This document shows positions 1 to 64,000 of a DNA stretch of 64,000 bases, one piece after another. The DNA comes from Paucibacter sp. B2R-40 (GTDB lineage: Bacteria; Pseudomonadota; Gammaproteobacteria; Burkholderiales; Burkholderiaceae_C). Location of the stretch: positions 186,001 through 250,000 of the forward strand of contig NZ_JAJIRP010000002.1 in NCBI RefSeq assembly GCF_025717555.1. The letters run 5' to 3'. Every line of letters begins with the position of its first letter. Within the stretch, counting starts at the first letter, position 1. Below the pieces are notes generated by a model, which had not been told where the DNA came from, ran no database searches, and was given only the letters and a program-made list of their open reading frames with translations. Position numbers and translations under genes: made by a program.

Positions 1-1180
1 CGGAGGCCATTGCCATCATCAGGCAGATCAGGGCCAAGGCCAGACTCCACTGCAAGAAATACTGCGTCAACAATCGTCGGGCCAACAGTCGGTTCAGCGT
101 TTGACCGCGCGGCATCGCCGGCAGCAGCATCAGCAGCGCCTGCTCGCGGCGGCTGCGATGCAGGCTGGCGGCCAGACCCAGCAGCGGGTTCAAGACCATG
201 CTGACGATGCCGATCTGCAATCCAACGCTGCCATTGCCGCCGAATTCCGACCAATTGGGGGCGTAAAACTGGGCAATTGCTACCGCGCCAATCGCCAGCA
301 GCGCCAGTATGACGGTCAAGGAACCCAGAATGCTGGTCCAGTGCTGATTGCCCCAGCAAGCCAGTTCGGCGCGCGCCAAAACACTGCGCGCTGCGGGCTT
401 GGCATGGGCCAGCAGATAGCGCTCCCACAAGGGCCGCGGCCATGAGAAAAGCCTCGTCAGGGTCAGGCCGGTCTTGCCAAAGTACATGCCGGTAGACAGG
501 CCGCGGGTTTGATCAGCAAAGGCCAAGCGCAGCATTTCGGCCTCGCGGTAGCTCGCTTGATGCGCCGCGCCGCCGTCTTGCAACAAGCGACTCAGCAGCC
601 AAGGCAATAGCAGGCCGGCGACCAAAGCCAAGCTGGCGGGCTGCGCGCCGTACCAATGCAGCACCCCATGCCAAACGCGTAACCACAGCGCATTCACCGG
701 CCACCAAAAGCCAAGGCTGGGCACGATCCAGATCAAAAACCACAGCCGGTACCAGCGCAGCATCGCCGCCACGCTGAGCATCACCACTGCCGCGCCCAAG
801 CCCCAGGCCAGCGGCTGGCCCAGTTGCGAGCCGAACAGCACCGCGCTCGTAGCGCTCAAGACAAGCAGCAGGCCGACCGCGCAGCAGCGCAATCGGGCCA
901 GATGACCGGGCACCAGGCGGGCGGCAGTCGGGTGGTTCTGGCGCCGCAGGCTGGCGAAACTGATGCCCCACAGAATCAGCAGACTCGTCGCGGCGGCGAT
1001 GCCGAGGACTAGGCGCGCCGTGGTCAGGTCGACCATGATTGCGCAAGCAAGGGCCAGCGCCAGCGTCAACAACAGCAGTGCGAGCCACACCCATAGCTCG
1101 CCGGTGTGGCGGCGTTGTTGAAAGGGTGCCAACAAGAGCGGGCTGTAGTTCGACCGTAGCGCGCGCAAGCTCCTCATCAT
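1..1180 (-). CDS. ABC transporter permease, partial (runs off the window)
   Basis: An open frame of 393 codons starts at the ATG at 1180 (overlapping the ATPase stop as ATGA, followed by a second in-frame ATG) and continues without a stop past base 1, so its C-terminus is missing. The product is hydrophobic, with membrane segments near residues 30-50, 55-75, 100-150 and 155-215, then two more near the truncated end, separated by basic stretches. It has no signature motif that names a substrate. Its position directly after an ABC ATPase and a YtrA-type GntR regulator makes it the probable membrane subunit of that exporter. The ATGA overlap indicates translational coupling. Identity as permease is inferred mainly from context and hydrophobicity. 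Confidence 0.75.
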   Translation of the reverse strand, partial: MMRSLRALRSNYSPLLLAPFQQRRHTGELWVWLALLLLTLALALACAIMVDLTTARLVLGIAAATSLLILWGISFASLRRQNHPTAARLVPGHLARLRCCAVGLLLVLSATSAVLFGSQLGQPLAWGLGAAVVMLSVAAMLRWYRLWFLIWIVPSLGFWWPVNALWLRVWHGVLHWYGAQPASLALVAGLLLPWLLSRLLQDGGAAHQASYREAEMLRLAFADQTRGLSTGMYFGKTGLTLTRLFSWPRPLWERYLLAHAKPAARSVLARAELACWGNQHWTSILGSLTVILALLAIGAVAIAQFYAPNWSEFGGNGSVGLQIGIVSMVLNPLLGLAASLHRSRREQALLMLLPAMPRGQTLNRLLARRLLTQYFLQWSLALALICLMMAMAS

Positions 1181-2067
1181 GTCAGCTCCATGAACAGGTC
1201 TTCCAGATTGACGCGCTCGCTGCTCACATCGACCGGCAGTTGCCCGCTGGACGATGAAGACTGCGGATAGCGCACCAAGCAGCGCTCGCGCCCAGCCTCA
1301 AGTGGGCTGCGGCTCAGGGCTTGCAAACCCTCCGCAGCAATCAGCGCTTGCAGCACCGCAGTGGGCCCGCTCAAGGCGCGCACCTCGTCCAGCAACTCAT
1401 CCAGCGGCGCCTGCAAGCCGATGCGGCCTTGCTTCAAAAAGGCCACGTTGAAGGCGACGCGCTCGAGGTCCGACAAGATGTGGGTCGAGAACACCACCGT
1501 CGTGCCACGGTCCAGCACCTGCTCGACCAGCTCGCGCAGGAAGTCGCGCCGCCCGGCGGGGTCAAGGCTGGCCACCGGCTCGTCCAGCACCAAGAGGTCG
1601 GGCTCATGGGCGAGCGCACGGATGATGGACAAGCGCTGCTGCTGGCCGCCGCTGAGCTTGGCGATCGGCTTGTCGCGCGCGATGTCCCAGCGCGACAGCA
1701 AGCCCTCGACCTTGGCCTCGTTCCAGCGTGGATAAAAGCTCTTGAAGTAACGCAGCAGTTGGGCGGGCGTGAAACCCTCGAACAAATCGCTTTGCTGCGG
1801 CACATAGCCGATGCGGGCGCGCCCGGCGTCGTCCAGCTCAGCCGCATTCTGGCCGAACAACTGCACCGCACCGTTTTGCGGCTCGCGCAGGCCCAGCAAG
1901 CTCTCCAGCAAACAAGTCTTGCCTGCGCCATTGCGGCCCAAAAGGCCGACCACTTGGCCCGGCAGCAGCTGCCAGTCCAGACTCTTCAGCACGGCTTGCT
2001 GGCCGAAGCTCAGGCTCAGACCCTGCACCTGCGCGGTGACCGATGTGGATAGCGTGTTTGCGCTCAT
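1177..2067 (-). CDS. ABC transporter ATP-binding protein
   Basis: This 296-residue cytoplasmic ATPase would power the membrane protein encoded just downstream. Walker A GRNGAGKT lies near residue 44, the ABC signature LSGGQQQR near residue 138, Walker B LLVLDEP follows about 20 residues later, and the switch histidine is in STHILSD. The C-terminal 80 residues are a poorly conserved extension, as in many YtrB/CcmA-like drug or bacteriocin exporters. The start ATG overlaps the stop of the GntR gene by four bases (ATGA) and its own stop overlaps the permease start in the same way, so the three genes form one coupled operon. Substrate is unknown; an envelope-stress or antimicrobial export role is suggested only by the YtrA-type regulator. 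Confidence 0.9.
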   Translation of the reverse strand: MSANTLSTSVTAQVQGLSLSFGQQAVLKSLDWQLLPGQVVGLLGRNGAGKTCLLESLLGLREPQNGAVQLFGQNAAELDDAGRARIGYVPQQSDLFEGFTPAQLLRYFKSFYPRWNEAKVEGLLSRWDIARDKPIAKLSGGQQQRLSIIRALAHEPDLLVLDEPVASLDPAGRRDFLRELVEQVLDRGTTVVFSTHILSDLERVAFNVAFLKQGRIGLQAPLDELLDEVRALSGPTAVLQALIAAEGLQALSRSPLEAGRERCLVRYPQSSSSSGQLPVDVSSERVNLEDLFMELT

Positions 2068-2483
2068 GCGGCGCCTCCCTGTTCTTGAATGAGATCTTGA
2101 TTGAGAATTTGTTCAAACAACTGCAATGCTTGGGGAGCCGACACCTCCAACTGATGCACTTCGGCCGCTGCGCGCTCCAGCGTCGGACGCAGCAAGGCGA
2201 TGCGATCGACCGCCGGTTGCGCGCTTTTGTGCTGTGCCGCCACCCGCATCGCCAAGCCGCGCCGGCGCTCCAGCAGCCCCTCGGCTTCGAGCAGGCTGTA
2301 GGCCTTGGAAATCGTCATCGGGTGCACGGCCAAAGCTTGCGCAACCTCGCGCACCGAGGGGATCTCCTGCCCAGCAACCAGCTGCCCGCTGGCCACGCGG
2401 CGCCGCAATTGCTCGACCAACTGCCGATAAATCGGTTCGGTCGAGCCGGTGTTGATTTGAAAGAAAAAGCTGTCGGCACTCAA
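2064..2483 (-). CDS. GntR family transcriptional regulator, YtrA-like
   Basis: This 139-residue protein has an N-terminal GntR winged helix (IYRQLVEQLRRRVASGQL to about residue 75, with SVREVAQALAVHPMTISKAY as the recognition region) and a short C-terminal helical tail of about 50 residues. It lacks the large effector domain of FadR/HutC types, which is the hallmark of the YtrA subfamily. YtrA proteins usually repress the ABC transporter operon they head, and here the ATPase and permease follow with ATGA overlaps. A perfect 10-bp inverted repeat ends just upstream of the start codon and is the likely autoregulatory operator. Confidence 0.88.
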   Translation of the reverse strand: MSADSFFFQINTGSTEPIYRQLVEQLRRRVASGQLVAGQEIPSVREVAQALAVHPMTISKAYSLLEAEGLLERRRGLAMRVAAQHKSAQPAVDRIALLRPTLERAAAEVHQLEVSAPQALQLFEQILNQDLIQEQGGAA

Positions 2484-2494
2484 AGCTGCTCCTG

Positions 2495-2520
2495 ATGTGT
2501 ACTAGCATAGTAGTACACAT
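2495..2520. promoter_or_regulatory. Inverted-repeat operator upstream of the GntR-ABC operon
   Basis: The arms ATGTGTACTA (2495-2504) and TAGTACACAT (2511-2520) are perfect reverse complements separated by GCATAG. The element lies 12 bases upstream of the GntR start codon. YtrA-type GntR regulators bind operators of the GTnnTAnnnnTAnnAC class, which this resembles. Operator function is inferred from symmetry and position. Confidence 0.75.
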
Positions 2521-2623
2521 ATACAGCCTGAGTCAAGCTCTTCAAGCGTATCGATTGCATCAAGTGCTTGTGCGGCGAACTTTGCCGAAGAGGCATGGGC
2601 GCTTCATGTGATGATTCGGCCCC

Positions 2624-4390
2624 ATGCAGAAACCGATCGCTCGCCGCTCACTCATGTCCACTTCTCCGCGCTCATCACTCGACTCCGGATCGCTGCTGGC
2701 CATCTTGCTGGCCTGCACGCTAGCGCCGCTGCTGGCCTTCAACTTGACGCCCTCGGCGACGCTGTTCAATCAGCTCACTGCCCTTGCCGGCTGGGGCTTG
2801 GTGCTGCTGTGCATGGGTGGCCAGCAGGCACCCGCCTGGCGGCTCACGCCGGCGGCCGCAGCGCTGGGCCTATTGGCGCTGGCACCTTGGGCTTCAAAGC
2901 TCTTGGGCAGCTTGCCAACGGCCTTGGCGCTGGCCAATAGCGGCATGCTGTTCGCGGCCTTGGCCCTGCTGCTAGCCGGCCAGGGCCTGCAGCGCAGCGA
3001 GCGGCAGCGTTGGCTGGAGGCGCTGTGCTGGGGCTTGTTGTTGGCTGGGGTCTTGAGTTTGATCGTCAGCCTAGTGCAGGTCTTTATGCCGGCCTGGGCC
3101 GATGGGCATGTGATCGCGCGCTCAGGCATCCCGGGTCGGGCGGTAGGCAATATGCGCCAACCCAATCATCTGGCCAGCCTCTTGATGTGGGCCTGTGTGG
3201 CGGCGGTGTATCTGGCCGACCAGGGTCGCTTCAAATCCTTCGGCGGCAGCTTCGTTTTGCCATTGCTGCTGTTCGGCCTGGTCTTTGCGGTGGTGCTGAG
3301 CGCCTCGCGCACCGGTGTGATCGGCGTGCTGATCTTGGCTGCCTGGGGCGCGCTTGATCGCAAACTGGGCCGCGCGGCCAAGTTATCGCTGATGGCCACA
3401 CCCATGCTGCTGGCCTTGAGTTGGTGGTTGCTGTCGGCCTGGGCGGCCGGCGGCGCGCATGCGCTGGGGGCCGAGTCGCGCCTGGCCGAAGGTGCAGGCT
3501 CGCCGTCACGGCTGGCCATCATCGCCAACGCCTGGAGTCTCTTGAAGGCCAACCCCTGGACGGGCGTCGGCTGGGGCGACTTCAATCTGGCCTGGAGCAT
3601 GACGCCCTTCCCTGATCGGCCGATTGCGTTTTTTGATCACACCCACAATCTCGTGATGCAGTTGGCCGTCGAGTTAGGTCTGCCGCTGAGTTTGGCGATT
3701 TTGGGCTTGCTGGCCTTCTCGCTATGGCGCGCCTTTGCTCTCAGTCGCGCTGCTGGCAGTGCCGACGCGGTGGTGCGGCGCTGTGCTTTCATGCTGGTCT
3801 TGATGATAGGGCTGCACAGCCTGCTGGAGTACCCGCTCTGGTATGCCTACTTTTTGCTGCCGAGCGCTTTCGCCTTCGGCTTGGCGCTCGGCGCGCCCAC
3901 CGATGAAACGCCGCATGCCGACAAAGCAAGCGACAACAGCTGGGTCTGGATTGGAGCCTTGATGCTGGCGACCAGTGCCTACACCACCTGGGAGTATTTG
4001 CGCGTGGTCGATATTTATGCCCCCTCGGCCAACTCGCAGCCATTGACGCAGCGCATCGCCACAGGCCAGGCCACGGCCCTGTTTTCGACCCAGGCCGACT
4101 ATGCCGCCGCCACCTCCTTGCCCGCCAGCCCGGCCACGCTGGGCGCAGCCCAACGGACCGCCCACAACCTGATCGACGCGCGGTTGATGATCGCCTGGGC
4201 CAAATCGCTGCACGCCAACGGAGATACCGACAAGGCCCGTTATGTGGCGCAGCGCCTGCGGGAGTTTCACCATCCAGCCGGCACGGAATGGCTGGAGGAC
4301 TGCGAGCTCACGTTGGAGGCCGGCGCGCTCAAGCCGTTCCAGTGCGAGCCGCCGCTGCGCGACTACAACTGGCGCGAGTTGCGCCGGTGA
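2624..4390 (+). CDS. PglL/Wzy-like O-oligosaccharyltransferase (O-antigen ligase family)
   Basis: This 588-residue inner-membrane protein has about 11-12 membrane segments in the first 420 residues and a soluble C-terminal part. The periplasmic loop contains AESRLAEGAGSPSRLAI, WTGVGWGDFNLAW and, near residue 338, DHTHNLVMQLAVELG, the conserved loop of the Wzy_C/O-antigen ligase family. Length and the extended C-terminal region fit PglL-type O-oligosaccharyltransferases, which move lipid-linked glycans onto periplasmic proteins or pilins. A lipid A-core O-antigen ligase (WaaL) or a polymerase is the alternative; no pilin or glycan synthesis genes are adjacent to decide. Starts at 2624 or 2654 are possible; neither has a clear ribosome binding site. 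It stands alone, convergent with moaC. Confidence 0.8.
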   Translation: MQKPIARRSLMSTSPRSSLDSGSLLAILLACTLAPLLAFNLTPSATLFNQLTALAGWGLVLLCMGGQQAPAWRLTPAAAALGLLALAPWASKLLGSLPTALALANSGMLFAALALLLAGQGLQRSERQRWLEALCWGLLLAGVLSLIVSLVQVFMPAWADGHVIARSGIPGRAVGNMRQPNHLASLLMWACVAAVYLADQGRFKSFGGSFVLPLLLFGLVFAVVLSASRTGVIGVLILAAWGALDRKLGRAAKLSLMATPMLLALSWWLLSAWAAGGAHALGAESRLAEGAGSPSRLAIIANAWSLLKANPWTGVGWGDFNLAWSMTPFPDRPIAFFDHTHNLVMQLAVELGLPLSLAILGLLAFSLWRAFALSRAAGSADAVVRRCAFMLVLMIGLHSLLEYPLWYAYFLLPSAFAFGLALGAPTDETPHADKASDNSWVWIGALMLATSAYTTWEYLRVVDIYAPSANSQPLTQRIATGQATALFSTQADYAAATSLPASPATLGAAQRTAHNLIDARLMIAWAKSLHANGDTDKARYVAQRLREFHHPAGTEWLEDCELTLEAGALKPFQCEPPLRDYNWRELRR

Positions 4391-4391
4391 T

Positions 4392-4871
4392 TCAGCCGGC
4401 CGACCAGTCGCCGCTCTTGCCCCCATGCTTTTCCAGCACGCGGATATCGCCCATCACCATGCCGCGATCAGCGGCCTTGCACATATCGTAAATGGTCAGC
4501 AGGCCGATCTGCACCGAGGTCAAAGCCTCCATCTCGACCCCGGTGCGGCCCAGCGTCTCGACTTGGGCGCGGCACAGCACAGCGTTGGCGGCCACGTCGA
4601 TCTCGAACTCAACCGCCACGCGGGTCAAGGGCAAGGGATGGCAAAGCGGGATCAGATCGGCGCAGCGCTTGGCGGCCTGAATGGCGGCGATGCGGGCGAT
4701 GCCCAAAACATCACCTTTTTTCGCACTGCCACTGGTGATCAATGCTAGGGTGGCGGCTTGCATGCTGATGCGGCCTGCCGCCACCGCAACACGGTGCGTG
4801 ACAGCTTTGGCCGCAACGTCCACCATATGGGCTTGGCCTTGGGCGTCAAAATGAGTGAGTTCTGATGTCAT
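4392..4871 (-). CDS. moaC: Cyclic pyranopterin monophosphate synthase MoaC
   Basis: MoaC converts 3',8-cyclo-7,8-dihydro-GTP to cyclic pyranopterin monophosphate in molybdenum cofactor synthesis. The 159-residue product has the usual family length and key segments: [20 protein letters not shown] (residues 51-70), [11 protein letters not shown] (72-82), [20 protein letters not shown] (111-130) and the catalytic YDMCKA region with Asp129 and Lys132, then [14 protein letters not shown]. The ATG at 4871 matches family length; an ATG 30 bases upstream would add ten unconserved residues. It is a single gene here, with no other moa genes in the window. Confidence 0.95.
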
Positions 4872-4982
4872 TGCAGGGCGGGTCTCGATGGGCGGCAACA
4901 ATTGGGAAACGATTGTGGGCGCATCATAGAGAGGCTTGACGCTTTTTTGGAGTCTGTGTTGTTGAAGCTATCTGTCAGTTTG

Positions 4983-6569
4983 ATGCGTCGTCCGGGCCGC
5001 TGTGCCGTCAGTTTGTTGGCGGCTGCGGTGCTGAGCATGGGCATGCCTCTCAGCTATGCGCAGGTCAACCTGCCGGCGCTGGGCGACTCGGTATCGCAAG
5101 ATCTCGACCTCGGCACCGAGCGCCGCATTGGCGAGCAGGTGATGCGGCAGATTCGCCCTGATCCAGACTTCCTCGAAGACCCCTTGCTGCTGGAATATCT
5201 GCAGTCGATCTGGGGGCCGCTGGTGACCACCGCCAAGCAACTCGGCAACATCGGCGACGAGACCAGCGAGCGCTTCGCCTGGGAGGTGTTTTTGGTGCGC
5301 GACCGCAGCATCAATGCTTTCGCCCTGCCGGGCGGTTATGTCGGCGTGCATCTGGGCTTGATCGCGATGACGGGTTCGGCCGATGAATTGGCCTCGGTGC
5401 TGGCGCATGAGTTGTCGCATGTAACGCAGCGCCATATCGCCCGGCGCATGGCCGGCGATTCGCGCAACAGCATGCTGGCCTTGGCCGGCTTGGTGGCCGG
5501 CTTGATCGTCGCTTCGCGCACCCACAGCACGGACGTGGCGAACGCAGCCATCGTCGGCAGCCAGGCGGCTGCCGCGCAAGCCTCGCTGAGTTTTTCGCGC
5601 GATATGGAACGCGAGGCCGACCGGGTCGGCTTCACGGTGATGAACCAGGCCGGCTATTCGCCCGCCGGCATGTACAGCATGTTCGATCGCATGGAGCAGG
5701 CCAACCACCTGATGGATTCCGGCGCTTACCCTTATCTGCGCTCCCACCCCTTGACCACCGAGCGTATCGGTGACGCGCGCTTGCGCATGGGCACCATTGA
5801 CTATGAACGCCCAGTCGGCAGCGCAGAACATGCATTGATGGCTGCGCGGGCCAAGGTCTTGATGGACGCGCGGGCCGAGGCCTGGACCGCCTTGCAAAAC
5901 CTGGACGCCGGGGCGCGCGACCAACAGACCAAGGCCAGCGCTGAGAACAAGGGTTATGAGCAACTGGCTGCGCGCTATGCCGGCGCATTGGCTTCGATCA
6001 AGATGCGTGACTTTGCGCGGGCGGAAAACGCCTTGCGCAGCGCCGAGCTGACTTTGAAATTGATGGGCCAGGACCCCAAAGCCGAGCGCATGCTGCGTTA
6101 CTTGCGTGCCGAACTGAATCAGGCGCGCGGTCAGGCCGCCGATGGTTACGCAGCCTTGAAGCCGCTGGCGGGCGAGCGCTCCAGGCCGCTTTTGATTCAA
6201 AAAGCACAGCTGGCTCGTGTCGACACCAATCCAGCCACCGTGCGCGAAGCCGCCGAGGCGCTGCAGACCTATGTGAGCCTGAACCCGATGGACCCCTTGG
6301 CCTGGGCCGAGCTAGGCCAGCTTTGGAGCAAGCTGGACCAACCGCTGCGGGCAGTTCGCGCGCAGGGCGAGGAGCGTGCAGCCATGGGCGATTTGAACGG
6401 CGCCATCGACCGTTTTCGCTCCGGCCTGCGGCAGTCCCGCGGCCGCGATGCCGACCAGGTCGAGGCAGCGGTGATCGACGCGCGCCTGCGCAGCCTGCTG
6501 TACGAGCGGCGTCAACTGCTGGCGGAGATGTATCCGCGCGGCGCGCCGCCGGGCGCCGAGTTGCCCTGA
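4983..6569 (+). CDS. M48 family periplasmic metalloprotease with TPR-like tail (BepA/YfgC-like)
   Basis: This 528-residue protein starts with a signal peptide ending near SYAQ (residues 1-26). The zinc site HELSH is at residues 142-146, and the third ligand lies in SRDMEREADRVGF about 60 residues later, the M48 pattern. The C-terminal half (about 300-528) is alanine-rich and helical, consistent with TPR repeats as in E. coli BepA, which degrades or promotes folding of stalled outer-membrane proteins such as LptD. The ATG at 4983 precedes MRRPGRCAVSLLAAAVL, a proper signal sequence; an upstream in-frame ATG at 4902 would put 27 non-signal residues in front. BepA orthology is inferred from architecture. 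Confidence 0.88.
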   Translation: MRRPGRCAVSLLAAAVLSMGMPLSYAQVNLPALGDSVSQDLDLGTERRIGEQVMRQIRPDPDFLEDPLLLEYLQSIWGPLVTTAKQLGNIGDETSERFAWEVFLVRDRSINAFALPGGYVGVHLGLIAMTGSADELASVLAHELSHVTQRHIARRMAGDSRNSMLALAGLVAGLIVASRTHSTDVANAAIVGSQAAAAQASLSFSRDMEREADRVGFTVMNQAGYSPAGMYSMFDRMEQANHLMDSGAYPYLRSHPLTTERIGDARLRMGTIDYERPVGSAEHALMAARAKVLMDARAEAWTALQNLDAGARDQQTKASAENKGYEQLAARYAGALASIKMRDFARAENALRSAELTLKLMGQDPKAERMLRYLRAELNQARGQAADGYAALKPLAGERSRPLLIQKAQLARVDTNPATVREAAEALQTYVSLNPMDPLAWAELGQLWSKLDQPLRAVRAQGEERAAMGDLNGAIDRFRSGLRQSRGRDADQVEAAVIDARLRSLLYERRQLLAEMYPRGAPPGAELP

Positions 6570-6571
6570 GT

Positions 6572-6928
6572 TCAGTCCGAATCTGGGAACAGGCGCTCGA
6601 ACAAGGTGTCGATCAACATGCCGCACAGGCTGTAAATCAACGAGCCGATCAAGGCGGCCCAAAAGCCGGCCACGTCAAAGCCGCTCAGCAAGCGCGCCGC
6701 CGCCCAGAACATCAAGGCATTGATGACGAACAGGAATAGCCCCAGGCTGACCACCGTAACGGGCAAGGTCAACAGCACCAGGACCGGCCGCAACAAGGTG
6801 TTGAGCAAGCCCAGCACCATCGCCGCGATCAAGGCCGAGCTGAAGCTGGTCACCACCACGCCGGGATACAAATGAGCGACCAGCAGCAAGGCTGCGGCCA
6901 ATAGAAGCCAACGCAAAAGTATCTTCAT
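6572..6928 (-). CDS. Phage holin family protein (4-TM, YvlD-like)
   Basis: This 118-residue protein consists of four closely spaced hydrophobic segments with LLNTLLRPVLVLLTLPVTVV between segments two and three, the signature of the family often labelled 'phage holin family protein' or superfamily IV 4-TMS holin (YvlD in Bacillus). Despite the label, these are chromosomal inner-membrane proteins of unknown function. There are no phage genes nearby. The stop lies two bases from the stop of the converging M48 gene. Confidence 0.85.
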   Translation of the reverse strand: MKILLRWLLLAAALLLVAHLYPGVVVTSFSSALIAAMVLGLLNTLLRPVLVLLTLPVTVVSLGLFLFVINALMFWAAARLLSGFDVAGFWAALIGSLIYSLCGMLIDTLFERLFPDSD

Positions 6929-6980
6929 GGCGCCGAATATACAAGCGAGGCGTGACTTTTTGCAGGGTCTTCGGCTGGGG

Positions 6981-7004
6981 ACTTGCCCCTAAACGGGGGC
7001 AGGT
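6981..7004. other. GC-rich hairpin between YvlD-like gene and riboswitch
   Basis: ACTTGCCCC (6981-6989) pairs with GGGGCAGGT (6996-7004) with one wobble. No gene reads into it from the left and it lacks a strong T run, so it is not an obvious terminator. It could be part of the promoter-proximal leader of the alx transcript. Confidence 0.35.
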
Positions 7005-7016
7005 CTTGCCTTTTGC

Positions 7017-7200
7017 TGGCAGAATGCGGACTTCGAAGGGGGAGTAGCTACGCGGTGCAAGCCGTGGCGGCCGCCCGTCAGTACGGTGTCTGTGAAGATG
7101 CCCGGGCCCCGCAGCCGGCAGTGGATTGATTGTTGTTAGTCAACAGCGCCGTCCCGCAAGACCTTTCGACTCTTGGCCGCGGCTTTGCATTCAGCAGGCG
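7017..7200 (+). ncRNA. yybP-ykoY family (manganese) riboswitch upstream of alx
   Basis: The leader contains the conserved blocks of this RNA family in order: GGGGGAGTAGC (near 7038), GTCAACA (near 7138), CAAGACCTTT (near 7157) and GGCTTTGC (7181-7188). AGAATGC (7021-7027) can pair with GCATTC (7187-7192) to close the outer helix. Known members sense Mn2+ and control efflux genes such as mntP and alx; the downstream gene here is an Alx/TerC homologue, which supports the call. In E. coli alx the switch exposes the ribosome binding site, and the short distance to the start codon here fits translational control. Confidence 0.85.
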
Positions 7201-7234
7201 CGGCTCGATGTTTGGTTTTTTTGCGGGAAATTCA

Positions 7235-8203
7235 ATGGATACGATTGCGCCTGTGTGGCTGTGGTTCTTCTTTGGCGGCTCGGTGCTGGCCGCCCTGTTC
7301 GTCGACTTTGTGGTGCTGCGCAAGCAAGGCGCCCACGAGGTTTCTGTCAAAGAAGCGATCAACTGGTCCCTGGTCTGGGTGGGCTTGAGCCTGGCCTTCA
7401 ACGGCTTGTTCTGGTGGGCCATCAAGGACAGCACAGGTAACGTTGAGTTAGCCAATACCCGCGCCCTGGAGTTCTTGACCGGCTACTTGATCGAAAAGTC
7501 GCTGGCGGTGGACAACATCTTTGTCTTCCTGATGATCTTCACCTATTTCTCGGTGCCGGCCGAGTATCAAAAACGCGTGCTGATGTACGGCATCATCGGC
7601 GCCATCATCCTGCGTACGGTCATGATTCTGGTCGGCAGCTATTTGATTGCCGAGTTCCACTGGGTGCTGTATGTGTTCGGCGCCTTCTTGCTGGTCACCG
7701 GCATCAAGATGTGGTGGGCCGCCGGTCAGGAACCTGATCTTGAGTCCAACCCGGCCTTGAAGCTGCTGCGCCGAACAATGCCAGTGAGCAAGAACTTTGA
7801 CGGCGAGCGCTTCTTCACGCTGGAGAACGGCAAGCGCGTCGCCACGCCGCTGCTGCTGGTGATTGCGCTGATTGGCATGACCGATGTGATCTTCGCGGTG
7901 GATTCGATCCCGGCCATCTTCGCCATCACGGACGATCCCTTCATCGTGTTGACCTCGAACATCTTTGCCATCCTGGGCCTGCGTGCGATGTACTTCCTGC
8001 TGGCCGCGATGGCGACAAAGTTTCATTTGCTCAGCTACGGTTTGGCGGTGGTGCTGGCATTCATCGGTAGCAAGATGATTCTGATCGACATCATCAAGAT
8101 CCCGGTCTTGGTCTCGCTTGGCGCTGTGGTTGCGATCCTGGCTGCGACCATGATCCTGAGCTTGCATACCGCGCCCAAAATATCCAAGGACAGCAAGCAC
8201 TGA
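7235..8203 (+). CDS. alx: Alx/TerC family membrane protein, probable Mn2+ exporter
   Basis: The 322-residue product matches E. coli Alx in length and sequence pattern: FLTGYLIEKSLAVDNIFVFL, FSVPAEYQKRVLMYGIIGAI, FGAFLLVTGIKM, DVIFAVDSIPAIFAITDDPF and LTSNIFAILGLRAMYFLLA, with about nine membrane segments and the acidic intramembrane residues typical of TerC proteins. Alx is reported to export manganese and respond to alkaline pH through its riboswitch; this gene has the matching riboswitch leader. The ATG at 7235 has GCGGGAAA upstream and gives MDTIAPVWLWFFFG; an in-frame ATG at 7208 is the alternative. A terminator follows. Confidence 0.9.
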   Translation: MDTIAPVWLWFFFGGSVLAALFVDFVVLRKQGAHEVSVKEAINWSLVWVGLSLAFNGLFWWAIKDSTGNVELANTRALEFLTGYLIEKSLAVDNIFVFLMIFTYFSVPAEYQKRVLMYGIIGAIILRTVMILVGSYLIAEFHWVLYVFGAFLLVTGIKMWWAAGQEPDLESNPALKLLRRTMPVSKNFDGERFFTLENGKRVATPLLLVIALIGMTDVIFAVDSIPAIFAITDDPFIVLTSNIFAILGLRAMYFLLAAMATKFHLLSYGLAVVLAFIGSKMILIDIIKIPVLVSLGAVVAILAATMILSLHTAPKISKDSKH

Positions 8204-8240
8204 GTCGGCCGGCGGCCCTTGGCCGCCCTCCCCGATAAAA

Positions 8241-8275
8241 GCCCCGTGAAGCTTTCGCTTGCGGGGCCTTTTTTT
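8241..8275 (+). terminator. Rho-independent terminator after alx
   Basis: GCCCCG and CGGGGC with inner AAGC/GCTT pairing around TTTC form a stable hairpin followed by seven T residues. It lies 38 bases past the alx stop. Confidence 0.85.
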
Positions 8276-8292
8276 ACCCTTCGCACGAATCT

Positions 8293-8312
8293 AAATAACA
8301 ATCGTTCGCATT
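8293..8312. promoter_or_regulatory. Putative Fur box upstream of tonB
   Basis: On the minus strand the site reads AATGCGAACGATTGTTATTT, close to the betaproteobacterial Fur consensus (AATGCGAATGATTCTCATTT style). It lies about 170 bases upstream of the tonB-like gene, whose product supports iron uptake. Fur binding is an inference from similarity and context. Confidence 0.6.
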
Positions 8313-8480
8313 AATGCTAGGATAAGGACAAGGCCCAGCAAGGCCGAAATACCCGCAAATTCAAGCGCAAGGCCATTTGTGATTCCCGTACTTGTCACCC
8401 CAACCGCGTCCTCTGCGTCCCGGCGTGCCAGCACCTCGTCGCCCGCCATCAGCACAGCAGCGCACCCGAGCTCAATCCCA

Positions 8481-9164
8481 ATGACGCGTCTCAAGGGGCC
8501 GGCTAGACCCGCCCGCACGCTCTTGCTCGGCTGCGTCCTCACGGTGCATTTGATCGCCGGCTGGGCTCTCTGGCAGTTCGTCGGCGTGCGAACCCAAGCG
8601 CTCAAGCCCGAACCCATCGTGCTGAGTCTGATTGCCGCCGCCCCACCCCTGGCCTCGAACCAGTTGCCGCAACGCCAGCCGAAGAGCAGCAATACACATG
8701 AACCACTGAGGCCCTTGACTGCGCCACCGGTCGAAAACCTTGCTATGCCAACGCCGAGTTCGGTCCCCGCTCTTGTCGAGGTTTCGCCCCAAGCGTCGCC
8801 GCCAGCGATCGCGCCCCAACTTGAAGCGCCGCATCACATTGCTGCGCCGTCAATCGCACCGATTACCGCCGCCGGTCCGCGCCAAGTTGCGGCCAGTGCG
8901 GTGCGATATCTGGTCGAGCCACAAATGACGGTGCCGCTGCTCTCGCGCCGCTTGGGCGAATCGGGCGTCGTTCACCTGCGCATCGTGGTCGACGCACGCG
9001 GGCACCTGAAGGAGGCAAGCTTGAAAAAGTCTGCTGGCTTTGCTCGCCTGGATCAACAAGCGCTGCAAGACATTCGCTCGGCACGCTTCGCGCCCTATCT
9101 TGAGAACGGGCAAGCGGTCGAATGGGAAACCGTCGCGCTATTGGCCTACGAGCTCGATCGCTAG
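8481..9164 (+). CDS. TonB family protein (energy transducer)
   Basis: This 227-residue protein has a short cytoplasmic start, a single membrane anchor (about residues 12-33, LLLGCVLTVHLIAGWALW), a Pro/Ala-rich periplasmic spacer and a C-terminal TonB domain with LSRRLGESGVVHLRIVVDA, LKKSAGFARLDQQALQDIRS and RFAPY. TonB couples the inner-membrane proton gradient to outer-membrane receptors. No exbB/exbD lie beside it, so it must share a complex made elsewhere. The ATG at 8481 gives a normal anchor; an upstream in-frame start would add 34 low-complexity residues. A Fur-like box precedes it. It could energise the GalNAc-locus receptor as well as siderophore receptors, but nothing here shows that. 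Confidence 0.88.
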   Translation: MTRLKGPARPARTLLLGCVLTVHLIAGWALWQFVGVRTQALKPEPIVLSLIAAAPPLASNQLPQRQPKSSNTHEPLRPLTAPPVENLAMPTPSSVPALVEVSPQASPPAIAPQLEAPHHIAAPSIAPITAAGPRQVAASAVRYLVEPQMTVPLLSRRLGESGVVHLRIVVDARGHLKEASLKKSAGFARLDQQALQDIRSARFAPYLENGQAVEWETVALLAYELDR

Positions 9165-9524
9165 TCCTCCCGTCACGCCGCGCCGGCCCCAAGCACACCT
9201 CTTCGAGGCTAAAACATAACCCCATATTCAATGACCTAAAAGTCGAATGCGGTGTACGGCAAACACGCAGCGCGGCGTGGGCCTGGCACCGGTACTCAGC
9301 TCCAATTCAAGGGCAAATTTTCAACAAGTGATGCGGGTGCGCGACACCTAGGGTAAACAGGCTGCATTTCGATGTGAGATTGGGCTCGCTTCCCCTATGA
9401 AAGCCTTCTCAAGCGCCTAGTGCCGCAGTACCATCGCCCCTGCTAGGTGCTAGAGAGAATTGAAGGCTTATGCGGCCTTCACCCAGAACCAGCACATCAA
9501 CAACTTTTGATGGAGAGAATTGAA
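9165..9524. other. Intergenic region between tonB and the SWIB gene
   Basis: This 360-base stretch has no convincing gene. Its only clear structure is a short direct repeat: GAGAGAATTGAA occurs near 9452 and again near 9513, the second copy serving as the Shine-Dalgarno region of the SWIB gene. The promoter of that gene presumably lies here. Confidence 0.5.
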
Positions 9525-9974
9525 ATGGCAACTGCAAAGAAGGCCGCGCCCGCTAAGAAAGCGGCTGCGACCCCCAAGGCCGCACCGGCGAAAAAAGTAG
9601 CTGCGGCTCCAGCCGTCAAGGCGGTCAAAGCTGCGGCGCCGGCCAAGAAGGCCGCTCCTGCGAAGAAAGCTGCTGCGGTCAAAAAGGCTCCGGCCGCCAA
9701 GAAGGATGCCGCTCCTGCAAAGAAGCGCACCCCGAATGCAGCATTCATGAAGGCCTTGACGCCTAGCGCCGCCTTGGCCGCCATCGTCGGCGCAGCTCCG
9801 CTGCCGCGCACCGATGTGACCAAGAAGGTCTGGGAATACATCAAGAAACACAATCTGCAAGATGCCGTGCAAAAGCGCATCATCGTTGCCGACGCGGCGC
9901 TGAAGGAAATCTTCGGCAAGGCAAAAGCAGATATGTTCGAAATGACCAAGCTGATCAACAGTCACCTGAAGTAA
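9525..9974 (+). CDS. SWIB/MDM2 domain protein with histone H1-like Lys/Ala tail
   Basis: The 149-residue product has two parts. Residues 1-70 are Lys/Ala/Pro-rich repeats of the AAPAKKAA kind, resembling bacterial histone H1-like DNA-binding tails. Residues 71-149 (FMKALTPSAALAAIVG, TKKVWEYIKKHNLQD, RIIVADAALKEIFGK, MFEMTKLINSHL) form a SWIB domain, a fold best known from eukaryotic chromatin remodellers and also common in Burkholderiales and Chlamydiae. A nucleoid-associated role is likely but not proven. The ATG at 9525 is preceded by GGAGAGA at good spacing; an upstream in-frame start lacks this. A terminator follows. Confidence 0.9.
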   Translation: MATAKKAAPAKKAAATPKAAPAKKVAAAPAVKAVKAAAPAKKAAPAKKAAAVKKAPAAKKDAAPAKKRTPNAAFMKALTPSAALAAIVGAAPLPRTDVTKKVWEYIKKHNLQDAVQKRIIVADAALKEIFGKAKADMFEMTKLINSHLK

Positions 9975-10058
9975 TGCGTGAGCCCGATGGGCGATCGTGC
10001 AATCGTGTGAATGGGCCGCTGCCTGCTTGCCCGATCGCAGCACCCTAGCCCAAGACAG

Positions 10059-10085
10059 GAGGCCCGCTCAGCCGGGTCTTTTTTT
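10059..10085 (+). terminator. Rho-independent terminator after the SWIB gene
   Basis: AGGCCCG pairs with CGGGTCT (one G-T wobble) around a short loop and is followed by a run of T residues. It ends just before the converging response-regulator gene. Confidence 0.8.
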
Positions 10086-10095
10086 CGCCCGTTTT

Positions 10096-10476
10096 TTAGG
10101 GCAAGGCGCCTTGCAAAGCGTCGACCATCTTCAGCACATCGATGGGTTTGACCCAATAGTCGCTGAACCCCGCAGCGCGAGCTGCCTCAACTTGGTCCGG
10201 CAGATCATCGGCCGACAGCGCCACACAATGCAGTGTCGAGCCGCGCGCAACGTTGCGCAAATGCGTCAGCAATTCCAGCCCCGTCATATCGGGCAGATTC
10301 ATATCAATCAGCAAGAGGTCGGGCCGCAAGCTTTCGAGCAGCGCCAAGGCCTGGGCGCCGTCCTCGGCACATTCCAGGCGCCAACCGGGCAGACGCCGAA
10401 AGACCTCCTCCATCAACACGAGGTTGATGCGGTCGTCTTCAACATAGAGCACGAGGCGGGCTGGGGCCGAGAGCAT
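10096..10476 (-). CDS. Single-domain response regulator
   Basis: The 126-residue product is a bare receiver domain: acidic pocket VEDD near residue 13, phosphorylation Asp in LLIDMNLPDMTG near residue 56, the conserved switch serine in ALSAD and Lys in VKPID. It has no output domain, so it would act by protein contact or as a phosphate relay partner. The loop pattern (VEDDRINLVLMEEVFRRLPG, NLPDMTGLELL) is typical of receivers found at the end of hybrid kinases. No kinase gene is adjacent. The ATG at 10476 fits a compact receiver; a longer frame upstream adds 24 unlikely residues. Confidence 0.88.
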   Translation of the reverse strand: MLSAPARLVLYVEDDRINLVLMEEVFRRLPGWRLECAEDGAQALALLESLRPDLLLIDMNLPDMTGLELLTHLRNVARGSTLHCVALSADDLPDQVEAARAAGFSDYWVKPIDVLKMVDALQGALP

Positions 10477-10863
10477 GAGAATTTGAGCGATCTGGTCAGT
10501 TGCAAAGCCCGAGCAGGTTAGCAGCGATTTACCTACCGCGCACCCCAAGAACCCCGCGGCACTGAAAAACGACAGGCAAGTGAGCGGCTTTTTTGCTCAT
10601 CGGCGTCCGCGCGTATCAACGCAACAAGAAATGAAGTTCCGATTGATTTCAGGGTAAGCGTGAATTAACACACCTCCCTGCCTCGGCCGCAGGGGCCCGC
10701 GAGCACTTTAACTGCCCTAGGGTTATTACACTCTTGACATCGCAGATCGAGGGAAAAGACTGGTTTTCCCCGCTCCATTCAAGACTGCTTTACTGGTTTT
10801 TTGAAAGTGTCGACGGCATTGCCGCCCACAGCCTGCGGGCTAAATTTGACGGAATTTGAAAAA
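10477..10863. other. Divergent intergenic region
   Basis: This 387-base gap separates the leftward response regulator from the rightward PEP-CTERM gene and should hold both promoters. I see no RNA gene, repeat or clear operator in it. A ribosome-binding-like GACGGAA lies just before the PEP-CTERM start. Confidence 0.4.
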
Positions 10864-11655
10864 ATGTCTTTGCTAGCATCGATTGCTCTTGCCGCTTCTA
10901 GTGCAGCGTCTGGCGCTACCTTGCCAAACTGTTCATGGGACAAGCCCGGCGTCAACCCCTTCATGGGTGACTTTTCGGCGGCCGTCGACCGCTACAAAGA
11001 TATCCCCGCACCAGTGCGGGCAAAGCTGAAAGAGCGCATGCTCAAGCGCGACTACGACGAGTTGGTCACCATCAAGCGCGACAGCATTGAAGGCCAAGCC
11101 CAGTACGGCAGCGCCATCACCGATATGCACTTTGGCGCCAACAGTGTCTGCAAAACGGTCAGCCGCGCCAAGTGGACGCAGGCCTACGAAGAGCGCGGGC
11201 TGGTCTATTGCGAGCAAGGTCAGTGCATCTTGGTGCCGACCGTTTGTCGCAATGTCAGCCGAATTCAGCGCATCGCACCACGCGCCGCCGGGCCCGGCGC
11301 AGGAAGCAGTGTGGCCTCCTCGACGCAGGATGCACAAGGACCGTTGGAGTTGGACCCGACTGCGGCCGGTCCGGTGGCCAGCCCAGGAAGCTTCGCCCAG
11401 ATTGCAGGCGGATCGGGCTTTGAGGGCGGCCCCGTGCTGACGCCTGGGCTGAGTGCACCAGGTGGCGGTGGCGGCTTTCCAGGCTTGGGCGGTGGCGGTG
11501 GTGGGATTGGCGGCGGCGGCGGTGGTGGCGGCTTGATTCCGACCCTGCCCCCTGGTCCACCAGCACCCCCCATCCCAGAACCCTCGACCTGGGCCATGCT
11601 GATGGCAGGCTTGTTTGCTGTGGGCTTTATCGCCCGCCGCCGCAAGCTCGGCTGA
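10864..11655 (+). CDS. MHFG-type PEP-CTERM sorting domain protein
   Basis: This 263-residue exported protein has a signal peptide (MSLLASIALAASSAASGA), a helical cysteine-containing domain (about 20-135) with MHFGANSVCKTVSR, a motif I associate with the MHFG family of PEP-CTERM proteins, a Gly-rich spacer (near 200-225) and the C-terminal sorting signal PEPSTWAMLMAGLFAVGFIARRRK. Exosortase is expected to cleave at PEP and place the protein on the cell surface or in extracellular matrix. The exosortase is not in the window. The function of the domain is unknown; the paired cysteines (LPNCSW, SVCKTV, VYCEQGQC, VCRNV) suggest disulfides. The ATG at 10864 begins the signal peptide; a TTG at 10801 is rejected. 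Confidence 0.85.
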   Translation: MSLLASIALAASSAASGATLPNCSWDKPGVNPFMGDFSAAVDRYKDIPAPVRAKLKERMLKRDYDELVTIKRDSIEGQAQYGSAITDMHFGANSVCKTVSRAKWTQAYEERGLVYCEQGQCILVPTVCRNVSRIQRIAPRAAGPGAGSSVASSTQDAQGPLELDPTAAGPVASPGSFAQIAGGSGFEGGPVLTPGLSAPGGGGGFPGLGGGGGGIGGGGGGGGLIPTLPPGPPAPPIPEPSTWAMLMAGLFAVGFIARRRKLG

Positions 11656-11662
11656 GCAAGGC

Positions 11663-11667
<5 letters not shown>
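11651..11667. terminator. Symmetric hairpin spanning the two converging stop codons
   Basis: GCTGAGC and GCTCAGC form a perfect 7-bp stem around AAG. The stop codon of the PEP-CTERM gene lies in one arm and that of uvrA, on the other strand, in the other arm. There is no T run, so terminator activity is uncertain. Confidence 0.4.
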
Positions 11668-14620
<2,953 letters not shown>

Positions 14621-14882
14621 GGTGTACACAGGGCGAAGCAACCTGACATCATAGGGCGAAGGCGTCAAAGTGCACAAACAGACCCATTCCTGCAGGCAAA
14701 GGGTCGCGTTCCAAGCTCGGGTAAACCCTCTATCGGCCGCAGACGCAGGCCACGCGCAAGTGCCGTCATTTCGTCGCATGACCATGGCGGCAGGCTCAGC
14801 GCTTGCCGATACTGAGTTCAACGAAGCAGGCATTGACACCCCAAAGCAGCCGCTTCGATGTTCACTCAAGGAGCCCCTCATC

Positions 14883-15113
14883 ATGCGTACTCAAGCCTTC
14901 GTTGCCTTCATTCTTGCCGCCGCTTCATTTACTGCCAGCGCCCAAGGCGAGGCACCAAAGCCCGAGCAATTGGAGCGGGTCGTCGTCAGCGGCAAGGCGG
15001 TTCGATCCGAGCTCGTGCAATTGCCGCGCGTCGTCGTCACCGGCCTGAGCGTCAACAGCCAGATGCAGCAGCTCTTGTTGGCCTCGGCAAAACCAGCGCT
15101 GCGCCGTATTTAA
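14883..15113 (+). CDS. Small secreted protein with two LxRVVVxG motifs
   Basis: This 76-residue protein has a clear signal peptide (residues 1-20, ending ASA) and a strong ribosome site (AAGGAG) before ATG 14883. The mature part has two copies of a short motif: [11 protein letters not shown] (29-39) and [11 protein letters not shown] (46-56). The motif resembles the stretch that precedes the plug of TonB-dependent receptors (LDRVEITGSS in the receptor at 30654), but no barrel follows. I do not know its function. A second tiny secreted protein at 38173 ends in a related motif. Confidence 0.7.
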
Positions 15114-15147
15114 TATTCGCGACCCTATCCCTGACAATAGCGCCAGC

Positions 15148-15165
15148 GGGGTCGGTCCTGACCCC
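15148..15165. repeat. REP-like palindrome
   Basis: GGGGTC (15148-15153) and GACCCC (15160-15165) flank GGTCCT. Short GGGGTC/GACCCC palindromes of this kind recur in many proteobacterial genomes as REP-type elements. Only one copy is seen here, so repeat status is an inference; it may also act as a weak terminator for the small upstream gene. Confidence 0.4.
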
Positions 15166-15195
15166 TTCCAGCTTTGTTGATCAGGGGACAGACGA

Positions 15196-16425
15196 GTGAC
15201 AGAAGAAACCCGCAAGCGCAGATCATGGCTTGACGGCTTTATGGCCTACGCCTTGCCGAGCGGTCTGAGCGAAGCTCAGGTGCGCGACAACATCGTCATA
15301 CTCGATCAACTGCTTTATGCGCTGTGGGATTTGGGCGAAAACCTGATCTTCGCCTGGACCCCGGCCGAGGGTGGTCAAAGCGGCTTGCGACTGCTTGTCG
15401 CACCTCATCCGCTGCTGACCGAATTCACCCAAGCCGCACCTGACCCGCAAGAAGCCTTGCGGCGTGGCCGGGTGCTGGATGAGCTGCTGGGCAATCAGGC
15501 GCATCTGCCCGCTGATCAATTCGAGCAAACTGCGGCCGAGCTGGGCCTGACGCCGCAATTCATCGTCCTGCCCTTCGCGCCACAAACCGGCCTCGGGCTG
15601 GACTTGATTGCCGCCATCGTGGCCCGTTATGGCATTCGACTGGTCGAAGACCGGGCGGTGATTCTCTTTGACGCGGTCGGCTTTTCGTTGCTGACGCCGC
15701 TGCAGCAGGTGGTGCAGCTCAACAGCCTGTCCTGTTCGGTCAACGCCGCCTATGCCAAGCTGCTGGACCGCGAGATCAATATCAATTTCGCACGCACCAC
15801 CACCGGCGATGGCTTCTACATCTGGAACCGCATGCGCGGCATCGAGGCCAATGTCGAGCTCTACCAGCTCTTGCAATTCATCCTGGCCGATAACGCCTTG
15901 GCGCGTGAGCGGGCGCGCCGGCCCGAATCGGTGCCGCAATTGCGCGCGGCCTTCCACGTCGGCTCGCACTACGAGTTCTATCAAAGCGAAGGCCTGAACC
16001 CGACCTCGTTCAGCTATTTGGTCGGGCAGGTGACGATAGAGCTGGCCCGCATGATAGAGCGCGCGCTGCCGGGGCAGATTCTGCTCGGCAAGTTCAATAC
16101 CCTGATGCGCGATGAACATAGCGGCGAGATCCAGCGCATCGACTCGGTGGACTTTGTCGAGCGCACACGCCGCCCGCTGAAAGCCCTGAACGGCCTGACC
16201 CTGGCCGGTGCCGAGATCGATGAAATTGCCTGTTACTTGACCGGCAACCGCAACGCGGCCGGCGACTTTGGCATCAGCGAGTTTGAAATCAGCGACAAAC
16301 ATGGCCGGCCGCACCGGGTCTATAACGCCAAGATCAATATTCATCGCCGCCTTGGCCAGCCCGTTTACCTGGGCCTGCGCGAGGAAGATCTGCCGGCTTT
16401 TTCCGCGCCATTGCTGCATGCCTAG
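15196..16425 (+). CDS. Protein with divergent class III nucleotidyl cyclase-like domain
   Basis: This 409-residue cytoplasmic protein starts at GTG 15196. Residues about 150-305 look like a class III cyclase homology domain: VILFDAVGFSLLTPLQQVVQ (about 154-173) carries the first metal-binding Asp, FARTTTGDGFYIW (near 203) the second, and QVTIELARMIERALPGQILL resembles the region that normally holds the Asn/Arg transition-state pair, here without the Asn. The N-terminal 140 residues and C-terminal 100 residues match nothing I recognise. It is followed after 42 bases by a second cyclase-domain gene, so the two are probably co-transcribed. Catalytic activity is doubtful; a sensory or dimerising role is possible. 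Confidence 0.6.
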   Translation: MTEETRKRRSWLDGFMAYALPSGLSEAQVRDNIVILDQLLYALWDLGENLIFAWTPAEGGQSGLRLLVAPHPLLTEFTQAAPDPQEALRRGRVLDELLGNQAHLPADQFEQTAAELGLTPQFIVLPFAPQTGLGLDLIAAIVARYGIRLVEDRAVILFDAVGFSLLTPLQQVVQLNSLSCSVNAAYAKLLDREININFARTTTGDGFYIWNRMRGIEANVELYQLLQFILADNALARERARRPESVPQLRAAFHVGSHYEFYQSEGLNPTSFSYLVGQVTIELARMIERALPGQILLGKFNTLMRDEHSGEIQRIDSVDFVERTRRPLKALNGLTLAGAEIDEIACYLTGNRNAAGDFGISEFEISDKHGRPHRVYNAKINIHRRLGQPVYLGLREEDLPAFSAPLLHA

Positions 16426-16467
16426 CGGCTGGTCACCCTATGATGGGGTGACTAAAGACACCCGCCC

Positions 16468-19400
16468 ATGATCCAGCCCACCGATCGCACGCCGGCGCCG
16501 CAAGCGCCGGGCGAGCGCCGCAATCTCACCGTGCTGTTTGCCGATCTCTCCGAGTCAACCCGACTCGCAGACGCCATGCAGGCTGAGCATTACGCGCTGA
16601 TGTTGCGCGAGTTGCGCGCGCTCTACCAAAGCGTGGTGCCGCGGCATGGAGGCACGGTCGTGCGGATTCAGGGCGACGGCATGCTGGCCATCTTCGGCCA
16701 CCCGCTCATGCGGGAAGACGATGGGCGGCGCGCCACCGAGGCCGCACTTGAATTGCACCAGTTGGTACGCCTGATGCGCCCGCCCAGCTCTTGCTCACAG
16801 TGGCCACATGGCCAAGACTTGAGCCTGCACTCGGGCATCCACGCCGGCATCGTCTTGATCGAAGAAGGTGACGCGGTCAGGGGCCGATTCGACTTGCTGG
16901 GCAATACGCCGAATTTCGCGGCACGCCTGTCCGACCAGGCCGGCGCGGATGAAATCCTCGTCAGTGAAGAAACCCTCGGGCTGCAAAGCCATTACTTCCA
17001 AACCAGTGAGCGTCGGGCGGTGCATCTGAAGGGCCGCGCCAGCGCGCTGGCGGTCTACGCCATCAAGGGCCGGGCCGCCATTGGTCGGCGCTTCGAGGCC
17101 AGCCAACAGCGTGGTTTGGCGCCGTTTGTGGGGCGCCAAGCGGAACTGCTGCAACTGGAGCTGGCGCTGGCCGAAGCACAGCAGGGCCGGCCGCGCTGGA
17201 TCAGCATTCGCGCCAATGCCGGGGTCGGCAAGACCCGCTTAACTGAGGAATTCCTGCAGCGCGCCTGCACCACGCATTGCCAAGTGCAGCGCGGCTATTG
17301 CGAGAGCTATTTGAGCGCCGAGCCGCTGCAGCCCTATTTGCAGATCTTGCGAACTTTGGCCGCGCAAGGCCTGGGCATTGCCGCCTCGCTATTGACGGCC
17401 GACGCCCCGGCGCGTCCAGCCGGACTCTTGCAATTGCTGGCTGCCATGGCACGCCAGACCCCGCAGCTGATTTTCATTGATGACCTGCAATGGGCCGATG
17501 ACGCCAGCCTCTCACTGCTGCATCGATTGCACGCACTGGCGCGCGAACAGCAGCTCCCACTGATGCTGCTGACCGCCACCCGGCCGCTGGAGACCGAGCT
17601 GCCCGATGGCGGCGCCATGGTGCTGGAGCTGGCGCCATTTGATGCCGCCGACGCAGCGCAGGCCATTGTTCAGCTGCTGCCCGACACCGACCCCTTTGTC
17701 GCGCTTGATATTCAGCGCCATGCCGGCGGCAACCCGCTGTTCATCGAGGAGTTGTGCCATGCGATCAAGCATGAACATGCGGGCCGCCGGGCGCTCATAC
17801 GCCCCCGCGCCGACTCGGCAGGTCAGGCCTGGCTGGCGGCCCTGACGCTGTCACGCGTCGCGCGTTTGGCACCCGAGCAAGCGACCGTACTGCGCGCCGC
17901 AGCGGTCATTGGCAACATAATTCCGAGCTGGTTGCTGCAGCGCCTGACTGGTTGCACCGAGCAAGACCCGGCCGTGCTGGCACTGGCCGAGCGAGACTTC
18001 GTCTTCCCGGATCGGCGCGCCGGCTTCTTTCGCTTCAAGCACGGCTTGACCCGCGACGTGGTCTACGAGTCGATTGGCTGGCATGAACGTCAGGCCATGC
18101 ACCGCCATATCGCGGCCGAGCTGCGCTCGCAAGTGCATGACACGCCGCGCCAAGCCACTGATGAGTTGCTGGGCTACCACGCGGCGGCGGCCGAGCAATG
18201 GGAAGACGCCGCGCTGCATGCCGAACGCGCCGGCGATCAGGCCTTGGCCGCCTCGGCACTGGACCGCGCCAAGAAGCAATACCGCGCGGCGCTGGCGGCC
18301 TTGGACCATTTGCCCGGCTGCAACGCAATTGAGGCACGCTGGGTGGCCATCGCTCAGCGCTTTGGCATCGCGTGCGTATTCGATGCCTCAAGAGCCGATC
18401 TGCGCGTGCTGGAACGTGCCGTGCAACTGGCCCAGCGCAGCGGTGAGGCTGAACTGGTAGCGCGTGCAGATTATTGGTTAGGCTATGCCAGCTATGCGCT
18501 GGGCGAAGTGCGCGCCGGCCTCTTGCATTGCGAGCGCGGACTGCTGGTGGCGCAGGCCAATCGCCAACACCATGCCGCCCTGCTCGCGCAATTGCACGGC
18601 ACCAAGGGCCAACTCTTGGCCGCTGCGGCGGACTACCCAGCTGCCCTGGTTTTGCTGGACCAAGCGATCGCTTTTTTGCGGCCCTTGCATCTTGCTACCG
18701 CGCCGCCGGGCCCGCCCGCCCGCCCGGCCGTGGGCCTGGCCTATTCGCTCGCTTGCCGCGCCTATGTCCTGGGCGACCAGGGCCACTTTGTCGGTGCGCA
18801 CGCTTGCTTTGACGAGGCCTTGGCCATCATTCAGGGTTCCAACCATGCGGTCGAAGCCTCGGTGCAGGGTTGGCGCGCGGCGGTATTTCTTTGGCAAGGC
18901 CGCTGGCCCGAAGCACAGCAGGCAGCGGCCGAAGCGCACCGCATCGGGGGCTTGGTGAGGAGCCTATTCACTTACGCCATGGGTCATGCGGTCGGCGCCT
19001 ATGCGGCCTGGCAGACCGAGCGCTCACCGGATGCCGCGCATGGTTTGCACGCTGCAGCGAACTGGCTGGCACCGCGCGGCGGCGGCCTGTTCAGTTCGCT
19101 GATTCATGGATGGTTGGCCGAAGTGCTGGCCGAGCAAGGTGACGCTCCTGGTGCGCGACGCCATATCGCGCAGGCCTTGCGGCGCGCCCGCCAGCGTGAC
19201 TGGATAGGCGTGGCGATGGCCTACCGGGCGGCGGCGCGCATGGCGGCCGGGGCCGAACAGGCGGCTCGAGCGCAGCGCTACCTGGCCAAAGCCCAGGCCG
19301 TGGCCGAACTGCGCGGATCGGCGCACGAAGCTGCCGTCAATCAACTATGCGCAGCCGAACTCGCACTCGCCCTGGGTCAGCCTGCGCAGCGCTTGCTGGG

Positions 19401-19479
19401 CCAGGCTGCGGCATCTTTTGAGACCTTGGACATGGCCTGGCATCTGCAGAACACCCGGCGCTTGATGGCTAGCGTTTGA
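16468..19479 (+). CDS. Class III adenylate/guanylate cyclase fused to AAA ATPase and TPR repeats
   Basis: The 1003-residue product has three parts. Residues 18-195 form a cyclase catalytic domain with both metal Asp residues (LFADLSESTRL near 25-33, RIQGDGMLAIFG near 70) and NTPNFAARL, which supplies the Asn/Arg pair, so it may be active. Residues about 215-520 are a STAND-type P-loop ATPase with PFVGRQAELLQLE, Walker A NAGVGKTRL (near 251) and Walker B LIFIDDLQWAD (near 335). Residues 580-1003 are Ala-rich helical repeats, probably TPR. This architecture is common in soil bacteria, but ligands are usually unknown. Start ATG 16468. It ends 22 bases from the stop of the converging MFS gene. 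Confidence 0.85.
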   Translation: MIQPTDRTPAPQAPGERRNLTVLFADLSESTRLADAMQAEHYALMLRELRALYQSVVPRHGGTVVRIQGDGMLAIFGHPLMREDDGRRATEAALELHQLVRLMRPPSSCSQWPHGQDLSLHSGIHAGIVLIEEGDAVRGRFDLLGNTPNFAARLSDQAGADEILVSEETLGLQSHYFQTSERRAVHLKGRASALAVYAIKGRAAIGRRFEASQQRGLAPFVGRQAELLQLELALAEAQQGRPRWISIRANAGVGKTRLTEEFLQRACTTHCQVQRGYCESYLSAEPLQPYLQILRTLAAQGLGIAASLLTADAPARPAGLLQLLAAMARQTPQLIFIDDLQWADDASLSLLHRLHALAREQQLPLMLLTATRPLETELPDGGAMVLELAPFDAADAAQAIVQLLPDTDPFVALDIQRHAGGNPLFIEELCHAIKHEHAGRRALIRPRADSAGQAWLAALTLSRVARLAPEQATVLRAAAVIGNIIPSWLLQRLTGCTEQDPAVLALAERDFVFPDRRAGFFRFKHGLTRDVVYESIGWHERQAMHRHIAAELRSQVHDTPRQATDELLGYHAAAAEQWEDAALHAERAGDQALAASALDRAKKQYRAALAALDHLPGCNAIEARWVAIAQRFGIACVFDASRADLRVLERAVQLAQRSGEAELVARADYWLGYASYALGEVRAGLLHCERGLLVAQANRQHHAALLAQLHGTKGQLLAAAADYPAALVLLDQAIAFLRPLHLATAPPGPPARPAVGLAYSLACRAYVLGDQGHFVGAHACFDEALAIIQGSNHAVEASVQGWRAAVFLWQGRWPEAQQAAAEAHRIGGLVRSLFTYAMGHAVGAYAAWQTERSPDAAHGLHAAANWLAPRGGGLFSSLIHGWLAEVLAEQGDAPGARRHIAQALRRARQRDWIGVAMAYRAAARMAAGAEQAARAQRYLAKAQAVAELRGSAHEAAVNQLCAAELALALGQPAQRLLGQAAASFETLDMAWHLQNTRRLMASV

Positions 19480-19501
19480 AGCAACTCAAACTTCAGCGCC
19501 T

Positions 19502-21331
19502 TCAAGGCTTGCGCGCAAAGTGCGCTTCAATCTGCTCCAGTGTTTTGCCCTTGGTTTCCGGCAAGATCAAGGCCGCCACCAGGAAGTAAACCACCGTGCA
19601 GCCAGCCCAGAAGAAGAACATCGCCGCATAACCGTGATTGCCGACGGTGGGCAAGAACACCGCCGCGATCGTGGTCGAGACAAACTGATTGATCAGTAAC
19701 GCAATGCTCATGCCGTTGGAGCGGATGCGCGTGGGCATCAACTCCGACAGCGCCAACCAGACACACACACCCGGCCCCACCGCAAAGAAGGCGACAAAGG
19801 CAAAGATGCAGGCCGTCACCAGCCAACCATGGGTGGCGCTGGGCACCGGCCCGACCAGGGCCTGCGTGATCACCAAGGGCGCGCCTGCCGCGCTGCCGGG
19901 GTCCGCAAAGGGATTCAGATGCAGGCGGCGAAAGAAGGCGCCGATCACGCTGTCGCTCTGCACCGTGTGCTCCCGTGAGATCTCGATCGGCCTGGCATCC
20001 AGCTCGTCGCTGCGCCGGCTCTGCACATTGCTGAAGTCGCCGTAGGCGTAAGACAGGGTCAACTGCTGCGGTGCGCCATCGGCACTCACGCCCAATTGGG
20101 CCAGGCTAGCAGAGTCAAAGCTCAGTTGCAGCCGGTCTTGCTGCACCAGTTGCTGCAGCGCAGGCGTGACGTCGATGCGACCGCGCTCGGCCGACCAGAA
20201 CAGGCTGCCGGCCAAGACCAGCGCCACAAAAATACCGCCACTGCCCAGCATCAACAAAAACTTGCGGCCCTTGCGGTCCACCAGCAGCAGCGCCACCACG
20301 GTCATCAGCGCATTCAAGACCTTGATCGCCACATCGGCCGAATTGGCCACCGAGCCGCTCAAGCCGGCCTGGTTCAGGATATTGACCACATAGGCCAAGA
20401 TCGAGTTGATACCGGTTGCCTGGGTGCAGGCCAGAATCACGCAGGCCAACAGAAACGGCGCCCTATAACGGCGACTGAACAAGGGCTCACGCGCGGCCGC
20501 CTCTGGCCCCTTGACAGACCCTGTCGCCCCTGCCATCCCTGTCGCTGCAGCCGCCTGCTGCATCTCGCGCAGCTCTTGCTCGGCGGCGGCGGCACTGCGG
20601 CTGCGCAAGAGCGCAGTGCGGGCTTGGTCGATATCCAGCGGCCGGCCCCGGCCGACCAACCAGCGCGGCGACTCACTCAAGAACAGGCAACCGAGCGTGA
20701 ACACCAGGCCGGGGCCCAGGCAAATCCAAAAGATGCTGCGCCAGGCCTGATCTTTGGCCGCAAACAAGGCCTCGCCGCCGCTGCCGGCAACGGCTTCGAC
20801 CGAACGCGCGTAATACAGGCCGATCAAGGCCGCCACCACCAAGCCTATGGTCAAGAGCAATTGAAACATCGCCGTGCCGCGCCCACGCTTATCAGCATTC
20901 AAGCATTCGGCCAGATAGAGCGGTACCACCACACCGATCAAACCGCCGCTGATGCCTTGCAGCAATCGGCCCAGCAGCAGCGGCGTGTAGCCATCGGCCA
21001 GCGCGATGATGGGGATGCTCAAGGTGAACAGCAAGCCGCTCAAGACCATCACCTTCTTGCGCCCGACCCAATCGGCCAGCGCGCCGGCAAACAAGGACGA
21101 CAAAACGCTGCCCAAGAGCACGGCCGCGACGATGAAGCCGAGTTGCTGTGCGCTCAAACGCCAAGTTACCGATGCGGTGGACTCCAGATAGGGCAGCGCG
21201 CCGGCGATGATGCCGATGTCAATGCCATACAGCAATCCGCCCATGCCGGCGATGAAAAGCATGAAGCGCATGGGCCAAACTTTGGGCGAATCAGTAGCGG
21301 CCTTGAGGCTGGCGAAGGCAGGTGCATTCAT
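19502..21331 (-). CDS. MFS sugar porter with a large periplasmic insertion
   Basis: The 609-residue inner-membrane transporter has the sugar-porter signatures: GLLYGIDIGIIAGALPYLE in the first helix, DWVGRKKVM, SESPRWLVGRGR, VDRKGRKFL and PETKGKTLEQIE near the C-terminus. About 115 residues (roughly 380-495, from SAERGRIDV to GPVPSATHG) interrupt the usual 12-helix fold in an external loop and look beta-rich and soluble. It is the last gene of the leftward aga operon, so it probably brings GalNAc, or a short GalNAc-containing oligosaccharide, across the inner membrane. The ATG at 21331 has AAGGA upstream; a TTG at 21355 is less likely. The insertion may bind substrate or a partner; that is a guess. 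Confidence 0.82.
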   Translation of the reverse strand: MNAPAFASLKAATDSPKVWPMRFMLFIAGMGGLLYGIDIGIIAGALPYLESTASVTWRLSAQQLGFIVAAVLLGSVLSSLFAGALADWVGRKKVMVLSGLLFTLSIPIIALADGYTPLLLGRLLQGISGGLIGVVVPLYLAECLNADKRGRGTAMFQLLLTIGLVVAALIGLYYARSVEAVAGSGGEALFAAKDQAWRSIFWICLGPGLVFTLGCLFLSESPRWLVGRGRPLDIDQARTALLRSRSAAAAEQELREMQQAAAATGMAGATGSVKGPEAAAREPLFSRRYRAPFLLACVILACTQATGINSILAYVVNILNQAGLSGSVANSADVAIKVLNALMTVVALLLVDRKGRKFLLMLGSGGIFVALVLAGSLFWSAERGRIDVTPALQQLVQQDRLQLSFDSASLAQLGVSADGAPQQLTLSYAYGDFSNVQSRRSDELDARPIEISREHTVQSDSVIGAFFRRLHLNPFADPGSAAGAPLVITQALVGPVPSATHGWLVTACIFAFVAFFAVGPGVCVWLALSELMPTRIRSNGMSIALLINQFVSTTIAAVFLPTVGNHGYAAMFFFWAGCTVVYFLVAALILPETKGKTLEQIEAHFARKP

Positions 21332-21351
21332 GCGGGTGAATCCTTGAACGG

Positions 21352-22458
21352 TCAAACGAGAGAAACAAATTCACCTTCGATGACCACGGTCTGCACTTGC
21401 AGATCGGCATCCAAGACGACCAAGTCAGCCCAGGCGCCCGGCGCGATACGGCCGCGCTCGGGCAGGCCCAGGTAGTCGGCCGGGTGGCTGGACAGGCAGT
21501 TCGACGCTGCTGCCAGATCAAGGCCGATCGAGAGCAAATTGCGCAGCGCTTGGTCCATCGTCAAGGCGGAGCCGGCCAGCGAGCCCGAGGCCAAACGCAC
21601 ACAGCCCAAGCATTTCATGACGCGTTGTGAGCCGAGCGCATATTCGCCGTCCGGCATGCCGGTGGCCGCCGTCGCGTCGGTCACGCAATAGAGCTTGGGG
21701 ATGGCGCGGATGGCCGCCCGCATGGCCCCTGGATGCACATGCTGCAGATCCGGGATCAGCTCTGCGTACTCCGCATGGGCCAGCGCCGCGCCGACGATGC
21801 CGGGCTGGTAATGATTCAAGGGCGTCATGCCATTGAACAGATGCGTGAAGCCGGCCACGCCGGCTTGCAGCGCCGCCAGGCCGTCCTCATAGCTGCCGGC
21901 CGAATGACCGATCTGCACGCGAATGCCCAAGTCATTGAGTTGCGGGATCAATGCCAAGTGCCCGCTCAATTCAGGCGCTAGCGTCAAAACCTTGATTGGC
22001 GCAATCGCGTGATAGTGAAGCACCTGCTCCAGTGTGGCCGAGCAGACAAGATTGGGCTGCGCGCCCAAGCGCTTCTCGCTGATGAAGGGGCCTTCCAGAT
22101 GCACGCCGAGGATGCGGGCCGTGCCGGGCGCGCGCTGAGCGATCGCCTCGGCCAAGCCGTCCAGCGCATGCTCAATCGCTGCCGGGCTGGCCGTCATGGT
22201 CGTGCCCAGCATCGAGGTCGTGCCATGCTGGGCATGGGCCCGCGCGACCTGCACCGCCGTATCACCGCCCTGCATGATGTCCACACCGGCGCCACCATGC
22301 ACATGCAGGTCCACAAAGCCCGGCAGAATGCTCAACTCGGCTGGCGCGTCAGCATCGGGGTGGACGCTGAGCACGCGATCATCGAATTCAAGCCGACCGA
22401 GCAGCCAGCCGGCGGGCGTCAGGATGCGCCCCGACAAGGTTTTTTTGTCTGTGCTCAT
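21352..22458 (-). CDS. nagA: N-acetylhexosamine-6-phosphate deacetylase (NagA/AgaA type)
   Basis: This 368-residue enzyme removes acetate from GlcNAc-6-phosphate or, given this operon, more likely GalNAc-6-phosphate. Family motifs are present: FVDLHVHGGAGVDIMQG (metal/substrate region near 50), LGVHLEGPFISEKRLGAQ, HLFNGMTPLNHYQPGIVG and YCVTDATAATGMPDGEYALG, which carries the catalytic Asp. The start ATG overlaps the agaR stop (ATGA). In the E. coli and Shewanella GalNAc pathways the dedicated deacetylases are called AgaA or AgaAII; sequence alone does not tell me which sugar epimer is preferred, so the symbol nagA is used for the family. Confidence 0.88.
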   Translation of the reverse strand: MSTDKKTLSGRILTPAGWLLGRLEFDDRVLSVHPDADAPAELSILPGFVDLHVHGGAGVDIMQGGDTAVQVARAHAQHGTTSMLGTTMTASPAAIEHALDGLAEAIAQRAPGTARILGVHLEGPFISEKRLGAQPNLVCSATLEQVLHYHAIAPIKVLTLAPELSGHLALIPQLNDLGIRVQIGHSAGSYEDGLAALQAGVAGFTHLFNGMTPLNHYQPGIVGAALAHAEYAELIPDLQHVHPGAMRAAIRAIPKLYCVTDATAATGMPDGEYALGSQRVMKCLGCVRLASGSLAGSALTMDQALRNLLSIGLDLAAASNCLSSHPADYLGLPERGRIAPGAWADLVVLDADLQVQTVVIEGEFVSLV

Positions 22459-23246
22459 TCAACGATGATCAGCTCTATGCCCAGGCGCTGCAGGCCATCG
22501 CGGTACTCATTGCTGATGCCGGCGTCGGTAATCAGCGTGTGCACGCGCTCAAGCTGCACAATGCGGTGCAGGCTGACGCGACCGAACTTGCTGGAGTCGC
22601 TCAGCACGATGACCTTCTTGGCGCGCTCCACCATCATGTGATTGAGCCTCGCCTCGGCCTCGTGATGGGTGGTCAGGCCGAACTGCAGATCGCAGCCGTC
22701 CACACCCAGGAACAGCTTGTCGAAGATATAGCCGCCCAAGCAGGCCTCGGCCTGCGTGCCCAGGATGGACAAAGACTTCTTGCGCAAGAGGCCGCCGGTC
22801 AGCATCAGCTCGACGCCCTCGGCATCGGCCAACTCCCAGGCGATGTTCAGGCCGTTGGTCATCACCGTCACATTGCGCAATTCACGCAAATGGTGAGCCA
22901 GCGCCATCGTGGTGCTGCCGGAGTCGATGATGATGTTGTCGCCACTAATCACCATCTGTGCGGCTCGCGTGCCGATGCGCTCCTTCAGGCTGGTGTTCAA
23001 GCCGTCTTTTTGGCGGATATTGTGTTCCTGCGGCGGCATGCGCTTGAGCGCGGCGCCGCCATAGCTGCGCGTCACCAAACCCTGCTCTTCAAAAGCGGCC
23101 AGGTCGGTGCGTATCGTCACCGCCGACACGCCCAGCTTGGGCGCCAGGTCCGACACCTGCACGCTGCCCCGCTCCATCAGCAACTGCATGATCTGCTCGC
23201 GGCGCTGGCCAGTATTGCGGCTCGGAGGCTTGCTGTTCTTGCTCAT
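22455..23246 (-). CDS. agaR: DeoR-family transcriptional regulator AgaR
   Basis: This 263-residue repressor has an N-terminal DeoR helix-turn-helix (RREQIMQLLMERGSVQVSDL, VSAVTIRTDLAAFEEQGLV, YGGA) and a C-terminal sugar-phosphate-binding domain with DSGSTTMALAHHLRE, VMTNGLNIAWEL, LTGGLLRKKSLS, LFLGVDGCDL and SDSSKFGR. The pattern closely follows E. coli AgaR, which represses GalNAc/galactosamine genes. It sits inside the operon, coupled to the downstream deacetylase by an ATGA overlap. A TTTCGTTTCAA element lies 17 bases upstream of its start, matching another in the divergent promoter of the locus, so autoregulation is likely. Confidence 0.85.
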   Translation of the reverse strand: MSKNSKPPSRNTGQRREQIMQLLMERGSVQVSDLAPKLGVSAVTIRTDLAAFEEQGLVTRSYGGAALKRMPPQEHNIRQKDGLNTSLKERIGTRAAQMVISGDNIIIDSGSTTMALAHHLRELRNVTVMTNGLNIAWELADAEGVELMLTGGLLRKKSLSILGTQAEACLGGYIFDKLFLGVDGCDLQFGLTTHHEAEARLNHMMVERAKKVIVLSDSSKFGRVSLHRIVQLERVHTLITDAGISNEYRDGLQRLGIELIIVE

Positions 23247-23257
23247 GGCTTGCTTTT

Positions 23258-23274
23258 CAATTCTTTCGTTTCAA
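23258..23274. promoter_or_regulatory. Candidate AgaR operator upstream of agaR
   Basis: CAATTCTTTCGTTTCAA shares 15 of 17 positions with the element at 26982-26998. TTTC/TTTCG-rich direct repeats are the known style of AgaR sites. It lies in the 39-base gap between agaR and the upstream agaZ, so it could drive or repress an internal promoter. Confidence 0.6.
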
Positions 23275-23285
23275 GAAGCTGCATT

Positions 23286-24620
23286 TTAAGCAATCGAAAG
23301 CGAAGGAGTTTTCATACTTTCGCCCAGCCCATGGCGGTTGCGGCTGCAGGCACGCGCATAGCGCGCCAACACCACGCCGACCTTGTGCTGGGCCAGCGCC
23401 CTCGGTGTCGCGGCCAACTCACCGCGCAAAACTGCGTCGAACTGCTCCGGCAGGTATTGGCTCAGCAGTGGCAAGGCAATCGCTTGCTGCTCTAAATTGG
23501 CGATCAGCTTGGCCACGGCGGCCTGCACGGCGGCGTCGCCCCAGTAGTAGCGGCAGCGGTCGCTGAGCGCGTAGGCACGCAGCAGATGCTGCTGCGCCGG
23601 CGTGCCGCTGTAATGTTTGGCCCAATGCTTGGGCTCGGCCAACATGCGCTGCTCCAGCACCGCCGGCAGTTGCGACTGGCGGCCAAAGGGCACGATCTCG
23701 CGCTCGATCGCCGCCAAGGCAAACCAGGCCTCCCGCAAAGCGAAAGTGACGGCCGGGCCTACTTTCAGAATCGCAAAATGATCGCGCACCAGCGCATGCA
23801 TCGCGGCTTCGGTTTGATAGTCGGTCGAATGGGCCTCGAACACCAAAGCCGGCGGGTCCATCTGCTGAGCCACGAACTTAGACAAGTTGGCCGCTGCCTG
23901 GGGCGCGTAATGCTGAATCTGGCTGTGATCAAAGTCCACGCCCGGCTGCACCACCATCGCAATCACGCGCTGCCAAGCACTCTGCAGCCCATGCGCGGCA
24001 AAGGCCGCCGCATGCACGGCCAAAGTGGCTGCGGCTGCAGCCGGCGAGGTCACGGCCACGCCGGCGCCCAAGGAAGCCTCACCACCGGGAATCGGCACTT
24101 CGGTGCCGATCACATAGACGGGCGGCGCCAAGCCGGCCTCAAGCGCGGCCCGTTCAGCGACGGCGGCCAAGACTGCGGAGCGTTCAGCAACGATCTCGTC
24201 CGGCAGGCGCTTGGGGTCATCCGAGCAAGCCATGCTGCAGTCGAGGTGAATCTTCTCAAAACCCGCCGCCACATAGCTGCGGATCAACTCGGCAGCAAAC
24301 GCCATCGCCTCGGCGGCCGGCAGATGCTGCCAGGCGTTGGGCCCCAAGTGATCGCCGCCCAAGAGCAAGCGGTCGGCGGCAAAGCCTTCTTCTTGCGCCA
24401 GCTTCAACACATAGCTGCGAAATTGAACCGGGTTCATGCCGGTGTAACCGCCAAACTGATCGACCTGATTGGAGGTCGACTCGATCAACAAAGGCGTGCC
24501 GTAACGCTTAGCCTGCTCAAACGCGGCCCGCAGCACATATTCATTGGCCGAGCAAACGCTATAGATGCCGACGGGCTGGCCCTGACGGTGGGCGGTGATG
24601 ATGTCAAGAAGGTGAGACAT
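23286..24620 (-). CDS. agaZ: GatZ/KbaZ/AgaZ family protein (tagatose-6-phosphate step)
   Basis: The 444-residue product matches the GatZ/KbaZ/AgaZ family in length and motifs: GIYSVCSANEYVLRAAFEQA, LIESTSNQVDQFGGYTGM, LLLGGDHLGPNAWQ, IHLDCSMACSDDPKRLPDEI, YVIGTEVPIPGGE and VFEAHSTDYQ. In E. coli these proteins are described as the non-catalytic partner of tagatose-1,6-bisphosphate aldolase; comparative studies in Shewanella proposed a tagatose-6-phosphate kinase role for AgaZ. No catalytic AgaY/KbaY subunit is present in the window, so either it is elsewhere or this protein acts alone. It lies 10 bases from the kinase gene upstream in the same operon. Confidence 0.87.
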   Translation of the reverse strand: MSHLLDIITAHRQGQPVGIYSVCSANEYVLRAAFEQAKRYGTPLLIESTSNQVDQFGGYTGMNPVQFRSYVLKLAQEEGFAADRLLLGGDHLGPNAWQHLPAAEAMAFAAELIRSYVAAGFEKIHLDCSMACSDDPKRLPDEIVAERSAVLAAVAERAALEAGLAPPVYVIGTEVPIPGGEASLGAGVAVTSPAAAAATLAVHAAAFAAHGLQSAWQRVIAMVVQPGVDFDHSQIQHYAPQAAANLSKFVAQQMDPPALVFEAHSTDYQTEAAMHALVRDHFAILKVGPAVTFALREAWFALAAIEREIVPFGRQSQLPAVLEQRMLAEPKHWAKHYSGTPAQQHLLRAYALSDRCRYYWGDAAVQAAVAKLIANLEQQAIALPLLSQYLPEQFDAVLRGELAATPRALAQHKVGVVLARYARACSRNRHGLGESMKTPSLSIA

Positions 24621-24629
24621 AGGCTTGCT

Positions 24630-25589
24630 CTAGGAATTTGAAATGAAAGGCTGCTGGCGCGCCAACAAGGCCGCGCCGCGCGTGCCGCCGGCGTCGCCGA
24701 AAGCGGGCGGCAGAATCGGCGGCACGCGTGCGCCCGCAAAAAGGTGGCGCGCCACTGCGGCGGGCAAATCTCGGTACAGGCGCTGCAGCTTGGACAAGCC
24801 CCCGCCCAGCACGATCACATGCGGGTCCAAGACCAGCACCAAGCCGGCCAGGCCGTAAGCCAGCACATCCAGATGCACGGCCAAGCTGCGCTGCGCCAGC
24901 GCCTCGCCACTGTCGGCACGCTCGCTGATGGCGGCGGCATCAAGCGCTGCACCGCCAAATTCTTGATACAGGGCCGCCAGCCCGCTGCCCGAAACATAAC
25001 GCTCCAAGCAAGCAGTCAAGCCGCAGCCGCAAGGCCAGAGGGGCAGGCCATGGCGCTCGCGCAGCGTGGCCGGTAATCCGCCATGCCCCCATTCGCCGGC
25101 CAGGCTGTTGTAGCCGCGCAGCAAGCGCCCGCCGACGCAATAGCCGCCACCGGCACCGGTGCCCAGAATCGCCCCGAACATGCTCTCGGCCCCGGCCGCC
25201 GCGCCGCCGTGCGCCTCGGACAGCGCAAAACACTGGCAGTCATTGCCCACCACCACCGGCCGCCGCAGCCGCGCCGTCAAGGCCGGTGCCACCGCTTGGC
25301 CATTCAGCGCCGGCACATTGGAGCTCAACTGCAATCCACTGACCGGGTCGACGACACCGGGCAGGCCCAGGCCGACCACGCCGCGTTGACCCAAATCCGC
25401 ATCGGCCGCCTCCACCAAGCCCGCCAACGCCTCGACAAAAGGCGAAAAGTCCTGGGTCGGCGTGTCAACACGCCGCCGCCAGCGCTCGCTCAAGACCGCG
25501 CCTTGGTAGGCCACCAACTCAATCTTGGTGCCGCCAATATCGATGCCGTAGAACAGGCCGTCAGTGAATATTGGGTGCGACATAGGCAT
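24630..25589 (-). CDS. agaK: ROK family sugar kinase, probable N-acetylgalactosamine kinase
   Basis: The 319-residue kinase has the ROK phosphate-binding motif GIDIGGTKIELVA near residue 14, LGLPGVVDP, the catalytic Asp region VVGNDCQCFALSE, ILGTGAGGGYCVGGRLLRG, and the zinc-binding cluster EWGHGG...LWPCGCGLTACLERY. Sequence type is NagK-like (GlcNAc kinase); the operon argues for GalNAc as substrate, giving GalNAc-6-phosphate in pathways without a phosphotransferase system. Start ATG 25589 or 25583; both lie within agaS, so the genes overlap by about 25 bases. Sugar specificity is inferred from context only. Confidence 0.82.
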   Translation of the reverse strand: MPMSHPIFTDGLFYGIDIGGTKIELVAYQGAVLSERWRRRVDTPTQDFSPFVEALAGLVEAADADLGQRGVVGLGLPGVVDPVSGLQLSSNVPALNGQAVAPALTARLRRPVVVGNDCQCFALSEAHGGAAAGAESMFGAILGTGAGGGYCVGGRLLRGYNSLAGEWGHGGLPATLRERHGLPLWPCGCGLTACLERYVSGSGLAALYQEFGGAALDAAAISERADSGEALAQRSLAVHLDVLAYGLAGLVLVLDPHVIVLGGGLSKLQRLYRDLPAAVARHLFAGARVPPILPPAFGDAGGTRGAALLARQQPFISNS

Positions 25590-26757
25590 GCAGGGTGACG
25601 CCTTGGACGACGCGGTTGACGGTGCCGTCCGGGAAAGGGTTGTCCGGCGTCAGCCCCAATGCGGCTGAGCGGTGCAGCGCGTACTGCTGTGCCGCCAGCA
25701 AACACAAAGGCGCCAGCCAAACATCGCCGGCGGCCGCCAGATCGGCGCCCACGCTGAACAGCAAATTGCCGGCGCCGCTGCCCGCCGCGCCAAGCTCACT
25801 TGTACCCACTTGCAAAACACGTCCGGCCACGCCTTCGCGCTGCAGCTCAGCCAACAAGTCAGCGTCGAATTTACGCACATGCGGGTCGCTGGACGGAAAC
25901 AACACCACCAAGGTGTTCTCGTTCAGGATCGACTTGGGGCCATGGCGAAAACCCAAGCAGGTATTGGCGAAGGCCAGCACGCGCCCACAGGTCAGCTCCA
26001 GGATCTTCAGTGCCGACTCCTTGGCCAGCGCCTCCAGCGGCCCGCTTCCCAGGTAAACCACGCGCGCGAACGGCTCTTGGGCCAAGGCGGCGAGCGGCGC
26101 CGCCCAGTCGCGCAGCCGCAGTTCGGCCTGCGCTGCCAGTGCCTCGACGCGGGCCAAACGGTTGTCCCAAGCGTCGCGACCGAAGGCCAGCAGCGCCGCC
26201 AACTGCATGCAAGAAAAACTACTGGTCATCGCGAAGCCACGGTCACAGGAGCGGCTGGGCATCAAGAGATTGAAGCTATCACGCTGGTCGGCATTGCGTG
26301 TGTACAGCGCGCCGTCGGCATTGCAAGTAATGTTCAAAAAGAGCGGCGCGTCTACCAGCTGACGCAAGAGATCAACAGCACCCAGACTTTCGGGGCTATT
26401 GCCGCTGCGCGCGAAAGACACCAGCAGCGTCGGCTGATCGCGCCGCAAGTAAAGTGCCGGATGCGAGATCAGGCTGGTGGTGGCCACGGCGCGCACCTGC
26501 GCCGGCCAGAGGCGATTGATTTCATCCACCACGCCTTCGCCGCAGTAGGCGGAGCTGCCGGCGCCAGTCAGGATCACTTGGTGAGTCGGCTCGCTCAACC
26601 ATTCATTCAAGAACGCGGCCAAAGCGGCTTGCCGTGCAGGCTCGAAGGACTGCGCCAGTTCGCGCCACACCGCCGGTTGCTGGGCAATCTCTTCGGCCGT
26701 AGCCAGCCCGCCTAGGGCCTGCCAGTCGTCACGGGGACGGTTCAGTAATGGATTCAT
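25561..26757 (-). CDS. agaS: SIS-domain galactosamine-6-phosphate deaminase/isomerase AgaS
   Basis: AgaS converts galactosamine-6-phosphate to tagatose-6-phosphate plus ammonia. The 398-residue product carries two SIS domains with ILTGAGSSAYCGEG, LLVSFARSGNSPESLGAV, LNITCNADGALY, CDRGFAMTSSFSCM, VVYLGSGPLEALAKESALK, FRHGPKSILNENTLVVLF and the C-terminal DGTVNRVVQGVTLHAY, all typical of AgaS rather than GlmS or NagB-II. It is the first gene of the leftward operon. The ATG at 26757 gives MNPLLNRPRDDWQALGG, the usual AgaS start; a GTG 72 bases upstream would add unconserved residues. Confidence 0.9.
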   Translation of the reverse strand: MNPLLNRPRDDWQALGGLATAEEIAQQPAVWRELAQSFEPARQAALAAFLNEWLSEPTHQVILTGAGSSAYCGEGVVDEINRLWPAQVRAVATTSLISHPALYLRRDQPTLLVSFARSGNSPESLGAVDLLRQLVDAPLFLNITCNADGALYTRNADQRDSFNLLMPSRSCDRGFAMTSSFSCMQLAALLAFGRDAWDNRLARVEALAAQAELRLRDWAAPLAALAQEPFARVVYLGSGPLEALAKESALKILELTCGRVLAFANTCLGFRHGPKSILNENTLVVLFPSSDPHVRKFDADLLAELQREGVAGRVLQVGTSELGAAGSGAGNLLFSVGADLAAAGDVWLAPLCLLAAQQYALHRSAALGLTPDNPFPDGTVNRVVQGVTLHAYVAPNIH

Positions 26758-26817
26758 TGAGCGCGGTGAAAACAGTGAAGCCGGAAGCGGCGGTAGTTGG
26801 GCATCGCTTGACAGCGA

Positions 26818-27062
26818 TTTCACTTTCACTTTAGCAAAGTCGAAAGAAAAAAGAAAGTCAGGATCTAAAAAATAAATCAGGTCCAGCTGCGCAGCATGCT
26901 CTGCTCTAGTTCTCAGCTATAGCTTGTCAAAACAAAGCATGAGTCGATTCAATTGTGGTCAATTTGCAAGCAGCAACGAATCAATATTTTCGTTTCAATT
27001 GTTTATTTCTAGTGGTTTTCACTATATTTCGTCAAATATCTTTCGGTCTGCCTTTCACTCAA
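26818..27062. promoter_or_regulatory. Divergent promoter region of the GalNAc locus with AgaR-like sites
   Basis: This AT-rich region stands out from its GC-rich surroundings and separates agaS from the GH31 gene. It holds CAATATTTTCGTTTCAA (26982-26998), nearly identical to the element before agaR; four copies of TTTCACT (26818, 26824, 27017, 27053); and GACTTTCTTTTTTCTTTCGA on the minus strand (about 26840-26859). Known AgaR sites are TTTCRTTTY-type direct repeats, so repression of both divergent units by AgaR is likely. I could not place the -10/-35 boxes with confidence. Confidence 0.6.
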
Positions 27063-27142
27063 TTGACTGCGGAACCCTGCTTGCCTAGAGTTCGATCAAC
27101 TCTTTCAGATTGAGGCCTCGAACGGCCAGGGAACACACAGGC

Positions 27143-30100
27143 ATGAAACTTCAAGCGCCGCAGGCTTTGAACAAATCACCGCTGAAGGCCACCAGCCTGG
27201 CGGCGCTGGTCGTCATCAGCTTGCTGCAAGTGGACGGGCTCGCGGCGGCGCCGCTGGGCAATCTGCGCGAATTGGTGGCTCTGCCAGCGTCCCCAGATCA
27301 AGCGACGAAGCCCAGCGCTGCGCAATGGGAGCTGCGCGCCGAAGGCAAGGCGCGCCTGCGCATCAGCCTGCTGCGGGCCGATGTGCTGCGCATCGAGGCC
27401 AGCCCCAACGAGCGTTTCGCCGCCAGCGAAGACAAGGCCGCGCCCATCGTGCTGGCACAGGCGCTGGCGCCAGTCAGCGCGATTGAACACAAGCTCAGCG
27501 ACCAGGGCGACCATTACCTGCTGCAAACCGACAGCCTGGCGCTGCGCATCAACAAGAAGCCTTTGCGCCTGGCCCTCTACCGGGCCGACAACAAACAACT
27601 GCTGTGGCGCGAAACCGAAGGCCTGGACCTGAGCGACAAGCTGTCGGTGCAGACCCTGAGCAGCCACAAGAACGAGCGCTTCTACGGCGGCGGCCAGCAA
27701 AACGGCCGCTTCGAGTTCAAAGGCAAGCAACTCGAAGTGTCTTACTCCGGTGGCTGGGAAGAAGGCGACCGGCCCAGCCCGGCGCCGTTCTTGATGAGCT
27801 CAAACGGCTGGGGCATCTTGCGCAATAGCTGGCGCGACGGGTCCTACGATCTGCGCCAGAACGAGCGCATCACGCTGGCCCATCAAGACGGTCGCTTCGA
27901 CGCCTTCATCTTCGCCGGCCCCGGCATACAGCAAGTCATGGCCCGTTACACCGAGTTGACCGGCCGCGCCAAGATGCTGCCGCGCTGGGCCTATGAGTAC
28001 GGCGACGCCGATTGCTATAACGACGGCGATAACGTCAAGAAGCCCGGCACCGTGCCCAAAGGCTGGAGCGACGGCCCGACTGGCAAAACGCCCGATGTGA
28101 TCGAGTCGGTGGCGAAAAAATACCGCGAGCACGATATGCCGGGCGGCTGGATTCTGCCCAACGACGGCTACGGCTGCGGCTATACCGATCTGCCCAAGGT
28201 CGTCGCGGGCCTGAGCGAGCTCGGCTTTCGTACCGGCCTGTGGACCGAGAACGGCGTCGACAAGATCAAGTGGGAGGTCGGCACGGCCGGCACCCGCGCA
28301 CAAAAGCTCGATGTGGCCTGGACCGGCGCAGGCTACCAGTTCTCGATGGACGCGAATCAGTCCGCCTACCAGGGCATTTTGGACAACTCCGACGCGCGGC
28401 CGTTTTTGTGGACCGTGATGGGCTGGGCCGGCATACAGCGCTATGCGGTGACCTGGACCGGCGACCAAAGCAGCAGCTGGGACTACATCCGCTGGCATAT
28501 CCCGACGCTGATCGGCTCGGCCCTGTCGGGCCAGGCCTATGCCAGCGGCGACGTGGACGCGATCTTCGGCGGCAGCCCCGAGACCTTCACGCGCGATCTG
28601 CAGTGGAAGACCTTCACGCCTGTGCTGATGGGCATGAGCGGCTGGGCGGCGCAGGCGCGCAAACACCCCTGGGCCTATGACGAGCCCTACCGCAGCATCA
28701 ACCGCAAGTATCTGAAGCTGAAGCTGCGGCTAACACCCTATATGTACGGTCTGGCGCAAGAGGCCGAGGCCAGCGGCGCGCCGATTGTGCGCGGCCTGAT
28801 GTGGGATCACCCGAACGACCCCAACGCCAACACCGAGGTCCACAAATACCAGTTTCTGCTCGGCCGCGAGCTGCTGGTGGCGCCGGTGTTCCGCAGTCAG
28901 ACCGCATCGCAAGGCTGGCGCAAGAACATCTATCTGCCCGAGGGCTTGTGGTTCGACTACTGGGACGGCCGCCAAGTGCAAGCCGGCGCGAGCGGCAAGA
29001 CGATTGATCTGCAAGTGACGCTGGACAAGCTGCCGGTGTTCGTGCGCGCCGGTGCAATCCTGCCGATGTACCCGGAAGTGCTGTTTGACGGGCAAAAACC
29101 CAAGGACCAGCTGACGCTGGACCTCTACCCGCAGGGCGAATCGAGCTACACGCTGTATGAGGACGACGGCCTGACTCGCCAATACAGCGAGCAGGGCAAG
29201 AACAGCCGCCAAGTGATAGCTATGAGCGCCCCGACACAAGGTGCTGGCGATATCCGCGTCAAGGTCGGCGCGGTGCAGGGCGACTATGCCGGCCAGGAGG
29301 CGCAGCGCAGCCTGGCGTTGATCGTACACAGCCGCGCCAAGCCGCAGGCGGTGGAACTCGGCGGCAAGGTCTTGCCGGAATCGACCGACCAAGCGGCATT
29401 TGATGCCGCCACGCAAGGATGGTGGTTTGATGCGAACGACAAATTCGGCACGGTCCACATCAAGACGCCCAAGCGCAGCATCCGCCATGCGGCCGAGTTC
29501 ACGTTGAAGATATCAACAGAGGCCGTGCTGGTCAAAAACGAGGACTTCCCCGCCGCGCCAGAATTGGGCCGCCAAGTGCCGGTCGACAGCCTGACTGTCG
29601 TCAACCGCCCCGGCGAAGAGCCCGGCCACGCGATCGAGAACGCCTTTGACGGCAAGCCCGACACCTGGTTCCGCACCACGCGCAACCAGGCGATGCGTGC
29701 CGGCCCGCACGAATGGGTGCTGGGTCTGGGCGAGCGCCGCATGATCGACGGCTTCGAGATCGCGCCGCGCAATGACAAGAACTGGAAGCATGGCCAGGTG
29801 CGTGACTACGAGGTCTATCTGGGCGACAACAACGGCGATTGGGGCAAGCCGGTGCAAGTCGGTCAGCTCAAGCTGCAAGAGGGTCTGCAGACCGTCAACT
29901 TCGCCAAGCCGGCCGCCGGCCGCCTCTTGCGCTTCCGCGTGCTGAGCACCCATAACGGGGACGCTGATCAGGCAGCAAGCGGCGTGGATGAGATGGTCAC
30001 CGCCGTGTCGGCACAGGCCGCCCCGGCCAAGGCCTTCAACGCGCTGGCGCCCAGCGAGGTCGAGCCGATTGTGCTGTCGGAGTTCCATCTGCTGGAACAG

Positions 30101-30571
30101 CGCGCGGGCGCAGGCTTGGCCGAGCAGCAACGCTATCTGTCTGAGCTGCGCCTGCCCAAAGGCGTCGCCAAAGACAAACCGGCCGGCGCAAGCCAAGCAC
30201 TGGCCATGCGCATGAACGGCTTGAAGTTCCAGCAAGGCTTGGGCGTCGGTGCGCAAAGCCGCCTGGATCTGAAGCTGCAAGGGCCATGGAACCTGTTCCG
30301 CGCTGACCTTGGCATCGATGACAGTTGCCGCGCCTATGGCGGCCTGCAGTTCCAGATCTGGGGCGATGAGCGCCTCCTTTACGACAGCGGCCTGGTGCAG
30401 GCACCCGCCGTCGTCAAGCCCGAGATCGACGTGCGCGGCTTGACAACATTGAGCCTGCGCACGCTGGGCGCCGTCGGCAAAGAGGCTCACAAAGTCTGCG
30501 CCAACTGGGCCAATGCCGCGCTCTTGGGTTTCGAAGGCGCACAAGTTGAAATCAATCAGGGTAAGAAATAG
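27143..30571 (+). CDS. GH31 glycosidase with F5/8 and NPCBM modules, probable alpha-N-acetylgalactosaminidase
   Basis: The 1142-residue secreted enzyme has a signal sequence (1-36), a GH31 N-terminal beta domain, a GH31 barrel (about 230-560), beta domains, a discoidin/F5-8 type C module (about 825-935, HAIENAFDGKPDTWFRTTRN) and a C-terminal NPCBM domain (about 985-1142, ANWANAALLGFEGAQV). In the barrel, KLDVAWTGAGYQFSMDANQS and YAVTWTGDQSSSWDYIRWHI followed by FGGSPETFTRDLQWKTFTPV match the alpha-GalNAcase branch (GH31_18), not alpha-glucosidases or xylosidases. Likely catalytic Asp residues are 390 (nucleophile) and 441 (acid/base), 51 apart. It starts the rightward GalNAc unit. Substrates could be Tn antigen or core mucin-type glycans, or microbial polysaccharide. 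Confidence 0.85.
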   Translation: MKLQAPQALNKSPLKATSLAALVVISLLQVDGLAAAPLGNLRELVALPASPDQATKPSAAQWELRAEGKARLRISLLRADVLRIEASPNERFAASEDKAAPIVLAQALAPVSAIEHKLSDQGDHYLLQTDSLALRINKKPLRLALYRADNKQLLWRETEGLDLSDKLSVQTLSSHKNERFYGGGQQNGRFEFKGKQLEVSYSGGWEEGDRPSPAPFLMSSNGWGILRNSWRDGSYDLRQNERITLAHQDGRFDAFIFAGPGIQQVMARYTELTGRAKMLPRWAYEYGDADCYNDGDNVKKPGTVPKGWSDGPTGKTPDVIESVAKKYREHDMPGGWILPNDGYGCGYTDLPKVVAGLSELGFRTGLWTENGVDKIKWEVGTAGTRAQKLDVAWTGAGYQFSMDANQSAYQGILDNSDARPFLWTVMGWAGIQRYAVTWTGDQSSSWDYIRWHIPTLIGSALSGQAYASGDVDAIFGGSPETFTRDLQWKTFTPVLMGMSGWAAQARKHPWAYDEPYRSINRKYLKLKLRLTPYMYGLAQEAEASGAPIVRGLMWDHPNDPNANTEVHKYQFLLGRELLVAPVFRSQTASQGWRKNIYLPEGLWFDYWDGRQVQAGASGKTIDLQVTLDKLPVFVRAGAILPMYPEVLFDGQKPKDQLTLDLYPQGESSYTLYEDDGLTRQYSEQGKNSRQVIAMSAPTQGAGDIRVKVGAVQGDYAGQEAQRSLALIVHSRAKPQAVELGGKVLPESTDQAAFDAATQGWWFDANDKFGTVHIKTPKRSIRHAAEFTLKISTEAVLVKNEDFPAAPELGRQVPVDSLTVVNRPGEEPGHAIENAFDGKPDTWFRTTRNQAMRAGPHEWVLGLGERRMIDGFEIAPRNDKNWKHGQVRDYEVYLGDNNGDWGKPVQVGQLKLQEGLQTVNFAKPAAGRLLRFRVLSTHNGDADQAASGVDEMVTAVSAQAAPAKAFNALAPSEVEPIVLSEFHLLEQRAGAGLAEQQRYLSELRLPKGVAKDKPAGASQALAMRMNGLKFQQGLGVGAQSRLDLKLQGPWNLFRADLGIDDSCRAYGGLQFQIWGDERLLYDSGLVQAPAVVKPEIDVRGLTTLSLRTLGAVGKEAHKVCANWANAALLGFEGAQVEINQGKK

Positions 30572-30653
30572 CGCAGAGCCCCCAAAGAGGGCCTGTCAAA
30601 AATAACTTAAGAACTAGGCGGCAGATGGGTCTGACCGCCTTCAACCGGAGAAC

Positions 30654-33599
30654 ATGAAAATGAAAGTTACGAAATTGGTGGCACTGCTGGCTGCAGCAGG
30701 TTTGGTTCAAGTGACTCACACAGCCTATGCCGCTGAAGAGCTGGACCGCGTTGAGATCACCGGCTCCAGCATCAAGCGGGTCAACGCCGAAACGGCTTCG
30801 CCGGTGCAGGTGATCACGGCCAAGCAAATCGAAAGCATGGGGGCACGCACCTTGATGCAAGTCTTGGACAACCTGCCCGCCGCGCGCCCCGGTCAGCAAG
30901 ACTTCCGCTCCTTGTTCAGCGGCTCTGACGGCGCCTCGCAAGCCAATCTGCGCGGCCTCGGCGCACAGGGCACCTTGGTGCTGTTGAACGGCCGCCGCCT
31001 GTCCTTCTACGGGGCACCGGAAGGCTTTCAGACCCAGTTCGTCAATATCGACGCGATCCCCGCCGCCGCGATCGAGCGCATGGAGGTGCTGACCGACGGC
31101 GCCTCGGCCGTCTACGGCTCGGACGCGATCGCCGGCGTCATCAATGTGATCACCAAACGGGCTTATCAGGGCTTGGAGCTGAGCCTGACGACCGATCACT
31201 CACGCGAAGTCAAGGCTTATGGCGAACACCAGGCCAGCGCCACCTACGGCTTCGGCGACTTCGAGCGCGACCGTTTCAATATCTACGGCTCGATCAATCT
31301 GTTCAAACGCGACCGCATTGCCTTCTCGGACACCTACGACAAGCGCCCTGAGCAGTTCTATATCAACAACCCGACCTTCATCAGTGACCTGCGCATCGGC
31401 ACTGGCAGCGAGCGCGGCGTGCTCAACCCCGGCACCCTGTTTGTGTTTGACTCCAAGAATGTGCGCACCAGAATGGCCGCGCCGGGTTGCAACAATGTCC
31501 TGACCTCGGGCGCCAGCACCAGCTGCGTCGTCAATGGCTTGCCCAATCAACTCGACACCGGCCCCAAGAGCGACCGCGCCACTGGCTACCTGGCGGGGCG
31601 CCTGAATATCAGCCCGGCGATGGAGGGCTTTGCCGAGCTCGTCTACACCGACATCAATCTGCGCGGCGAGCGCGGACCGGGCAGCTTCAGCAGCGGCCAG
31701 ACCATCAACTGGTACTCGCGCAATACCGGCACCACGCTGAACACCTTTATCGCCCCCTTCCTCGGCCCCAATAACGAATACAACAAGCTGACCCCTGAGC
31801 TCAAGGCCAAGATGGGCGGCGCCGCCGGCCTGAGCTATTTGCTGCAAGATGCGACCGGCCATTTTGGTCAAGAAACGCTGGACAAGAGCTACCGCGCCAT
31901 GACCGGTGTGCGCGGCACCCTATTTGGCGACTGGGACTATGAAACCGCCTTGAGCGTGGCCGGCAGCCACTCGACGGTTTTGCAAACGGGCAATATCAAC
32001 ACGCTCGGTTTCGAGAAGGCTTTTGGCCCCTTCACCTACGACCCGGTCAGCAAGCGCAGCTTCATCCCCGACCATCCGGCCTTCCAGTTCGGCGTAATCA
32101 ACGAGAAGAATGCCGCACTGATCCGCGAGGCTTTCGCGACCTTTGACATCCAGTCCTGGACCAAGCTGGTCAGCCTGGACGGCAAGATCGAGGGCAAGGT
32201 CGCCACGCTGCCGGCCGGCGATGTGCGCGCTGCTTTTGGCTACAACCTGATGCGGGAATCCTTCTACACGCCCGGCAACAAGGACGCGGCCGACGGCCAC
32301 ATCACCCAGCAAGGCGGCTCCTGGTTTGACGGCCAGCGCACCATAGGCGCGCTGTTCAGCGAGGCCATCGTGCCTATCACCAAGAGCCTGGAGCTGGACG
32401 CCGCCGTGCGCCTGGACAAGTACCCGAACTTTGCCGCCAATCTGGCGCCCAAGGTCGGCCTGAAGTTCCGCGCCATGCCGGAGCTGCTGCTGCGTGGCAC
32501 TTACTCACAGGGCTTTCGCGCGCCGAATTTGGCCGAGTCCGGCGAAGGCGGCGTGTTTGCCCAGCGCGGCGGCATGAAGGACACCGTGCGCTGCAATGAA
32601 ACCAACGCCATCGCCAATCAATTGAAAAAGTCGGTCGACAAGGCGGACCAGGATCTCGGCAATACCTTGCTCAACAGCAACTGCAGCAACAATATCGCCG
32701 GGCTGACACCGCCCAACAAGGATCTGAAACCCGAAACAGCCAAGAGTGGCACCTTGGGCCTGGTATTCCAACCTGGCAAGAACTTCGACATCTCGGCCGA
32801 CTATTGGTTGATCCAGCGGCGCGACGAGATCATCCGCCAGGATTTCCAGGAGCTTTATGACCAATACGCCGAGAAATACGGTCCGAGCCTGGCCGGCGCC
32901 CCGGGCGTGATCCGCAGCCCGATCACCGATACCGACAAGAGCAACGTCGCCGCGGCCGCCGCCATGTGCGCCAACCCGGCCAATGCGGCCGCCTGCAGCG
33001 GCAAGCCCTTGAGTTATTCGGTAGGCCTGCTGGCGGGCATGAGCAACAGCTATCTGAACCGTGGCCGCACCCTGGTCGACGGTTTCGACATCGACGCGCA
33101 TGGCCGCTTCAGCCTGGGCGAAATGGGCAAGCTCAATCTGGGTGTGGCCGCCACCATCATGAACCGCAACAAGCATGACGACGCGCTCGGCGAAGGCTTC
33201 TCGCAGAACTATGTCGGCTATTACGGCCAACCCAAGTACCGTGCGACCTTCAATGCTGATTGGCGCTATCAGAACTTCGGCAGCAGCTTGTTCGTCAACT
33301 ACACCGGCGGCACCAAATGGGCCTATGACAAAACCGATGAGGAGAACAACAACCCGACGACCTGTACTGCTGCCGATGTGGCCCTTCCGGCCAATCTGTG
33401 CGGCGGCGCGCCGTCCTACTACACGGTCAATCTGGGCTTCAACTGGGAGCCGGTCAAGTCCTTGAATCTGGGCCTGAACATCAAGAACGTCTTGAACAAG
33501 CAGCCGGACTACGACCCGAATGGCTGGGAAGGCTATAACCACGCGCTGAACGTTTTCGGCCGCGTCTACAGCCTGTCGGCCAGCTACAAGTTCTGGTAA
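30654..33599 (+). CDS. TonB-dependent outer-membrane receptor
   Basis: The 981-residue product has a signal peptide (1-27, ending AYA), a TonB-box-like LDRVEITGSSIKR, a plug domain (QVITAKQIESMGARTLMQVL, SQANLRGLGAQGTLVLLNGR, IERMEVLTDGASAVYGSDAI, about 40-165) and a large beta barrel ending with the outer-membrane signal SLSASYKFW. A long cysteine-containing external loop region lies near 640-690. Its place between two GalNAc-active glycosidase genes suggests uptake of GalNAc or GalNAc oligosaccharides, like AgaO/NagO-type receptors, though sequence does not define the ligand. GGAG precedes ATG 30654 closely; the ATG at 30660 has better spacing. Confidence 0.9.
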   Translation: MKMKVTKLVALLAAAGLVQVTHTAYAAEELDRVEITGSSIKRVNAETASPVQVITAKQIESMGARTLMQVLDNLPAARPGQQDFRSLFSGSDGASQANLRGLGAQGTLVLLNGRRLSFYGAPEGFQTQFVNIDAIPAAAIERMEVLTDGASAVYGSDAIAGVINVITKRAYQGLELSLTTDHSREVKAYGEHQASATYGFGDFERDRFNIYGSINLFKRDRIAFSDTYDKRPEQFYINNPTFISDLRIGTGSERGVLNPGTLFVFDSKNVRTRMAAPGCNNVLTSGASTSCVVNGLPNQLDTGPKSDRATGYLAGRLNISPAMEGFAELVYTDINLRGERGPGSFSSGQTINWYSRNTGTTLNTFIAPFLGPNNEYNKLTPELKAKMGGAAGLSYLLQDATGHFGQETLDKSYRAMTGVRGTLFGDWDYETALSVAGSHSTVLQTGNINTLGFEKAFGPFTYDPVSKRSFIPDHPAFQFGVINEKNAALIREAFATFDIQSWTKLVSLDGKIEGKVATLPAGDVRAAFGYNLMRESFYTPGNKDAADGHITQQGGSWFDGQRTIGALFSEAIVPITKSLELDAAVRLDKYPNFAANLAPKVGLKFRAMPELLLRGTYSQGFRAPNLAESGEGGVFAQRGGMKDTVRCNETNAIANQLKKSVDKADQDLGNTLLNSNCSNNIAGLTPPNKDLKPETAKSGTLGLVFQPGKNFDISADYWLIQRRDEIIRQDFQELYDQYAEKYGPSLAGAPGVIRSPITDTDKSNVAAAAAMCANPANAAACSGKPLSYSVGLLAGMSNSYLNRGRTLVDGFDIDAHGRFSLGEMGKLNLGVAATIMNRNKHDDALGEGFSQNYVGYYGQPKYRATFNADWRYQNFGSSLFVNYTGGTKWAYDKTDEENNNPTTCTAADVALPANLCGGAPSYYTVNLGFNWEPVKSLNLGLNIKNVLNKQPDYDPNGWEGYNHALNVFGRVYSLSASYKFW

Positions 33600-33705
33600 G
33601 CCGCAGCCGCCCACAACCCGTACAGCAGCGCTTGGGCCCGCCATCGCCTGGCAGGCCGGGCGCCGCTGTGCACGCCGAACCCAGCTTTGATCACAGAAAG
33701 TGTCT

Positions 33706-35100
33706 ATGCAAGTGCAAATCTTTAAGGGGCCTAGCAGTGCCAGCCGGCCCTTGAGCCTGCTCACCCTCAGCGCGCTGATGTCGCTGCTGTCGCTGGCCGC
33801 TTGCGGCGGCGGCAATCTGGCGGAGGAGCCTGCTTCCGCTGCTGCTGCCGCAGCAGATGCTGGCCCCAGCATGCGAGCGCTGGCCGCACCGGCGGTCGCC
33901 GCCGCCAAAGCCCGCGCGCCACAAGTCGCCCTTGGCGGCAATGCTTACATCACCGCAGCCGGCCCCGACACGACGGAGTGGATCTCCAATGAAGAAGGGC
34001 TGATGGACTGGACCGCCCCGGCCACGGTGATCAGCACTTATGTGCGGGTCGCGCAGCCGGGCAAGTTCAATATCGTACTCAAGGGCAGCGCGCCGGACGG
34101 CGGCGTCAGCACGCTGCGCATCACGGCCCAGGGCAAGAGCTTCACCCAGCGCCTGACGGCCGGCACGGCGCAAGTCACCAGCCTGGCCACGGTCGATGTG
34201 GCTCAAGCCGGCTACGTCAAGATCGATGTACAAGGGCTCAAGCGCACGGGCGCGGAGTTCGGCAAGCTGACGGCCATCGAATTGAGCGGCACGGCCACCA
34301 CCGGTCTGCTTTATGCCAATGCGCCGGAGGACTATTACTGGTCGCGCCGCGGCCCTTCGGTGCATCTGTCCTATGCCGTGCCGGCCAATACCGAATACGC
34401 CTACAGCGAGTTGCAGATCCCCGTCGGCGAAGACCCGATCGGCTCCTACTTCATGGCCAATGGCTTCGGCCAGGGCTATATGGGCATTCAGGTGAACGGA
34501 CCGGACGAGCGCCGCGTGCTGTTCTCGGTCTGGGACCCGGACGGTGGTGGCAAGACCACCTTGGTCAAGAAAGGCCCGGACGTCGTCGTCAATGAGTTCG
34601 GCGGCGAAGGCACAGGCGGCCAGTCCTACCTGCTCTACCCCTGGGTGGCCGGCAATACCTATAGATTCATCACCCGCGTGCGGCCCGACGGCCAGGGCGC
34701 CAGCCTGTACTCGGCCTGGTTCTTCGCACCCGAAGACGGCCAATGGCATTTCATCGCCACCTGGACCCGCCCTAACATCACGACTTGGCTGACCGACTTC
34801 TACGCCTTTGCCGAGAACTTCGACGGTGACTACGGTTGGCGTGAACGCAAGATGCTGCACGGCCAGCAATGGGCGGTCAACAAAGACGGCACTTGGAAAG
34901 AGCTGAACCGCGCCCGCTTCAGCGTCGACGCGACCGGCGCCAACAAGCAGCGCCTGGACTATGCCGGCGGCGTCGATGCCAGCGGCAAATTCTTCTTGCG
35001 CAATGGCGGGTTCTTCAATGAGACGGTGACGGCGGGCCAATACTTCACGCGCCCGCTGACCGGCGTCAAACCCGACGTTCGACTCGATACCTTGCCTTGA
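33706..35100 (+). CDS. Lipoprotein with DUF5077 and DUF3472 domains
   Basis: This 464-residue lipoprotein has a lipobox at LSLAAC (Cys about residue 34), an Ala-rich linker, a DUF5077-type N-terminal beta domain (about 75-200, NAYITAAGPDTTEWIS and ISTYVRVAQPGKFNIVL) and a DUF3472 domain (about 205-385, ANAPEDYYWSRRGPSVHLSY, MGIQVNGPDERRVLFSVWDP, GSYFMANGFGQGYMGIQ). These domains have no assigned reaction but often accompany glycan-degradation genes. Position in the GalNAc unit suggests an outer-membrane glycan-binding or accessory hydrolytic role. ATG 33706 is chosen; a GTG at 33700 is also in frame. Confidence 0.8.
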   Translation: MQVQIFKGPSSASRPLSLLTLSALMSLLSLAACGGGNLAEEPASAAAAAADAGPSMRALAAPAVAAAKARAPQVALGGNAYITAAGPDTTEWISNEEGLMDWTAPATVISTYVRVAQPGKFNIVLKGSAPDGGVSTLRITAQGKSFTQRLTAGTAQVTSLATVDVAQAGYVKIDVQGLKRTGAEFGKLTAIELSGTATTGLLYANAPEDYYWSRRGPSVHLSYAVPANTEYAYSELQIPVGEDPIGSYFMANGFGQGYMGIQVNGPDERRVLFSVWDPDGGGKTTLVKKGPDVVVNEFGGEGTGGQSYLLYPWVAGNTYRFITRVRPDGQGASLYSAWFFAPEDGQWHFIATWTRPNITTWLTDFYAFAENFDGDYGWRERKMLHGQQWAVNKDGTWKELNRARFSVDATGANKQRLDYAGGVDASGKFFLRNGGFFNETVTAGQYFTRPLTGVKPDVRLDTLP

Positions 35101-35106
35101 ACTGAG

Positions 35107-35679
35107 ATGCTCATCATGAATAAATGTCTCACTCGCTGGAGCTTGGCGCTTGCCACTGCTGTGTCCGTCGCCCTGCCCGCAAGCGCCGATGTGCTGACGC
35201 TGGATGTCAGCGGCATCAATAGCCAGGACGTGATCGGCTCGGCCGCCAACACCGTCCTCAACTTCAATCTCGGCGCGCTGGCCCATATCAACAGCCTCAG
35301 CTGGCAAGTCAATCTGGATGCCTACAACCCGAGTTGGCTGTCGGAGCTGCAGCTGAGCCTGAGCGGAGCACAGACGAGCAGCGCCGGCCTGTTGTTGGCG
35401 CCCGGCGCGGGCAGCGACTTTTCTGGCAGCCAGGCCTTTGGCGGCTCGATTGATTTGCTCGATCAGGGCTTGGACTTCAGCGTCGGCGCCGACGGCATCT
35501 TGCGTTTGGAGTTCAGCGAAGCGGCGTCCGATGGCCTGAGCCCCGACGGGCGCTGGGTCAGCGGCCAAGTCGTGATCGACTGGACCGCCGCCGCTGTGCC
35601 TGAGCCGGCTGGCTATGCTCTATTCGGCTTGGGTTTAGTCCTGATGGCTGGGCTGGCACGATCACGTAAGCTCAGCTGA
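35107..35679 (+). CDS. PEP-CTERM sorting domain protein in the GalNAc unit
   Basis: The 190-residue product has a signal peptide (ending ASA, near residue 28), a beta-rich middle (VLTLDVSGINSQDVIGSAAN, SSAGLLLAPGAGSDFSGSQA) and a C-terminal exosortase signal VPEPAGYALFGLGLVLMAGLARSRKLS. It would be cleaved and displayed outside the cell. I do not recognise the middle domain; it resembles the generic sandwich of many PEP-CTERM proteins. It lies 6 bases after the DUF3472 gene and 18 before GH109, so it belongs to the same transcript. An in-frame ATG at 35116 is an alternative start. Confidence 0.8.
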   Translation: MLIMNKCLTRWSLALATAVSVALPASADVLTLDVSGINSQDVIGSAANTVLNFNLGALAHINSLSWQVNLDAYNPSWLSELQLSLSGAQTSSAGLLLAPGAGSDFSGSQAFGGSIDLLDQGLDFSVGADGILRLEFSEAASDGLSPDGRWVSGQVVIDWTAAAVPEPAGYALFGLGLVLMAGLARSRKLS

Positions 35680-35697
35680 CTGCACCTCCATTTCCCC

Positions 35698-37077
35698 ATG
35701 CCTGCCATGACCATGAATCGTAGAAATTTCCTCCGCTCCTCCACCACCGCGCTGGGTGGATCGGCACTGCTGACGCCCGCGTTTTCCGCTCAAGCCGCCA
35801 CCCGCCCGCGCCTGCGCGTCGGCTTGATCGGCACCGGCATGCGGGGTCAGGTCTTGCTGAAAGAGCTGCTGCGCCGCGACGATGTGGACGTGGTGGCGCT
35901 GTGCGATATCGAGCCCATCATGCTGGGCCGGGCGCTGGCCATGGTGGAGAAGTTCAAGAAGCCCAAGCCGAGCACTTATGGCGAGAGTGGCGACAAGCTG
36001 GCCTACTTGCAACTGCTGGCGCAAAAAGACTTGGACGCCGTCATCATCGCCACGCCCTGGGAGCTGCATGCGGCGATGGCGATCGCGGCAATGGAGGCCA
36101 AGGTCGCGGTGGGCTGCGAGGTGGTGGCCGGCGTCACGCTGCAAGATCACTGGGATGTTTTGCGCACCCAGCAGCGCACCGGCACACCGTATATGTTGCT
36201 CGAGAACGTCTGCTACCGGCGCGATGTGATGGCGGTACTGCAGATGGTGCGGGCCCAGATGTTCGGCGAGCTGGTCCACTTGCAGGGCGGCTATCAGCAT
36301 GATCTGCGTGCGGTCAAATTCAATTCCGGTGACCCAGCCAAGCCCTATGGTGGCGGCGTCGAGTTTGGTGAAAAGGGCTGGTCGGAGGCGCGCTGGCGCA
36401 CCCAACATGCGGTCGACCGCAATGGCGAGCTGTATCCCAGCCACGGCATCGGCCCCTGCGCGATGTACGCGAACATCCACCGCGGCAACCGCTTCACGCA
36501 TATCAATGCCTTCGCCAGCAAGGCGCGCGGCCTGCATGACTTTGTCGCCAACAAAATGGGCAAGCCCGAGCACCCCTCGGCCAAGGTCAACTTCAAGCTC
36601 GGCGACATTGTCACCACCAGCTTGGCCTGCGAGAACGGCGAGACGATTCTGTTGCAGCATGACACCTCGCTGCCGCGCCCCTATTCGCTGGGCTTCCGGG
36701 TGCAGGGCACGAATGGTTTGTGGATGGACGTGAACAACTCGGTGCATATCGAGGGCATCAGCAAGCCGCATGAGTGGGAAGACTTCCAGGCCTACCAGGA
36801 CAAGTTCGAGCACCCGCTGTGGAAGAAGCACGCCGCCACCGCGGCTGAGGCAGGACACGGCGGCATGGACTGGTTTGTCGTCAACGCCTTTATCGAAGCG
36901 CTGAAGGCCGATGCGCCCATGCCCATCGACGTCTATGACGCGGTGGCCTGGAGTGCCATCACGCCGCTGTCGGAGCAGTCGATTGCCGAGGGCTTCAAGA
37001 CCCTCCCCTTCCCGGACTTCACCGAAGGGCAGTGGAAGACGCGCAAGCCGATCTTTGCCTTTGGCGACAAGTACTGA
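35698..37077 (+). CDS. GH109 family NAD-dependent alpha-N-acetylgalactosaminidase
   Basis: GH109 enzymes cleave alpha-GalNAc by an NAD+-assisted redox/elimination mechanism and belong to the Gfo/Idh/MocA fold. The 459-residue product begins with a Tat-type signal (NRRNFLRSSTTALGGSALL), fitting export with bound cofactor. The dinucleotide motif GLIGTGMRGQ is at 42-51. Family hallmarks follow: CEVVAGVTLQDHW (140-152), LLENVCYRRDVMAVLQMVR (168-185), GELVHLQGGYQHDLRAVKFN (190-209), ELYPSHGIGP (244-253), HDTSLPRPYSLGFRVQG and AGHGGMDWFV. This run is characteristic of GH109, founded on Elizabethkingia enzymes active on blood group A. Some GH109 members are inactive on that substrate. Three ATGs (35698, 35707, 35713) compete for the start. 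Confidence 0.87.
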   Translation: MPAMTMNRRNFLRSSTTALGGSALLTPAFSAQAATRPRLRVGLIGTGMRGQVLLKELLRRDDVDVVALCDIEPIMLGRALAMVEKFKKPKPSTYGESGDKLAYLQLLAQKDLDAVIIATPWELHAAMAIAAMEAKVAVGCEVVAGVTLQDHWDVLRTQQRTGTPYMLLENVCYRRDVMAVLQMVRAQMFGELVHLQGGYQHDLRAVKFNSGDPAKPYGGGVEFGEKGWSEARWRTQHAVDRNGELYPSHGIGPCAMYANIHRGNRFTHINAFASKARGLHDFVANKMGKPEHPSAKVNFKLGDIVTTSLACENGETILLQHDTSLPRPYSLGFRVQGTNGLWMDVNNSVHIEGISKPHEWEDFQAYQDKFEHPLWKKHAATAAEAGHGGMDWFVVNAFIEALKADAPMPIDVYDAVAWSAITPLSEQSIAEGFKTLPFPDFTEGQWKTRKPIFAFGDKY

Positions 37078-37195
37078 TTCATAAGGCCCGCGCCCGGTTC
37101 GCCCAGACTTTGCCGGCGATCAAGCTTTGGGGCCTTTTGCCCTGAAGGCTCGCCGCTATCATCAAACCTGTCTCGGCTCGAGACTGGGGTTATTG

Positions 37196-37933
37196 ATGCA
37201 CGGCTTGGCGATGTACGTGGCGAGTTTCTTGGTTGCAATGGGCTTGGGCTTGGGTGCCAGCTCGGCCGCCGCCGCCGACTTGGTGCTCATCGTCGACGCC
37301 AGCACCGAGATGCCCTGGGCGCAGCTGCAAAGAAATCAAGTACTTGCCGGCCTGCACTGGGATTTGGGGCAGGCCCTGGCCAAGCAGCTGGGCCGGGACC
37401 TCAGGTTCTTGGTCTTGCCTCGCAAACGCATTGCCAGGGCTTTAGAGGCAGGCGACGGGGACCTCGTCTGCGGCCTGCTACCCAAATGGTTTGCCGGACC
37501 ATTCGATTGGAGTCTGCCGGTGCTGCCGGATGGCGAGCTGATCTTGAGTCTGGCGAGTGCCACAGCGCCCAAGGCCATCAGCGAACTGCGCGGGAAGCCG
37601 CTCGGCACCGTCAGCGGCTTTGTCTATCCGGAACTTGAGCAAACGCTGGGCGAGGGTTTTGTCCGTGAGGACGCGCCCAACGCAGCGGCCAATCTGCGCA
37701 AGCTCAATCTTGGCCGCATGCAATATGCTGTCTCGAATCAGCTCTATGTCGACTACCAGCGCCACCAAGGCGCCCTCAAAGTGGCCTTGAATCCGGACTT
37801 CATGCTGGCCAGCTACGTGATGCCTTGCGCCTTGTCGCGGCGCAGCCAGATCAAGCTCGATGCCCTGAACCAAGCGATTACCCAGTTGGAGAGAAGCGGC
37901 GCCCTGCACCAGATGAGCAGCGCCTACCGCTGA
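37196..37933 (+). CDS. Periplasmic solute-binding-like protein (SBP family 3 type)
   Basis: This 245-residue exported protein has a signal peptide (about 1-27, ending AAA) and a two-lobe periplasmic-binding fold pattern: MPWAQLQRNQVLAGLHWDLG, FLVLPRKRIARALEAGDGDL, PKAISELRGKPLGTVSGFVY and a C-terminal LDALNQAITQLERSGALHQM. It resembles orphan SBP_bac_3 proteins found without a transporter in Burkholderiales; no permease or ATPase is next to it. Ligand unknown. It stands about 120 bases after GH109 with its own possible start region, so membership in the GalNAc unit is uncertain. Confidence 0.75.
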   Translation: MHGLAMYVASFLVAMGLGLGASSAAAADLVLIVDASTEMPWAQLQRNQVLAGLHWDLGQALAKQLGRDLRFLVLPRKRIARALEAGDGDLVCGLLPKWFAGPFDWSLPVLPDGELILSLASATAPKAISELRGKPLGTVSGFVYPELEQTLGEGFVREDAPNAAANLRKLNLGRMQYAVSNQLYVDYQRHQGALKVALNPDFMLASYVMPCALSRRSQIKLDALNQAITQLERSGALHQMSSAYR

Positions 37934-38086
37934 AATATCGGCACGGCAATCGCTGCCATTCGTCGCCCCCAATCCCATTTGGCGCGGCCCAGCCAGCGCT
38001 TCGTCGCTTGGCCGTGGCGCCGCGCTTCGGCATTGCGGACACTGCAGACATTGCAAACAAGCACCCCCAGGCCGAGGAGTTACGTC

Positions 38087-38125
38087 GGCCGCCCCCCAAG
38101 GGGGTCAGACAAGCTCGGGGCGGCC
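38087..38125. repeat. Intergenic hairpin with 9-bp perfect arms
   Basis: GGCCGCCCC (38087-38095) is the reverse complement of GGGGCGGCC (38117-38125); the inner CCCCC/GGGGG can form an alternative stem. It lacks a T run. It may be a REP-like intergenic element or a stability hairpin in the leader of the small gene at 38173. Confidence 0.5.
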
Positions 38126-38172
38126 CTTCTCTTGTCTGAGAGGAGCCCCCTCAACCCCAAGGAGTCCCAGCC

Positions 38173-38382
38173 ATGAACACCAGTCGCCATCACCAACTTT
38201 TGACCACTTTTCTGACCGCTCTCGGCGCCGTTGCTGCGTCGGCCGTGCTGGGCATGAATCTGGCCGAACAGGCCGACCAAGCTGCGGCCCAACAGCAAGT
38301 GGAAAAGCGGCAGGTGCATGAGATGACGGCGCAGGTGCACAAGCTGCCGACAGTGCTGATCGAAGGCCGCCGCCAGGCCTGA
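38173..38382 (+). CDS. Small exported protein with C-terminal LPTVLIEG motif
   Basis: This 69-residue protein is preceded by CAAGGAG at good spacing. Residues 8-31 are hydrophobic (LLTTFLTALGAVAASAVLGM) and act as a signal or anchor; the rest is polar and helical with QAAAQQQVEKRQVHEMTAQV, ending in KLPTVLIEGRRQA. The end resembles the QLPRVVVTG motif of the small protein at 14883 and the pre-plug strand of TonB-dependent receptors. Function unknown. Codon use and the ribosome site support it as a real gene. Confidence 0.65.
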   Translation: MNTSRHHQLLTTFLTALGAVAASAVLGMNLAEQADQAAAQQQVEKRQVHEMTAQVHKLPTVLIEGRRQA

Positions 38383-38440
38383 GCGCGGGCCCAACGAAGC
38401 CCTCGCTGACGGTTAACATCGCCGCCTCAAGAGGGGCGGC

Positions 38441-40432
38441 ATGAAAAATAAACCAGACACATTGGCAAAACTGCGGCGCCATGCGCTGCAACTTGGGTTC
38501 TTGACCCAGGTCTTGATTTTGACGGCCTGCGGCGGTGGTGGCAGCAGCGATAGCCCCGCCCCCGATCCTGCCCCGCCGCCGGTACTGCCCGTGCCGCCGC
38601 TGAGTGCCGAATGTCAGCCCGGCTCGGTCGCCCGGCTGGCGCAAGAGGCGGCGCCACTGGCCGGCCGTAACACCGAGATTGCACTGCTCGCATGCAGCGG
38701 CAAGGAACTGAAAGCCCTGAGCTGGCGCCAGACCGGCGGCGCGCCGCTGAACCTGCTGTCGGCACGCTCGCAAGCGATCACACTGGACCCGCTCCTCGGC
38801 CAAGCCTACCGCTTTGACTTGAGCTACCAAGACGGCCAAGGCAGCAGCTTCGTCCAAAGCGTGCTGGTGGAGGCCAAGGCGGCGCAGGCCGATGATGCGG
38901 CCGCCCTGCGCGGCGAGCCCTCGGTGCTGGCCGGCGGCAAGACCTCGGTGCGCGTCACCAGCGCCAAGCTCGGCGAAGCCGATTGGGCGCTGGCGACGGT
39001 GCAGTGGCGCCAACTGGACGGACCCACGGTGTACTTGGGCGAGACCAATGGCCAACGCGTGGTTTTCACCGCGCCGCAGACGACGATAGACGCCACGCTG
39101 CGTCTGCAGGCCGACATCACCCTGGCCAGCGGCGCCAAGCTCAGTGGGCAATTCAATCTGCTGGTGCAAGCGCCGCCACCCAACGCGCCGGCCGATCTGC
39201 TGTTCAGCGCCAACGACCCGGCCAGCCGCGTCTACCCTTATCTCGCGCAGGGGCCCTACGCGTCAGCGCTGGACGAATGCGTCTACAACCCGCGGCTGAC
39301 GAGCAGCAATCTGTGCACCCTGGGCAAGCTGCCCTTGCTGGGCCAGGCCACCGCTGGCCAGGTGCCGACGATCGAGCAGGTGATGCAGCGCGTGCTGGTG
39401 TCGAACGACTGGATGGGCGAGGTGTTCGAGCGCTTCTTGCGCGAGGAAGACAAATTCGGCGACTACCGCCGCATGTTGGCCAGCGTCACAGCCATCGTCA
39501 TCGGTGGCCGGGTCCGGCCGGCTTTCTACTGGAACGCGACCGGCGCCATCTATCTCGACGCCAGCAATCTGTGGCTCACGCCCGAACAGCGCGACACGGT
39601 CAGCGAGTCGCCCGACCCGCGCAGCAATAATGGTGCGCTGCTGGGCTTCGCCTCACCTTGGCGTTATGTGAAAGACAACCAGCATGCCTACAACAGCCTG
39701 GCGCGCGAGCCGCGCCTGAGCCGCCCCTTGAGCGAAGTGGACTATGCATTGGGCAGCTTGCTGTATCACGAGTTGACCCACGCGGCCGACTTCATGCCGC
39801 CGCGCACGCACGCCACGCTGCCCACCGACAAGCGGGTCTACCAAGCCGGCCCGGCGCGCGGCCTCTCGCAGAGCTTGTACGAGCAGTACCCCTTCTTTTC
39901 GAGAGAGCTGCAGAGTCTGGCCAAAGTGCTGTCCTTTGGCGCCGCGCCGACGCCGCAGCAAATCGCTTACACACCGAGCGACATCGTCTACTTCTTCAGC
40001 GCGGACCGCGTCAACGACGACTACGCTTACTCGGTGCCCGATGGCCAAAGCTTCTCGCGCGAGGACGCCGCCATGCTGGTGGAAGAAACCATGATGCAGC
40101 TGCGCTACGGCGTGCTGCGCGACTATGCGGTCACCAACAAGCTGGTTGAAGGCGCGCTCAGCGCCGATCTGATCATCACCTGGGGCCAGCGCGGCCGCAT
40201 CGGCGAGGCAGCGATCAAGCCGCGCGCCAAGCTGGTCCTGGCCGAGGCGCTGCCCTGGGTCGACACGGCCCTGGTCGACACGCTGGCGCCGCCGCTGATG
40301 CTGCGAGCCGGCCAGAGCTGGGGCGCCAATCTGGACCAGGCTGCCTTGGCGGCCGGCAAGCTCAGGCCGCTGTCGGCGCAGCAGCGCCTGAATGAGCGCG
40401 AACAGACGACGCGCGAACTGCGTTCGCGCTGA
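38441..40432 (+). CDS. Lipoprotein with HELTH putative zinc-protease motif
   Basis: The 663-residue product has a lipobox at LILTAC (Cys near 30) followed by a GGGGSSD and Pro-rich linker, an Ig-like beta region (about 70-245, with two repeats of the VQWRQLDGPTVYL/LSWRQTGGAPLNL kind) and a helical C-terminal half. HELTH at 443-447 (LLYHELTHAADFMPP) fits the HExxH zinc site of metallopeptidases; EDAAMLVEETMMQLRYG near 545 could give a third ligand. I do not recognise the family. It may be an outer-membrane protease. RBS-like GAGGGGCGGC precedes the ATG. Confidence 0.7.
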   Translation: MKNKPDTLAKLRRHALQLGFLTQVLILTACGGGGSSDSPAPDPAPPPVLPVPPLSAECQPGSVARLAQEAAPLAGRNTEIALLACSGKELKALSWRQTGGAPLNLLSARSQAITLDPLLGQAYRFDLSYQDGQGSSFVQSVLVEAKAAQADDAAALRGEPSVLAGGKTSVRVTSAKLGEADWALATVQWRQLDGPTVYLGETNGQRVVFTAPQTTIDATLRLQADITLASGAKLSGQFNLLVQAPPPNAPADLLFSANDPASRVYPYLAQGPYASALDECVYNPRLTSSNLCTLGKLPLLGQATAGQVPTIEQVMQRVLVSNDWMGEVFERFLREEDKFGDYRRMLASVTAIVIGGRVRPAFYWNATGAIYLDASNLWLTPEQRDTVSESPDPRSNNGALLGFASPWRYVKDNQHAYNSLAREPRLSRPLSEVDYALGSLLYHELTHAADFMPPRTHATLPTDKRVYQAGPARGLSQSLYEQYPFFSRELQSLAKVLSFGAAPTPQQIAYTPSDIVYFFSADRVNDDYAYSVPDGQSFSREDAAMLVEETMMQLRYGVLRDYAVTNKLVEGALSADLIITWGQRGRIGEAAIKPRAKLVLAEALPWVDTALVDTLAPPLMLRAGQSWGANLDQAALAAGKLRPLSAQQRLNEREQTTRELRSR

Positions 40433-40450
40433 GCCCTTCAACCAGCCGCT

Positions 40451-40486
40451 TAGCCCTTTAGCCCGTTAGCCCGTTAGCCCGTTAGC
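40451..40486. repeat. Short tandem repeat TAGCCCGT
   Basis: The octamer TAGCCCGT occurs three times in a row (40459-40482), preceded by a one-base variant TAGCCCTT and followed by a partial copy. The stop codon of the leftward BAAT-like gene lies inside it. Copy-number change would not alter the protein apart from its last codon context. Confidence 0.7.
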
Positions 40487-41885
40487 GTGACAGCTCGCTG
40501 GTGAACGCCGGCTTGTCCAGATGTTGGCGCAGAAAGGCCAGCATTTGCGGCCAGGCATCGGCTTGAGCATGCGCATCGACGGCCGGGCTGCCGCCCAGCT
40601 TCATGGCCCCAAGGTTGTGGCCGGTGGTCGGCGCCCAGCCGCTGGCAGACAGCGCATGGCCGGCGCCGGAGTAGATCAGGCTGATGGTGGGCAGGCCCAG
40701 CGCCTTGCGGCTGGCCTCGATATTGCGCGCCATACCGGCCGAGTCCCACATCTGGTCATCGCTGCCGGCGACCATCAACAAGGGGCCGCGGTAGTTTTCG
40801 ACCGCGATGCGCGCGGCCGCCAGCCGCTCCGGGTGTGCCGCCCGCCCCTGGTCCATGGGCCGGCGGATGTGCACCGCCGCGCCGCTGGCGAAGCCGGCCG
40901 TTTCCTCGGCCATGCCGGTATAGGGTTGCCAGGCCAGCGGCTTGCCCTTCCAGGCAAAGGACGAACGCTTGTCCGCTTCGGCCACGCCCACGCCCCAACC
41001 CTCCCAAATCACATCGCTGGGCACATATGCGACGACGGCGCGTATCCAGCTCATCCGTGCGGCGGCTGCCAGCGCGAATTCCGCGCCCTTCGACACGCCG
41101 TAGACGGCGATGCGCTCAGGGTCGACTTCGGGCTGGCGGGCCAGCCATTCGCGCGCTTGGTTCAGGCGGTCCAACTCGATGTCGGCGAATGAGCTGGGCA
41201 GCTCAGGCAACTCGGCCGGCTCCAACCCTTTTGCGCCCCAGTTAGGCGGCGAGTAATAGGGCAGGCCCAGCACCGCATAGCCCTGCGAGGCCAGCAAGGG
41301 CGTGGTCGTGCGGGCAGCGATCGAGCCGCCTTCCGAGCCGCCCAAGACAATGATGGCGCCACGCTTGTGCGTGCCCGGCCCCACCGCATAGCGGGCGCCG
41401 GGAAACTCCGCCACCAAACGGCTCTGCACCTCGGGCGCGAACGGCCGCAGCACTAGTTTCTTCTGCACCAGCAAGCGCTCGCCGGCAAAGGCCTGCAGCC
41501 AGACCTCGCCTGGGTGCTTGGGATCCAGCGGCGGCAAGGCGGCCGTTGGCGCGGCCGGTTGCATGGACCAGAACAGGCCGCGCACATCGGCACCGCTGTA
41601 CGTGCCCCGTTCGGGCGCCTGGCTGCCCAGATCCAACTCACCCACGGCATTGCTGGTGAACCAGGCTTCGCCCTGATGGGGCTGCTGCAGGCCCATGCCG
41701 CGCGCCAGCCGGCTGCTGAGCACGCGTATGGTCGTCAGCGGCGGCAGCTCGCTCAGCCGTATCTTCAAAGCCGTGCCCTCCACCACCTCGGCGGCCGGGC
41801 TGACGTGAATCTGCTGAGCCAAGGCCGGCAGGCTGAAGGACAAGGCGACGACGGTCACGATGCGGGTGATTTTAAAGTTAGCCAT
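40482..41885 (-). CDS. Exported acyl-CoA thioester hydrolase/BAAT-like protein
   Basis: The 467-residue protein has a signal peptide (MANFKITRIVTVVALSFSLPALAQ), an N-terminal Bile_Hydr_Trans-type beta domain (about 25-150, VEGTALKIRLSELPPL) and a C-terminal BAAT_C alpha/beta-hydrolase domain. GAIIVLGGSEGG, YAVLGLPYYSPPNWG, IAVYGVSKGAEFALAAA (nucleophile Ser near residue 264), PLLMVAGSDDQMWDS and GAGHAL give the Ser-Asp-His set. Cytosolic relatives hydrolyse acyl-CoA; export to the periplasm is odd because CoA esters are not expected there, so the true substrate may be another ester. ATG 41885 is chosen because it starts the signal peptide. It lies downstream of the lysR gene on the same strand. 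Confidence 0.82.
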   Translation of the reverse strand: MANFKITRIVTVVALSFSLPALAQQIHVSPAAEVVEGTALKIRLSELPPLTTIRVLSSRLARGMGLQQPHQGEAWFTSNAVGELDLGSQAPERGTYSGADVRGLFWSMQPAAPTAALPPLDPKHPGEVWLQAFAGERLLVQKKLVLRPFAPEVQSRLVAEFPGARYAVGPGTHKRGAIIVLGGSEGGSIAARTTTPLLASQGYAVLGLPYYSPPNWGAKGLEPAELPELPSSFADIELDRLNQAREWLARQPEVDPERIAVYGVSKGAEFALAAAARMSWIRAVVAYVPSDVIWEGWGVGVAEADKRSSFAWKGKPLAWQPYTGMAEETAGFASGAAVHIRRPMDQGRAAHPERLAAARIAVENYRGPLLMVAGSDDQMWDSAGMARNIEASRKALGLPTISLIYSGAGHALSASGWAPTTGHNLGAMKLGGSPAVDAHAQADAWPQMLAFLRQHLDKPAFTSELSR

Positions 41886-42000
41886 GGGGAGCACCGGTTG
41901 AGTGAATCGAATCTTCACTGTAGGAAGGCGCGCCGCAATCGGCCTGCGCAAGCCGACGAATCAACCGAGCGAGCGACGAATCACCATTCAGAGGGCTCGA

Positions 42001-42900
42001 TCAAATCTGCGCAAAGGCCCGCAACATCTCCAGCACCGGCCGTGCCGCCGGCGGCATCAGCGCCGGTTCCGGGTAGACCAGCACCAGCTCGCGCGTCAAC
42101 GCCGGTCGCAGCGGGCGCAGCTGCATGCGATCGTGCAGCGTCAGCACCTGCGGCGCATCAAACGTGTCCTGCGGCATCACCGACGCGCCATAGCCGGCCA
42201 CCACCATGCTCTTGATCGCCTCGGTGTAGTTGAGTTCGATACGGGTCGCCGGGTTGAAGCCGGCCTGGCCGAACCAGGCCATGGTGTGGCGATACATCTG
42301 CGTTGAACTTTCGTTCAGGATCAGCGGCTTGTCGGCCAACCAGGCCGGTGTGACTTCGTCCGGCACGTCCCAGTCCGGCGGCAGATAGGCCAGCACGGGA
42401 TCGCTACGCCAAGCTTCGCTTTGCTGGCCGTGGTCGGGCGGCAGCGGCAGTGTCACCAGGCCCAGATCCTGGCGGCCCTCGCGCAGCGCCGCCAAGGTGT
42501 GATGGGTGCCCAGCACCGCCACTTCGACCTCGATCTCCGGGTGAACTTCTTTCAAGCGTGCCAAGACCTGGGGCAGCAGGTAGACCAGCACGCCGGTCTG
42601 CGTGGCCAGCCTCACCTTGCCGGCCCGCCCGCGCGCATGACGCGCCACCAGCTCGACGGCTGCGTCGGCATCACGCAGCAGATCACGGCCGCGCTGCACC
42701 AGCACCTGACCCGCCGAGGTCAGCTGCGCGCCACGTTTTCCCCGCAGCAGCAGCGTCGCGTCCAGCCGCGACTCCAGCTCGCTGATATGCAGGCTGACGG
42801 TGGGCGCCGCCAGGTGCAAGGCCTGGGCGGCGGCTGCAAAAGTGCCCAGATCGGCGATCGCCACCAGGGTGCGCAGCTGGTCCAAGTTCAATGCACGCAT
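42001..42900 (-). CDS. LysR family transcriptional regulator
   Basis: The 299-residue product has the LysR winged helix at the N-terminus (LDQLRTLVAIADLGTFAAAA, LHLAAPTVSLHISELESRLD, LRGKRGAQLTSAG) and a periplasmic-binding-like effector domain (about 90-290). It is divergent from the DUF1127 miniprotein gene, the classic layout for LysR targets, with 90 bases between them. The exported BAAT-like gene follows downstream on the same strand with a 115-base gap and may be co-regulated. Inducer unknown. Confidence 0.92.
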   Translation of the reverse strand: MRALNLDQLRTLVAIADLGTFAAAAQALHLAAPTVSLHISELESRLDATLLLRGKRGAQLTSAGQVLVQRGRDLLRDADAAVELVARHARGRAGKVRLATQTGVLVYLLPQVLARLKEVHPEIEVEVAVLGTHHTLAALREGRQDLGLVTLPLPPDHGQQSEAWRSDPVLAYLPPDWDVPDEVTPAWLADKPLILNESSTQMYRHTMAWFGQAGFNPATRIELNYTEAIKSMVVAGYGASVMPQDTFDAPQVLTLHDRMQLRPLRPALTRELVLVYPEPALMPPAARPVLEMLRAFAQI

Positions 42901-42990
42901 CAGCTTTCCTGAATTTATACGTCAGATGATTCAACTTTTCAAACCATACCCTAAATTGGAAGATGCGCAACAAGACCACGGAGAAACATC

Positions 42991-43167
42991 ATGCAAGTCC
43001 TCAAAAACACCTTCCCCTCACTGCAAACCCTCTACGCCGCCTGGCTGCAACGCCGCCGCCATGCACGCATGCGGTCCGAGCTCTTAAGTCTTGACGGCCG
43101 CGAGCTGCTGGACCTGGGCCTGGGCCGCGGCGAGCTGGAATACCTTCTTCTGCATAAACAAGATTGA
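42991..43167 (+). CDS. DUF1127-like small protein
   Basis: A 58-residue protein encoded by an ATG frame at 42991 with GGAGAAA upstream. The C-terminal half (RRHARMRSELLSLDGRELLD, LGLGRGELEYLL) is the YjiS/DUF1127 pattern of small Arg-rich proteins; members in Agrobacterium and Rhodobacter affect phosphate and RNA metabolism. It is divergent from lysR, a common arrangement. Short length makes it easy to miss, but the motif and ribosome site are convincing. Confidence 0.85.
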   Translation: MQVLKNTFPSLQTLYAAWLQRRRHARMRSELLSLDGRELLDLGLGRGELEYLLLHKQD

Positions 43168-43224
43168 AGTCGCCAAACCGTCTCGGGCAGCGCTCACAAT
43201 CGGCGCAAGACAAGGAGACCGATG

Positions 43225-44745
43225 ATGAGTTTCAGCCCGCCGTTTTTTGCCCCCATGCAGTACCACGACGCCGCCGCCGCGCTGGCGCAGGCGCAGCAGA
43301 TTTATACGGCCAGCGTCCAGCATTTGCGCGCCGCACTGCAGCGCTTTGTGGCCGGCGAAGAATTGCCCAAGGTGCGGGCCTGCTATCCCTTTGTGCGCCT
43401 GCGCCTGCGCTCCAACAACCATGCCGCGCCGCCCGATTCGCGCCTGGCCTTCGGCTTTGTTGACGGCATTGGCAGCTATGAAACCACGCTGACCCGTCCC
43501 GATCTCTTCGCCGACTACAACCTGCGGCAGTTCCAGCTGCTGCTGGACAACCATGGCGAAGCGCTGGAGGTGGGCAGCAGCAACCAGCCGATTCCACTGC
43601 ACTTTGCGCTGGGCGAGCAGGAACATTTCGAAGGGAGCTTGACGCCCGAGCGCCGCCGACTGCTGCGCGATCTGTTCGACCTGCCCGACCTGGCCGCGAT
43701 GGACGACGGCATCGCCAATGGCACGCAGGAACTCAGCCCCGGCGCCGCCCAGCCCTTGTCGCTGTTCACCGCGTCACGGGTTGACTATTCGCTGCAGCGC
43801 CTGCGCCACTACACCGGCACGCGCGCCGAATTTTTTCAGAACTTCGTGCTGTTCACCAATTACGCTTTCTATATCGACGAGTTCGTGCGTATGGGGCGCG
43901 AGCTCATGCAGCGCAGGCCCGACCCGACCCAGCCGCATGAGCTGGATGACTGCATTGCCTTTGTCGAACCAGGTAACTTGTTAACTCGGCGCATCGGCTT
44001 GAGCGCCGAGGCCGAGGATGTGCTCGGCGCGGCTTTGCCGCGTTTGCCGCAGATGCCGGCCTTTCACCTGATCCGGCGCGACCGCAGCGGCATCACCATG
44101 ATCAATATCGGCGTCGGCCCGGCCAATGCCAAGACCATGAGCGACCACATCGCCGTCCTGCGCCCGCATGCCTGGCTGATGCTGGGCCATTGCGCCGGCC
44201 TGCGGACCAGCCAGCAGCTGGGCGACTATGTGCTGGCGCATGCCTATGTGCGCGAGGATCATGTGCTGGACGAAGAGCTGCCGCTGTGGGTGCCAATCCC
44301 GCCGCTGGCCGAGATTCAAGTCGCCCTGGAGCAGGCCGTGGCCGACGTGACCCAGCTCAGCGGCTTTGAGCTCAAGCGCATCCTGCGCACCGGCACCGTC
44401 GCCTCGACCGACAACCGCAACTGGGAGTTGTTGCCAAACGACCGCCATGGCGGCCCCGAGCGCCGCTTCAGCCAGAGCCGGGCGATCGCGCTGGACATGG
44501 AAAGTGCCACCATCGCCGCCAATGGTTTTCGCTTTCGCGTGCCCTATGGCACTTTGCTGTGCGTCAGCGACAAACCGCTGCACGGCGAGATCAAGCTGCC
44601 CGGCATGGCCGACCAGTTTTACCGCGCCCGCGTCGACCAGCATCTGCGCATCGGCCTGCGCACGGTTGAGCTGTTGCGCGCCGGGCCCTTGAGCCAATTG
44701 CACAGCCGCAAGCTGCGTAGCTTTGCGGAGGTGGCGTTTCAGTAA
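43225..44745 (+). CDS. amn: AMP nucleosidase
   Basis: Amn hydrolyses AMP to adenine and ribose-5-phosphate and helps set adenylate levels. The 506-residue product matches the proteobacterial enzyme in length (about 480-500) and pattern: an N-terminal domain (VRACYPFVRLRLRSNNH, FGFVDGIGSYETTLTRPDLF, HYTGTRAEFFQNFVLFTNYA) and a C-terminal nucleoside-phosphorylase-like domain (MINIGVGPANAKTMSDHIAV, LMLGHCAGLR, VREDHVLD, DMESATIAANGFRFRVPYG, LCVSDKPLHGEIKL). AAGGAG is seven bases from the ATG at 43225, better than the ATG at 43222. A terminator follows at once. Confidence 0.95.
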   Translation: MSFSPPFFAPMQYHDAAAALAQAQQIYTASVQHLRAALQRFVAGEELPKVRACYPFVRLRLRSNNHAAPPDSRLAFGFVDGIGSYETTLTRPDLFADYNLRQFQLLLDNHGEALEVGSSNQPIPLHFALGEQEHFEGSLTPERRRLLRDLFDLPDLAAMDDGIANGTQELSPGAAQPLSLFTASRVDYSLQRLRHYTGTRAEFFQNFVLFTNYAFYIDEFVRMGRELMQRRPDPTQPHELDDCIAFVEPGNLLTRRIGLSAEAEDVLGAALPRLPQMPAFHLIRRDRSGITMINIGVGPANAKTMSDHIAVLRPHAWLMLGHCAGLRTSQQLGDYVLAHAYVREDHVLDEELPLWVPIPPLAEIQVALEQAVADVTQLSGFELKRILRTGTVASTDNRNWELLPNDRHGGPERRFSQSRAIALDMESATIAANGFRFRVPYGTLLCVSDKPLHGEIKLPGMADQFYRARVDQHLRIGLRTVELLRAGPLSQLHSRKLRSFAEVAFQ

Positions 44746-44771
44746 GGGGCGGCTAGGCCCTCGCCCCTTTT
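44744..44771 (+). terminator. Rho-independent terminator after amn
   Basis: AAGGGGCG pairs with CGCCCCTT around a 10-base loop and is followed by TTTT. The stem begins inside the amn stop codon. Confidence 0.75.
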
Positions 44772-44874
44772 GTATATTTGTCCGTCGATTACTTGCCTTC
44801 AGATTCTTGACCCAATCCGAGCTTGCGCTGCCAATCAGGATAGAGAATGGCATGTCTCCTGGAAGTGAGCCGCC

Positions 44875-46077
44875 ATGCATTTCGACAACCCGACTCTGTT
44901 CAATCTGGCGCTGCTGCAGGCGCTGACTTCGACCGCCCTGCTTTTGCTGCTGATGGGTTGGCGTCCCAGCCCGGCGGCGGCACGCGCCCACGCCTTTATG
45001 GGCTTGCAAGCCTTGGGCTGGCTGCTGCTGGCCGCCACGAACTTTGGCGATGAGCGGCTTTGCTTGAGCTTGGCCATGGCGGCCTTCAGCGCCAGCCTGA
45101 GTGCTTTGTGGTGGGCGCTGCAGCTGTGGCTCAAACCTCGCCCCGGCCGCGCCTTGGCCCTGCTTGCGCCGCTGCTGATGCCTTTGATCTACGGCTTGCA
45201 ATTTGAAGACATCGGCTTTCGGGCCGCCTGGGCACTGTATTGGTTGGCGCTGCAACTCGGCCTGCTGGTCTTGAGCCTGGTGCTGTCGAACAAAGCAGCA
45301 GAGCTGCATGGCGTCTTGTCCAAAGCGCGGCCCAACACCATGCCCAGCGCTGACAACCGCCGTTGGCGCTCGGTGCTGTTGGCCGCTGTCTTGCCGCTGC
45401 TGATCATCTGTCTGTGGCGCGCCAGCAGCGCAGCGATGGGGGTCACGCCCAGCAGTCTGATGGCGCCGGACGGCAGCAACAGCGTGTTGGCCCTAGGCGT
45501 ACTCTGGGGTTTGGGCATGGCCGTTATGGCCATCGTGTTGGCTTGGCGCGGCGAGACCGAGAGCGAATTGGCGCGCTTGGCGCAGACCGACGGGCTGACG
45601 GGGTTGAGTGACGGCCGCGCCTTTGCCGCCCGCTCGGTCGATATGATTTCGGCCACCCGGCGCCACCAGGAGCAGCTCGCCTTGATGCTGCTGGAGATCG
45701 ACAACTTCAAGACTATCGAGGCCGAGCATGGCGCTGCCGGCGCCGAGCGCGCCTTGGTCTTGTTCAGCAGTTGCGTGCAGGCGCAGATGCGTCTGGGCGA
45801 TCTGGCCGGCCGCATCGGTGTGGAGAACTTTGGCCTCTTGATGGACCGCTGCGAGTTGCAAGGCCCGCAGGCGATGGACCTGCGCCTGCGCAGCGCGCTC
45901 AATGCTCGCTCACAGACAGAGCTGGGCTACAAGCTCGACTACAGCGCCGGCTGGGCCAAGCTGCGCCATGGCGACCGCAATATCGACGACCTGATGCGGC
46001 GCGCCGAGACCGCGCTGTACGAAGCCAAGCGCGGCGGTCATGGGCGCTTACAGGCCGAACCCGGTTTGGAGATTTAG
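44875..46077 (+). CDS. Membrane protein with degenerate GGDEF domain
   Basis: The 400-residue product has seven or so membrane segments (about residues 8-220) and a C-terminal GGDEF-type domain (about 235-395). TDGLTGLSDGRAFAARSVDM and LMLLEIDNFKTIEAEHGAAG match the fold, but the active-site GG(D/E)EF is replaced by IGVENFGLL, so diguanylate cyclase activity is unlikely. It may bind GTP or act through its membrane part, which resembles MASE-type sensor regions. Two genes on is an intact REC-GGDEF cyclase. ATG 44875 has GGAAGTGAG upstream. Confidence 0.8.
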   Translation: MHFDNPTLFNLALLQALTSTALLLLLMGWRPSPAAARAHAFMGLQALGWLLLAATNFGDERLCLSLAMAAFSASLSALWWALQLWLKPRPGRALALLAPLLMPLIYGLQFEDIGFRAAWALYWLALQLGLLVLSLVLSNKAAELHGVLSKARPNTMPSADNRRWRSVLLAAVLPLLIICLWRASSAAMGVTPSSLMAPDGSNSVLALGVLWGLGMAVMAIVLAWRGETESELARLAQTDGLTGLSDGRAFAARSVDMISATRRHQEQLALMLLEIDNFKTIEAEHGAAGAERALVLFSSCVQAQMRLGDLAGRIGVENFGLLMDRCELQGPQAMDLRLRSALNARSQTELGYKLDYSAGWAKLRHGDRNIDDLMRRAETALYEAKRGGHGRLQAEPGLEI

Positions 46078-46162
46078 CAGGCTGGCACGCGGCTTGCATT
46101 AGGGTTTACAGCAGCGCCGTCCACGAGACGGCACAGGGCTCCCTCATGCAAAGGCTTCAACA

Positions 46163-46798
46163 ATGCTCACCTCCGCTACTTCTTCAGTTTTCTCTGCCCT
46201 GGCACCGAGCCGGCGCAATTTCGAAGCTCAGGCCGGCAAGCAGCTTCAAGCCCTGGCCCCGGCCGGCATCCGCAAGCTGAGCAGCCAAGACCTGCAATGG
46301 TTGCCGGCGCTGGCCGACCTATTGATTGACGGCGTGCACCGGGGCGCCAGCCTGGGCTTTCTGGCCCCCTTGTCGCGCTACGCGGCGATGGAATATTGGC
46401 ACGGCGTATTCGCCCGCCTGGGCCCCCATCACAGCCTGTGGATCGCCAGCGCTGCTTCTGAGTCAACAGCGGGCGATCAATTGCTTGGCGCGGTGCAGCT
46501 GTCGTTGTGCCCACGCCTGAATGCGCACCACCGCGGGGAGGTGCAGGGCTTGATGGTGCACAGCAGGGCACGCGGTCGGGGCGTGGCCAGCTTGTTGATG
46601 GCCAGACTGGAGTGCGCAGCGGCGGCTCAGGCGCGCACGCTTTTGGTCTTGAAGGCACCTTCGGCCTCACAGGCCGAAGCCGTCTGCGTGCATCTGGATT
46701 GGCAGCGCGCCGGCGAAATCCCGGACTACAACGCCAATGCCGATGGCAATTTGCAAGATGCGACGCTTTACTTCAAGCGCCTCAAAGCGCTGCGCTGA
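46163..46798 (+). CDS. GNAT family N-acetyltransferase
   Basis: The 211-residue product has a GNAT core: LPALADLLIDGVHRGASLGF, LLGAVQLSLCPRLNAHHRGE, then VQGLMVHSRARGRGVASLLM, where RARGRGV is the acetyl-CoA pyrophosphate loop, and a C-terminal DWQRAGEIPDYNANADGNLQ with DATLYFKRL, the pattern of standalone small-molecule acetyltransferases. Residues 1-35 are an extension. Substrate is not apparent. It stands alone, tail to tail with the REC-GGDEF gene. Confidence 0.85.
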   Translation: MLTSATSSVFSALAPSRRNFEAQAGKQLQALAPAGIRKLSSQDLQWLPALADLLIDGVHRGASLGFLAPLSRYAAMEYWHGVFARLGPHHSLWIASAASESTAGDQLLGAVQLSLCPRLNAHHRGEVQGLMVHSRARGRGVASLLMARLECAAAAQARTLLVLKAPSASQAEAVCVHLDWQRAGEIPDYNANADGNLQDATLYFKRLKALR

Positions 46799-46811
46799 AA
46801 GCGGGTGCGGG

Positions 46812-47774
46812 CTAGATCACAGCACCGCAAGCCCGGCCGCGACCTTGTGACTTGGCCAGATAGAGTTGTTGGTCGGCGGCCACGATCAACTCCTCGGCCA
46901 GCCGGCCGGCATCGGGCTGAAAGCTCGCCACACCCAAGCTGATGGTCAGATAAGCGCCCACGTCGGAAGCGGCGTGCTTGATATGGGCCGCCCGGATGGC
47001 CACATCCATCTCGCTGGCCAGACGCAAGGCTCCGGCCGCATCGGTGTCGGGCAAGATGCAGGCGAACTCTTCGCCGCCGTAACGGCTGACCATATCGCCG
47101 GGCCGCTTCAGCTGAGCCCGCATGGTGGCAGCGACGGCGCGCAAGGCCTCGTCGCCGGCCAAGTGGCCGTAATGATCGTTGAAGCGTTTGAAGTAATCCA
47201 CATCGGCCACCAGCAGTGACAGCACGCTGCCGCTGCGCTTGGCGCGCTGAAACTCAAGCTCCAGGCGTTCATCGAAAAAGCGCCGGTTGTAGACGCCGGT
47301 CAGGCCGTCGATGAAGACCATCTGGCGCAGCAAGTCGCCCTGCAATTTGAGCGTCAGATGGGTTTTGACGCGTGCCCGCACCACCGCCGGACTGAAGGGT
47401 TTGGAGATGAAGTCCACCGCCCCGAGCTCCAGCCCCTGAGTCTCGGCTTGCGGCTCGCTGTGGGCCGTCACAAACACCACCGGCAAATCCTGCAGCGCGG
47501 CGTCGGCCTTGATGCGGCGGCAAACTTCGTAGCCGTCCATGCCCGGCATTTGGATATCCAGCAAGACCAGATCAGGATGCTTGTCGCGGCAGATTGTCAA
47601 AGCCTGCGCGCCGGAAGTCGCCATGAAGACTTGATAGTCAGCGGCAAAGACCTGGTAGAGCGCCTGGATATTGACCGGCTGATCATCAACGATCAAGAGC
47701 CGCAGCTTGCGCCCGAGCTGCTGCAGCGGGTCAAGCGGGCGGTCTTGCGGGTCAAGATACTGCGGCTGCGTCAT
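46812..47774 (-). CDS. Response regulator with GGDEF output (diguanylate cyclase)
   Basis: The 320-residue product pairs a receiver domain (about 20-140: [20 protein letters not shown], phospho-Asp in [31 protein letters not shown]) with an active-looking GGDEF domain (about 155-315: [55 protein letters not shown] near 235). The upstream inhibitory RxxD site seems absent. It would make cyclic di-GMP when phosphorylated. Its ATG overlaps the stop of the large hybrid kinase (ATGA), so the kinase is the likely phosphodonor. Confidence 0.92.
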
Positions 47775-50700
47775 GCCTTGCCCTCTGCCAGCAGCGCTTC
47801 GCACAAGCTCAGGGCGCGCTCAAAGTCCAGCGCCGCCACGGCCGCCTCCAGCGCGTCCTGCCCTGCGCCGAGCAGGGCAGCATGCCGCTCACGTAACTGT
47901 GCATGCGCATCGGTCGCGCCCATATCAAAATCTCTCAATAATTGCATCAATTGGCCCAGTTCCAGCTTGAAAGCCTGAGCATCGGGGGACTGCGCGGCAT
48001 TGGCTAGGGCAGGTTTTGGCCCCAGAGCGGACAAATCGTCGGCCAAGCGCAGCATATCTCGGCAAGCGGATTGGATATGCCGGTCCAGCTCGCTCAACCA
48101 AATCGCGCCCAGGCTGTCGCCGCGCTTCAAGACCGTTTCCCCCTCGCCGCCCAACTCGGCCAGCTGAAAGCCGCCCAGCGTGGCTGCCAGGCCCTTGAAC
48201 GAGTGCAGCGCCATGGCGGCTTCTTCGGTGCGGGCCTCGGCCAGCATGCCGGTCAGCTGCGCCGGCAAGTCCAGCGCGGAGCCGGTGAAGGAGCGCACCA
48301 TGCGCCGGAACAGCTCGGTCTTGCCCATGAACCTGTCCATCGCCGCCTGCAAATCAAAACCCTGTGCGGTGGCCAGGTCGCGCAACTCGGCCGGCACGCT
48401 CAGGCTGGCGAACTTGAGCGCGGGCTTGGCGCTGGGCTCAATGGTGACGGCGTCGCCCCGCCCGGTCAGGCGCAAGAGCAGCGCCACCAGGCGCTCCAGA
48501 TCAAATGGCTTGCCCACATGCTCATTCATGCCGGCGGCCAAACAGGCTTCACGGTCGGAGGCCATCGCATTGGCCGTCATCGCCACAATCGGCAGGCTGT
48601 TCAGGCCCAGCTCGGTGCGAATCAGTCCGGCGGCGGTGTAGCCGTCCATCACCGGCATCTGCATGTCCATCAACACAATATCAAATGCAAGTGCGTCGGC
48701 GCGTAGCAGATCGACACCGATTTGGCCGTTGTCGGCCAAGCTCACGCGTGCACCGGCGTCCTCCAGCAGTTCCTGCGCGACCTGCTGATTATTGAGGTTA
48801 TCTTCCACCACCAAGATCCGCATGCCTTGCAAGGGCTTGGCGCCTGCGCTCGCTGCCGCAGGCTTGAGCGGCACCGGCTCAGCGGCTTCGCCGGTGCGGG
48901 CGGCTTGCACGGCTTCTTGCAGCATCAGCGCCGTCACCGGCTTGACCAAAAAGCCGTCCAACAAACGTTGTTCGGATTCGCTGCGTGCGGCCAGCATCTC
49001 GCGCCCATGCGCGGTCACCATCACGAGCAGCGGCATGCCTGCGTGTTCGCCGGCCAATTCGCGGATGCGTTGCGCAGTCTCGAAACCATCCATGCCCGGC
49101 ATCTGCCAGTCGACCAGCACCACTTCATAAGGTCGCCCGGCATCCACTTGGCCCTGCAGCAAGCTCAGTGCGGCCGCACCTGACGGCGCCAGGTCGACCT
49201 GCCAGCCGAGTGCTTCGCTCATTTGGCCCAAGACATCGAGCGCGACCGGGTTGTCATCAACGATCAAGGCGCGCAGCGGCGACTGATCCAAGCCCGGCTT
49301 TGCGCTGGCCGGTGCGGCCTCGGCCGCCATGCGCAGGCGAAAGGAGAAGCAGCTGCCCTTGCCGGGCGTGCTCTGCAGCAGCAACTCCCCCCCCATCAAC
49401 TGCACCAGGCGCTGGCTGATCGCCAGGCCTAAGCCGGTGCCGCCAAAACGCCGGGTGGTCGAGGCCTCGGCCTGCGTGAAGCCGGAGAAGATCTTGGCCT
49501 GGTGCTCGGGTGCGATGCCGATGCCCGAATCACGCACCGCAAATTCGATCTCCACGTCATTGGCGTGGCGGGCCAGCAGGCGTGCACTCAGCACCACCTC
49601 GCCACGCGGGGTGAACTTGATCGCGTTGCCGCCCAGATTGATCAAGACCTGCTGCAAGCGCATCGCGTCGGCGTTCACCATCGCCGGCAAGGCGGGGTCG
49701 ACGTCGAACAAGACCTCCAGCGCTTTGGCCCCGACATTGGCCGACAAAATCACCGACAGATCGCGGAACAACTGCTCCAGCGCGAAGGGCTGCGCGTCCA
49801 GTGTCATCTTGCCGGCCTCGACCTTGGAGAAGTCCAAGATGTCATTCAGCAAACCCAGCAGCGAACGCGCGGCGCCCTCGGTCTTGCTGGCGTAATCATG
49901 CTGACGAACGTTCAACTCCGTCTTTTGCAAGAGCTTGAGCATGCCCAAAATGGCATTCATCGGCGTGCGTATCTCATGGCTCATATTGGCCAGGAACTGG
50001 CTCTTGGAGCGTGAGGCCTCTTCGGCCGCTTCGGTGGCCTGCACAAGATCGGTGATGTCGATGCGAAAGCCCACCGTGTGGCCGTCCACCATCTTGCGCT
50101 CGATCACCCGCACCCAGCGGCCGCTCTCCAGCTTTTGCACCAGCAAGGAATCACTGCTCTGATGAATCGCCAGGCGCTCGGCCACCCATTCCTCGATCCG
50201 CCCTTCGGCATCGCGATATTGGCCTCGCTCGGCGCCGCCGCGAATAATTTCCTCAAAGCTGGCCCCGGGCACGATCAAGTCGGCCGAGGCGGCGTACATC
50301 TGCCGGTATTTCTCATTGCAGAACACCAGCCGGTCGTCGGGCCCGTAGAGCACAAAAGCCTCGTTGACCGCATCGATGGCGCCGCGCAGCAAGGCCTCGG
50401 CGCGCCGCACCTCGGCCTCAGCCCGATCTCGCTCGCCCACGTCCATATAGGTCATCACGAAGCCGCCGCTGGGCACCGGGTTGCTGCGGATCTCTACGCT
50501 CAGGCCGTTCGGGCGGCGCCTGTTCCACACATGCGGCGCCACCATGGCCTCCAAGGCCCGCCCTTTAGACGCCTCAATGGCCGCGTCAACGCTGAGGGCG
50601 CCTCCGTACTCACCCGTCTCGGCCAAAAGACGCGCGAGGCGCTCCACCGTCAGCGGCGCAGCACTCAAAACGCCCTCGTCCAGGCCGTACAGCTCGGCGT

Positions 50701-53700
50701 AACGGCGGTTGTAGAGCGGAATATTCAACTCGGCATCGACCATGGTCAGCCCGCAAGGCAGGCTCTCCAGCACGATGCTGAGCAGCTCATTGCTGCGGCG
50801 CTGCGCGTCCTCCATGCGCTTGCGGTCACTGACGTCGAAATAAGTCGTTACAAAGCCGCCATCCGGCATTGGCGCGCCGCGCACTTCCAGCGTGACGCCG
50901 TTGGGCCGCTGGCGCTCAAACTGATGCACGCTGGGGTGGCGGGCGCGCTCGATGATCTGCTCGACGGTGGGCTCGATATCGAGGCCCGAGCCATATTCGC
51001 CGCGCTCGGCGTTGTAGCGAATGATGCTCTCGAACGAGGTTGTGGGACCGGAGAATAGTGCGGCGGGGAAGTCCAGCATCTCAACAAACTGCTGGTTGTG
51101 CGCGAGCAAGTTCAAGTCGGCGTCGAACACGCTCAAAGCGCATGGCAGGTTCTCCAGCACATTGCGCAAGACCGCATGGCTGCGTTTGGTCTCGGCTTCA
51201 AGCAAGCGCTGCTGGGTCATGTCTTGGTAGGTGCCGACCAAGCGCATCGCGCCGCCATCGTCGAACACCGCCTCGCCGACCGAGCGCACCGACAAAATGC
51301 GCCCCTTTGCCGTTTGCAAACGCAGATTCAAATCCCAGGCCTCGCTCGCATCCACCGCCCGGCACATCGCCTCTTGCAACAAGGCCCGGTCGGGCGCGGA
51401 AAAATAAGACAGCGCATGCTCTTGCGTGATCGGCTCTTGGTGCGTGTGGGGGTCAAGGTCATGCAAGCGGTAGGTTTGCGGCGACCAGCTCAAGGCCTCG
51501 GTCGCGAGGTCCAGCTCCCAGGCGCCGAGGCCGGCCAAGCGCTCGGCGCGGTCCAGCACCAATTGCTTGTGCTGCAGCAACTCGGCCGCGCCCTTGGCTG
51601 CGCTGATGTCCATATGCGTGCCGGCTATCCAGAGCGGCTGGCCCTCGGGCGTGCGCGCATACAGCTTGCCATGCGCCAACACCCAGACCCAGTGGCCATC
51701 GCGGTGACGCATGCGCAGCTCGCACTCATAAAAGCTGGTCTCGCCGAAGAAATGCCGCATCAGCAAACTGCGCGCTTTGCTCATATCTTCGGGATGGCAG
51801 TTGTCAACCCAGGTGTTGGCATCGACCGGCGCCAAGTCGGCCAACACATAGCCCAGCATCTCGGCCCAGCGCTCGTTCAGCCGCAACTCACCGGTGACGA
51901 TATTCCAGTCCCAGGTGCCGGTGTTGGTGCCTTCGATGATGCGGTTCAGACGCTCTTGCTGCTCGGCCAGCACGGTGGTGGCCTGCTTGGCGGCGGTGAT
52001 GTCGGTGCGGATGGAGAAGTACTTCTGAATCTTCCCCTGAGCATCCAGCATCGGCGCAATGATGCTGTCAACCCAGTACAAGCGGCCATCTTTGGCGCGA
52101 TTGCAGATCTCGCCATGCCAAGACTGGCCGGACGAAATCCTGAACCACAAGGCATCCCAGAACTCGGGCCCATGCTGCCCGGAATTGACGATGCTGTGCG
52201 GGCTGCCCAAGAGTTCTTCGGGTGAGTAGCCGCTGATGCGGCTGAAGGCGGCGTTAGCCTCAATGATCACACCGGCGGCATCTGTCACCGACACGATCGC
52301 ATGCTGATGAATCGTCTCCAGCAGGGCCTTGTTCTCGGCCAGGGCCAAGGCCAGCACCTGTTGGTCGCGCTTGCGCTCGGTGATGTCCAGGCTGATTTCG
52401 ATAAAGCCGGAATGCTGGCCGCGCACATCAAACACCGGCTGCACATCGGCCTCAACCCAATAGAGCTCGCCGTCGGGGCGGCGGCGCTGAAACTCACAGC
52501 GCTTGCCGGTGCGACTCGAGGCCATCTCGGTCAAGTCGGCCGGGCAAAGCGATTCAAGTTCGGCGCTGCCCATCAGTTCAGCCGAGCGACGCCCCAGCGC
52601 CTGCGCCTCGGTATAGCCACTGATGCGGCAGAAGCCCTCATTGACCCAAGTGATTTGGCCCTGCACATCGCTGGCAATCACCGCATTGCTGGTGCCGCGC
52701 GCCACCCGGGCCAGGCGCTCAAGGTCGGCGGTCATCGCCCCGGCCTTGGCCTCGGCGCGGTCTCGCCCGGAGATTAAAAGCCAGGCGGAGAATGCCAGCA
52801 ACAAGGTCAACAGCGTGCCACCGGCACCGACCAAAAGCAGTGAGTCCGAATCCGCCGACCGGTCGAACTCGGGCGTGCTTTGGGTCAGTACGCGCAAATT
52901 GCGACCCGCAAATGCGAACTCACGTGCGGCCTTGAAGCGCGGTTTGGCCGCCAGTTGCTTGGCAGCGCCCTCGGCGGCAGCCGCCGGCATGGCCTCGCCC
53001 GGGTCCTCGCCCGGTTCCTCGCCAGAACGGTAGGCCAGGATAGGGGTCTCGTCGCTTGGGCTGTCCCACAGCTCGAATGCCAGCAATTGCTCGGCGACTT
53101 CGGCCACACCGCTCATCAATTCGGCCGCCACGATGGGTGCGTAGATCAAGCCCCGCAAAGCCTTCTCGCGCTGAGCCTCGGTTTGCAGCTCCGCGCCGCG
53201 CTGATAGATCGGCAACAAAAGCAAGAAGCTTGACTGATGCTTCTCGTCTTGGATCAGCATGATGCGGCCACTGAGCGTTTCGGTGCCACTGTGCAGTGCG
53301 CGCTCTACCGCTTCACGGCGTATGGCCTCCTGGCCGACGTCAAAACCCAAGGCCTGTCGGTTGTGTTCGAGCGGCTCGATGTATTTGACGACGAAGAGAT
53401 CGGCCTCGTCGCCGCTGCTGTGGACCTCAAAGTCAGGCGCACCATCCAGCCGCGCTGCGGCAATAAAGGCCGGCAGTTGCGCGCGCATGACCCGCTCGAT
53501 AAAGCCAAAGCCGCGCACGCCCGGGAATTCGGTCGCCATCTGACGCGAGGCCACATATGCCCTGAATTCGCTGCGCTCAACCTTGACGCTGGCCGCAAAG
53601 ACGCCGCGTGCGCCTTTCATGCCGTAGATCGGCTGGCGCAAACGACGCTCAATTTCCTGATGAATGCGCTCCGACAAACGCTCAAAACGAGCCTGCGCGT

Positions 53701-53890
53701 CGTGCAATTCTTCCGCCTGCTGATTGGCCGCCAGGCCGTAGGTCAGGGCAAAGCCAAGCAGCAATATCGCCGCGATCAAACCATACTTGCCGCGCCCCGA
53801 AACTTGTGGCCCAGGCGCACTCGCAAGCAGTTGCCCAGCACTTGCTTGCGGTGGCTGAACTTGGGTGTCGCCGCGTCCTGGGGATTGCAT
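47771..53890 (-). CDS. Giant hybrid sensor histidine kinase: CHASE, seven PAS, HisKA, two REC, HPt
   Basis: The 2039-residue inner-membrane kinase has a first membrane segment (about 35-55), a periplasmic CHASE domain (about 95-250, [13 protein letters not shown]), a second membrane segment (about 355-372), and by my reading seven PAS domains (about 390-1290). The last three are of the PAS_7 kind and share a GEYG/GQY motif. HisKA ([20 protein letters not shown], His near 1305) and HATPase ([19 protein letters not shown]) follow, then REC1 ([14 protein letters not shown], about 1540), REC2 ([17 protein letters not shown], about 1690) and an HPt domain ([12 protein letters not shown], His near 1895). 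It couples by ATGA to the REC-GGDEF gene. ATG 53890 is chosen; a TTG six bases upstream has AAGGTG nearby. Confidence 0.93.
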
Positions 53891-54041
53891 CGTCAAGCTT
53901 GCACCTTGTCAAAAATCTGTCGCCGGGCCGCAGCCAGTTTAGAGGCTGTGCGCCTTGTCGTAGCAAATTTGGCCAGCATGACATGGTCGCGCAACAAGGC
54001 CCTGATCTTTTGCAGGAAAAGCCGGGCAGTTCGGGGCCTCA

Positions 54042-55232
54042 TCAAAAACTCAGGACAAAGGCCGCGCCCCCCTCCAGCGGCCGCACATGGCGCACCCGCC
54101 CACCCATGCCGTGCACCAGTTGCCGCACCACGGTCAGGCCAATGCCTTGGCCGCCTTCGCGCGCGCTGAAAAATGGCAGGAAGATCTTGCGCTCCAGCCC
54201 CGGCGGCACACCCGGGCCGTTGTCGCGCACCGTGATCTGCAGGCGCCCGCCGCGACCCTGGCGCGCTTGCAACCACAGGCGCGGCAGGGCCAACTCGGCG
54301 GTCGCCGCCGCCGCATTGCTGATCAGCGCCAGCAGCGCCTGCTCCAGCTGCGCCTCATCGGCCAGCAAACGCAGGCCTGGTTCACTCACCTCGATATTGA
54401 ACTCAGCGCCACGCGCTGCCCAGGCCGAGGCCAGCGCCAGGCGCTGGAACAAGACGCTCAGGTCGACCGGCGCCAGCTGCGGCGCCGGCCATTGGCTGAC
54501 CCGGCGGTAGGTGGCCACAAAGCTGGACAAGCCCTCGGCTCTATGCCCGATGCCGTCCAAAGCCAGGCGCAACTCAGCCTCGACCAAGGGGCGCTCGTCC
54601 AGCAGCATTTGTGCGGTCTGGCTGAGGCTCTTGATCGGGGTGAGCGAGTTCATGATTTCATGCGTCAACACTTGCACCAGCTGTTGCCAGGCCAGCAAGG
54701 ACTCACCCTCCAGCTCACTCTCCAGCGGCACCAGCACCAGCAGCGTCTGCGCCTGCCCGTCCAGGTTCAGGCTCTGGCGCTGCAAGGCCCAGCGTTCGCT
54801 GCCGCGCTCGGTGTCCAGCAATTGCGGCCCGCTGCGCGCGGCCGAACGCAGCAACTGGTGCAGCGCGGCGGGCTCACGCACGCCACCGGGCGCGCCCAAG
54901 CGGCGCGCCCGGCTGCTCAAGGCTTGCAGCTTGCCCTCGCCGCTCAAGCACCAAGCCGCCACCGGCAAATGCTCGAACTGAGCCTGCAAGAGCGCGAGCT
55001 TTTGGGCGTCCGCCGGCCTTGCGGGTTCCAGCGACTCGGCCGGCAAAAGCTGCGGCCGCAGCCGCTGCTTGGCACTGGCCTTGGCCAGCGGCCAGGCCAG
55101 CGCCAAGCCGCCCAGGAACAATAAACCCGCGCCAAGCCAGACGCGTGCATCGGCTCCGGCCTGGCGGGCCAAGGCACCGCTGGCCAGCCAACAAGCGGCC
55201 AGCAACAGCAGGCGCACCCATTCAAAGCCCAT
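54042..55232 (-). CDS. Sensor histidine kinase, NtrY-like
   Basis: The 396-residue kinase has two N-terminal membrane helices (about 5-20 and 30-48) with almost no periplasmic loop, a PAS-like region (about 75-170) and a kinase core with LVQVLTHEIMNSLTPIKSLS (phospho-His near 195), an N box ALLALISNAAAAT, DNGPGVPPGLERKIFLPFFS and GQGIGLTVVRQLVHGMGG. The HEIMNSLTP variant is typical of NtrY-type kinases. With no external domain it may sense the membrane or its neighbouring transporter. Its start overlaps the response-regulator stop by 11 bases. Partner regulator and a divergent ABC exporter are next door. Confidence 0.9.
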   Translation of the reverse strand: MGFEWVRLLLLAACWLASGALARQAGADARVWLGAGLLFLGGLALAWPLAKASAKQRLRPQLLPAESLEPARPADAQKLALLQAQFEHLPVAAWCLSGEGKLQALSSRARRLGAPGGVREPAALHQLLRSAARSGPQLLDTERGSERWALQRQSLNLDGQAQTLLVLVPLESELEGESLLAWQQLVQVLTHEIMNSLTPIKSLSQTAQMLLDERPLVEAELRLALDGIGHRAEGLSSFVATYRRVSQWPAPQLAPVDLSVLFQRLALASAWAARGAEFNIEVSEPGLRLLADEAQLEQALLALISNAAAATAELALPRLWLQARQGRGGRLQITVRDNGPGVPPGLERKIFLPFFSAREGGQGIGLTVVRQLVHGMGGRVRHVRPLEGGAAFVLSF

Positions 55233-55827
55233 GTTTGTCCAGCCGCCGATAGAGCGCCGCGCGCGACAAGCCCAGCGTGCGCGCCGCAGCGCTGAGATTG
55301 CCTTCGGCTGCGGCCATCGCGGCCAGCAAAGCGGCGCGCTCTTGCGCGGCGAGTGAGCGGGCCGGCTCGGCCGCCTCGAAAGCCGGCAGCGGCATGGGCG
55401 CCTCGGCGGCCCGCTTGCCTTGCCCAGCGCGCTGCAAGGCCTCGCGGCAAGTTGCGATCAAACGGACGTTGTCCCAGGGCTTGGTGATGAAATCAAAGGC
55501 ACCGCGCCGCAGCGCCTGCACGGCCAGCTCGATATCGGCATAGGCGGTCATCACCACCACCACCGGCGGCAGCACGCGCGCCTGCACCTCGGCCAGCAAT
55601 TGCAGGCCCTGCGCGCCTTCGGTGCGACCGGGGCCGAAGTTCAAGTCCAGCAACAACAAGCTGGGCCGCAGCTTGTCCAGCACGGCCATCAGCTCGGCCG
55701 GTCGGCGCAGGCAAGTGATGGGTGCCACGCGCCGCTGCAGCAGCAATTGCGCGGCCAGGCCGACGCCGGGGTCGTCGTCGAGCAGCAAGATCTTGTGGTC
55801 AGGGCGGAGGTGTTCTTCAGCATTCAC
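55222..55827 (-). CDS. Response regulator with REC and Fis-type HTH but no AAA+ domain
   Basis: The 201-residue product has a receiver domain (ILLLDDDPGVGLAAQLLLQR, phospho-Asp61 in LLLLDLNFGPG, VVVMTAYADIELAVQALRRG, FDFITKPWDN) and a Fis-like helix-turn-helix at the C-terminus (LLAAMAAAEGNLSAAARTLG, LSRAALYRRLDKHGL). The sigma-54 activation domain that normally separates these parts in NtrC proteins is missing, as in PrrA/ActR regulators. It would act with ordinary sigma factors. The GTG at 55827 fits the usual REC start; no ATG is available in frame. The kinase gene follows with an 11-base overlap, and the ABC exporter is divergent, probably its target. Confidence 0.87.
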   Translation of the reverse strand: MNAEEHLRPDHKILLLDDDPGVGLAAQLLLQRRVAPITCLRRPAELMAVLDKLRPSLLLLDLNFGPGRTEGAQGLQLLAEVQARVLPPVVVVMTAYADIELAVQALRRGAFDFITKPWDNVRLIATCREALQRAGQGKRAAEAPMPLPAFEAAEPARSLAAQERAALLAAMAAAEGNLSAAARTLGLSRAALYRRLDKHGL

Positions 55828-55959
55828 GGCCCGCAGTTTCGCAGCATCAGGCGGGCCAGCACCATAGAGGTGTTCGATAGCGGACAGGGGGCTTGGCGGC
55901 CGGCTGCACAAACGCGATGCTGCCCAGCCTGATTCACCCTTTTCAATAAACCGCCCGCC

Positions 55960-56646
55960 ATGATTGAACTGAGCCAATTGAGTAAACGCCACCGTGCCGG
56001 TGACGTCGAAACCACCGCCCTGAACGCGATCGACCTGCGCATCGAAGCGGGCGAATACGTGGCCATCACCGGGCCTTCGGGCTGCGGCAAGTCGACCTTG
56101 CTGGGCCTGCTGGGCCTGCTGGACCGGCCCAGCAGCGGCGTCTACCGACTGGAGGGCGAGGATGTGACGCGCAAGAGCGCGCGCGAGCTGGCCGCCATCC
56201 GGCGCGGCCGCATCGGCTTTGTGTTCCAGAGTTTCAATCTGGTTGACGAGCTGAGCGTGCATGACAACGTGCAACTGGCGCTGCGCTACGGCCTGCTGCC
56301 GGCCGCCGCGCAGCGCGAGCGGGCGGCTGAGGTGCTGCAGCGCCTGGGCCTGAGCCACCGCGCCGCGCACCGCCCCAGCCAACTCAGCGGCGGCCAGCAG
56401 CAGCGCGTGGCGATCGCCCGCGCCATCGCCGCCCGCCCGGCCTTGCTGCTGGCCGACGAGCCGACCGGCAACCTCGACAGCGCGCATGGCCAGGAAGTGA
56501 TGCAGCTGCTGCGCGAGCTGAATGAGGAAGGCACGACCCTGGTGATGGTGACCCACAGCCCCGAGCATGCGGCCTTGGCCTCACGCACCGTGCGCTTGCT
56601 CGATGGCCGGGTGTTGGTGGACGCTCACGCGGAGCAGTTCGCATGA
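55960..56646 (+). CDS. ABC transporter ATP-binding protein, MacB/LolD type
   Basis: The 228-residue ATPase has Walker A GPSGCGKST near residue 38, the Q loop FVFQSFNLVDELSV, signature QLSGGQQQRVAIARAIAARP and Walker B LLLADEPTGNLDSAHGQEV, the pattern of the MacB/LolD/FtsE mechanotransmission class. It overlaps its permease gene by ATGA and is divergent from the kinase/regulator pair, with 132 bases between. No periplasmic adaptor (MacA) or TolC gene is beside it. Envelope or antimicrobial-peptide export is plausible. Confidence 0.93.
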   Translation: MIELSQLSKRHRAGDVETTALNAIDLRIEAGEYVAITGPSGCGKSTLLGLLGLLDRPSSGVYRLEGEDVTRKSARELAAIRRGRIGFVFQSFNLVDELSVHDNVQLALRYGLLPAAAQRERAAEVLQRLGLSHRAAHRPSQLSGGQQQRVAIARAIAARPALLLADEPTGNLDSAHGQEVMQLLRELNEEGTTLVMVTHSPEHAALASRTVRLLDGRVLVDAHAEQFA

Positions 56647-59093
56647 AGCTGACCCTGTTGAAAGAGGCCTGGGGCGGTCTGCTGCAGCGCGGTGCGGCCA
56701 CGCGGGTCAGCAGCGGCGGCATGCTGTTGGCGATGGCAGCTTGTGCTCTGGTGGCGGTGCTGGCGCTGTCACGCGCGGCCATCGACCCCAGCGTGCCCGA
56801 ACCCGAGCGGGTGGTGATGCTGGACTTTATGCCGCATCCGCCCGGTGAGGATCCGCATTGGCAGCTGGCCGCGCCGGCAGGCCTGGTGCCGCTGCTCAAG
56901 ACTCGTGGCCTGCCGCTGGACCTGCTCAGCCGCAGCAGCAGCGAGGGCTTCACGCTGCATATGAATGCCGATGGGCAGGACCGCCTGGAGGTGGTGCGGG
57001 TGCTGGCGGCCGACCCGGAGCTGGTGCCGCTGCTGGGCATCAAGGCCTTGCACGGTGATCTGGAGGCGACGCTGCGCCGCCAAGACGCCATTGCGCTAAC
57101 GCCCAATTTGGTGCGCAAGCTGTGGGGCGAGCTGCCGTTGGCGCAGGCCATCGGCCGCAGCGTCGAATGCCGCGGCAAGGCCTATCAGGTGACGGCGGTG
57201 ATGCCGGCCATTGACGGGCGCAGCAGCCTGAACGCGGCGCATGAGGCAATGGTCAGCTTCGAGCTGGTCGGCAGCGATTTCCGCGGCGGCATCATTGACA
57301 GCCCGCAGGCGCTGCAAAGCATCCACCAAGGCAATGCGCAGATCTACGCCCGCCTGCGGCCGGGCGCCACGCCGGAGCAACTGGCGCCACTGCTGGAGCA
57401 GGCCTACCGGGCCCATCCGCTGTATGCCAAGCTGCCGCCCGAGTGGCTGGAAAAAAGCCCCAGCAAGAAGGCCGCCGATTTCCGCGCGCTGACGCTGGCG
57501 CAATTGCCGCTCGAAGGCCAGCCGATGATCTGGGACCTGCTCAGCGCCTTGGGCGCCGCCAGCGCGCTGCTCTTCATGCTGGCCGCGATCAACAGCATGA
57601 ATCTGCAGGCGGCGCAGCTGCTGCAGCGCCGGCGCGAAACCGCGTTGCGCCGCAGCCTGGGCGCCACCGGCGCCGATTTGCTGCGGCTGTGGAGCATGGA
57701 GACCCTGCTCGCGCTGCTGCTGAGCGCCGCCGGCGCCGCTTTGCTGGTCTGGTGGCTGGCCCCGGCGGTGGCCGACTGGCTGGGCCTGAGCGCCGAGCGG
57801 CCGATTGTTGATGCCTTGCCAATGCCGGTGCTGGCGGGCTTGGGGCTGGCGGTGCTGCTGCTCTTGCCCTTGACCCTGGCGCTGCCGGCCGCCATGGCGC
57901 TGCGCCAAGTGCCCGCTGCTGCGCTGCAAGGGCGAACGGCCAGCGAAGGGCCTTGGGGGCGGCGCATCCGCCAGGGTCTGCTGACGCTGCAACTGAGCGG
58001 TGCGCTGCTGCTGCTGGCCCTGACCGGCGTGCTGAGCTTGCAGCACCGGCATATGGTCCACGCGGATCGCGGCATCGCGACCGAGAACCGCCTGATCCTG
58101 AGCGCCATCGTCGAGCGCGACTTTGTGCCGCCGATGGACGCGTTTGCCGCCGGCCTGCGTCAGCATCCGGCCATCACGCATTTCGCCTTCAGCTCGGCCC
58201 GCCCGGCCATGGATACCGACGGCCCGAGCGAGCTGCATATAGGCCCGCAAGGCGCCAAGCAAATGCTGCGCATGACCGTGGCCTCACCGAGTTTTTTCGA
58301 CACCTATGGCATCAAGGTCCTGGCGGGCGACCCGCGCAGCGGCAGCGGCGACGGCCGCTTGGTGATCGACGCCAAGGCGGCGCGCCTGCTGGGCTTTGCG
58401 GCACCTCAGGACGCGGTGGGCGCGGTGCTGCGCGGCGGCGGCGACTTGGCCACGCAGGGCCAAGAGCAGCGCCGGGTGCTGGCGGTGGTGACCGACATCA
58501 AACAGGAGTCGGCCCGCGACGCCGCCCGGCCGCAAGGCTTTTTGCTCAGCGATGCGCCGCAATGGGATTTGACCGTCTACGGCCCCGATCCGGTGGCGCT
58601 GCGCGCAGCGCTGGAAGAAGTCTGGAAGAGCCATGGCCCGCCGCTGGCCCATCTGATCTGGACCGCCGACGAACAGCGCGCCAGGGTCTATCACCTGGAG
58701 CAGTTGCTGACATGGCTGCTCGGCGCGGTGGCGCTGCTGGCCGTCGGTGTGGCCATGCTGGGCGCCTATGCCTTGGTGGCCGACACCCTGCGCCGGCGTC
58801 GCACCGAACTGGTCTTGCGCCGCCTGCATGGCGCCGGCCATGGTGACATCGCCCGCGAGGTGGCGGCCGAGTTTGCGCTGCCCTTGGCGCTGGCCGGGCT
58901 GATCGGCCTGCCGCTGGCCGGTTGGCTGGGCTTTACGTATCTGGAGGACTTTGTCGACCGCATCGGCTTGGGCGCGGGCCTGGCCCTGCCGCTGCTGGTG
59001 GCTGCCTTGCTAACCCTGCTCATCACCGCCTTGGCGGCGCTGCGGCATCTGCGGCTGGCGCTGGCGCTGCAGCCGATCGAGGCGCTGCGCTGA
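56643..59093 (+). CDS. ABC transporter permease, MacB/FtsX fold
   Basis: The 816-residue permease has a first membrane helix (about 20-45), a large periplasmic MacB-like domain (about 50-280), three helices with the FtsX core (ALGAASALLFMLAAINSMNL, RRRETALRRSLGATGADLLR), a fourth helix and linker (about 390-450), a second periplasmic domain (about 470-680) and three final helices (RRRRTELVLRRLHGAGHGDI). This duplicated eight-helix arrangement is common for FtsX-type permeases that work as homodimers or single chains. It probably extrudes lipophilic or peptide substrates, or modifies the envelope. Start ATG 56643 overlaps the ATPase stop. Confidence 0.9.
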   Translation: MKLTLLKEAWGGLLQRGAATRVSSGGMLLAMAACALVAVLALSRAAIDPSVPEPERVVMLDFMPHPPGEDPHWQLAAPAGLVPLLKTRGLPLDLLSRSSSEGFTLHMNADGQDRLEVVRVLAADPELVPLLGIKALHGDLEATLRRQDAIALTPNLVRKLWGELPLAQAIGRSVECRGKAYQVTAVMPAIDGRSSLNAAHEAMVSFELVGSDFRGGIIDSPQALQSIHQGNAQIYARLRPGATPEQLAPLLEQAYRAHPLYAKLPPEWLEKSPSKKAADFRALTLAQLPLEGQPMIWDLLSALGAASALLFMLAAINSMNLQAAQLLQRRRETALRRSLGATGADLLRLWSMETLLALLLSAAGAALLVWWLAPAVADWLGLSAERPIVDALPMPVLAGLGLAVLLLLPLTLALPAAMALRQVPAAALQGRTASEGPWGRRIRQGLLTLQLSGALLLLALTGVLSLQHRHMVHADRGIATENRLILSAIVERDFVPPMDAFAAGLRQHPAITHFAFSSARPAMDTDGPSELHIGPQGAKQMLRMTVASPSFFDTYGIKVLAGDPRSGSGDGRLVIDAKAARLLGFAAPQDAVGAVLRGGGDLATQGQEQRRVLAVVTDIKQESARDAARPQGFLLSDAPQWDLTVYGPDPVALRAALEEVWKSHGPPLAHLIWTADEQRARVYHLEQLLTWLLGAVALLAVGVAMLGAYALVADTLRRRRTELVLRRLHGAGHGDIAREVAAEFALPLALAGLIGLPLAGWLGFTYLEDFVDRIGLGAGLALPLLVAALLTLLITALAALRHLRLALALQPIEALR

Positions 59094-59189
59094 GCGCTTG
59101 CGGGCATCACCGCGCCAACTCGCCCCAGGCCTGATCCGGCTCGCCCCATCCGGCTTGCCGGGGCCTTGGCCGGCGGCGATGCTGGCGGC

Positions 59190-60470
59190 ATGAACAACAT
59201 CCCTCCCCCAAGCTGCCCGGTGGCGGCAACGCCGGCCCAGCGCCTGTTCTTCCTCGACTGGCTGCGCATCCTCGCCTTCGGCTTGCTGGTGCTGTATCAC
59301 GTCGGCATGTATTACGTCAGCTGGGGCTGGCATGTCAAAAGCAGCCATATCGTCAGCGCCATCGAACCGCTGATGATGTTGAGTTCACCCTGGCGCATGG
59401 CGCTGCTGTTCTTCATCTCGGGGGCGGCCACCCAGGCAATGTTGCGCAGGGAAAGCACCGGCAGCAGGGCTGGCCTGCTCAAGCAGCGCAGCGCCAGGCT
59501 GCTGTGGCCGCTCTTGTTCGGCATGCTGGTGATCGTGCCGCCGCAGTCCTATTTCGAAGTGGTCCAAAAGTTGGGCTTTGCAGGCAGCTACCTGGACTTC
59601 ATGCCGCACTACCTGTCCCATGATCCGAACTTTTGCCGGCTGGAAGAAGGCGTGCGCAAATGCCTCAGCCTGCCGACGTGGAATCACCTCTGGTTTTTAC
59701 TCTACCTCTGGATCTACACGGTGCTGGCCTGGGGCTTGCTGCGCTTGGCGCCGTCCTTGCTTGACCGCCTGGGCGCAAGAATATCCACCAGCGGCCCGGC
59801 CGCCATCATGCTCGGACTGGCCCTGCCCTTGATGCTGGCGCGTCTGACGCTGGTGCAGTTTGAGGGCACGAATAATCTGGTCTGGGACTGGTACAACCAC
59901 GCTCAATACCTGAGCGTTTTCCTGCTCGGCCTGCTGTGCATGCGCGGCAGCGCTAACGATGAGCGCCTCTGGGATGCGATCGCCCGCCTGCGCTGGCCGG
60001 CGCTGATGCTGGCCTTGGCGGCCTGGGGTCTGCTGCAAGCCTATTTCAGCCACTATGCCGACTTTGATCCGCCCTATCTGCTGCGCCTGACGACCCGGCT
60101 GCTCTGGGGCGGCATGCAATGGTGGGCCATCTTGGCGGCCTGCGGCTTTGCGCGCCGCTGGCTGAACTTCGACAGCGCCTGGCGCCGGCGCCTGAGCAGC
60201 GCGGTGTTCTGTGTCTACATCCTGCACCAGACCGTCATCATTTTGCTGACGCAAGCGCTGCTGCCGCTGGATCTGCTGCCCGCGATAGAGGCGCCGCTGC
60301 TGATCGCGCTGACCTTCGCGATCAGTGCCTTGGGCTACTTGCTGGCCCGGCGCCTGCCGCCTTCGCTGGGTCTGCTGCTGGGCATTCATGAAAAAGAACC
60401 GGCCACGAAAAGGACAAAAGAAAGCGCTACATTCGGGTCAATTTCCACTGCCAGCACACCACCCCCATGA
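59190..60470 (+). CDS. Acyltransferase 3 family membrane protein
   Basis: The 426-residue integral membrane protein has the acyltransferase-3 pattern: RLFFLDWLRILAFGLLVLYH at the N-terminus with the key Asp, Arg and His, RMALLFFISGAATQAML, then about ten membrane helices and WNHLWFLLYLWIYTVLAW. VYILHQTVIILLTQALLPLD near the end is also typical. Members such as OpgC and OafA O-acylate glucans or surface polysaccharides; the substrate here is unknown. A TTG at 59166 would extend it by eight residues. Its stop overlaps the glyoxalase start (ATGA). Confidence 0.87.
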   Translation: MNNIPPPSCPVAATPAQRLFFLDWLRILAFGLLVLYHVGMYYVSWGWHVKSSHIVSAIEPLMMLSSPWRMALLFFISGAATQAMLRRESTGSRAGLLKQRSARLLWPLLFGMLVIVPPQSYFEVVQKLGFAGSYLDFMPHYLSHDPNFCRLEEGVRKCLSLPTWNHLWFLLYLWIYTVLAWGLLRLAPSLLDRLGARISTSGPAAIMLGLALPLMLARLTLVQFEGTNNLVWDWYNHAQYLSVFLLGLLCMRGSANDERLWDAIARLRWPALMLALAAWGLLQAYFSHYADFDPPYLLRLTTRLLWGGMQWWAILAACGFARRWLNFDSAWRRRLSSAVFCVYILHQTVIILLTQALLPLDLLPAIEAPLLIALTFAISALGYLLARRLPPSLGLLLGIHEKEPATKRTKESATFGSISTASTPPP

Positions 60471-60913
60471 AGTATTTGCACACAATGGTCCGCGTCACCG
60501 ACCTCGACGCCTCGATGAAGTTCTACCGCGATGCGCTCGGCATGGTCGAGGTGCGCCGCAGCGAGTACGAGGCCGGCCGTTTCACCTTGGTCTATCTGGC
60601 GGCACCGGGCGATGAGGCCGGCAAATATCAGCCGCAGGTCGAGCTGACCTACAACTGGCCGGACGCCGATGGCAAGAGCGAGGCCTACACCGGCGGGCGC
60701 AATTTCGGCCATCTGGCCTTTGCCGTGCCCGACATCTACGCCGCCTGCCAGCGCCTGCTGGATCACGGCGTGGTGGTGGTGCGCCCGCCGCGTGATGGCC
60801 GCATGGCGTTTGTACGCTCGCCCGACTTGATCTCGGTCGAGCTGCTGCAAGACGGCCCGGCGCTGGCTGCCGCCGAGCCCTGGATCTCGATGCCCAATAT
60901 CGGCGGCTGGTAA
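60467..60913 (+). CDS. gloA: Lactoylglutathione lyase (glyoxalase I)
   Basis: The 148-residue enzyme converts methylglyoxal-glutathione hemithioacetal to S-lactoylglutathione. It has the nickel/zinc-type glyoxalase I pattern: MKYLHTMVRVTDLDASMKFY (His5 as first metal ligand), LGMVEVRRSEYEAGRFTLVY, VELTYNWP, GGRNFGHLAFAVPDIYAACQ (second His) and a final VELLQ (Glu ligand). E. coli GloA is 135 residues; the extra tail is PAAAEPWISMPNIGGW-like. It is translationally coupled to the acyltransferase and lies 13 bases before eutB. Confidence 0.93.
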   Translation: MKYLHTMVRVTDLDASMKFYRDALGMVEVRRSEYEAGRFTLVYLAAPGDEAGKYQPQVELTYNWPDADGKSEAYTGGRNFGHLAFAVPDIYAACQRLLDHGVVVVRPPRDGRMAFVRSPDLISVELLQDGPALAAAEPWISMPNIGGW

Positions 60914-60926
60914 GCCGATTCTGGCG

Positions 60927-62321
60927 ATGGGCTTCCAAGCGGCGGTCGGCGCGCTCAACTACCGTTTCGCCGATCTGCGCGAGCTGCTCGCCAAGGCCTC
61001 ACCGGCCCGCTCTGGCGATCAGTTGGCGGGCTTGGCGGCCGCGAGCGCGCAAGAGCGCGTGGCCGCTTGCCGGGCGCTGGCCGAGGTGCCGCTGGGGCTG
61101 TTCTTGAACCAGCTGCTGATTCCCTATGAAGTCGATCAGGTCAGCCGGCTGATCATTGACAGCCATGACGCGGTGGCGTTTGCGCCGATCGCGCAGTTGA
61201 GCGTCGGGGCTTTGCGCGACTGGCTGCTGTCGGACGCCGCCACGCCGGCCGCGCTGAGCGCCTTGGCGCCGGGCTTGACGCCCGAGATGGTGGCGGCGGT
61301 CAGCAAGCTGATGCGCAACCAGGACCTGATGCTGGTCGCGAGCCGCTGCCGCGTCGTCACCCGCTTTCGCTCGACGCTGGGCCTGACCGGCCACTTGGCG
61401 GTGCGGCTGCAACCGAACCACCCGACCGACAGCCCGGCCGGCATCGTCGCCAGCATCCTGGACGGTCTGATGTATGGCGCCGGTGACGCCGTCATCGGCA
61501 TCAACCCGGCGGCCGACAGCGTGGCCGCGATGACGCGGCTGCTGTACTTGCTGGACGAGTTGATCCAGCGCCACCAGATCCCGACGCAGAGCTGCGTGCT
61601 CACGCATGTGACGAACACGCTGCAAGCGATTGAACAAGGCGCGCCAGTCGATCTGGTGTTCCAGTCGGTGGCCGGCAGTGAGGCGGCGAACCGCAGCTTC
61701 GGCATCGATCTGGCGCTGCTGGACGAAGCGCATGCGGCGGCGCTGTCGCTGCGGCGCGGCGGTGAGCATGTGATGTATTTCGAGACCGGCCAGGGCAGCG
61801 CCTTGTCGGCCAACGCGCATCACGGTGTGGACCAGCAGACGATGGAAGCGCGCGCCTATGCAGTGGCGCGCCGCTACAAGCCGCTCTTGGTCAACACGGT
61901 GGTCGGTTTCATCGGCCCGGAGTATTTGTTCGACGGCAAGCAAATCATCCGCGCCGGTCTGGAGGATCATTTTTGCGGCAAGTTGCTGGGCCTGCCGATG
62001 GGCTGCGACATCTGCTACACCAACCATGCCGAGGCCGACCAGGACGATATGGACAATTTGCTGGTGCTGCTGGCCAGCGCCGGCCTGAACTTCATGATGG
62101 GCGTGCCGGGCGCTGATGATGTGATGCTGAACTACCAGAGCACCTCGTTTCATGACGCGCTGTTCGTGCGCAAGTTGCTGGGCCTCAAACGCGCGCCCGA
62201 GTTCGAGCTTTGGCTGCACGGCATGGGCATCACCGATGGCCAGGGCAGTCTGCTGCCGGCCTCGAGTGGGGCGGCCCTGCTGGCCGATTCGCTAAGCGGC
62301 AAAATTGGCGGCATGGCATGA
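60927..62321 (+). CDS. eutB: Ethanolamine ammonia-lyase large subunit
   Basis: EutB is the catalytic subunit of adenosylcobalamin-dependent ethanolamine ammonia-lyase, giving acetaldehyde and ammonia. The 464-residue product (E. coli: 453) has FADLRELLAKASPARSGDQL, VDQVSRLIIDSHDA, VTRFRSTLGLTGHLAVRLQP, DAVIGINPAADSVAAMTRLL, LDLVFQSVAGSEAANRSFGI-like and GLPMGCDICYTNHAEADQDD, plus MMGVPGADDVMLNYQSTSFH. No eutA reactivase, aldehyde dehydrogenase or microcompartment shell genes are nearby, as is usual for simple proteobacterial eutBC loci. eutC follows with an ATGA overlap. Confidence 0.96.
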   Translation: MGFQAAVGALNYRFADLRELLAKASPARSGDQLAGLAAASAQERVAACRALAEVPLGLFLNQLLIPYEVDQVSRLIIDSHDAVAFAPIAQLSVGALRDWLLSDAATPAALSALAPGLTPEMVAAVSKLMRNQDLMLVASRCRVVTRFRSTLGLTGHLAVRLQPNHPTDSPAGIVASILDGLMYGAGDAVIGINPAADSVAAMTRLLYLLDELIQRHQIPTQSCVLTHVTNTLQAIEQGAPVDLVFQSVAGSEAANRSFGIDLALLDEAHAAALSLRRGGEHVMYFETGQGSALSANAHHGVDQQTMEARAYAVARRYKPLLVNTVVGFIGPEYLFDGKQIIRAGLEDHFCGKLLGLPMGCDICYTNHAEADQDDMDNLLVLLASAGLNFMMGVPGADDVMLNYQSTSFHDALFVRKLLGLKRAPEFELWLHGMGITDGQGSLLPASSGAALLADSLSGKIGGMA

Positions 62322-63076
62322 AGCTCGACATCACGCTCGACCCTTGGGCCGAACTACGCCGTCACACCCCGGCCCGCATCGGCATAGGCCGTGCCGGCAC
62401 CAGCTTGCCGACCCGCGAGTTGCTGGACTTCAGCGCCGCCCATGCGCAGGCACGCGATGCCGTGTTGACACCGCTGGATGTGGCGGCCTTGAGCGCCGAG
62501 CTGAGCGGGCAAAGTTTTGCCTGCCTGAGCGTACAAAGCCAGGCCTCGAACCGCGCGGTCTATTTGCGCAGACCCGATCTGGGGCGCCGGCTGGACGGCG
62601 CGAGCATCGAGCGCCTGCAGGCGCTGCCGCCGCAGGCGTTTGACCTTGCCGTCGTGTTGGGCGACGGTTTGTCGGCCATCGCCAGCCAGCGGCATGCGCT
62701 GCCGCTGATTCAGCAACTCAAGTTGGTGCTGAGCGAGAACCTCAAATGGGCGCCGCTGGTGATCGCCACACAGGCCCGCGTGGCGCTGGGCGATGAGATC
62801 GGCGCGCTGCTGGGAGCCAAGGCGGTGCTGATGCTGCTGGGCGAGCGGCCGGGCCTGAGTTCACCCGACAGCCTGGGCGCCTATCTGACCTTCGCTCCAC
62901 ATATCGGCCGCAGCGACGCCGAACGCAACTGCGTCAGCAATATCCGCCCTGCCGGTTTGACGCCCGAGCTGGCCGCCCCACGCCTGGCTTGGCTGCTGCG
63001 GGAGGCCTTGCGACGCAGCCTGAGCGGCGTGGCGTTGAAGGACGACAGCGAACGCGAATTGCTCGGCGCTGCCTAA
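62318..63076 (+). CDS. eutC: Ethanolamine ammonia-lyase small subunit
   Basis: The 252-residue small subunit begins at the ATG overlapping the eutB stop. Motifs include TPARIGIGRAGTSLPTRELL, DFSAAHAQARDAVLTPLDVA, SNRAVYLRRPDLGRRL, VVLGDGLSAIASQRHALPLI, LGERPGLSSPDSLGAYLTFA and DAERNCVSNIRPAGL, characteristic of EutC. Together with EutB it forms the cobalamin enzyme. Its stop overlaps the stop of the converging two-TM gene by four bases. Confidence 0.95.
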   Translation: MKLDITLDPWAELRRHTPARIGIGRAGTSLPTRELLDFSAAHAQARDAVLTPLDVAALSAELSGQSFACLSVQSQASNRAVYLRRPDLGRRLDGASIERLQALPPQAFDLAVVLGDGLSAIASQRHALPLIQQLKLVLSENLKWAPLVIATQARVALGDEIGALLGAKAVLMLLGERPGLSSPDSLGAYLTFAPHIGRSDAERNCVSNIRPAGLTPELAAPRLAWLLREALRRSLSGVALKDDSERELLGAA

Positions 63077-63411
63077 GGCCCGTCCTGCTCGGCCTCGCGC
63101 CCCGGCGGCGGGTAAGCATCGGCCACAAAGGCCGGCCCCTTCATCACCATCACGATGACGCAGCCTATGCCCAGTGTCAGCACCAGCGTCCAGTGCAGCA
63201 GCAACAAGCCCAGCAGCCGGTAGCAAGTCAGCAGCAAGTCACGCTCTGCGGCAGCCGTCAGCTGGCTGGGCACGGCCCACCAACAGGCCAAGGCCAACAA
63301 GCCCGGGATCGCGGTGCCGACCCACAAAATGCGCGGCAAGCGCTGCCAGATTGCCCATTCAAGCCCGGGCGGCGAGCGGTCAAAGCCGGGCAGTCTATTC
63401 AGCCAGTTCAT
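63073..63411 (-). CDS. Two-TM membrane protein of unknown function
   Basis: The 112-residue product starts with MNWLNRLPGFDRSPPGLEWA, then two hydrophobic helices (about residues 28-48 and 65-95) and ends in a polar PPPGREAEQDGP tail. I do not recognise the family, though similar short membrane proteins occur near eut and DUF393 genes in Burkholderiales. AGGGGGC precedes the ATG at 63411; an in-frame ATG at 63471 is possible but would run antiparallel in meaning to the cysteine-rich gene that overlaps it. It is the last gene of the leftward trio. Confidence 0.65.
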   Translation of the reverse strand: MNWLNRLPGFDRSPPGLEWAIWQRLPRILWVGTAIPGLLALACWWAVPSQLTAAAERDLLLTCYRLLGLLLLHWTLVLTLGIGCVIVMVMKGPAFVADAYPPPGREAEQDGP

Positions 63412-63571
63412 CGCTGCCCCCTGGTTGAGAGGCCGGCGCGCCAACTTGCGCGGCGGGTAACGGAGGTACATGGCTCATCTTCTGCCCATCCCATTGCTGA
63501 CCACACCAGCAGCGCCCGGCCGGATCAATGATGCAAGTGCCGCTGCCGCAGCAGCGAGGATCTTCGGTCAT
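63395..63571 (-). CDS. Cysteine-rich small protein
   Basis: A 58-residue protein read from ATG 63571, preceded by AGGAG at good spacing. It opens with MTEDPRCCGSGTCIIDPAGR followed by CWCGQQWDGQ: five cysteines in a CC-x4-C-x7-C-x-C pattern (residues 7, 8, 13, 21, 23), suggesting a metal or iron-sulfur site. The C-terminal half is Pro/Ala-rich and disordered. It sits between a DCC-family gene (26 bases upstream) and the two-TM gene, whose start it overlaps in another frame by 17 bases, so the three are probably coupled. It resembles small oxidoreductase-like (CxxCGxC) proteins but I cannot name it. Confidence 0.7.
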   Translation of the reverse strand: MTEDPRCCGSGTCIIDPAGRCWCGQQWDGQKMSHVPPLPAAQVGAPASQPGGSDELAE

Positions 63572-63596
63572 GAGGTGCTCCTGGGCTCACAGAGAA

Positions 63597-63995
63597 TCAA
63601 AGGGGATCGAAGCGCCGAGCGACTCGTTGCAGCGCCGGCCGTGCATGCAAAAACACACGATAGGCGCGTTCCATCACCCACGCAAGACCTGGCAAGCGCC
63701 CAAGCCTAGCCAGCCAACGCCAGCCGGGCAGCGTCGCCCACAAAGCCAGAAATGCCTCAGCGCCGCTGAGCAAAACCCCGTCGCTGGCCTGCACATGGAA
63801 GCGCGCCATCAGTTGTTCACGTGTGCTGCCCGCGGGCAAGGCCAGGGCCGGGTCGCTGACATCGGCAAAACACAGCGGCTGACTCGCTTGCAGGCCCTGA
63901 TAGAGCGCAATCTCGCGTCGGCACAAGGGGCAAGCGCCGTCGTACAGCACGGTCAGCGGTCTGTCCTTGGGGTTCGGTTGAACAGGATTCACCAT
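63597..63995 (-). CDS. DCC family thiol-disulfide oxidoreductase-like protein (DUF393)
   Basis: The 132-residue product has the DUF393 signature TVLYDGACPLCRREIALYQG near residues 15-34, with the DGxCPxC motif that gives the DCC name, followed by CFADVSDP, ARFHVQASDGVLLSGAEAFL and the C-terminal YRVFLHARPALQRVA. The CPLC pair resembles a thioredoxin-like active site; the physiological role is unknown. The start ATG is five bases from the window end, so its upstream context is not visible. Confidence 0.88.
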   Translation of the reverse strand: MVNPVQPNPKDRPLTVLYDGACPLCRREIALYQGLQASQPLCFADVSDPALALPAGSTREQLMARFHVQASDGVLLSGAEAFLALWATLPGWRWLARLGRLPGLAWVMERAYRVFLHARPALQRVARRFDPL

Positions 63996-64000
63996 GCGGG

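What the first reader, a model, noticed from the sequence alone, without database searches (positions are those of the whole stretch)
19502..37077. Complete alpha-GalNAc utilisation locus combining GH31 and GH109 with an AgaR-type catabolic operon
Seen: agaS, ROK kinase, agaZ, agaR, deacetylase and MFS porter face a unit of GH31 (GH31_18-like motifs), TonB receptor, DUF3472 lipoprotein, PEP-CTERM protein and GH109. Known: AgaS/AgaR/AgaZ serve GalNAc catabolism; GH109 and one GH31 branch cleave alpha-GalNAc. Inference: the locus harvests alpha-GalNAc from glycoproteins or polysaccharides, a polysaccharide-utilisation-like system outside Bacteroidetes. Pairing two mechanistically different alpha-GalNAcases (hydrolytic retaining and NAD-dependent) in one transcript is unusual.
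Basis: partly seen in the sequence, partly recalled or inferred. Interest (0 to 1): 0.9.

Follow-up and report, generated by a model that had tools for sequence, protein, structure and literature searches.

The report
Bacterial locus eating alpha-GalNAc from glycoproteins
A bacterium of the Paucibacter/Roseateles group carries a gene cluster that very probably imports sugar-coated fragments, strips off the sugar N-acetylgalactosamine with two different enzymes and burns it; every part is of a known kind, but this combination under one switch recurs in distantly related bacteria and resembles the mucin-eating kit of gut bacteria.

Summary
By solved relatives the GH31 protein ranks with the alpha-N-acetylgalactosaminidases (GH31_18), not with glucosidases or xylosidases, and the GH109 protein is closest to the GH109 alpha-GalNAcase 2ixa. 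The pairing is no oddity: of 250 genomes of the family, 10 have this GH31, and 9 of those have a GH109 3.6-9.0 kb downstream on the same strand; four genomes of another order show the same block. A six-gene GalNAc catabolic operon stands divergently beside it in 15 of 20 orthologous loci of the same GH31 lineage. CTTTCG repeats like those at the E. coli aga promoters crowd the region between the two arms, so AgaR probably controls both. Some relatives also hold a GH35 beta-galactosidase, GH20, ricin-type lectins or (in the other lineage) an M60 peptidase, which points to O-glycoproteins as food. DUF3472 and the PEP-CTERM protein are accessory. No agaY partner of agaZ was found in any of the 49 stretches searched. 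Substrate and activity are untested. Both enzyme kinds are already known together in Bacteroides and Akkermansia, so this is a new variant of a known kind.

The parts
19502..21355 (-). MFS sugar porter, probable inner-membrane GalNAc permease (AgaP role)
   Evidence: PF00083 285 bits, TIGR00879 above cut-off; specificity inferred from locus
21352..22458 (-). GalNAc-6-P deacetylase (AgaA/NagA type)
   Evidence: TIGR00221 234.9 bits, cut-off 225.65
22455..23246 (-). AgaR, DeoR-family repressor
   Evidence: NF040755 325 bits (cut-off 260), NF007316 359 (351)
23263..23322 (.). candidate AgaR half-sites upstream of agaR (CTTTCG/CGAAAG at 23263, 23295, 23317; the last two inside the 3' end of agaZ)
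   Evidence: two or more such sites near the start of agaR in 10 of 26 relatives read, exactly one upstream in 10, none upstream in 6
23286..24620 (-). AgaZ/GatZ-like protein; Tag-1,6-bisP aldolase subunit or Tag6P kinase
   Evidence: TIGR02810 602.7 bits above cut-off; no AgaY in window or fetched loci, single Fba found in genome
24630..25589 (-). ROK-family sugar kinase, probable GalNAc kinase (AgaK)
   Evidence: PF00480 206 bits; PRK13310 284 bits, below its cut-off 380
25561..26829 (-). AgaS, GalN-6-P deaminase/isomerase; real start probably ATG at 26757
   Evidence: TIGR02815 406 bits, below cut-off 529
26817..27057 (.). divergent operator region with CTTTCR/YGAAAG half-sites (exact CTTTCG type at 26841 and 27040 only)
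27063..27091 (+). sigma-70-like promoter of the GH31 arm (TTGACT, 17 nt, TAGAGT)
   Evidence: the scan as a whole finds no more promoter-like sites than shuffles, 3 vs 3.0; but the same TTGAC-TAGAG pattern is in 15 of 18 orthologous regions against 0.06 on average in mononucleotide shuffles
27110..30571 (+). GH31_18-type alpha-N-acetylgalactosaminidase with CBM32-like and NPCBM domains and a signal-peptide-like start
30654..33599 (+). TonB-dependent outer-membrane receptor
   Evidence: PF00593, PF07715
33700..35100 (+). DUF5077+DUF3472 lipoprotein, possible accessory glycan-binding protein
   Evidence: PF11958 324 bits; solved relative 4qhw 368 bits; role inferred
35107..35679 (+). small PEP-CTERM protein, accessory
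   Evidence: PF07589 24.1 bits; two exosortases in genome
35698..37077 (+). GH109 NAD-dependent alpha-N-acetylgalactosaminidase, Tat-like signal (RRNFL)
   Evidence: Tat reading from sequence and recall

Best explanation
The locus is an AgaR-controlled alpha-GalNAc utilisation system. The TonB receptor imports small glycopeptides or oligosaccharides bearing alpha-GalNAc. In the periplasm GH31_18 removes peptide-linked GalNAc by retaining hydrolysis, and GH109, exported folded with its NAD by Tat, removes other terminal alpha-GalNAc. The MFS porter brings GalNAc into the cell, the ROK kinase makes GalNAc-6-P, the deacetylase GalN-6-P, AgaS tagatose-6-P; AgaZ and/or a phosphofructokinase plus the housekeeping aldolase finish the route. 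GalNAc-derived phosphosugars lift AgaR from CTTTCG-repeat operators at the two divergent promoters and at agaR. Shown here: gene content, family ranking, conserved linkage, operator enrichment in the orthologous regions. Inferred: export route, substrates, kinase specificity, inducer, AgaR binding and the order of steps.
For: GH31: best solved relative is the E. faecalis GH31 alpha-GalNAcase at 393 bits, next GH31 kind 183; 566 vs 302 with a 12-sequence profile. Asp401 and Asp452 kept in 33 of 33 aligned rows. Characterised GH31_18 enzymes act on alpha-GalNAc and, so far, nothing else (PMC13096917, passages). GH109: 485 bits to 2ixa; Tyr199, Arg234, Tyr246, His249, Tyr329 kept in 25 of 25 rows. 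Linkage: 9 of the 10 GH31-bearing genomes among 250; 4 more genomes among 398. All six aga genes in 15 of 20 type-1 loci. Operators: 72 exact sites in 18 intergenic regions vs 11.2 (sd 3.3) in shuffles; 7.5 per kb vs 0.36 per kb in the rest of the same loci. E. coli aga promoter regions carry 5 and 5 CTTTCR-type sites, three control intergenics 0.
Against: No activity, growth or binding data. AgaS and the ROK kinase score below the cut-offs of their best models. No agaY; two PFK genes exist, so the last steps are not settled. One GH31_18 enzyme acted on pNP-alpha-GalNAc but on none of the natural substrates tested (PMC13096917); the Akkermansia GH31_18 needed more than one amino acid, and its GH109s spared Tn antigen (PMC11790493). 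The window has only 2 exact CTTTCG-type sites between its arms; a strict 17-base operator pattern had no match in the genome, while its reversed control had 3. Six genomes of 250 have the same GH109 kind without this GH31. 6 of 26 relatives show no site upstream of agaR.
Confidence: 0.83

Rival explanations
1. The true food is an environmental alpha-GalNAc polysaccharide (cyanobacterial, algal, fungal or the bacterium's own exopolysaccharide), not glycoprotein; the PEP-CTERM protein would tie it to floc or biofilm matrix.
For: PEP-CTERM protein in the operon and two exosortases in the genome; its best NCBIfam match, far below cut-off (33 of 80 bits), is a flocculation PEP-CTERM protein; GH109 enzymes accept non-peptide alpha-GalNAc (PMC11992087; PMC11790493; passages). 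The window itself shows no beta-galactosidase or M60 peptidase among the neighbours scanned.
Against: No endo-acting depolymerase among the window genes scanned; PEP-CTERM is in only 4 of the 20 type-1 tree rows, the window included, plus L003; some relatives carry GH35, GH20, M60 peptidase or ricin-type lectins; characterised GH31_18 enzymes mostly take peptide-linked GalNAc (PMC11790493).
Confidence: 0.25
2. The locus mainly salvages free GalNAc or small alpha-GalNAc glycosides, and the two glycosidases are minor accessories.
For: The E. coli aga locus has no glycosidase, and the Shewanella entries seen list none (PMC2996990, passages).
Against: Both glycosidases stay linked to the aga operon across two orders and GH31 carries two carbohydrate-binding-type domains.
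Confidence: 0.12
3. Within the pathway, AgaZ is the tagatose-6-P kinase itself rather than an aldolase subunit (compatible with the best explanation).
For: agaZ stands without agaY in all 25 distinct stretches that hold it (30 before dropping repeats); the one class II aldolase found is TIGR01521 type next to purC; the idea is cited in PMC12118421 (passages) from Leyn 2012 (not held).
Against: Two PFK-family genes could do the step; no kinase motif examined; agaY was sought in the relatives' fetched stretches only, not in their whole genomes.
Confidence: 0.5

Closest known systems
Aga pathway of Shewanella (agaP, ompAga, agaAII, agaK, agaS, agaO; PMC2996990, passages seen)
   Same: outer-membrane receptor, permease plus kinase instead of PTS, deacetylase, AgaS
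   Different: the entries seen list no GH31 or GH109; here both sit in the presumed regulon
Bacteroides thetaiotaomicron PUL BT4240-50 plus BT3169 (PMC11992087, passages seen)
   Same: GH109 and GH31 alpha-GalNAcases, beta-galactosidase (GH2 there, GH35 in some of our relatives), receptor import, GalNAc kinase, MFS
   Different: GH31 is numbered outside the PUL; SusD-like protein; kinase of the APH family; M60 peptidase in the PUL; AgaS not mentioned in the text (0 occurrences)
E. coli MG1655 aga locus (read)
   Same: AgaR, KbaZ/AgaZ, AgaS and CTTTCG-repeat promoters
   Different: PTS uptake, kbaY present, no glycosidase or TonB receptor
Akkermansia muciniphila Amuc_1008 GH31_18 and two GH109 (PMC11790493, passages seen)
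   Same: both enzyme kinds in one organism with complementary targets
   Different: no common operon described in the passages seen; locus tags far apart

Membership tests
GH31 subfamily 18 | closest to characterised GH31 alpha-GalNAcases, far from other GH31 kinds | tested here: met
   393 vs 183 bits; 566 vs 302; solved structures only
GH31 subfamily 18 | Asp pair in KxDVAW and WTGDQ motifs (roles partly recalled) | tested here: met
   Asp401, Asp452; 33 of 33 rows
GH31 subfamily 18 | hydrolyses alpha-GalNAc | not testable with these tools
   needs assay
GH31 subfamily 18 | placement in a tree with all CAZy GH31 subfamilies | not tested
   CAZy sequences were not at hand; ranking of solved relatives used instead
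GH109 | GH109 C-terminal domain plus NAD-binding fold | tested here: met
   PF21252 274 bits, PF01408 46 bits
GH109 | active-site Tyr/Arg/His of 2ixa kept (roles recalled) | tested here: met
   25 of 25 rows
GH109 | alpha-GalNAc activity | not testable with these tools
   needs assay
AgaR | passes curated AgaR models | tested here: met
   325 of 260 and 359 of 351 bits
AgaR regulon | half-sites like those of the E. coli aga promoters between the two arms | tested here: met
   72 vs 11.2 over 18 regions, though only 2 in the window's own; binding not tested
GalNAc Aga pathway, E. coli form | AgaZ/KbaZ with its catalytic partner AgaY/KbaY | tested here: not met
   KbaY tblastn finds no match in the window or 48 loci, with E. 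coli and the own Fba as positive controls
GalNAc Aga pathway, Shewanella form | outer-membrane receptor, permease, kinase, deacetylase, AgaS | tested here: met
   all five present; AgaS and kinase below model cut-offs, roles partly by context
Bacteroidetes-type PUL | SusC/SusD pair | tested here: not met
   TonB receptor 42 bits against the SusC/RagA cut-off of 368; no SusD domain among the genes scanned

The most novel reading that the evidence does not exclude
This is a dedicated O-glycoprotein (mucin-type Tn/core-1) utilisation system of free-living beta- and gammaproteobacteria, with an AgaR regulon that links a two-enzyme alpha-GalNAcase set and TonB import to catabolism, assembled independently of the Bacteroidetes PULs, in which DUF3472 proteins (ricin-lectin-fused in relatives) take the place of SusD-like surface binding proteins.
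Probability: 0.35. Interest if true: 0.6.

Novelty: new variant of a known kind. Interest (0 to 1): 0.42.

Why it matters
It would extend mucin-type O-glycan feeding, studied mostly in gut bacteria, to environmental Proteobacteria (habitats recalled, not tested here), give matched pairs of alpha-GalNAcases for removing GalNAc from peptide-linked and A-type glycans, and offer a simple, probably AgaR-controlled system to test why two mechanistically different enzymes are kept together.

Tried and rejected
The lipoprotein at 38441-40432 with a HELTH motif looked like a peptidase partner. It does lie just beyond the locus in two close relatives, L002 and L007. But it occurs in 24 of 250 family genomes, and in all five sampled genomes other than the window's own that have both it and the GH31 (G007, G013, G111, G206, G228) it is on another contig or more than 300 kb away. 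I treat it as a neighbour of close kin only. The only solved match was insignificant (E 0.06).

AlphaFold of the DUF3472 protein with six sequences was poor (mean pLDDT 44.8), so no fold search was made. A profile search found the solved relative 4qhw. No paper naming 8pmu/8pn3/8pn5 was found; the four papers naming DUF3472 concern centipede venoms or fly viruses by their titles.

PFK search to force the AgaZ-kinase idea: two genes found, so not decisive. A strict operator pattern gave one match in the window with one mismatch (0.12 expected; 11 of 100 shuffles had at least one) and none in the genome, so no wider regulon is claimed.

Rows left out: six loci (L052, L053, L055, L058, L059, L064) repeat earlier ones. 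L003, L018 and L019 were dropped from the GH31 set because the translated match stretch held a stop; L028 and L029 for short alignment; L027 by choice, from the tree only.
Full report
WHAT IS THERE. The window belongs to a 5.6 Mb genome close to Paucibacter/Roseateles (GH31 92% identical in P. oligotrophus, 88% in Paucibacter sp. TC2R-5 and a Roseateles MAG). Two divergent gene arms start from one intergenic region. The minus-strand arm is agaS, ROK kinase, agaZ, agaR, deacetylase, MFS porter, with short gaps or overlaps; the plus-strand arm is GH31, TonB receptor, DUF5077+DUF3472 lipoprotein, PEP-CTERM protein, GH109, with gaps of 82, 100, 6 and 18 bases. AgaR passes both AgaR models; AgaS and the ROK kinase are below the cut-offs of their best models, so their names rest partly on context.

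THE TWO ENZYMES. The GH31 protein scores 393 bits against the solved E. faecalis GH31 alpha-N-acetylgalactosaminidase and 183 against the next kind of GH31; a profile of 12 relatives gives 566 and 302. The two motif aspartates, residues 401 and 452, are invariant in 33 of 33 aligned rows; two solved variants carry Asn or Ala at the first, as nucleophile mutants would. That subfamily 18 holds only alpha-GalNAc enzymes so far is from passages of PMC13096917; that members take GalNAc from peptide is from passages of PMC11790493. The same papers add limits: one member showed no activity on the natural substrates tested, and the Akkermansia member needs more than one amino acid. The GH109 protein scores 485 bits against 2ixa and keeps the five residues I recall as active-site residues in 25 of 25 rows. 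Its N-terminus (MNRRNFL) looks like a Tat signal; this would fit export with bound NAD, but that is inference.

IS THE PAIRING REAL AND HOW COMMON. In 250 genomes drawn from the family, the GH31 is in 10 and GH109 in 17. GH109 matches fall in two score groups: 272-285 bits (15 genomes) and 200-201 bits (3 matches; one genome has both). Nine of the 10 GH31 genomes have the high-scoring GH109, in all nine 3.6-9.0 kb downstream on the same strand. Six genomes have that GH109 without the GH31; one (G223) has the GH31 without GH109. In 398 genomes across the phylum the GH31 is in 8 including the window's own; four others, all of family f17 in another order, have GH109 3.7 kb downstream. G341, also f17, has GH31 at one contig end and receptor plus GH109 at another, compatible with the same block. 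G373 and G603 have only a lower-scoring GH109 (209-211 bits), hundreds of kb or more away. So presence is sporadic but, where both are found in these two families, linkage is tight.

TWO LINEAGES. A tree of 32 GH31 rows separates type 1 (20 rows: Sphaerotilaceae, other members of the window's family, Thermomonas, f17 and three loosely placed MAGs) from type 2 (12 rows: Rheinheimera, Oxalobacteraceae, Colwellia and others). A GH109 at least 70% identical lies in the fetched stretch of 18 of 20 type-1 loci (not in L008, L023) and 0 of 12 type-2 loci; all six aga genes lie in 15 of 20 type-1 loci. L020 and L025 have five, their stretch ending near the missing porter; L008 starts at a contig end; L023 has three divergent ones; L015 has none. 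The receptor is not constant: in L006 the slot holds a different outer-membrane protein and in L054 a divergent receptor. The GH31 and GH109 trees agree on several close groups (for example L054 with L006 and L056; L004 with L005; window with L002), but not on L009 with L057, and several GH109 forks are weak. Presence in two orders suggests transfer or loss; I did not test which.

REGULATION. In 18 agaS-GH31 intergenic regions (9,591 bases), CTTTCG or CGAAAG occurs 72 times; 200 dinucleotide shuffles gave 11.2 on average, at most 21. The rest of the same loci has 0.36 per kb against 7.5. In 15 of 18 regions a TTGACn-17/18-TAGAG promoter stands before GH31, often with half-sites just upstream of it or in its spacer; the window's copy is at 27063-27091 (where promoter-like sites overall do not exceed shuffles). 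Sites also lie near the start of agaR: in the window at 23263, 23295 and 23317; two or more in 10 of 26 relatives read, one upstream in 10, none upstream in L009, L022, L023, L051, L061 and L062. In the 140 bases or so before receptor, GH109, porter, deacetylase and agaZ only three cases turned up (GH109 in L063 and L070, porter in L060). As control, the E. coli agaR-kbaZ and agaS promoter regions have 5 CTTTCR-type sites each and three nearby intergenic regions none. The likely mechanism is AgaR repression overlapping both promoters, with autoregulation. The window alone is weak (2 exact sites between the arms); the case rests on the relatives.

METABOLIC ROUTE. Uptake without PTS, kinase, deacetylase and AgaS matches the Shewanella type of Aga pathway (PMC2996990, passages; PMC12118421, passages). 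agaZ stands without agaY: E. coli KbaY finds no match in the window or in 48 fetched loci, 25 of these stretches (repeats dropped, window included) holding agaZ, while it finds itself and the own-genome Fba. That Fba, the only class II aldolase found in the genome, passes the fructose-bisphosphate model, fails the tagatose model, and lies next to purC. Either AgaZ is the tagatose-6-phosphate kinase, as PMC12118421 reports from Leyn 2012 (not held), or one of two PFK genes serves.

SUBSTRATE. Accessory genes of orthologous loci speak for O-glycoproteins: GH35 beta-galactosidase in L003, L009, L023 and L057 (type 1) and L012 (type 2), GH20 in L006, DUF3472 with ricin-type lectin in L008 and L051, and an M60 peptidase with ricin-type lectin next to the type-2 GH31 of Colwellia, L022. 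I scanned chosen neighbours only, so most loci were not fully annotated. B. theta uses a like kit: beta-galactosidase, GH109, GH31, M60 and GalNAc kinase (PMC11992087, passages). Among the window genes scanned none of these extra enzymes stands beside the locus; the genome's one GH35 match is elsewhere.

ACCESSORY PARTS. Close DUF3472 relatives (64% or more) are in L002, L003, L007, L020 and L025, distant ones in L008, L009 and L056 (25-28%) and L051 (Pfam); PEP-CTERM relatives in L002, L003, L020 and L025. The genome has two exosortases. Their role is unknown; surface binding is my guess.

NOVELTY. The text searches for GH31+alpha-GalNAcase+GH109 (19 papers listed), GH31_18 (4 papers), GH109 with Roseateles/Lysobacter/Paucibacter/TonB terms (1 paper) and mucin/O-glycan with Rheinheimera/Lysobacteraceae terms (8 of 43 listed) showed no description of this block by title or abstract start; subscription papers are mostly not held. 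Enzymes, regulator and pathway are of known kinds; the conserved block and its common AgaR control do not appear in those listings.

Noticed in passing
38441-40432: Lipoprotein of 663 aa with a HELTH zinc-peptidase-like motif, no Pfam family; in 24 of 250 family genomes; next to the locus in L002 and L007 but unlinked in five other genomes that have both. Possibly an undescribed secreted peptidase family.
   Followed up: partly
L022:6358-8748: M60 peptidase with ricin-type lectin domains between agaR and a GH31_18 gene in a Colwellia.
   Followed up: partly
L051:16168-18171; L008:10049-11476: DUF3472 together with ricin-type lectin domains in one protein next to GH31_18, a hint that DUF3472 handles galactose/GalNAc glycans.
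   Followed up: no
16468-19479: Adenylate/guanylate cyclase domain fused to AAA ATPase and TPR repeats, convergent with the MFS porter and kept beside the locus in five relatives, L002-L005 and L007.
   Followed up: no
37127-37933: Weak solute-binding-protein-like gene downstream of GH109, kept in L002-L005.
   Followed up: no
L019:3078-9980: Distant GH109 (37%) divergent from an agaR-agaZ-agaS-ROK-agaA run ahead of GH31 in an uncultured gammaproteobacterium: a second, perhaps independent pairing.
   Followed up: no
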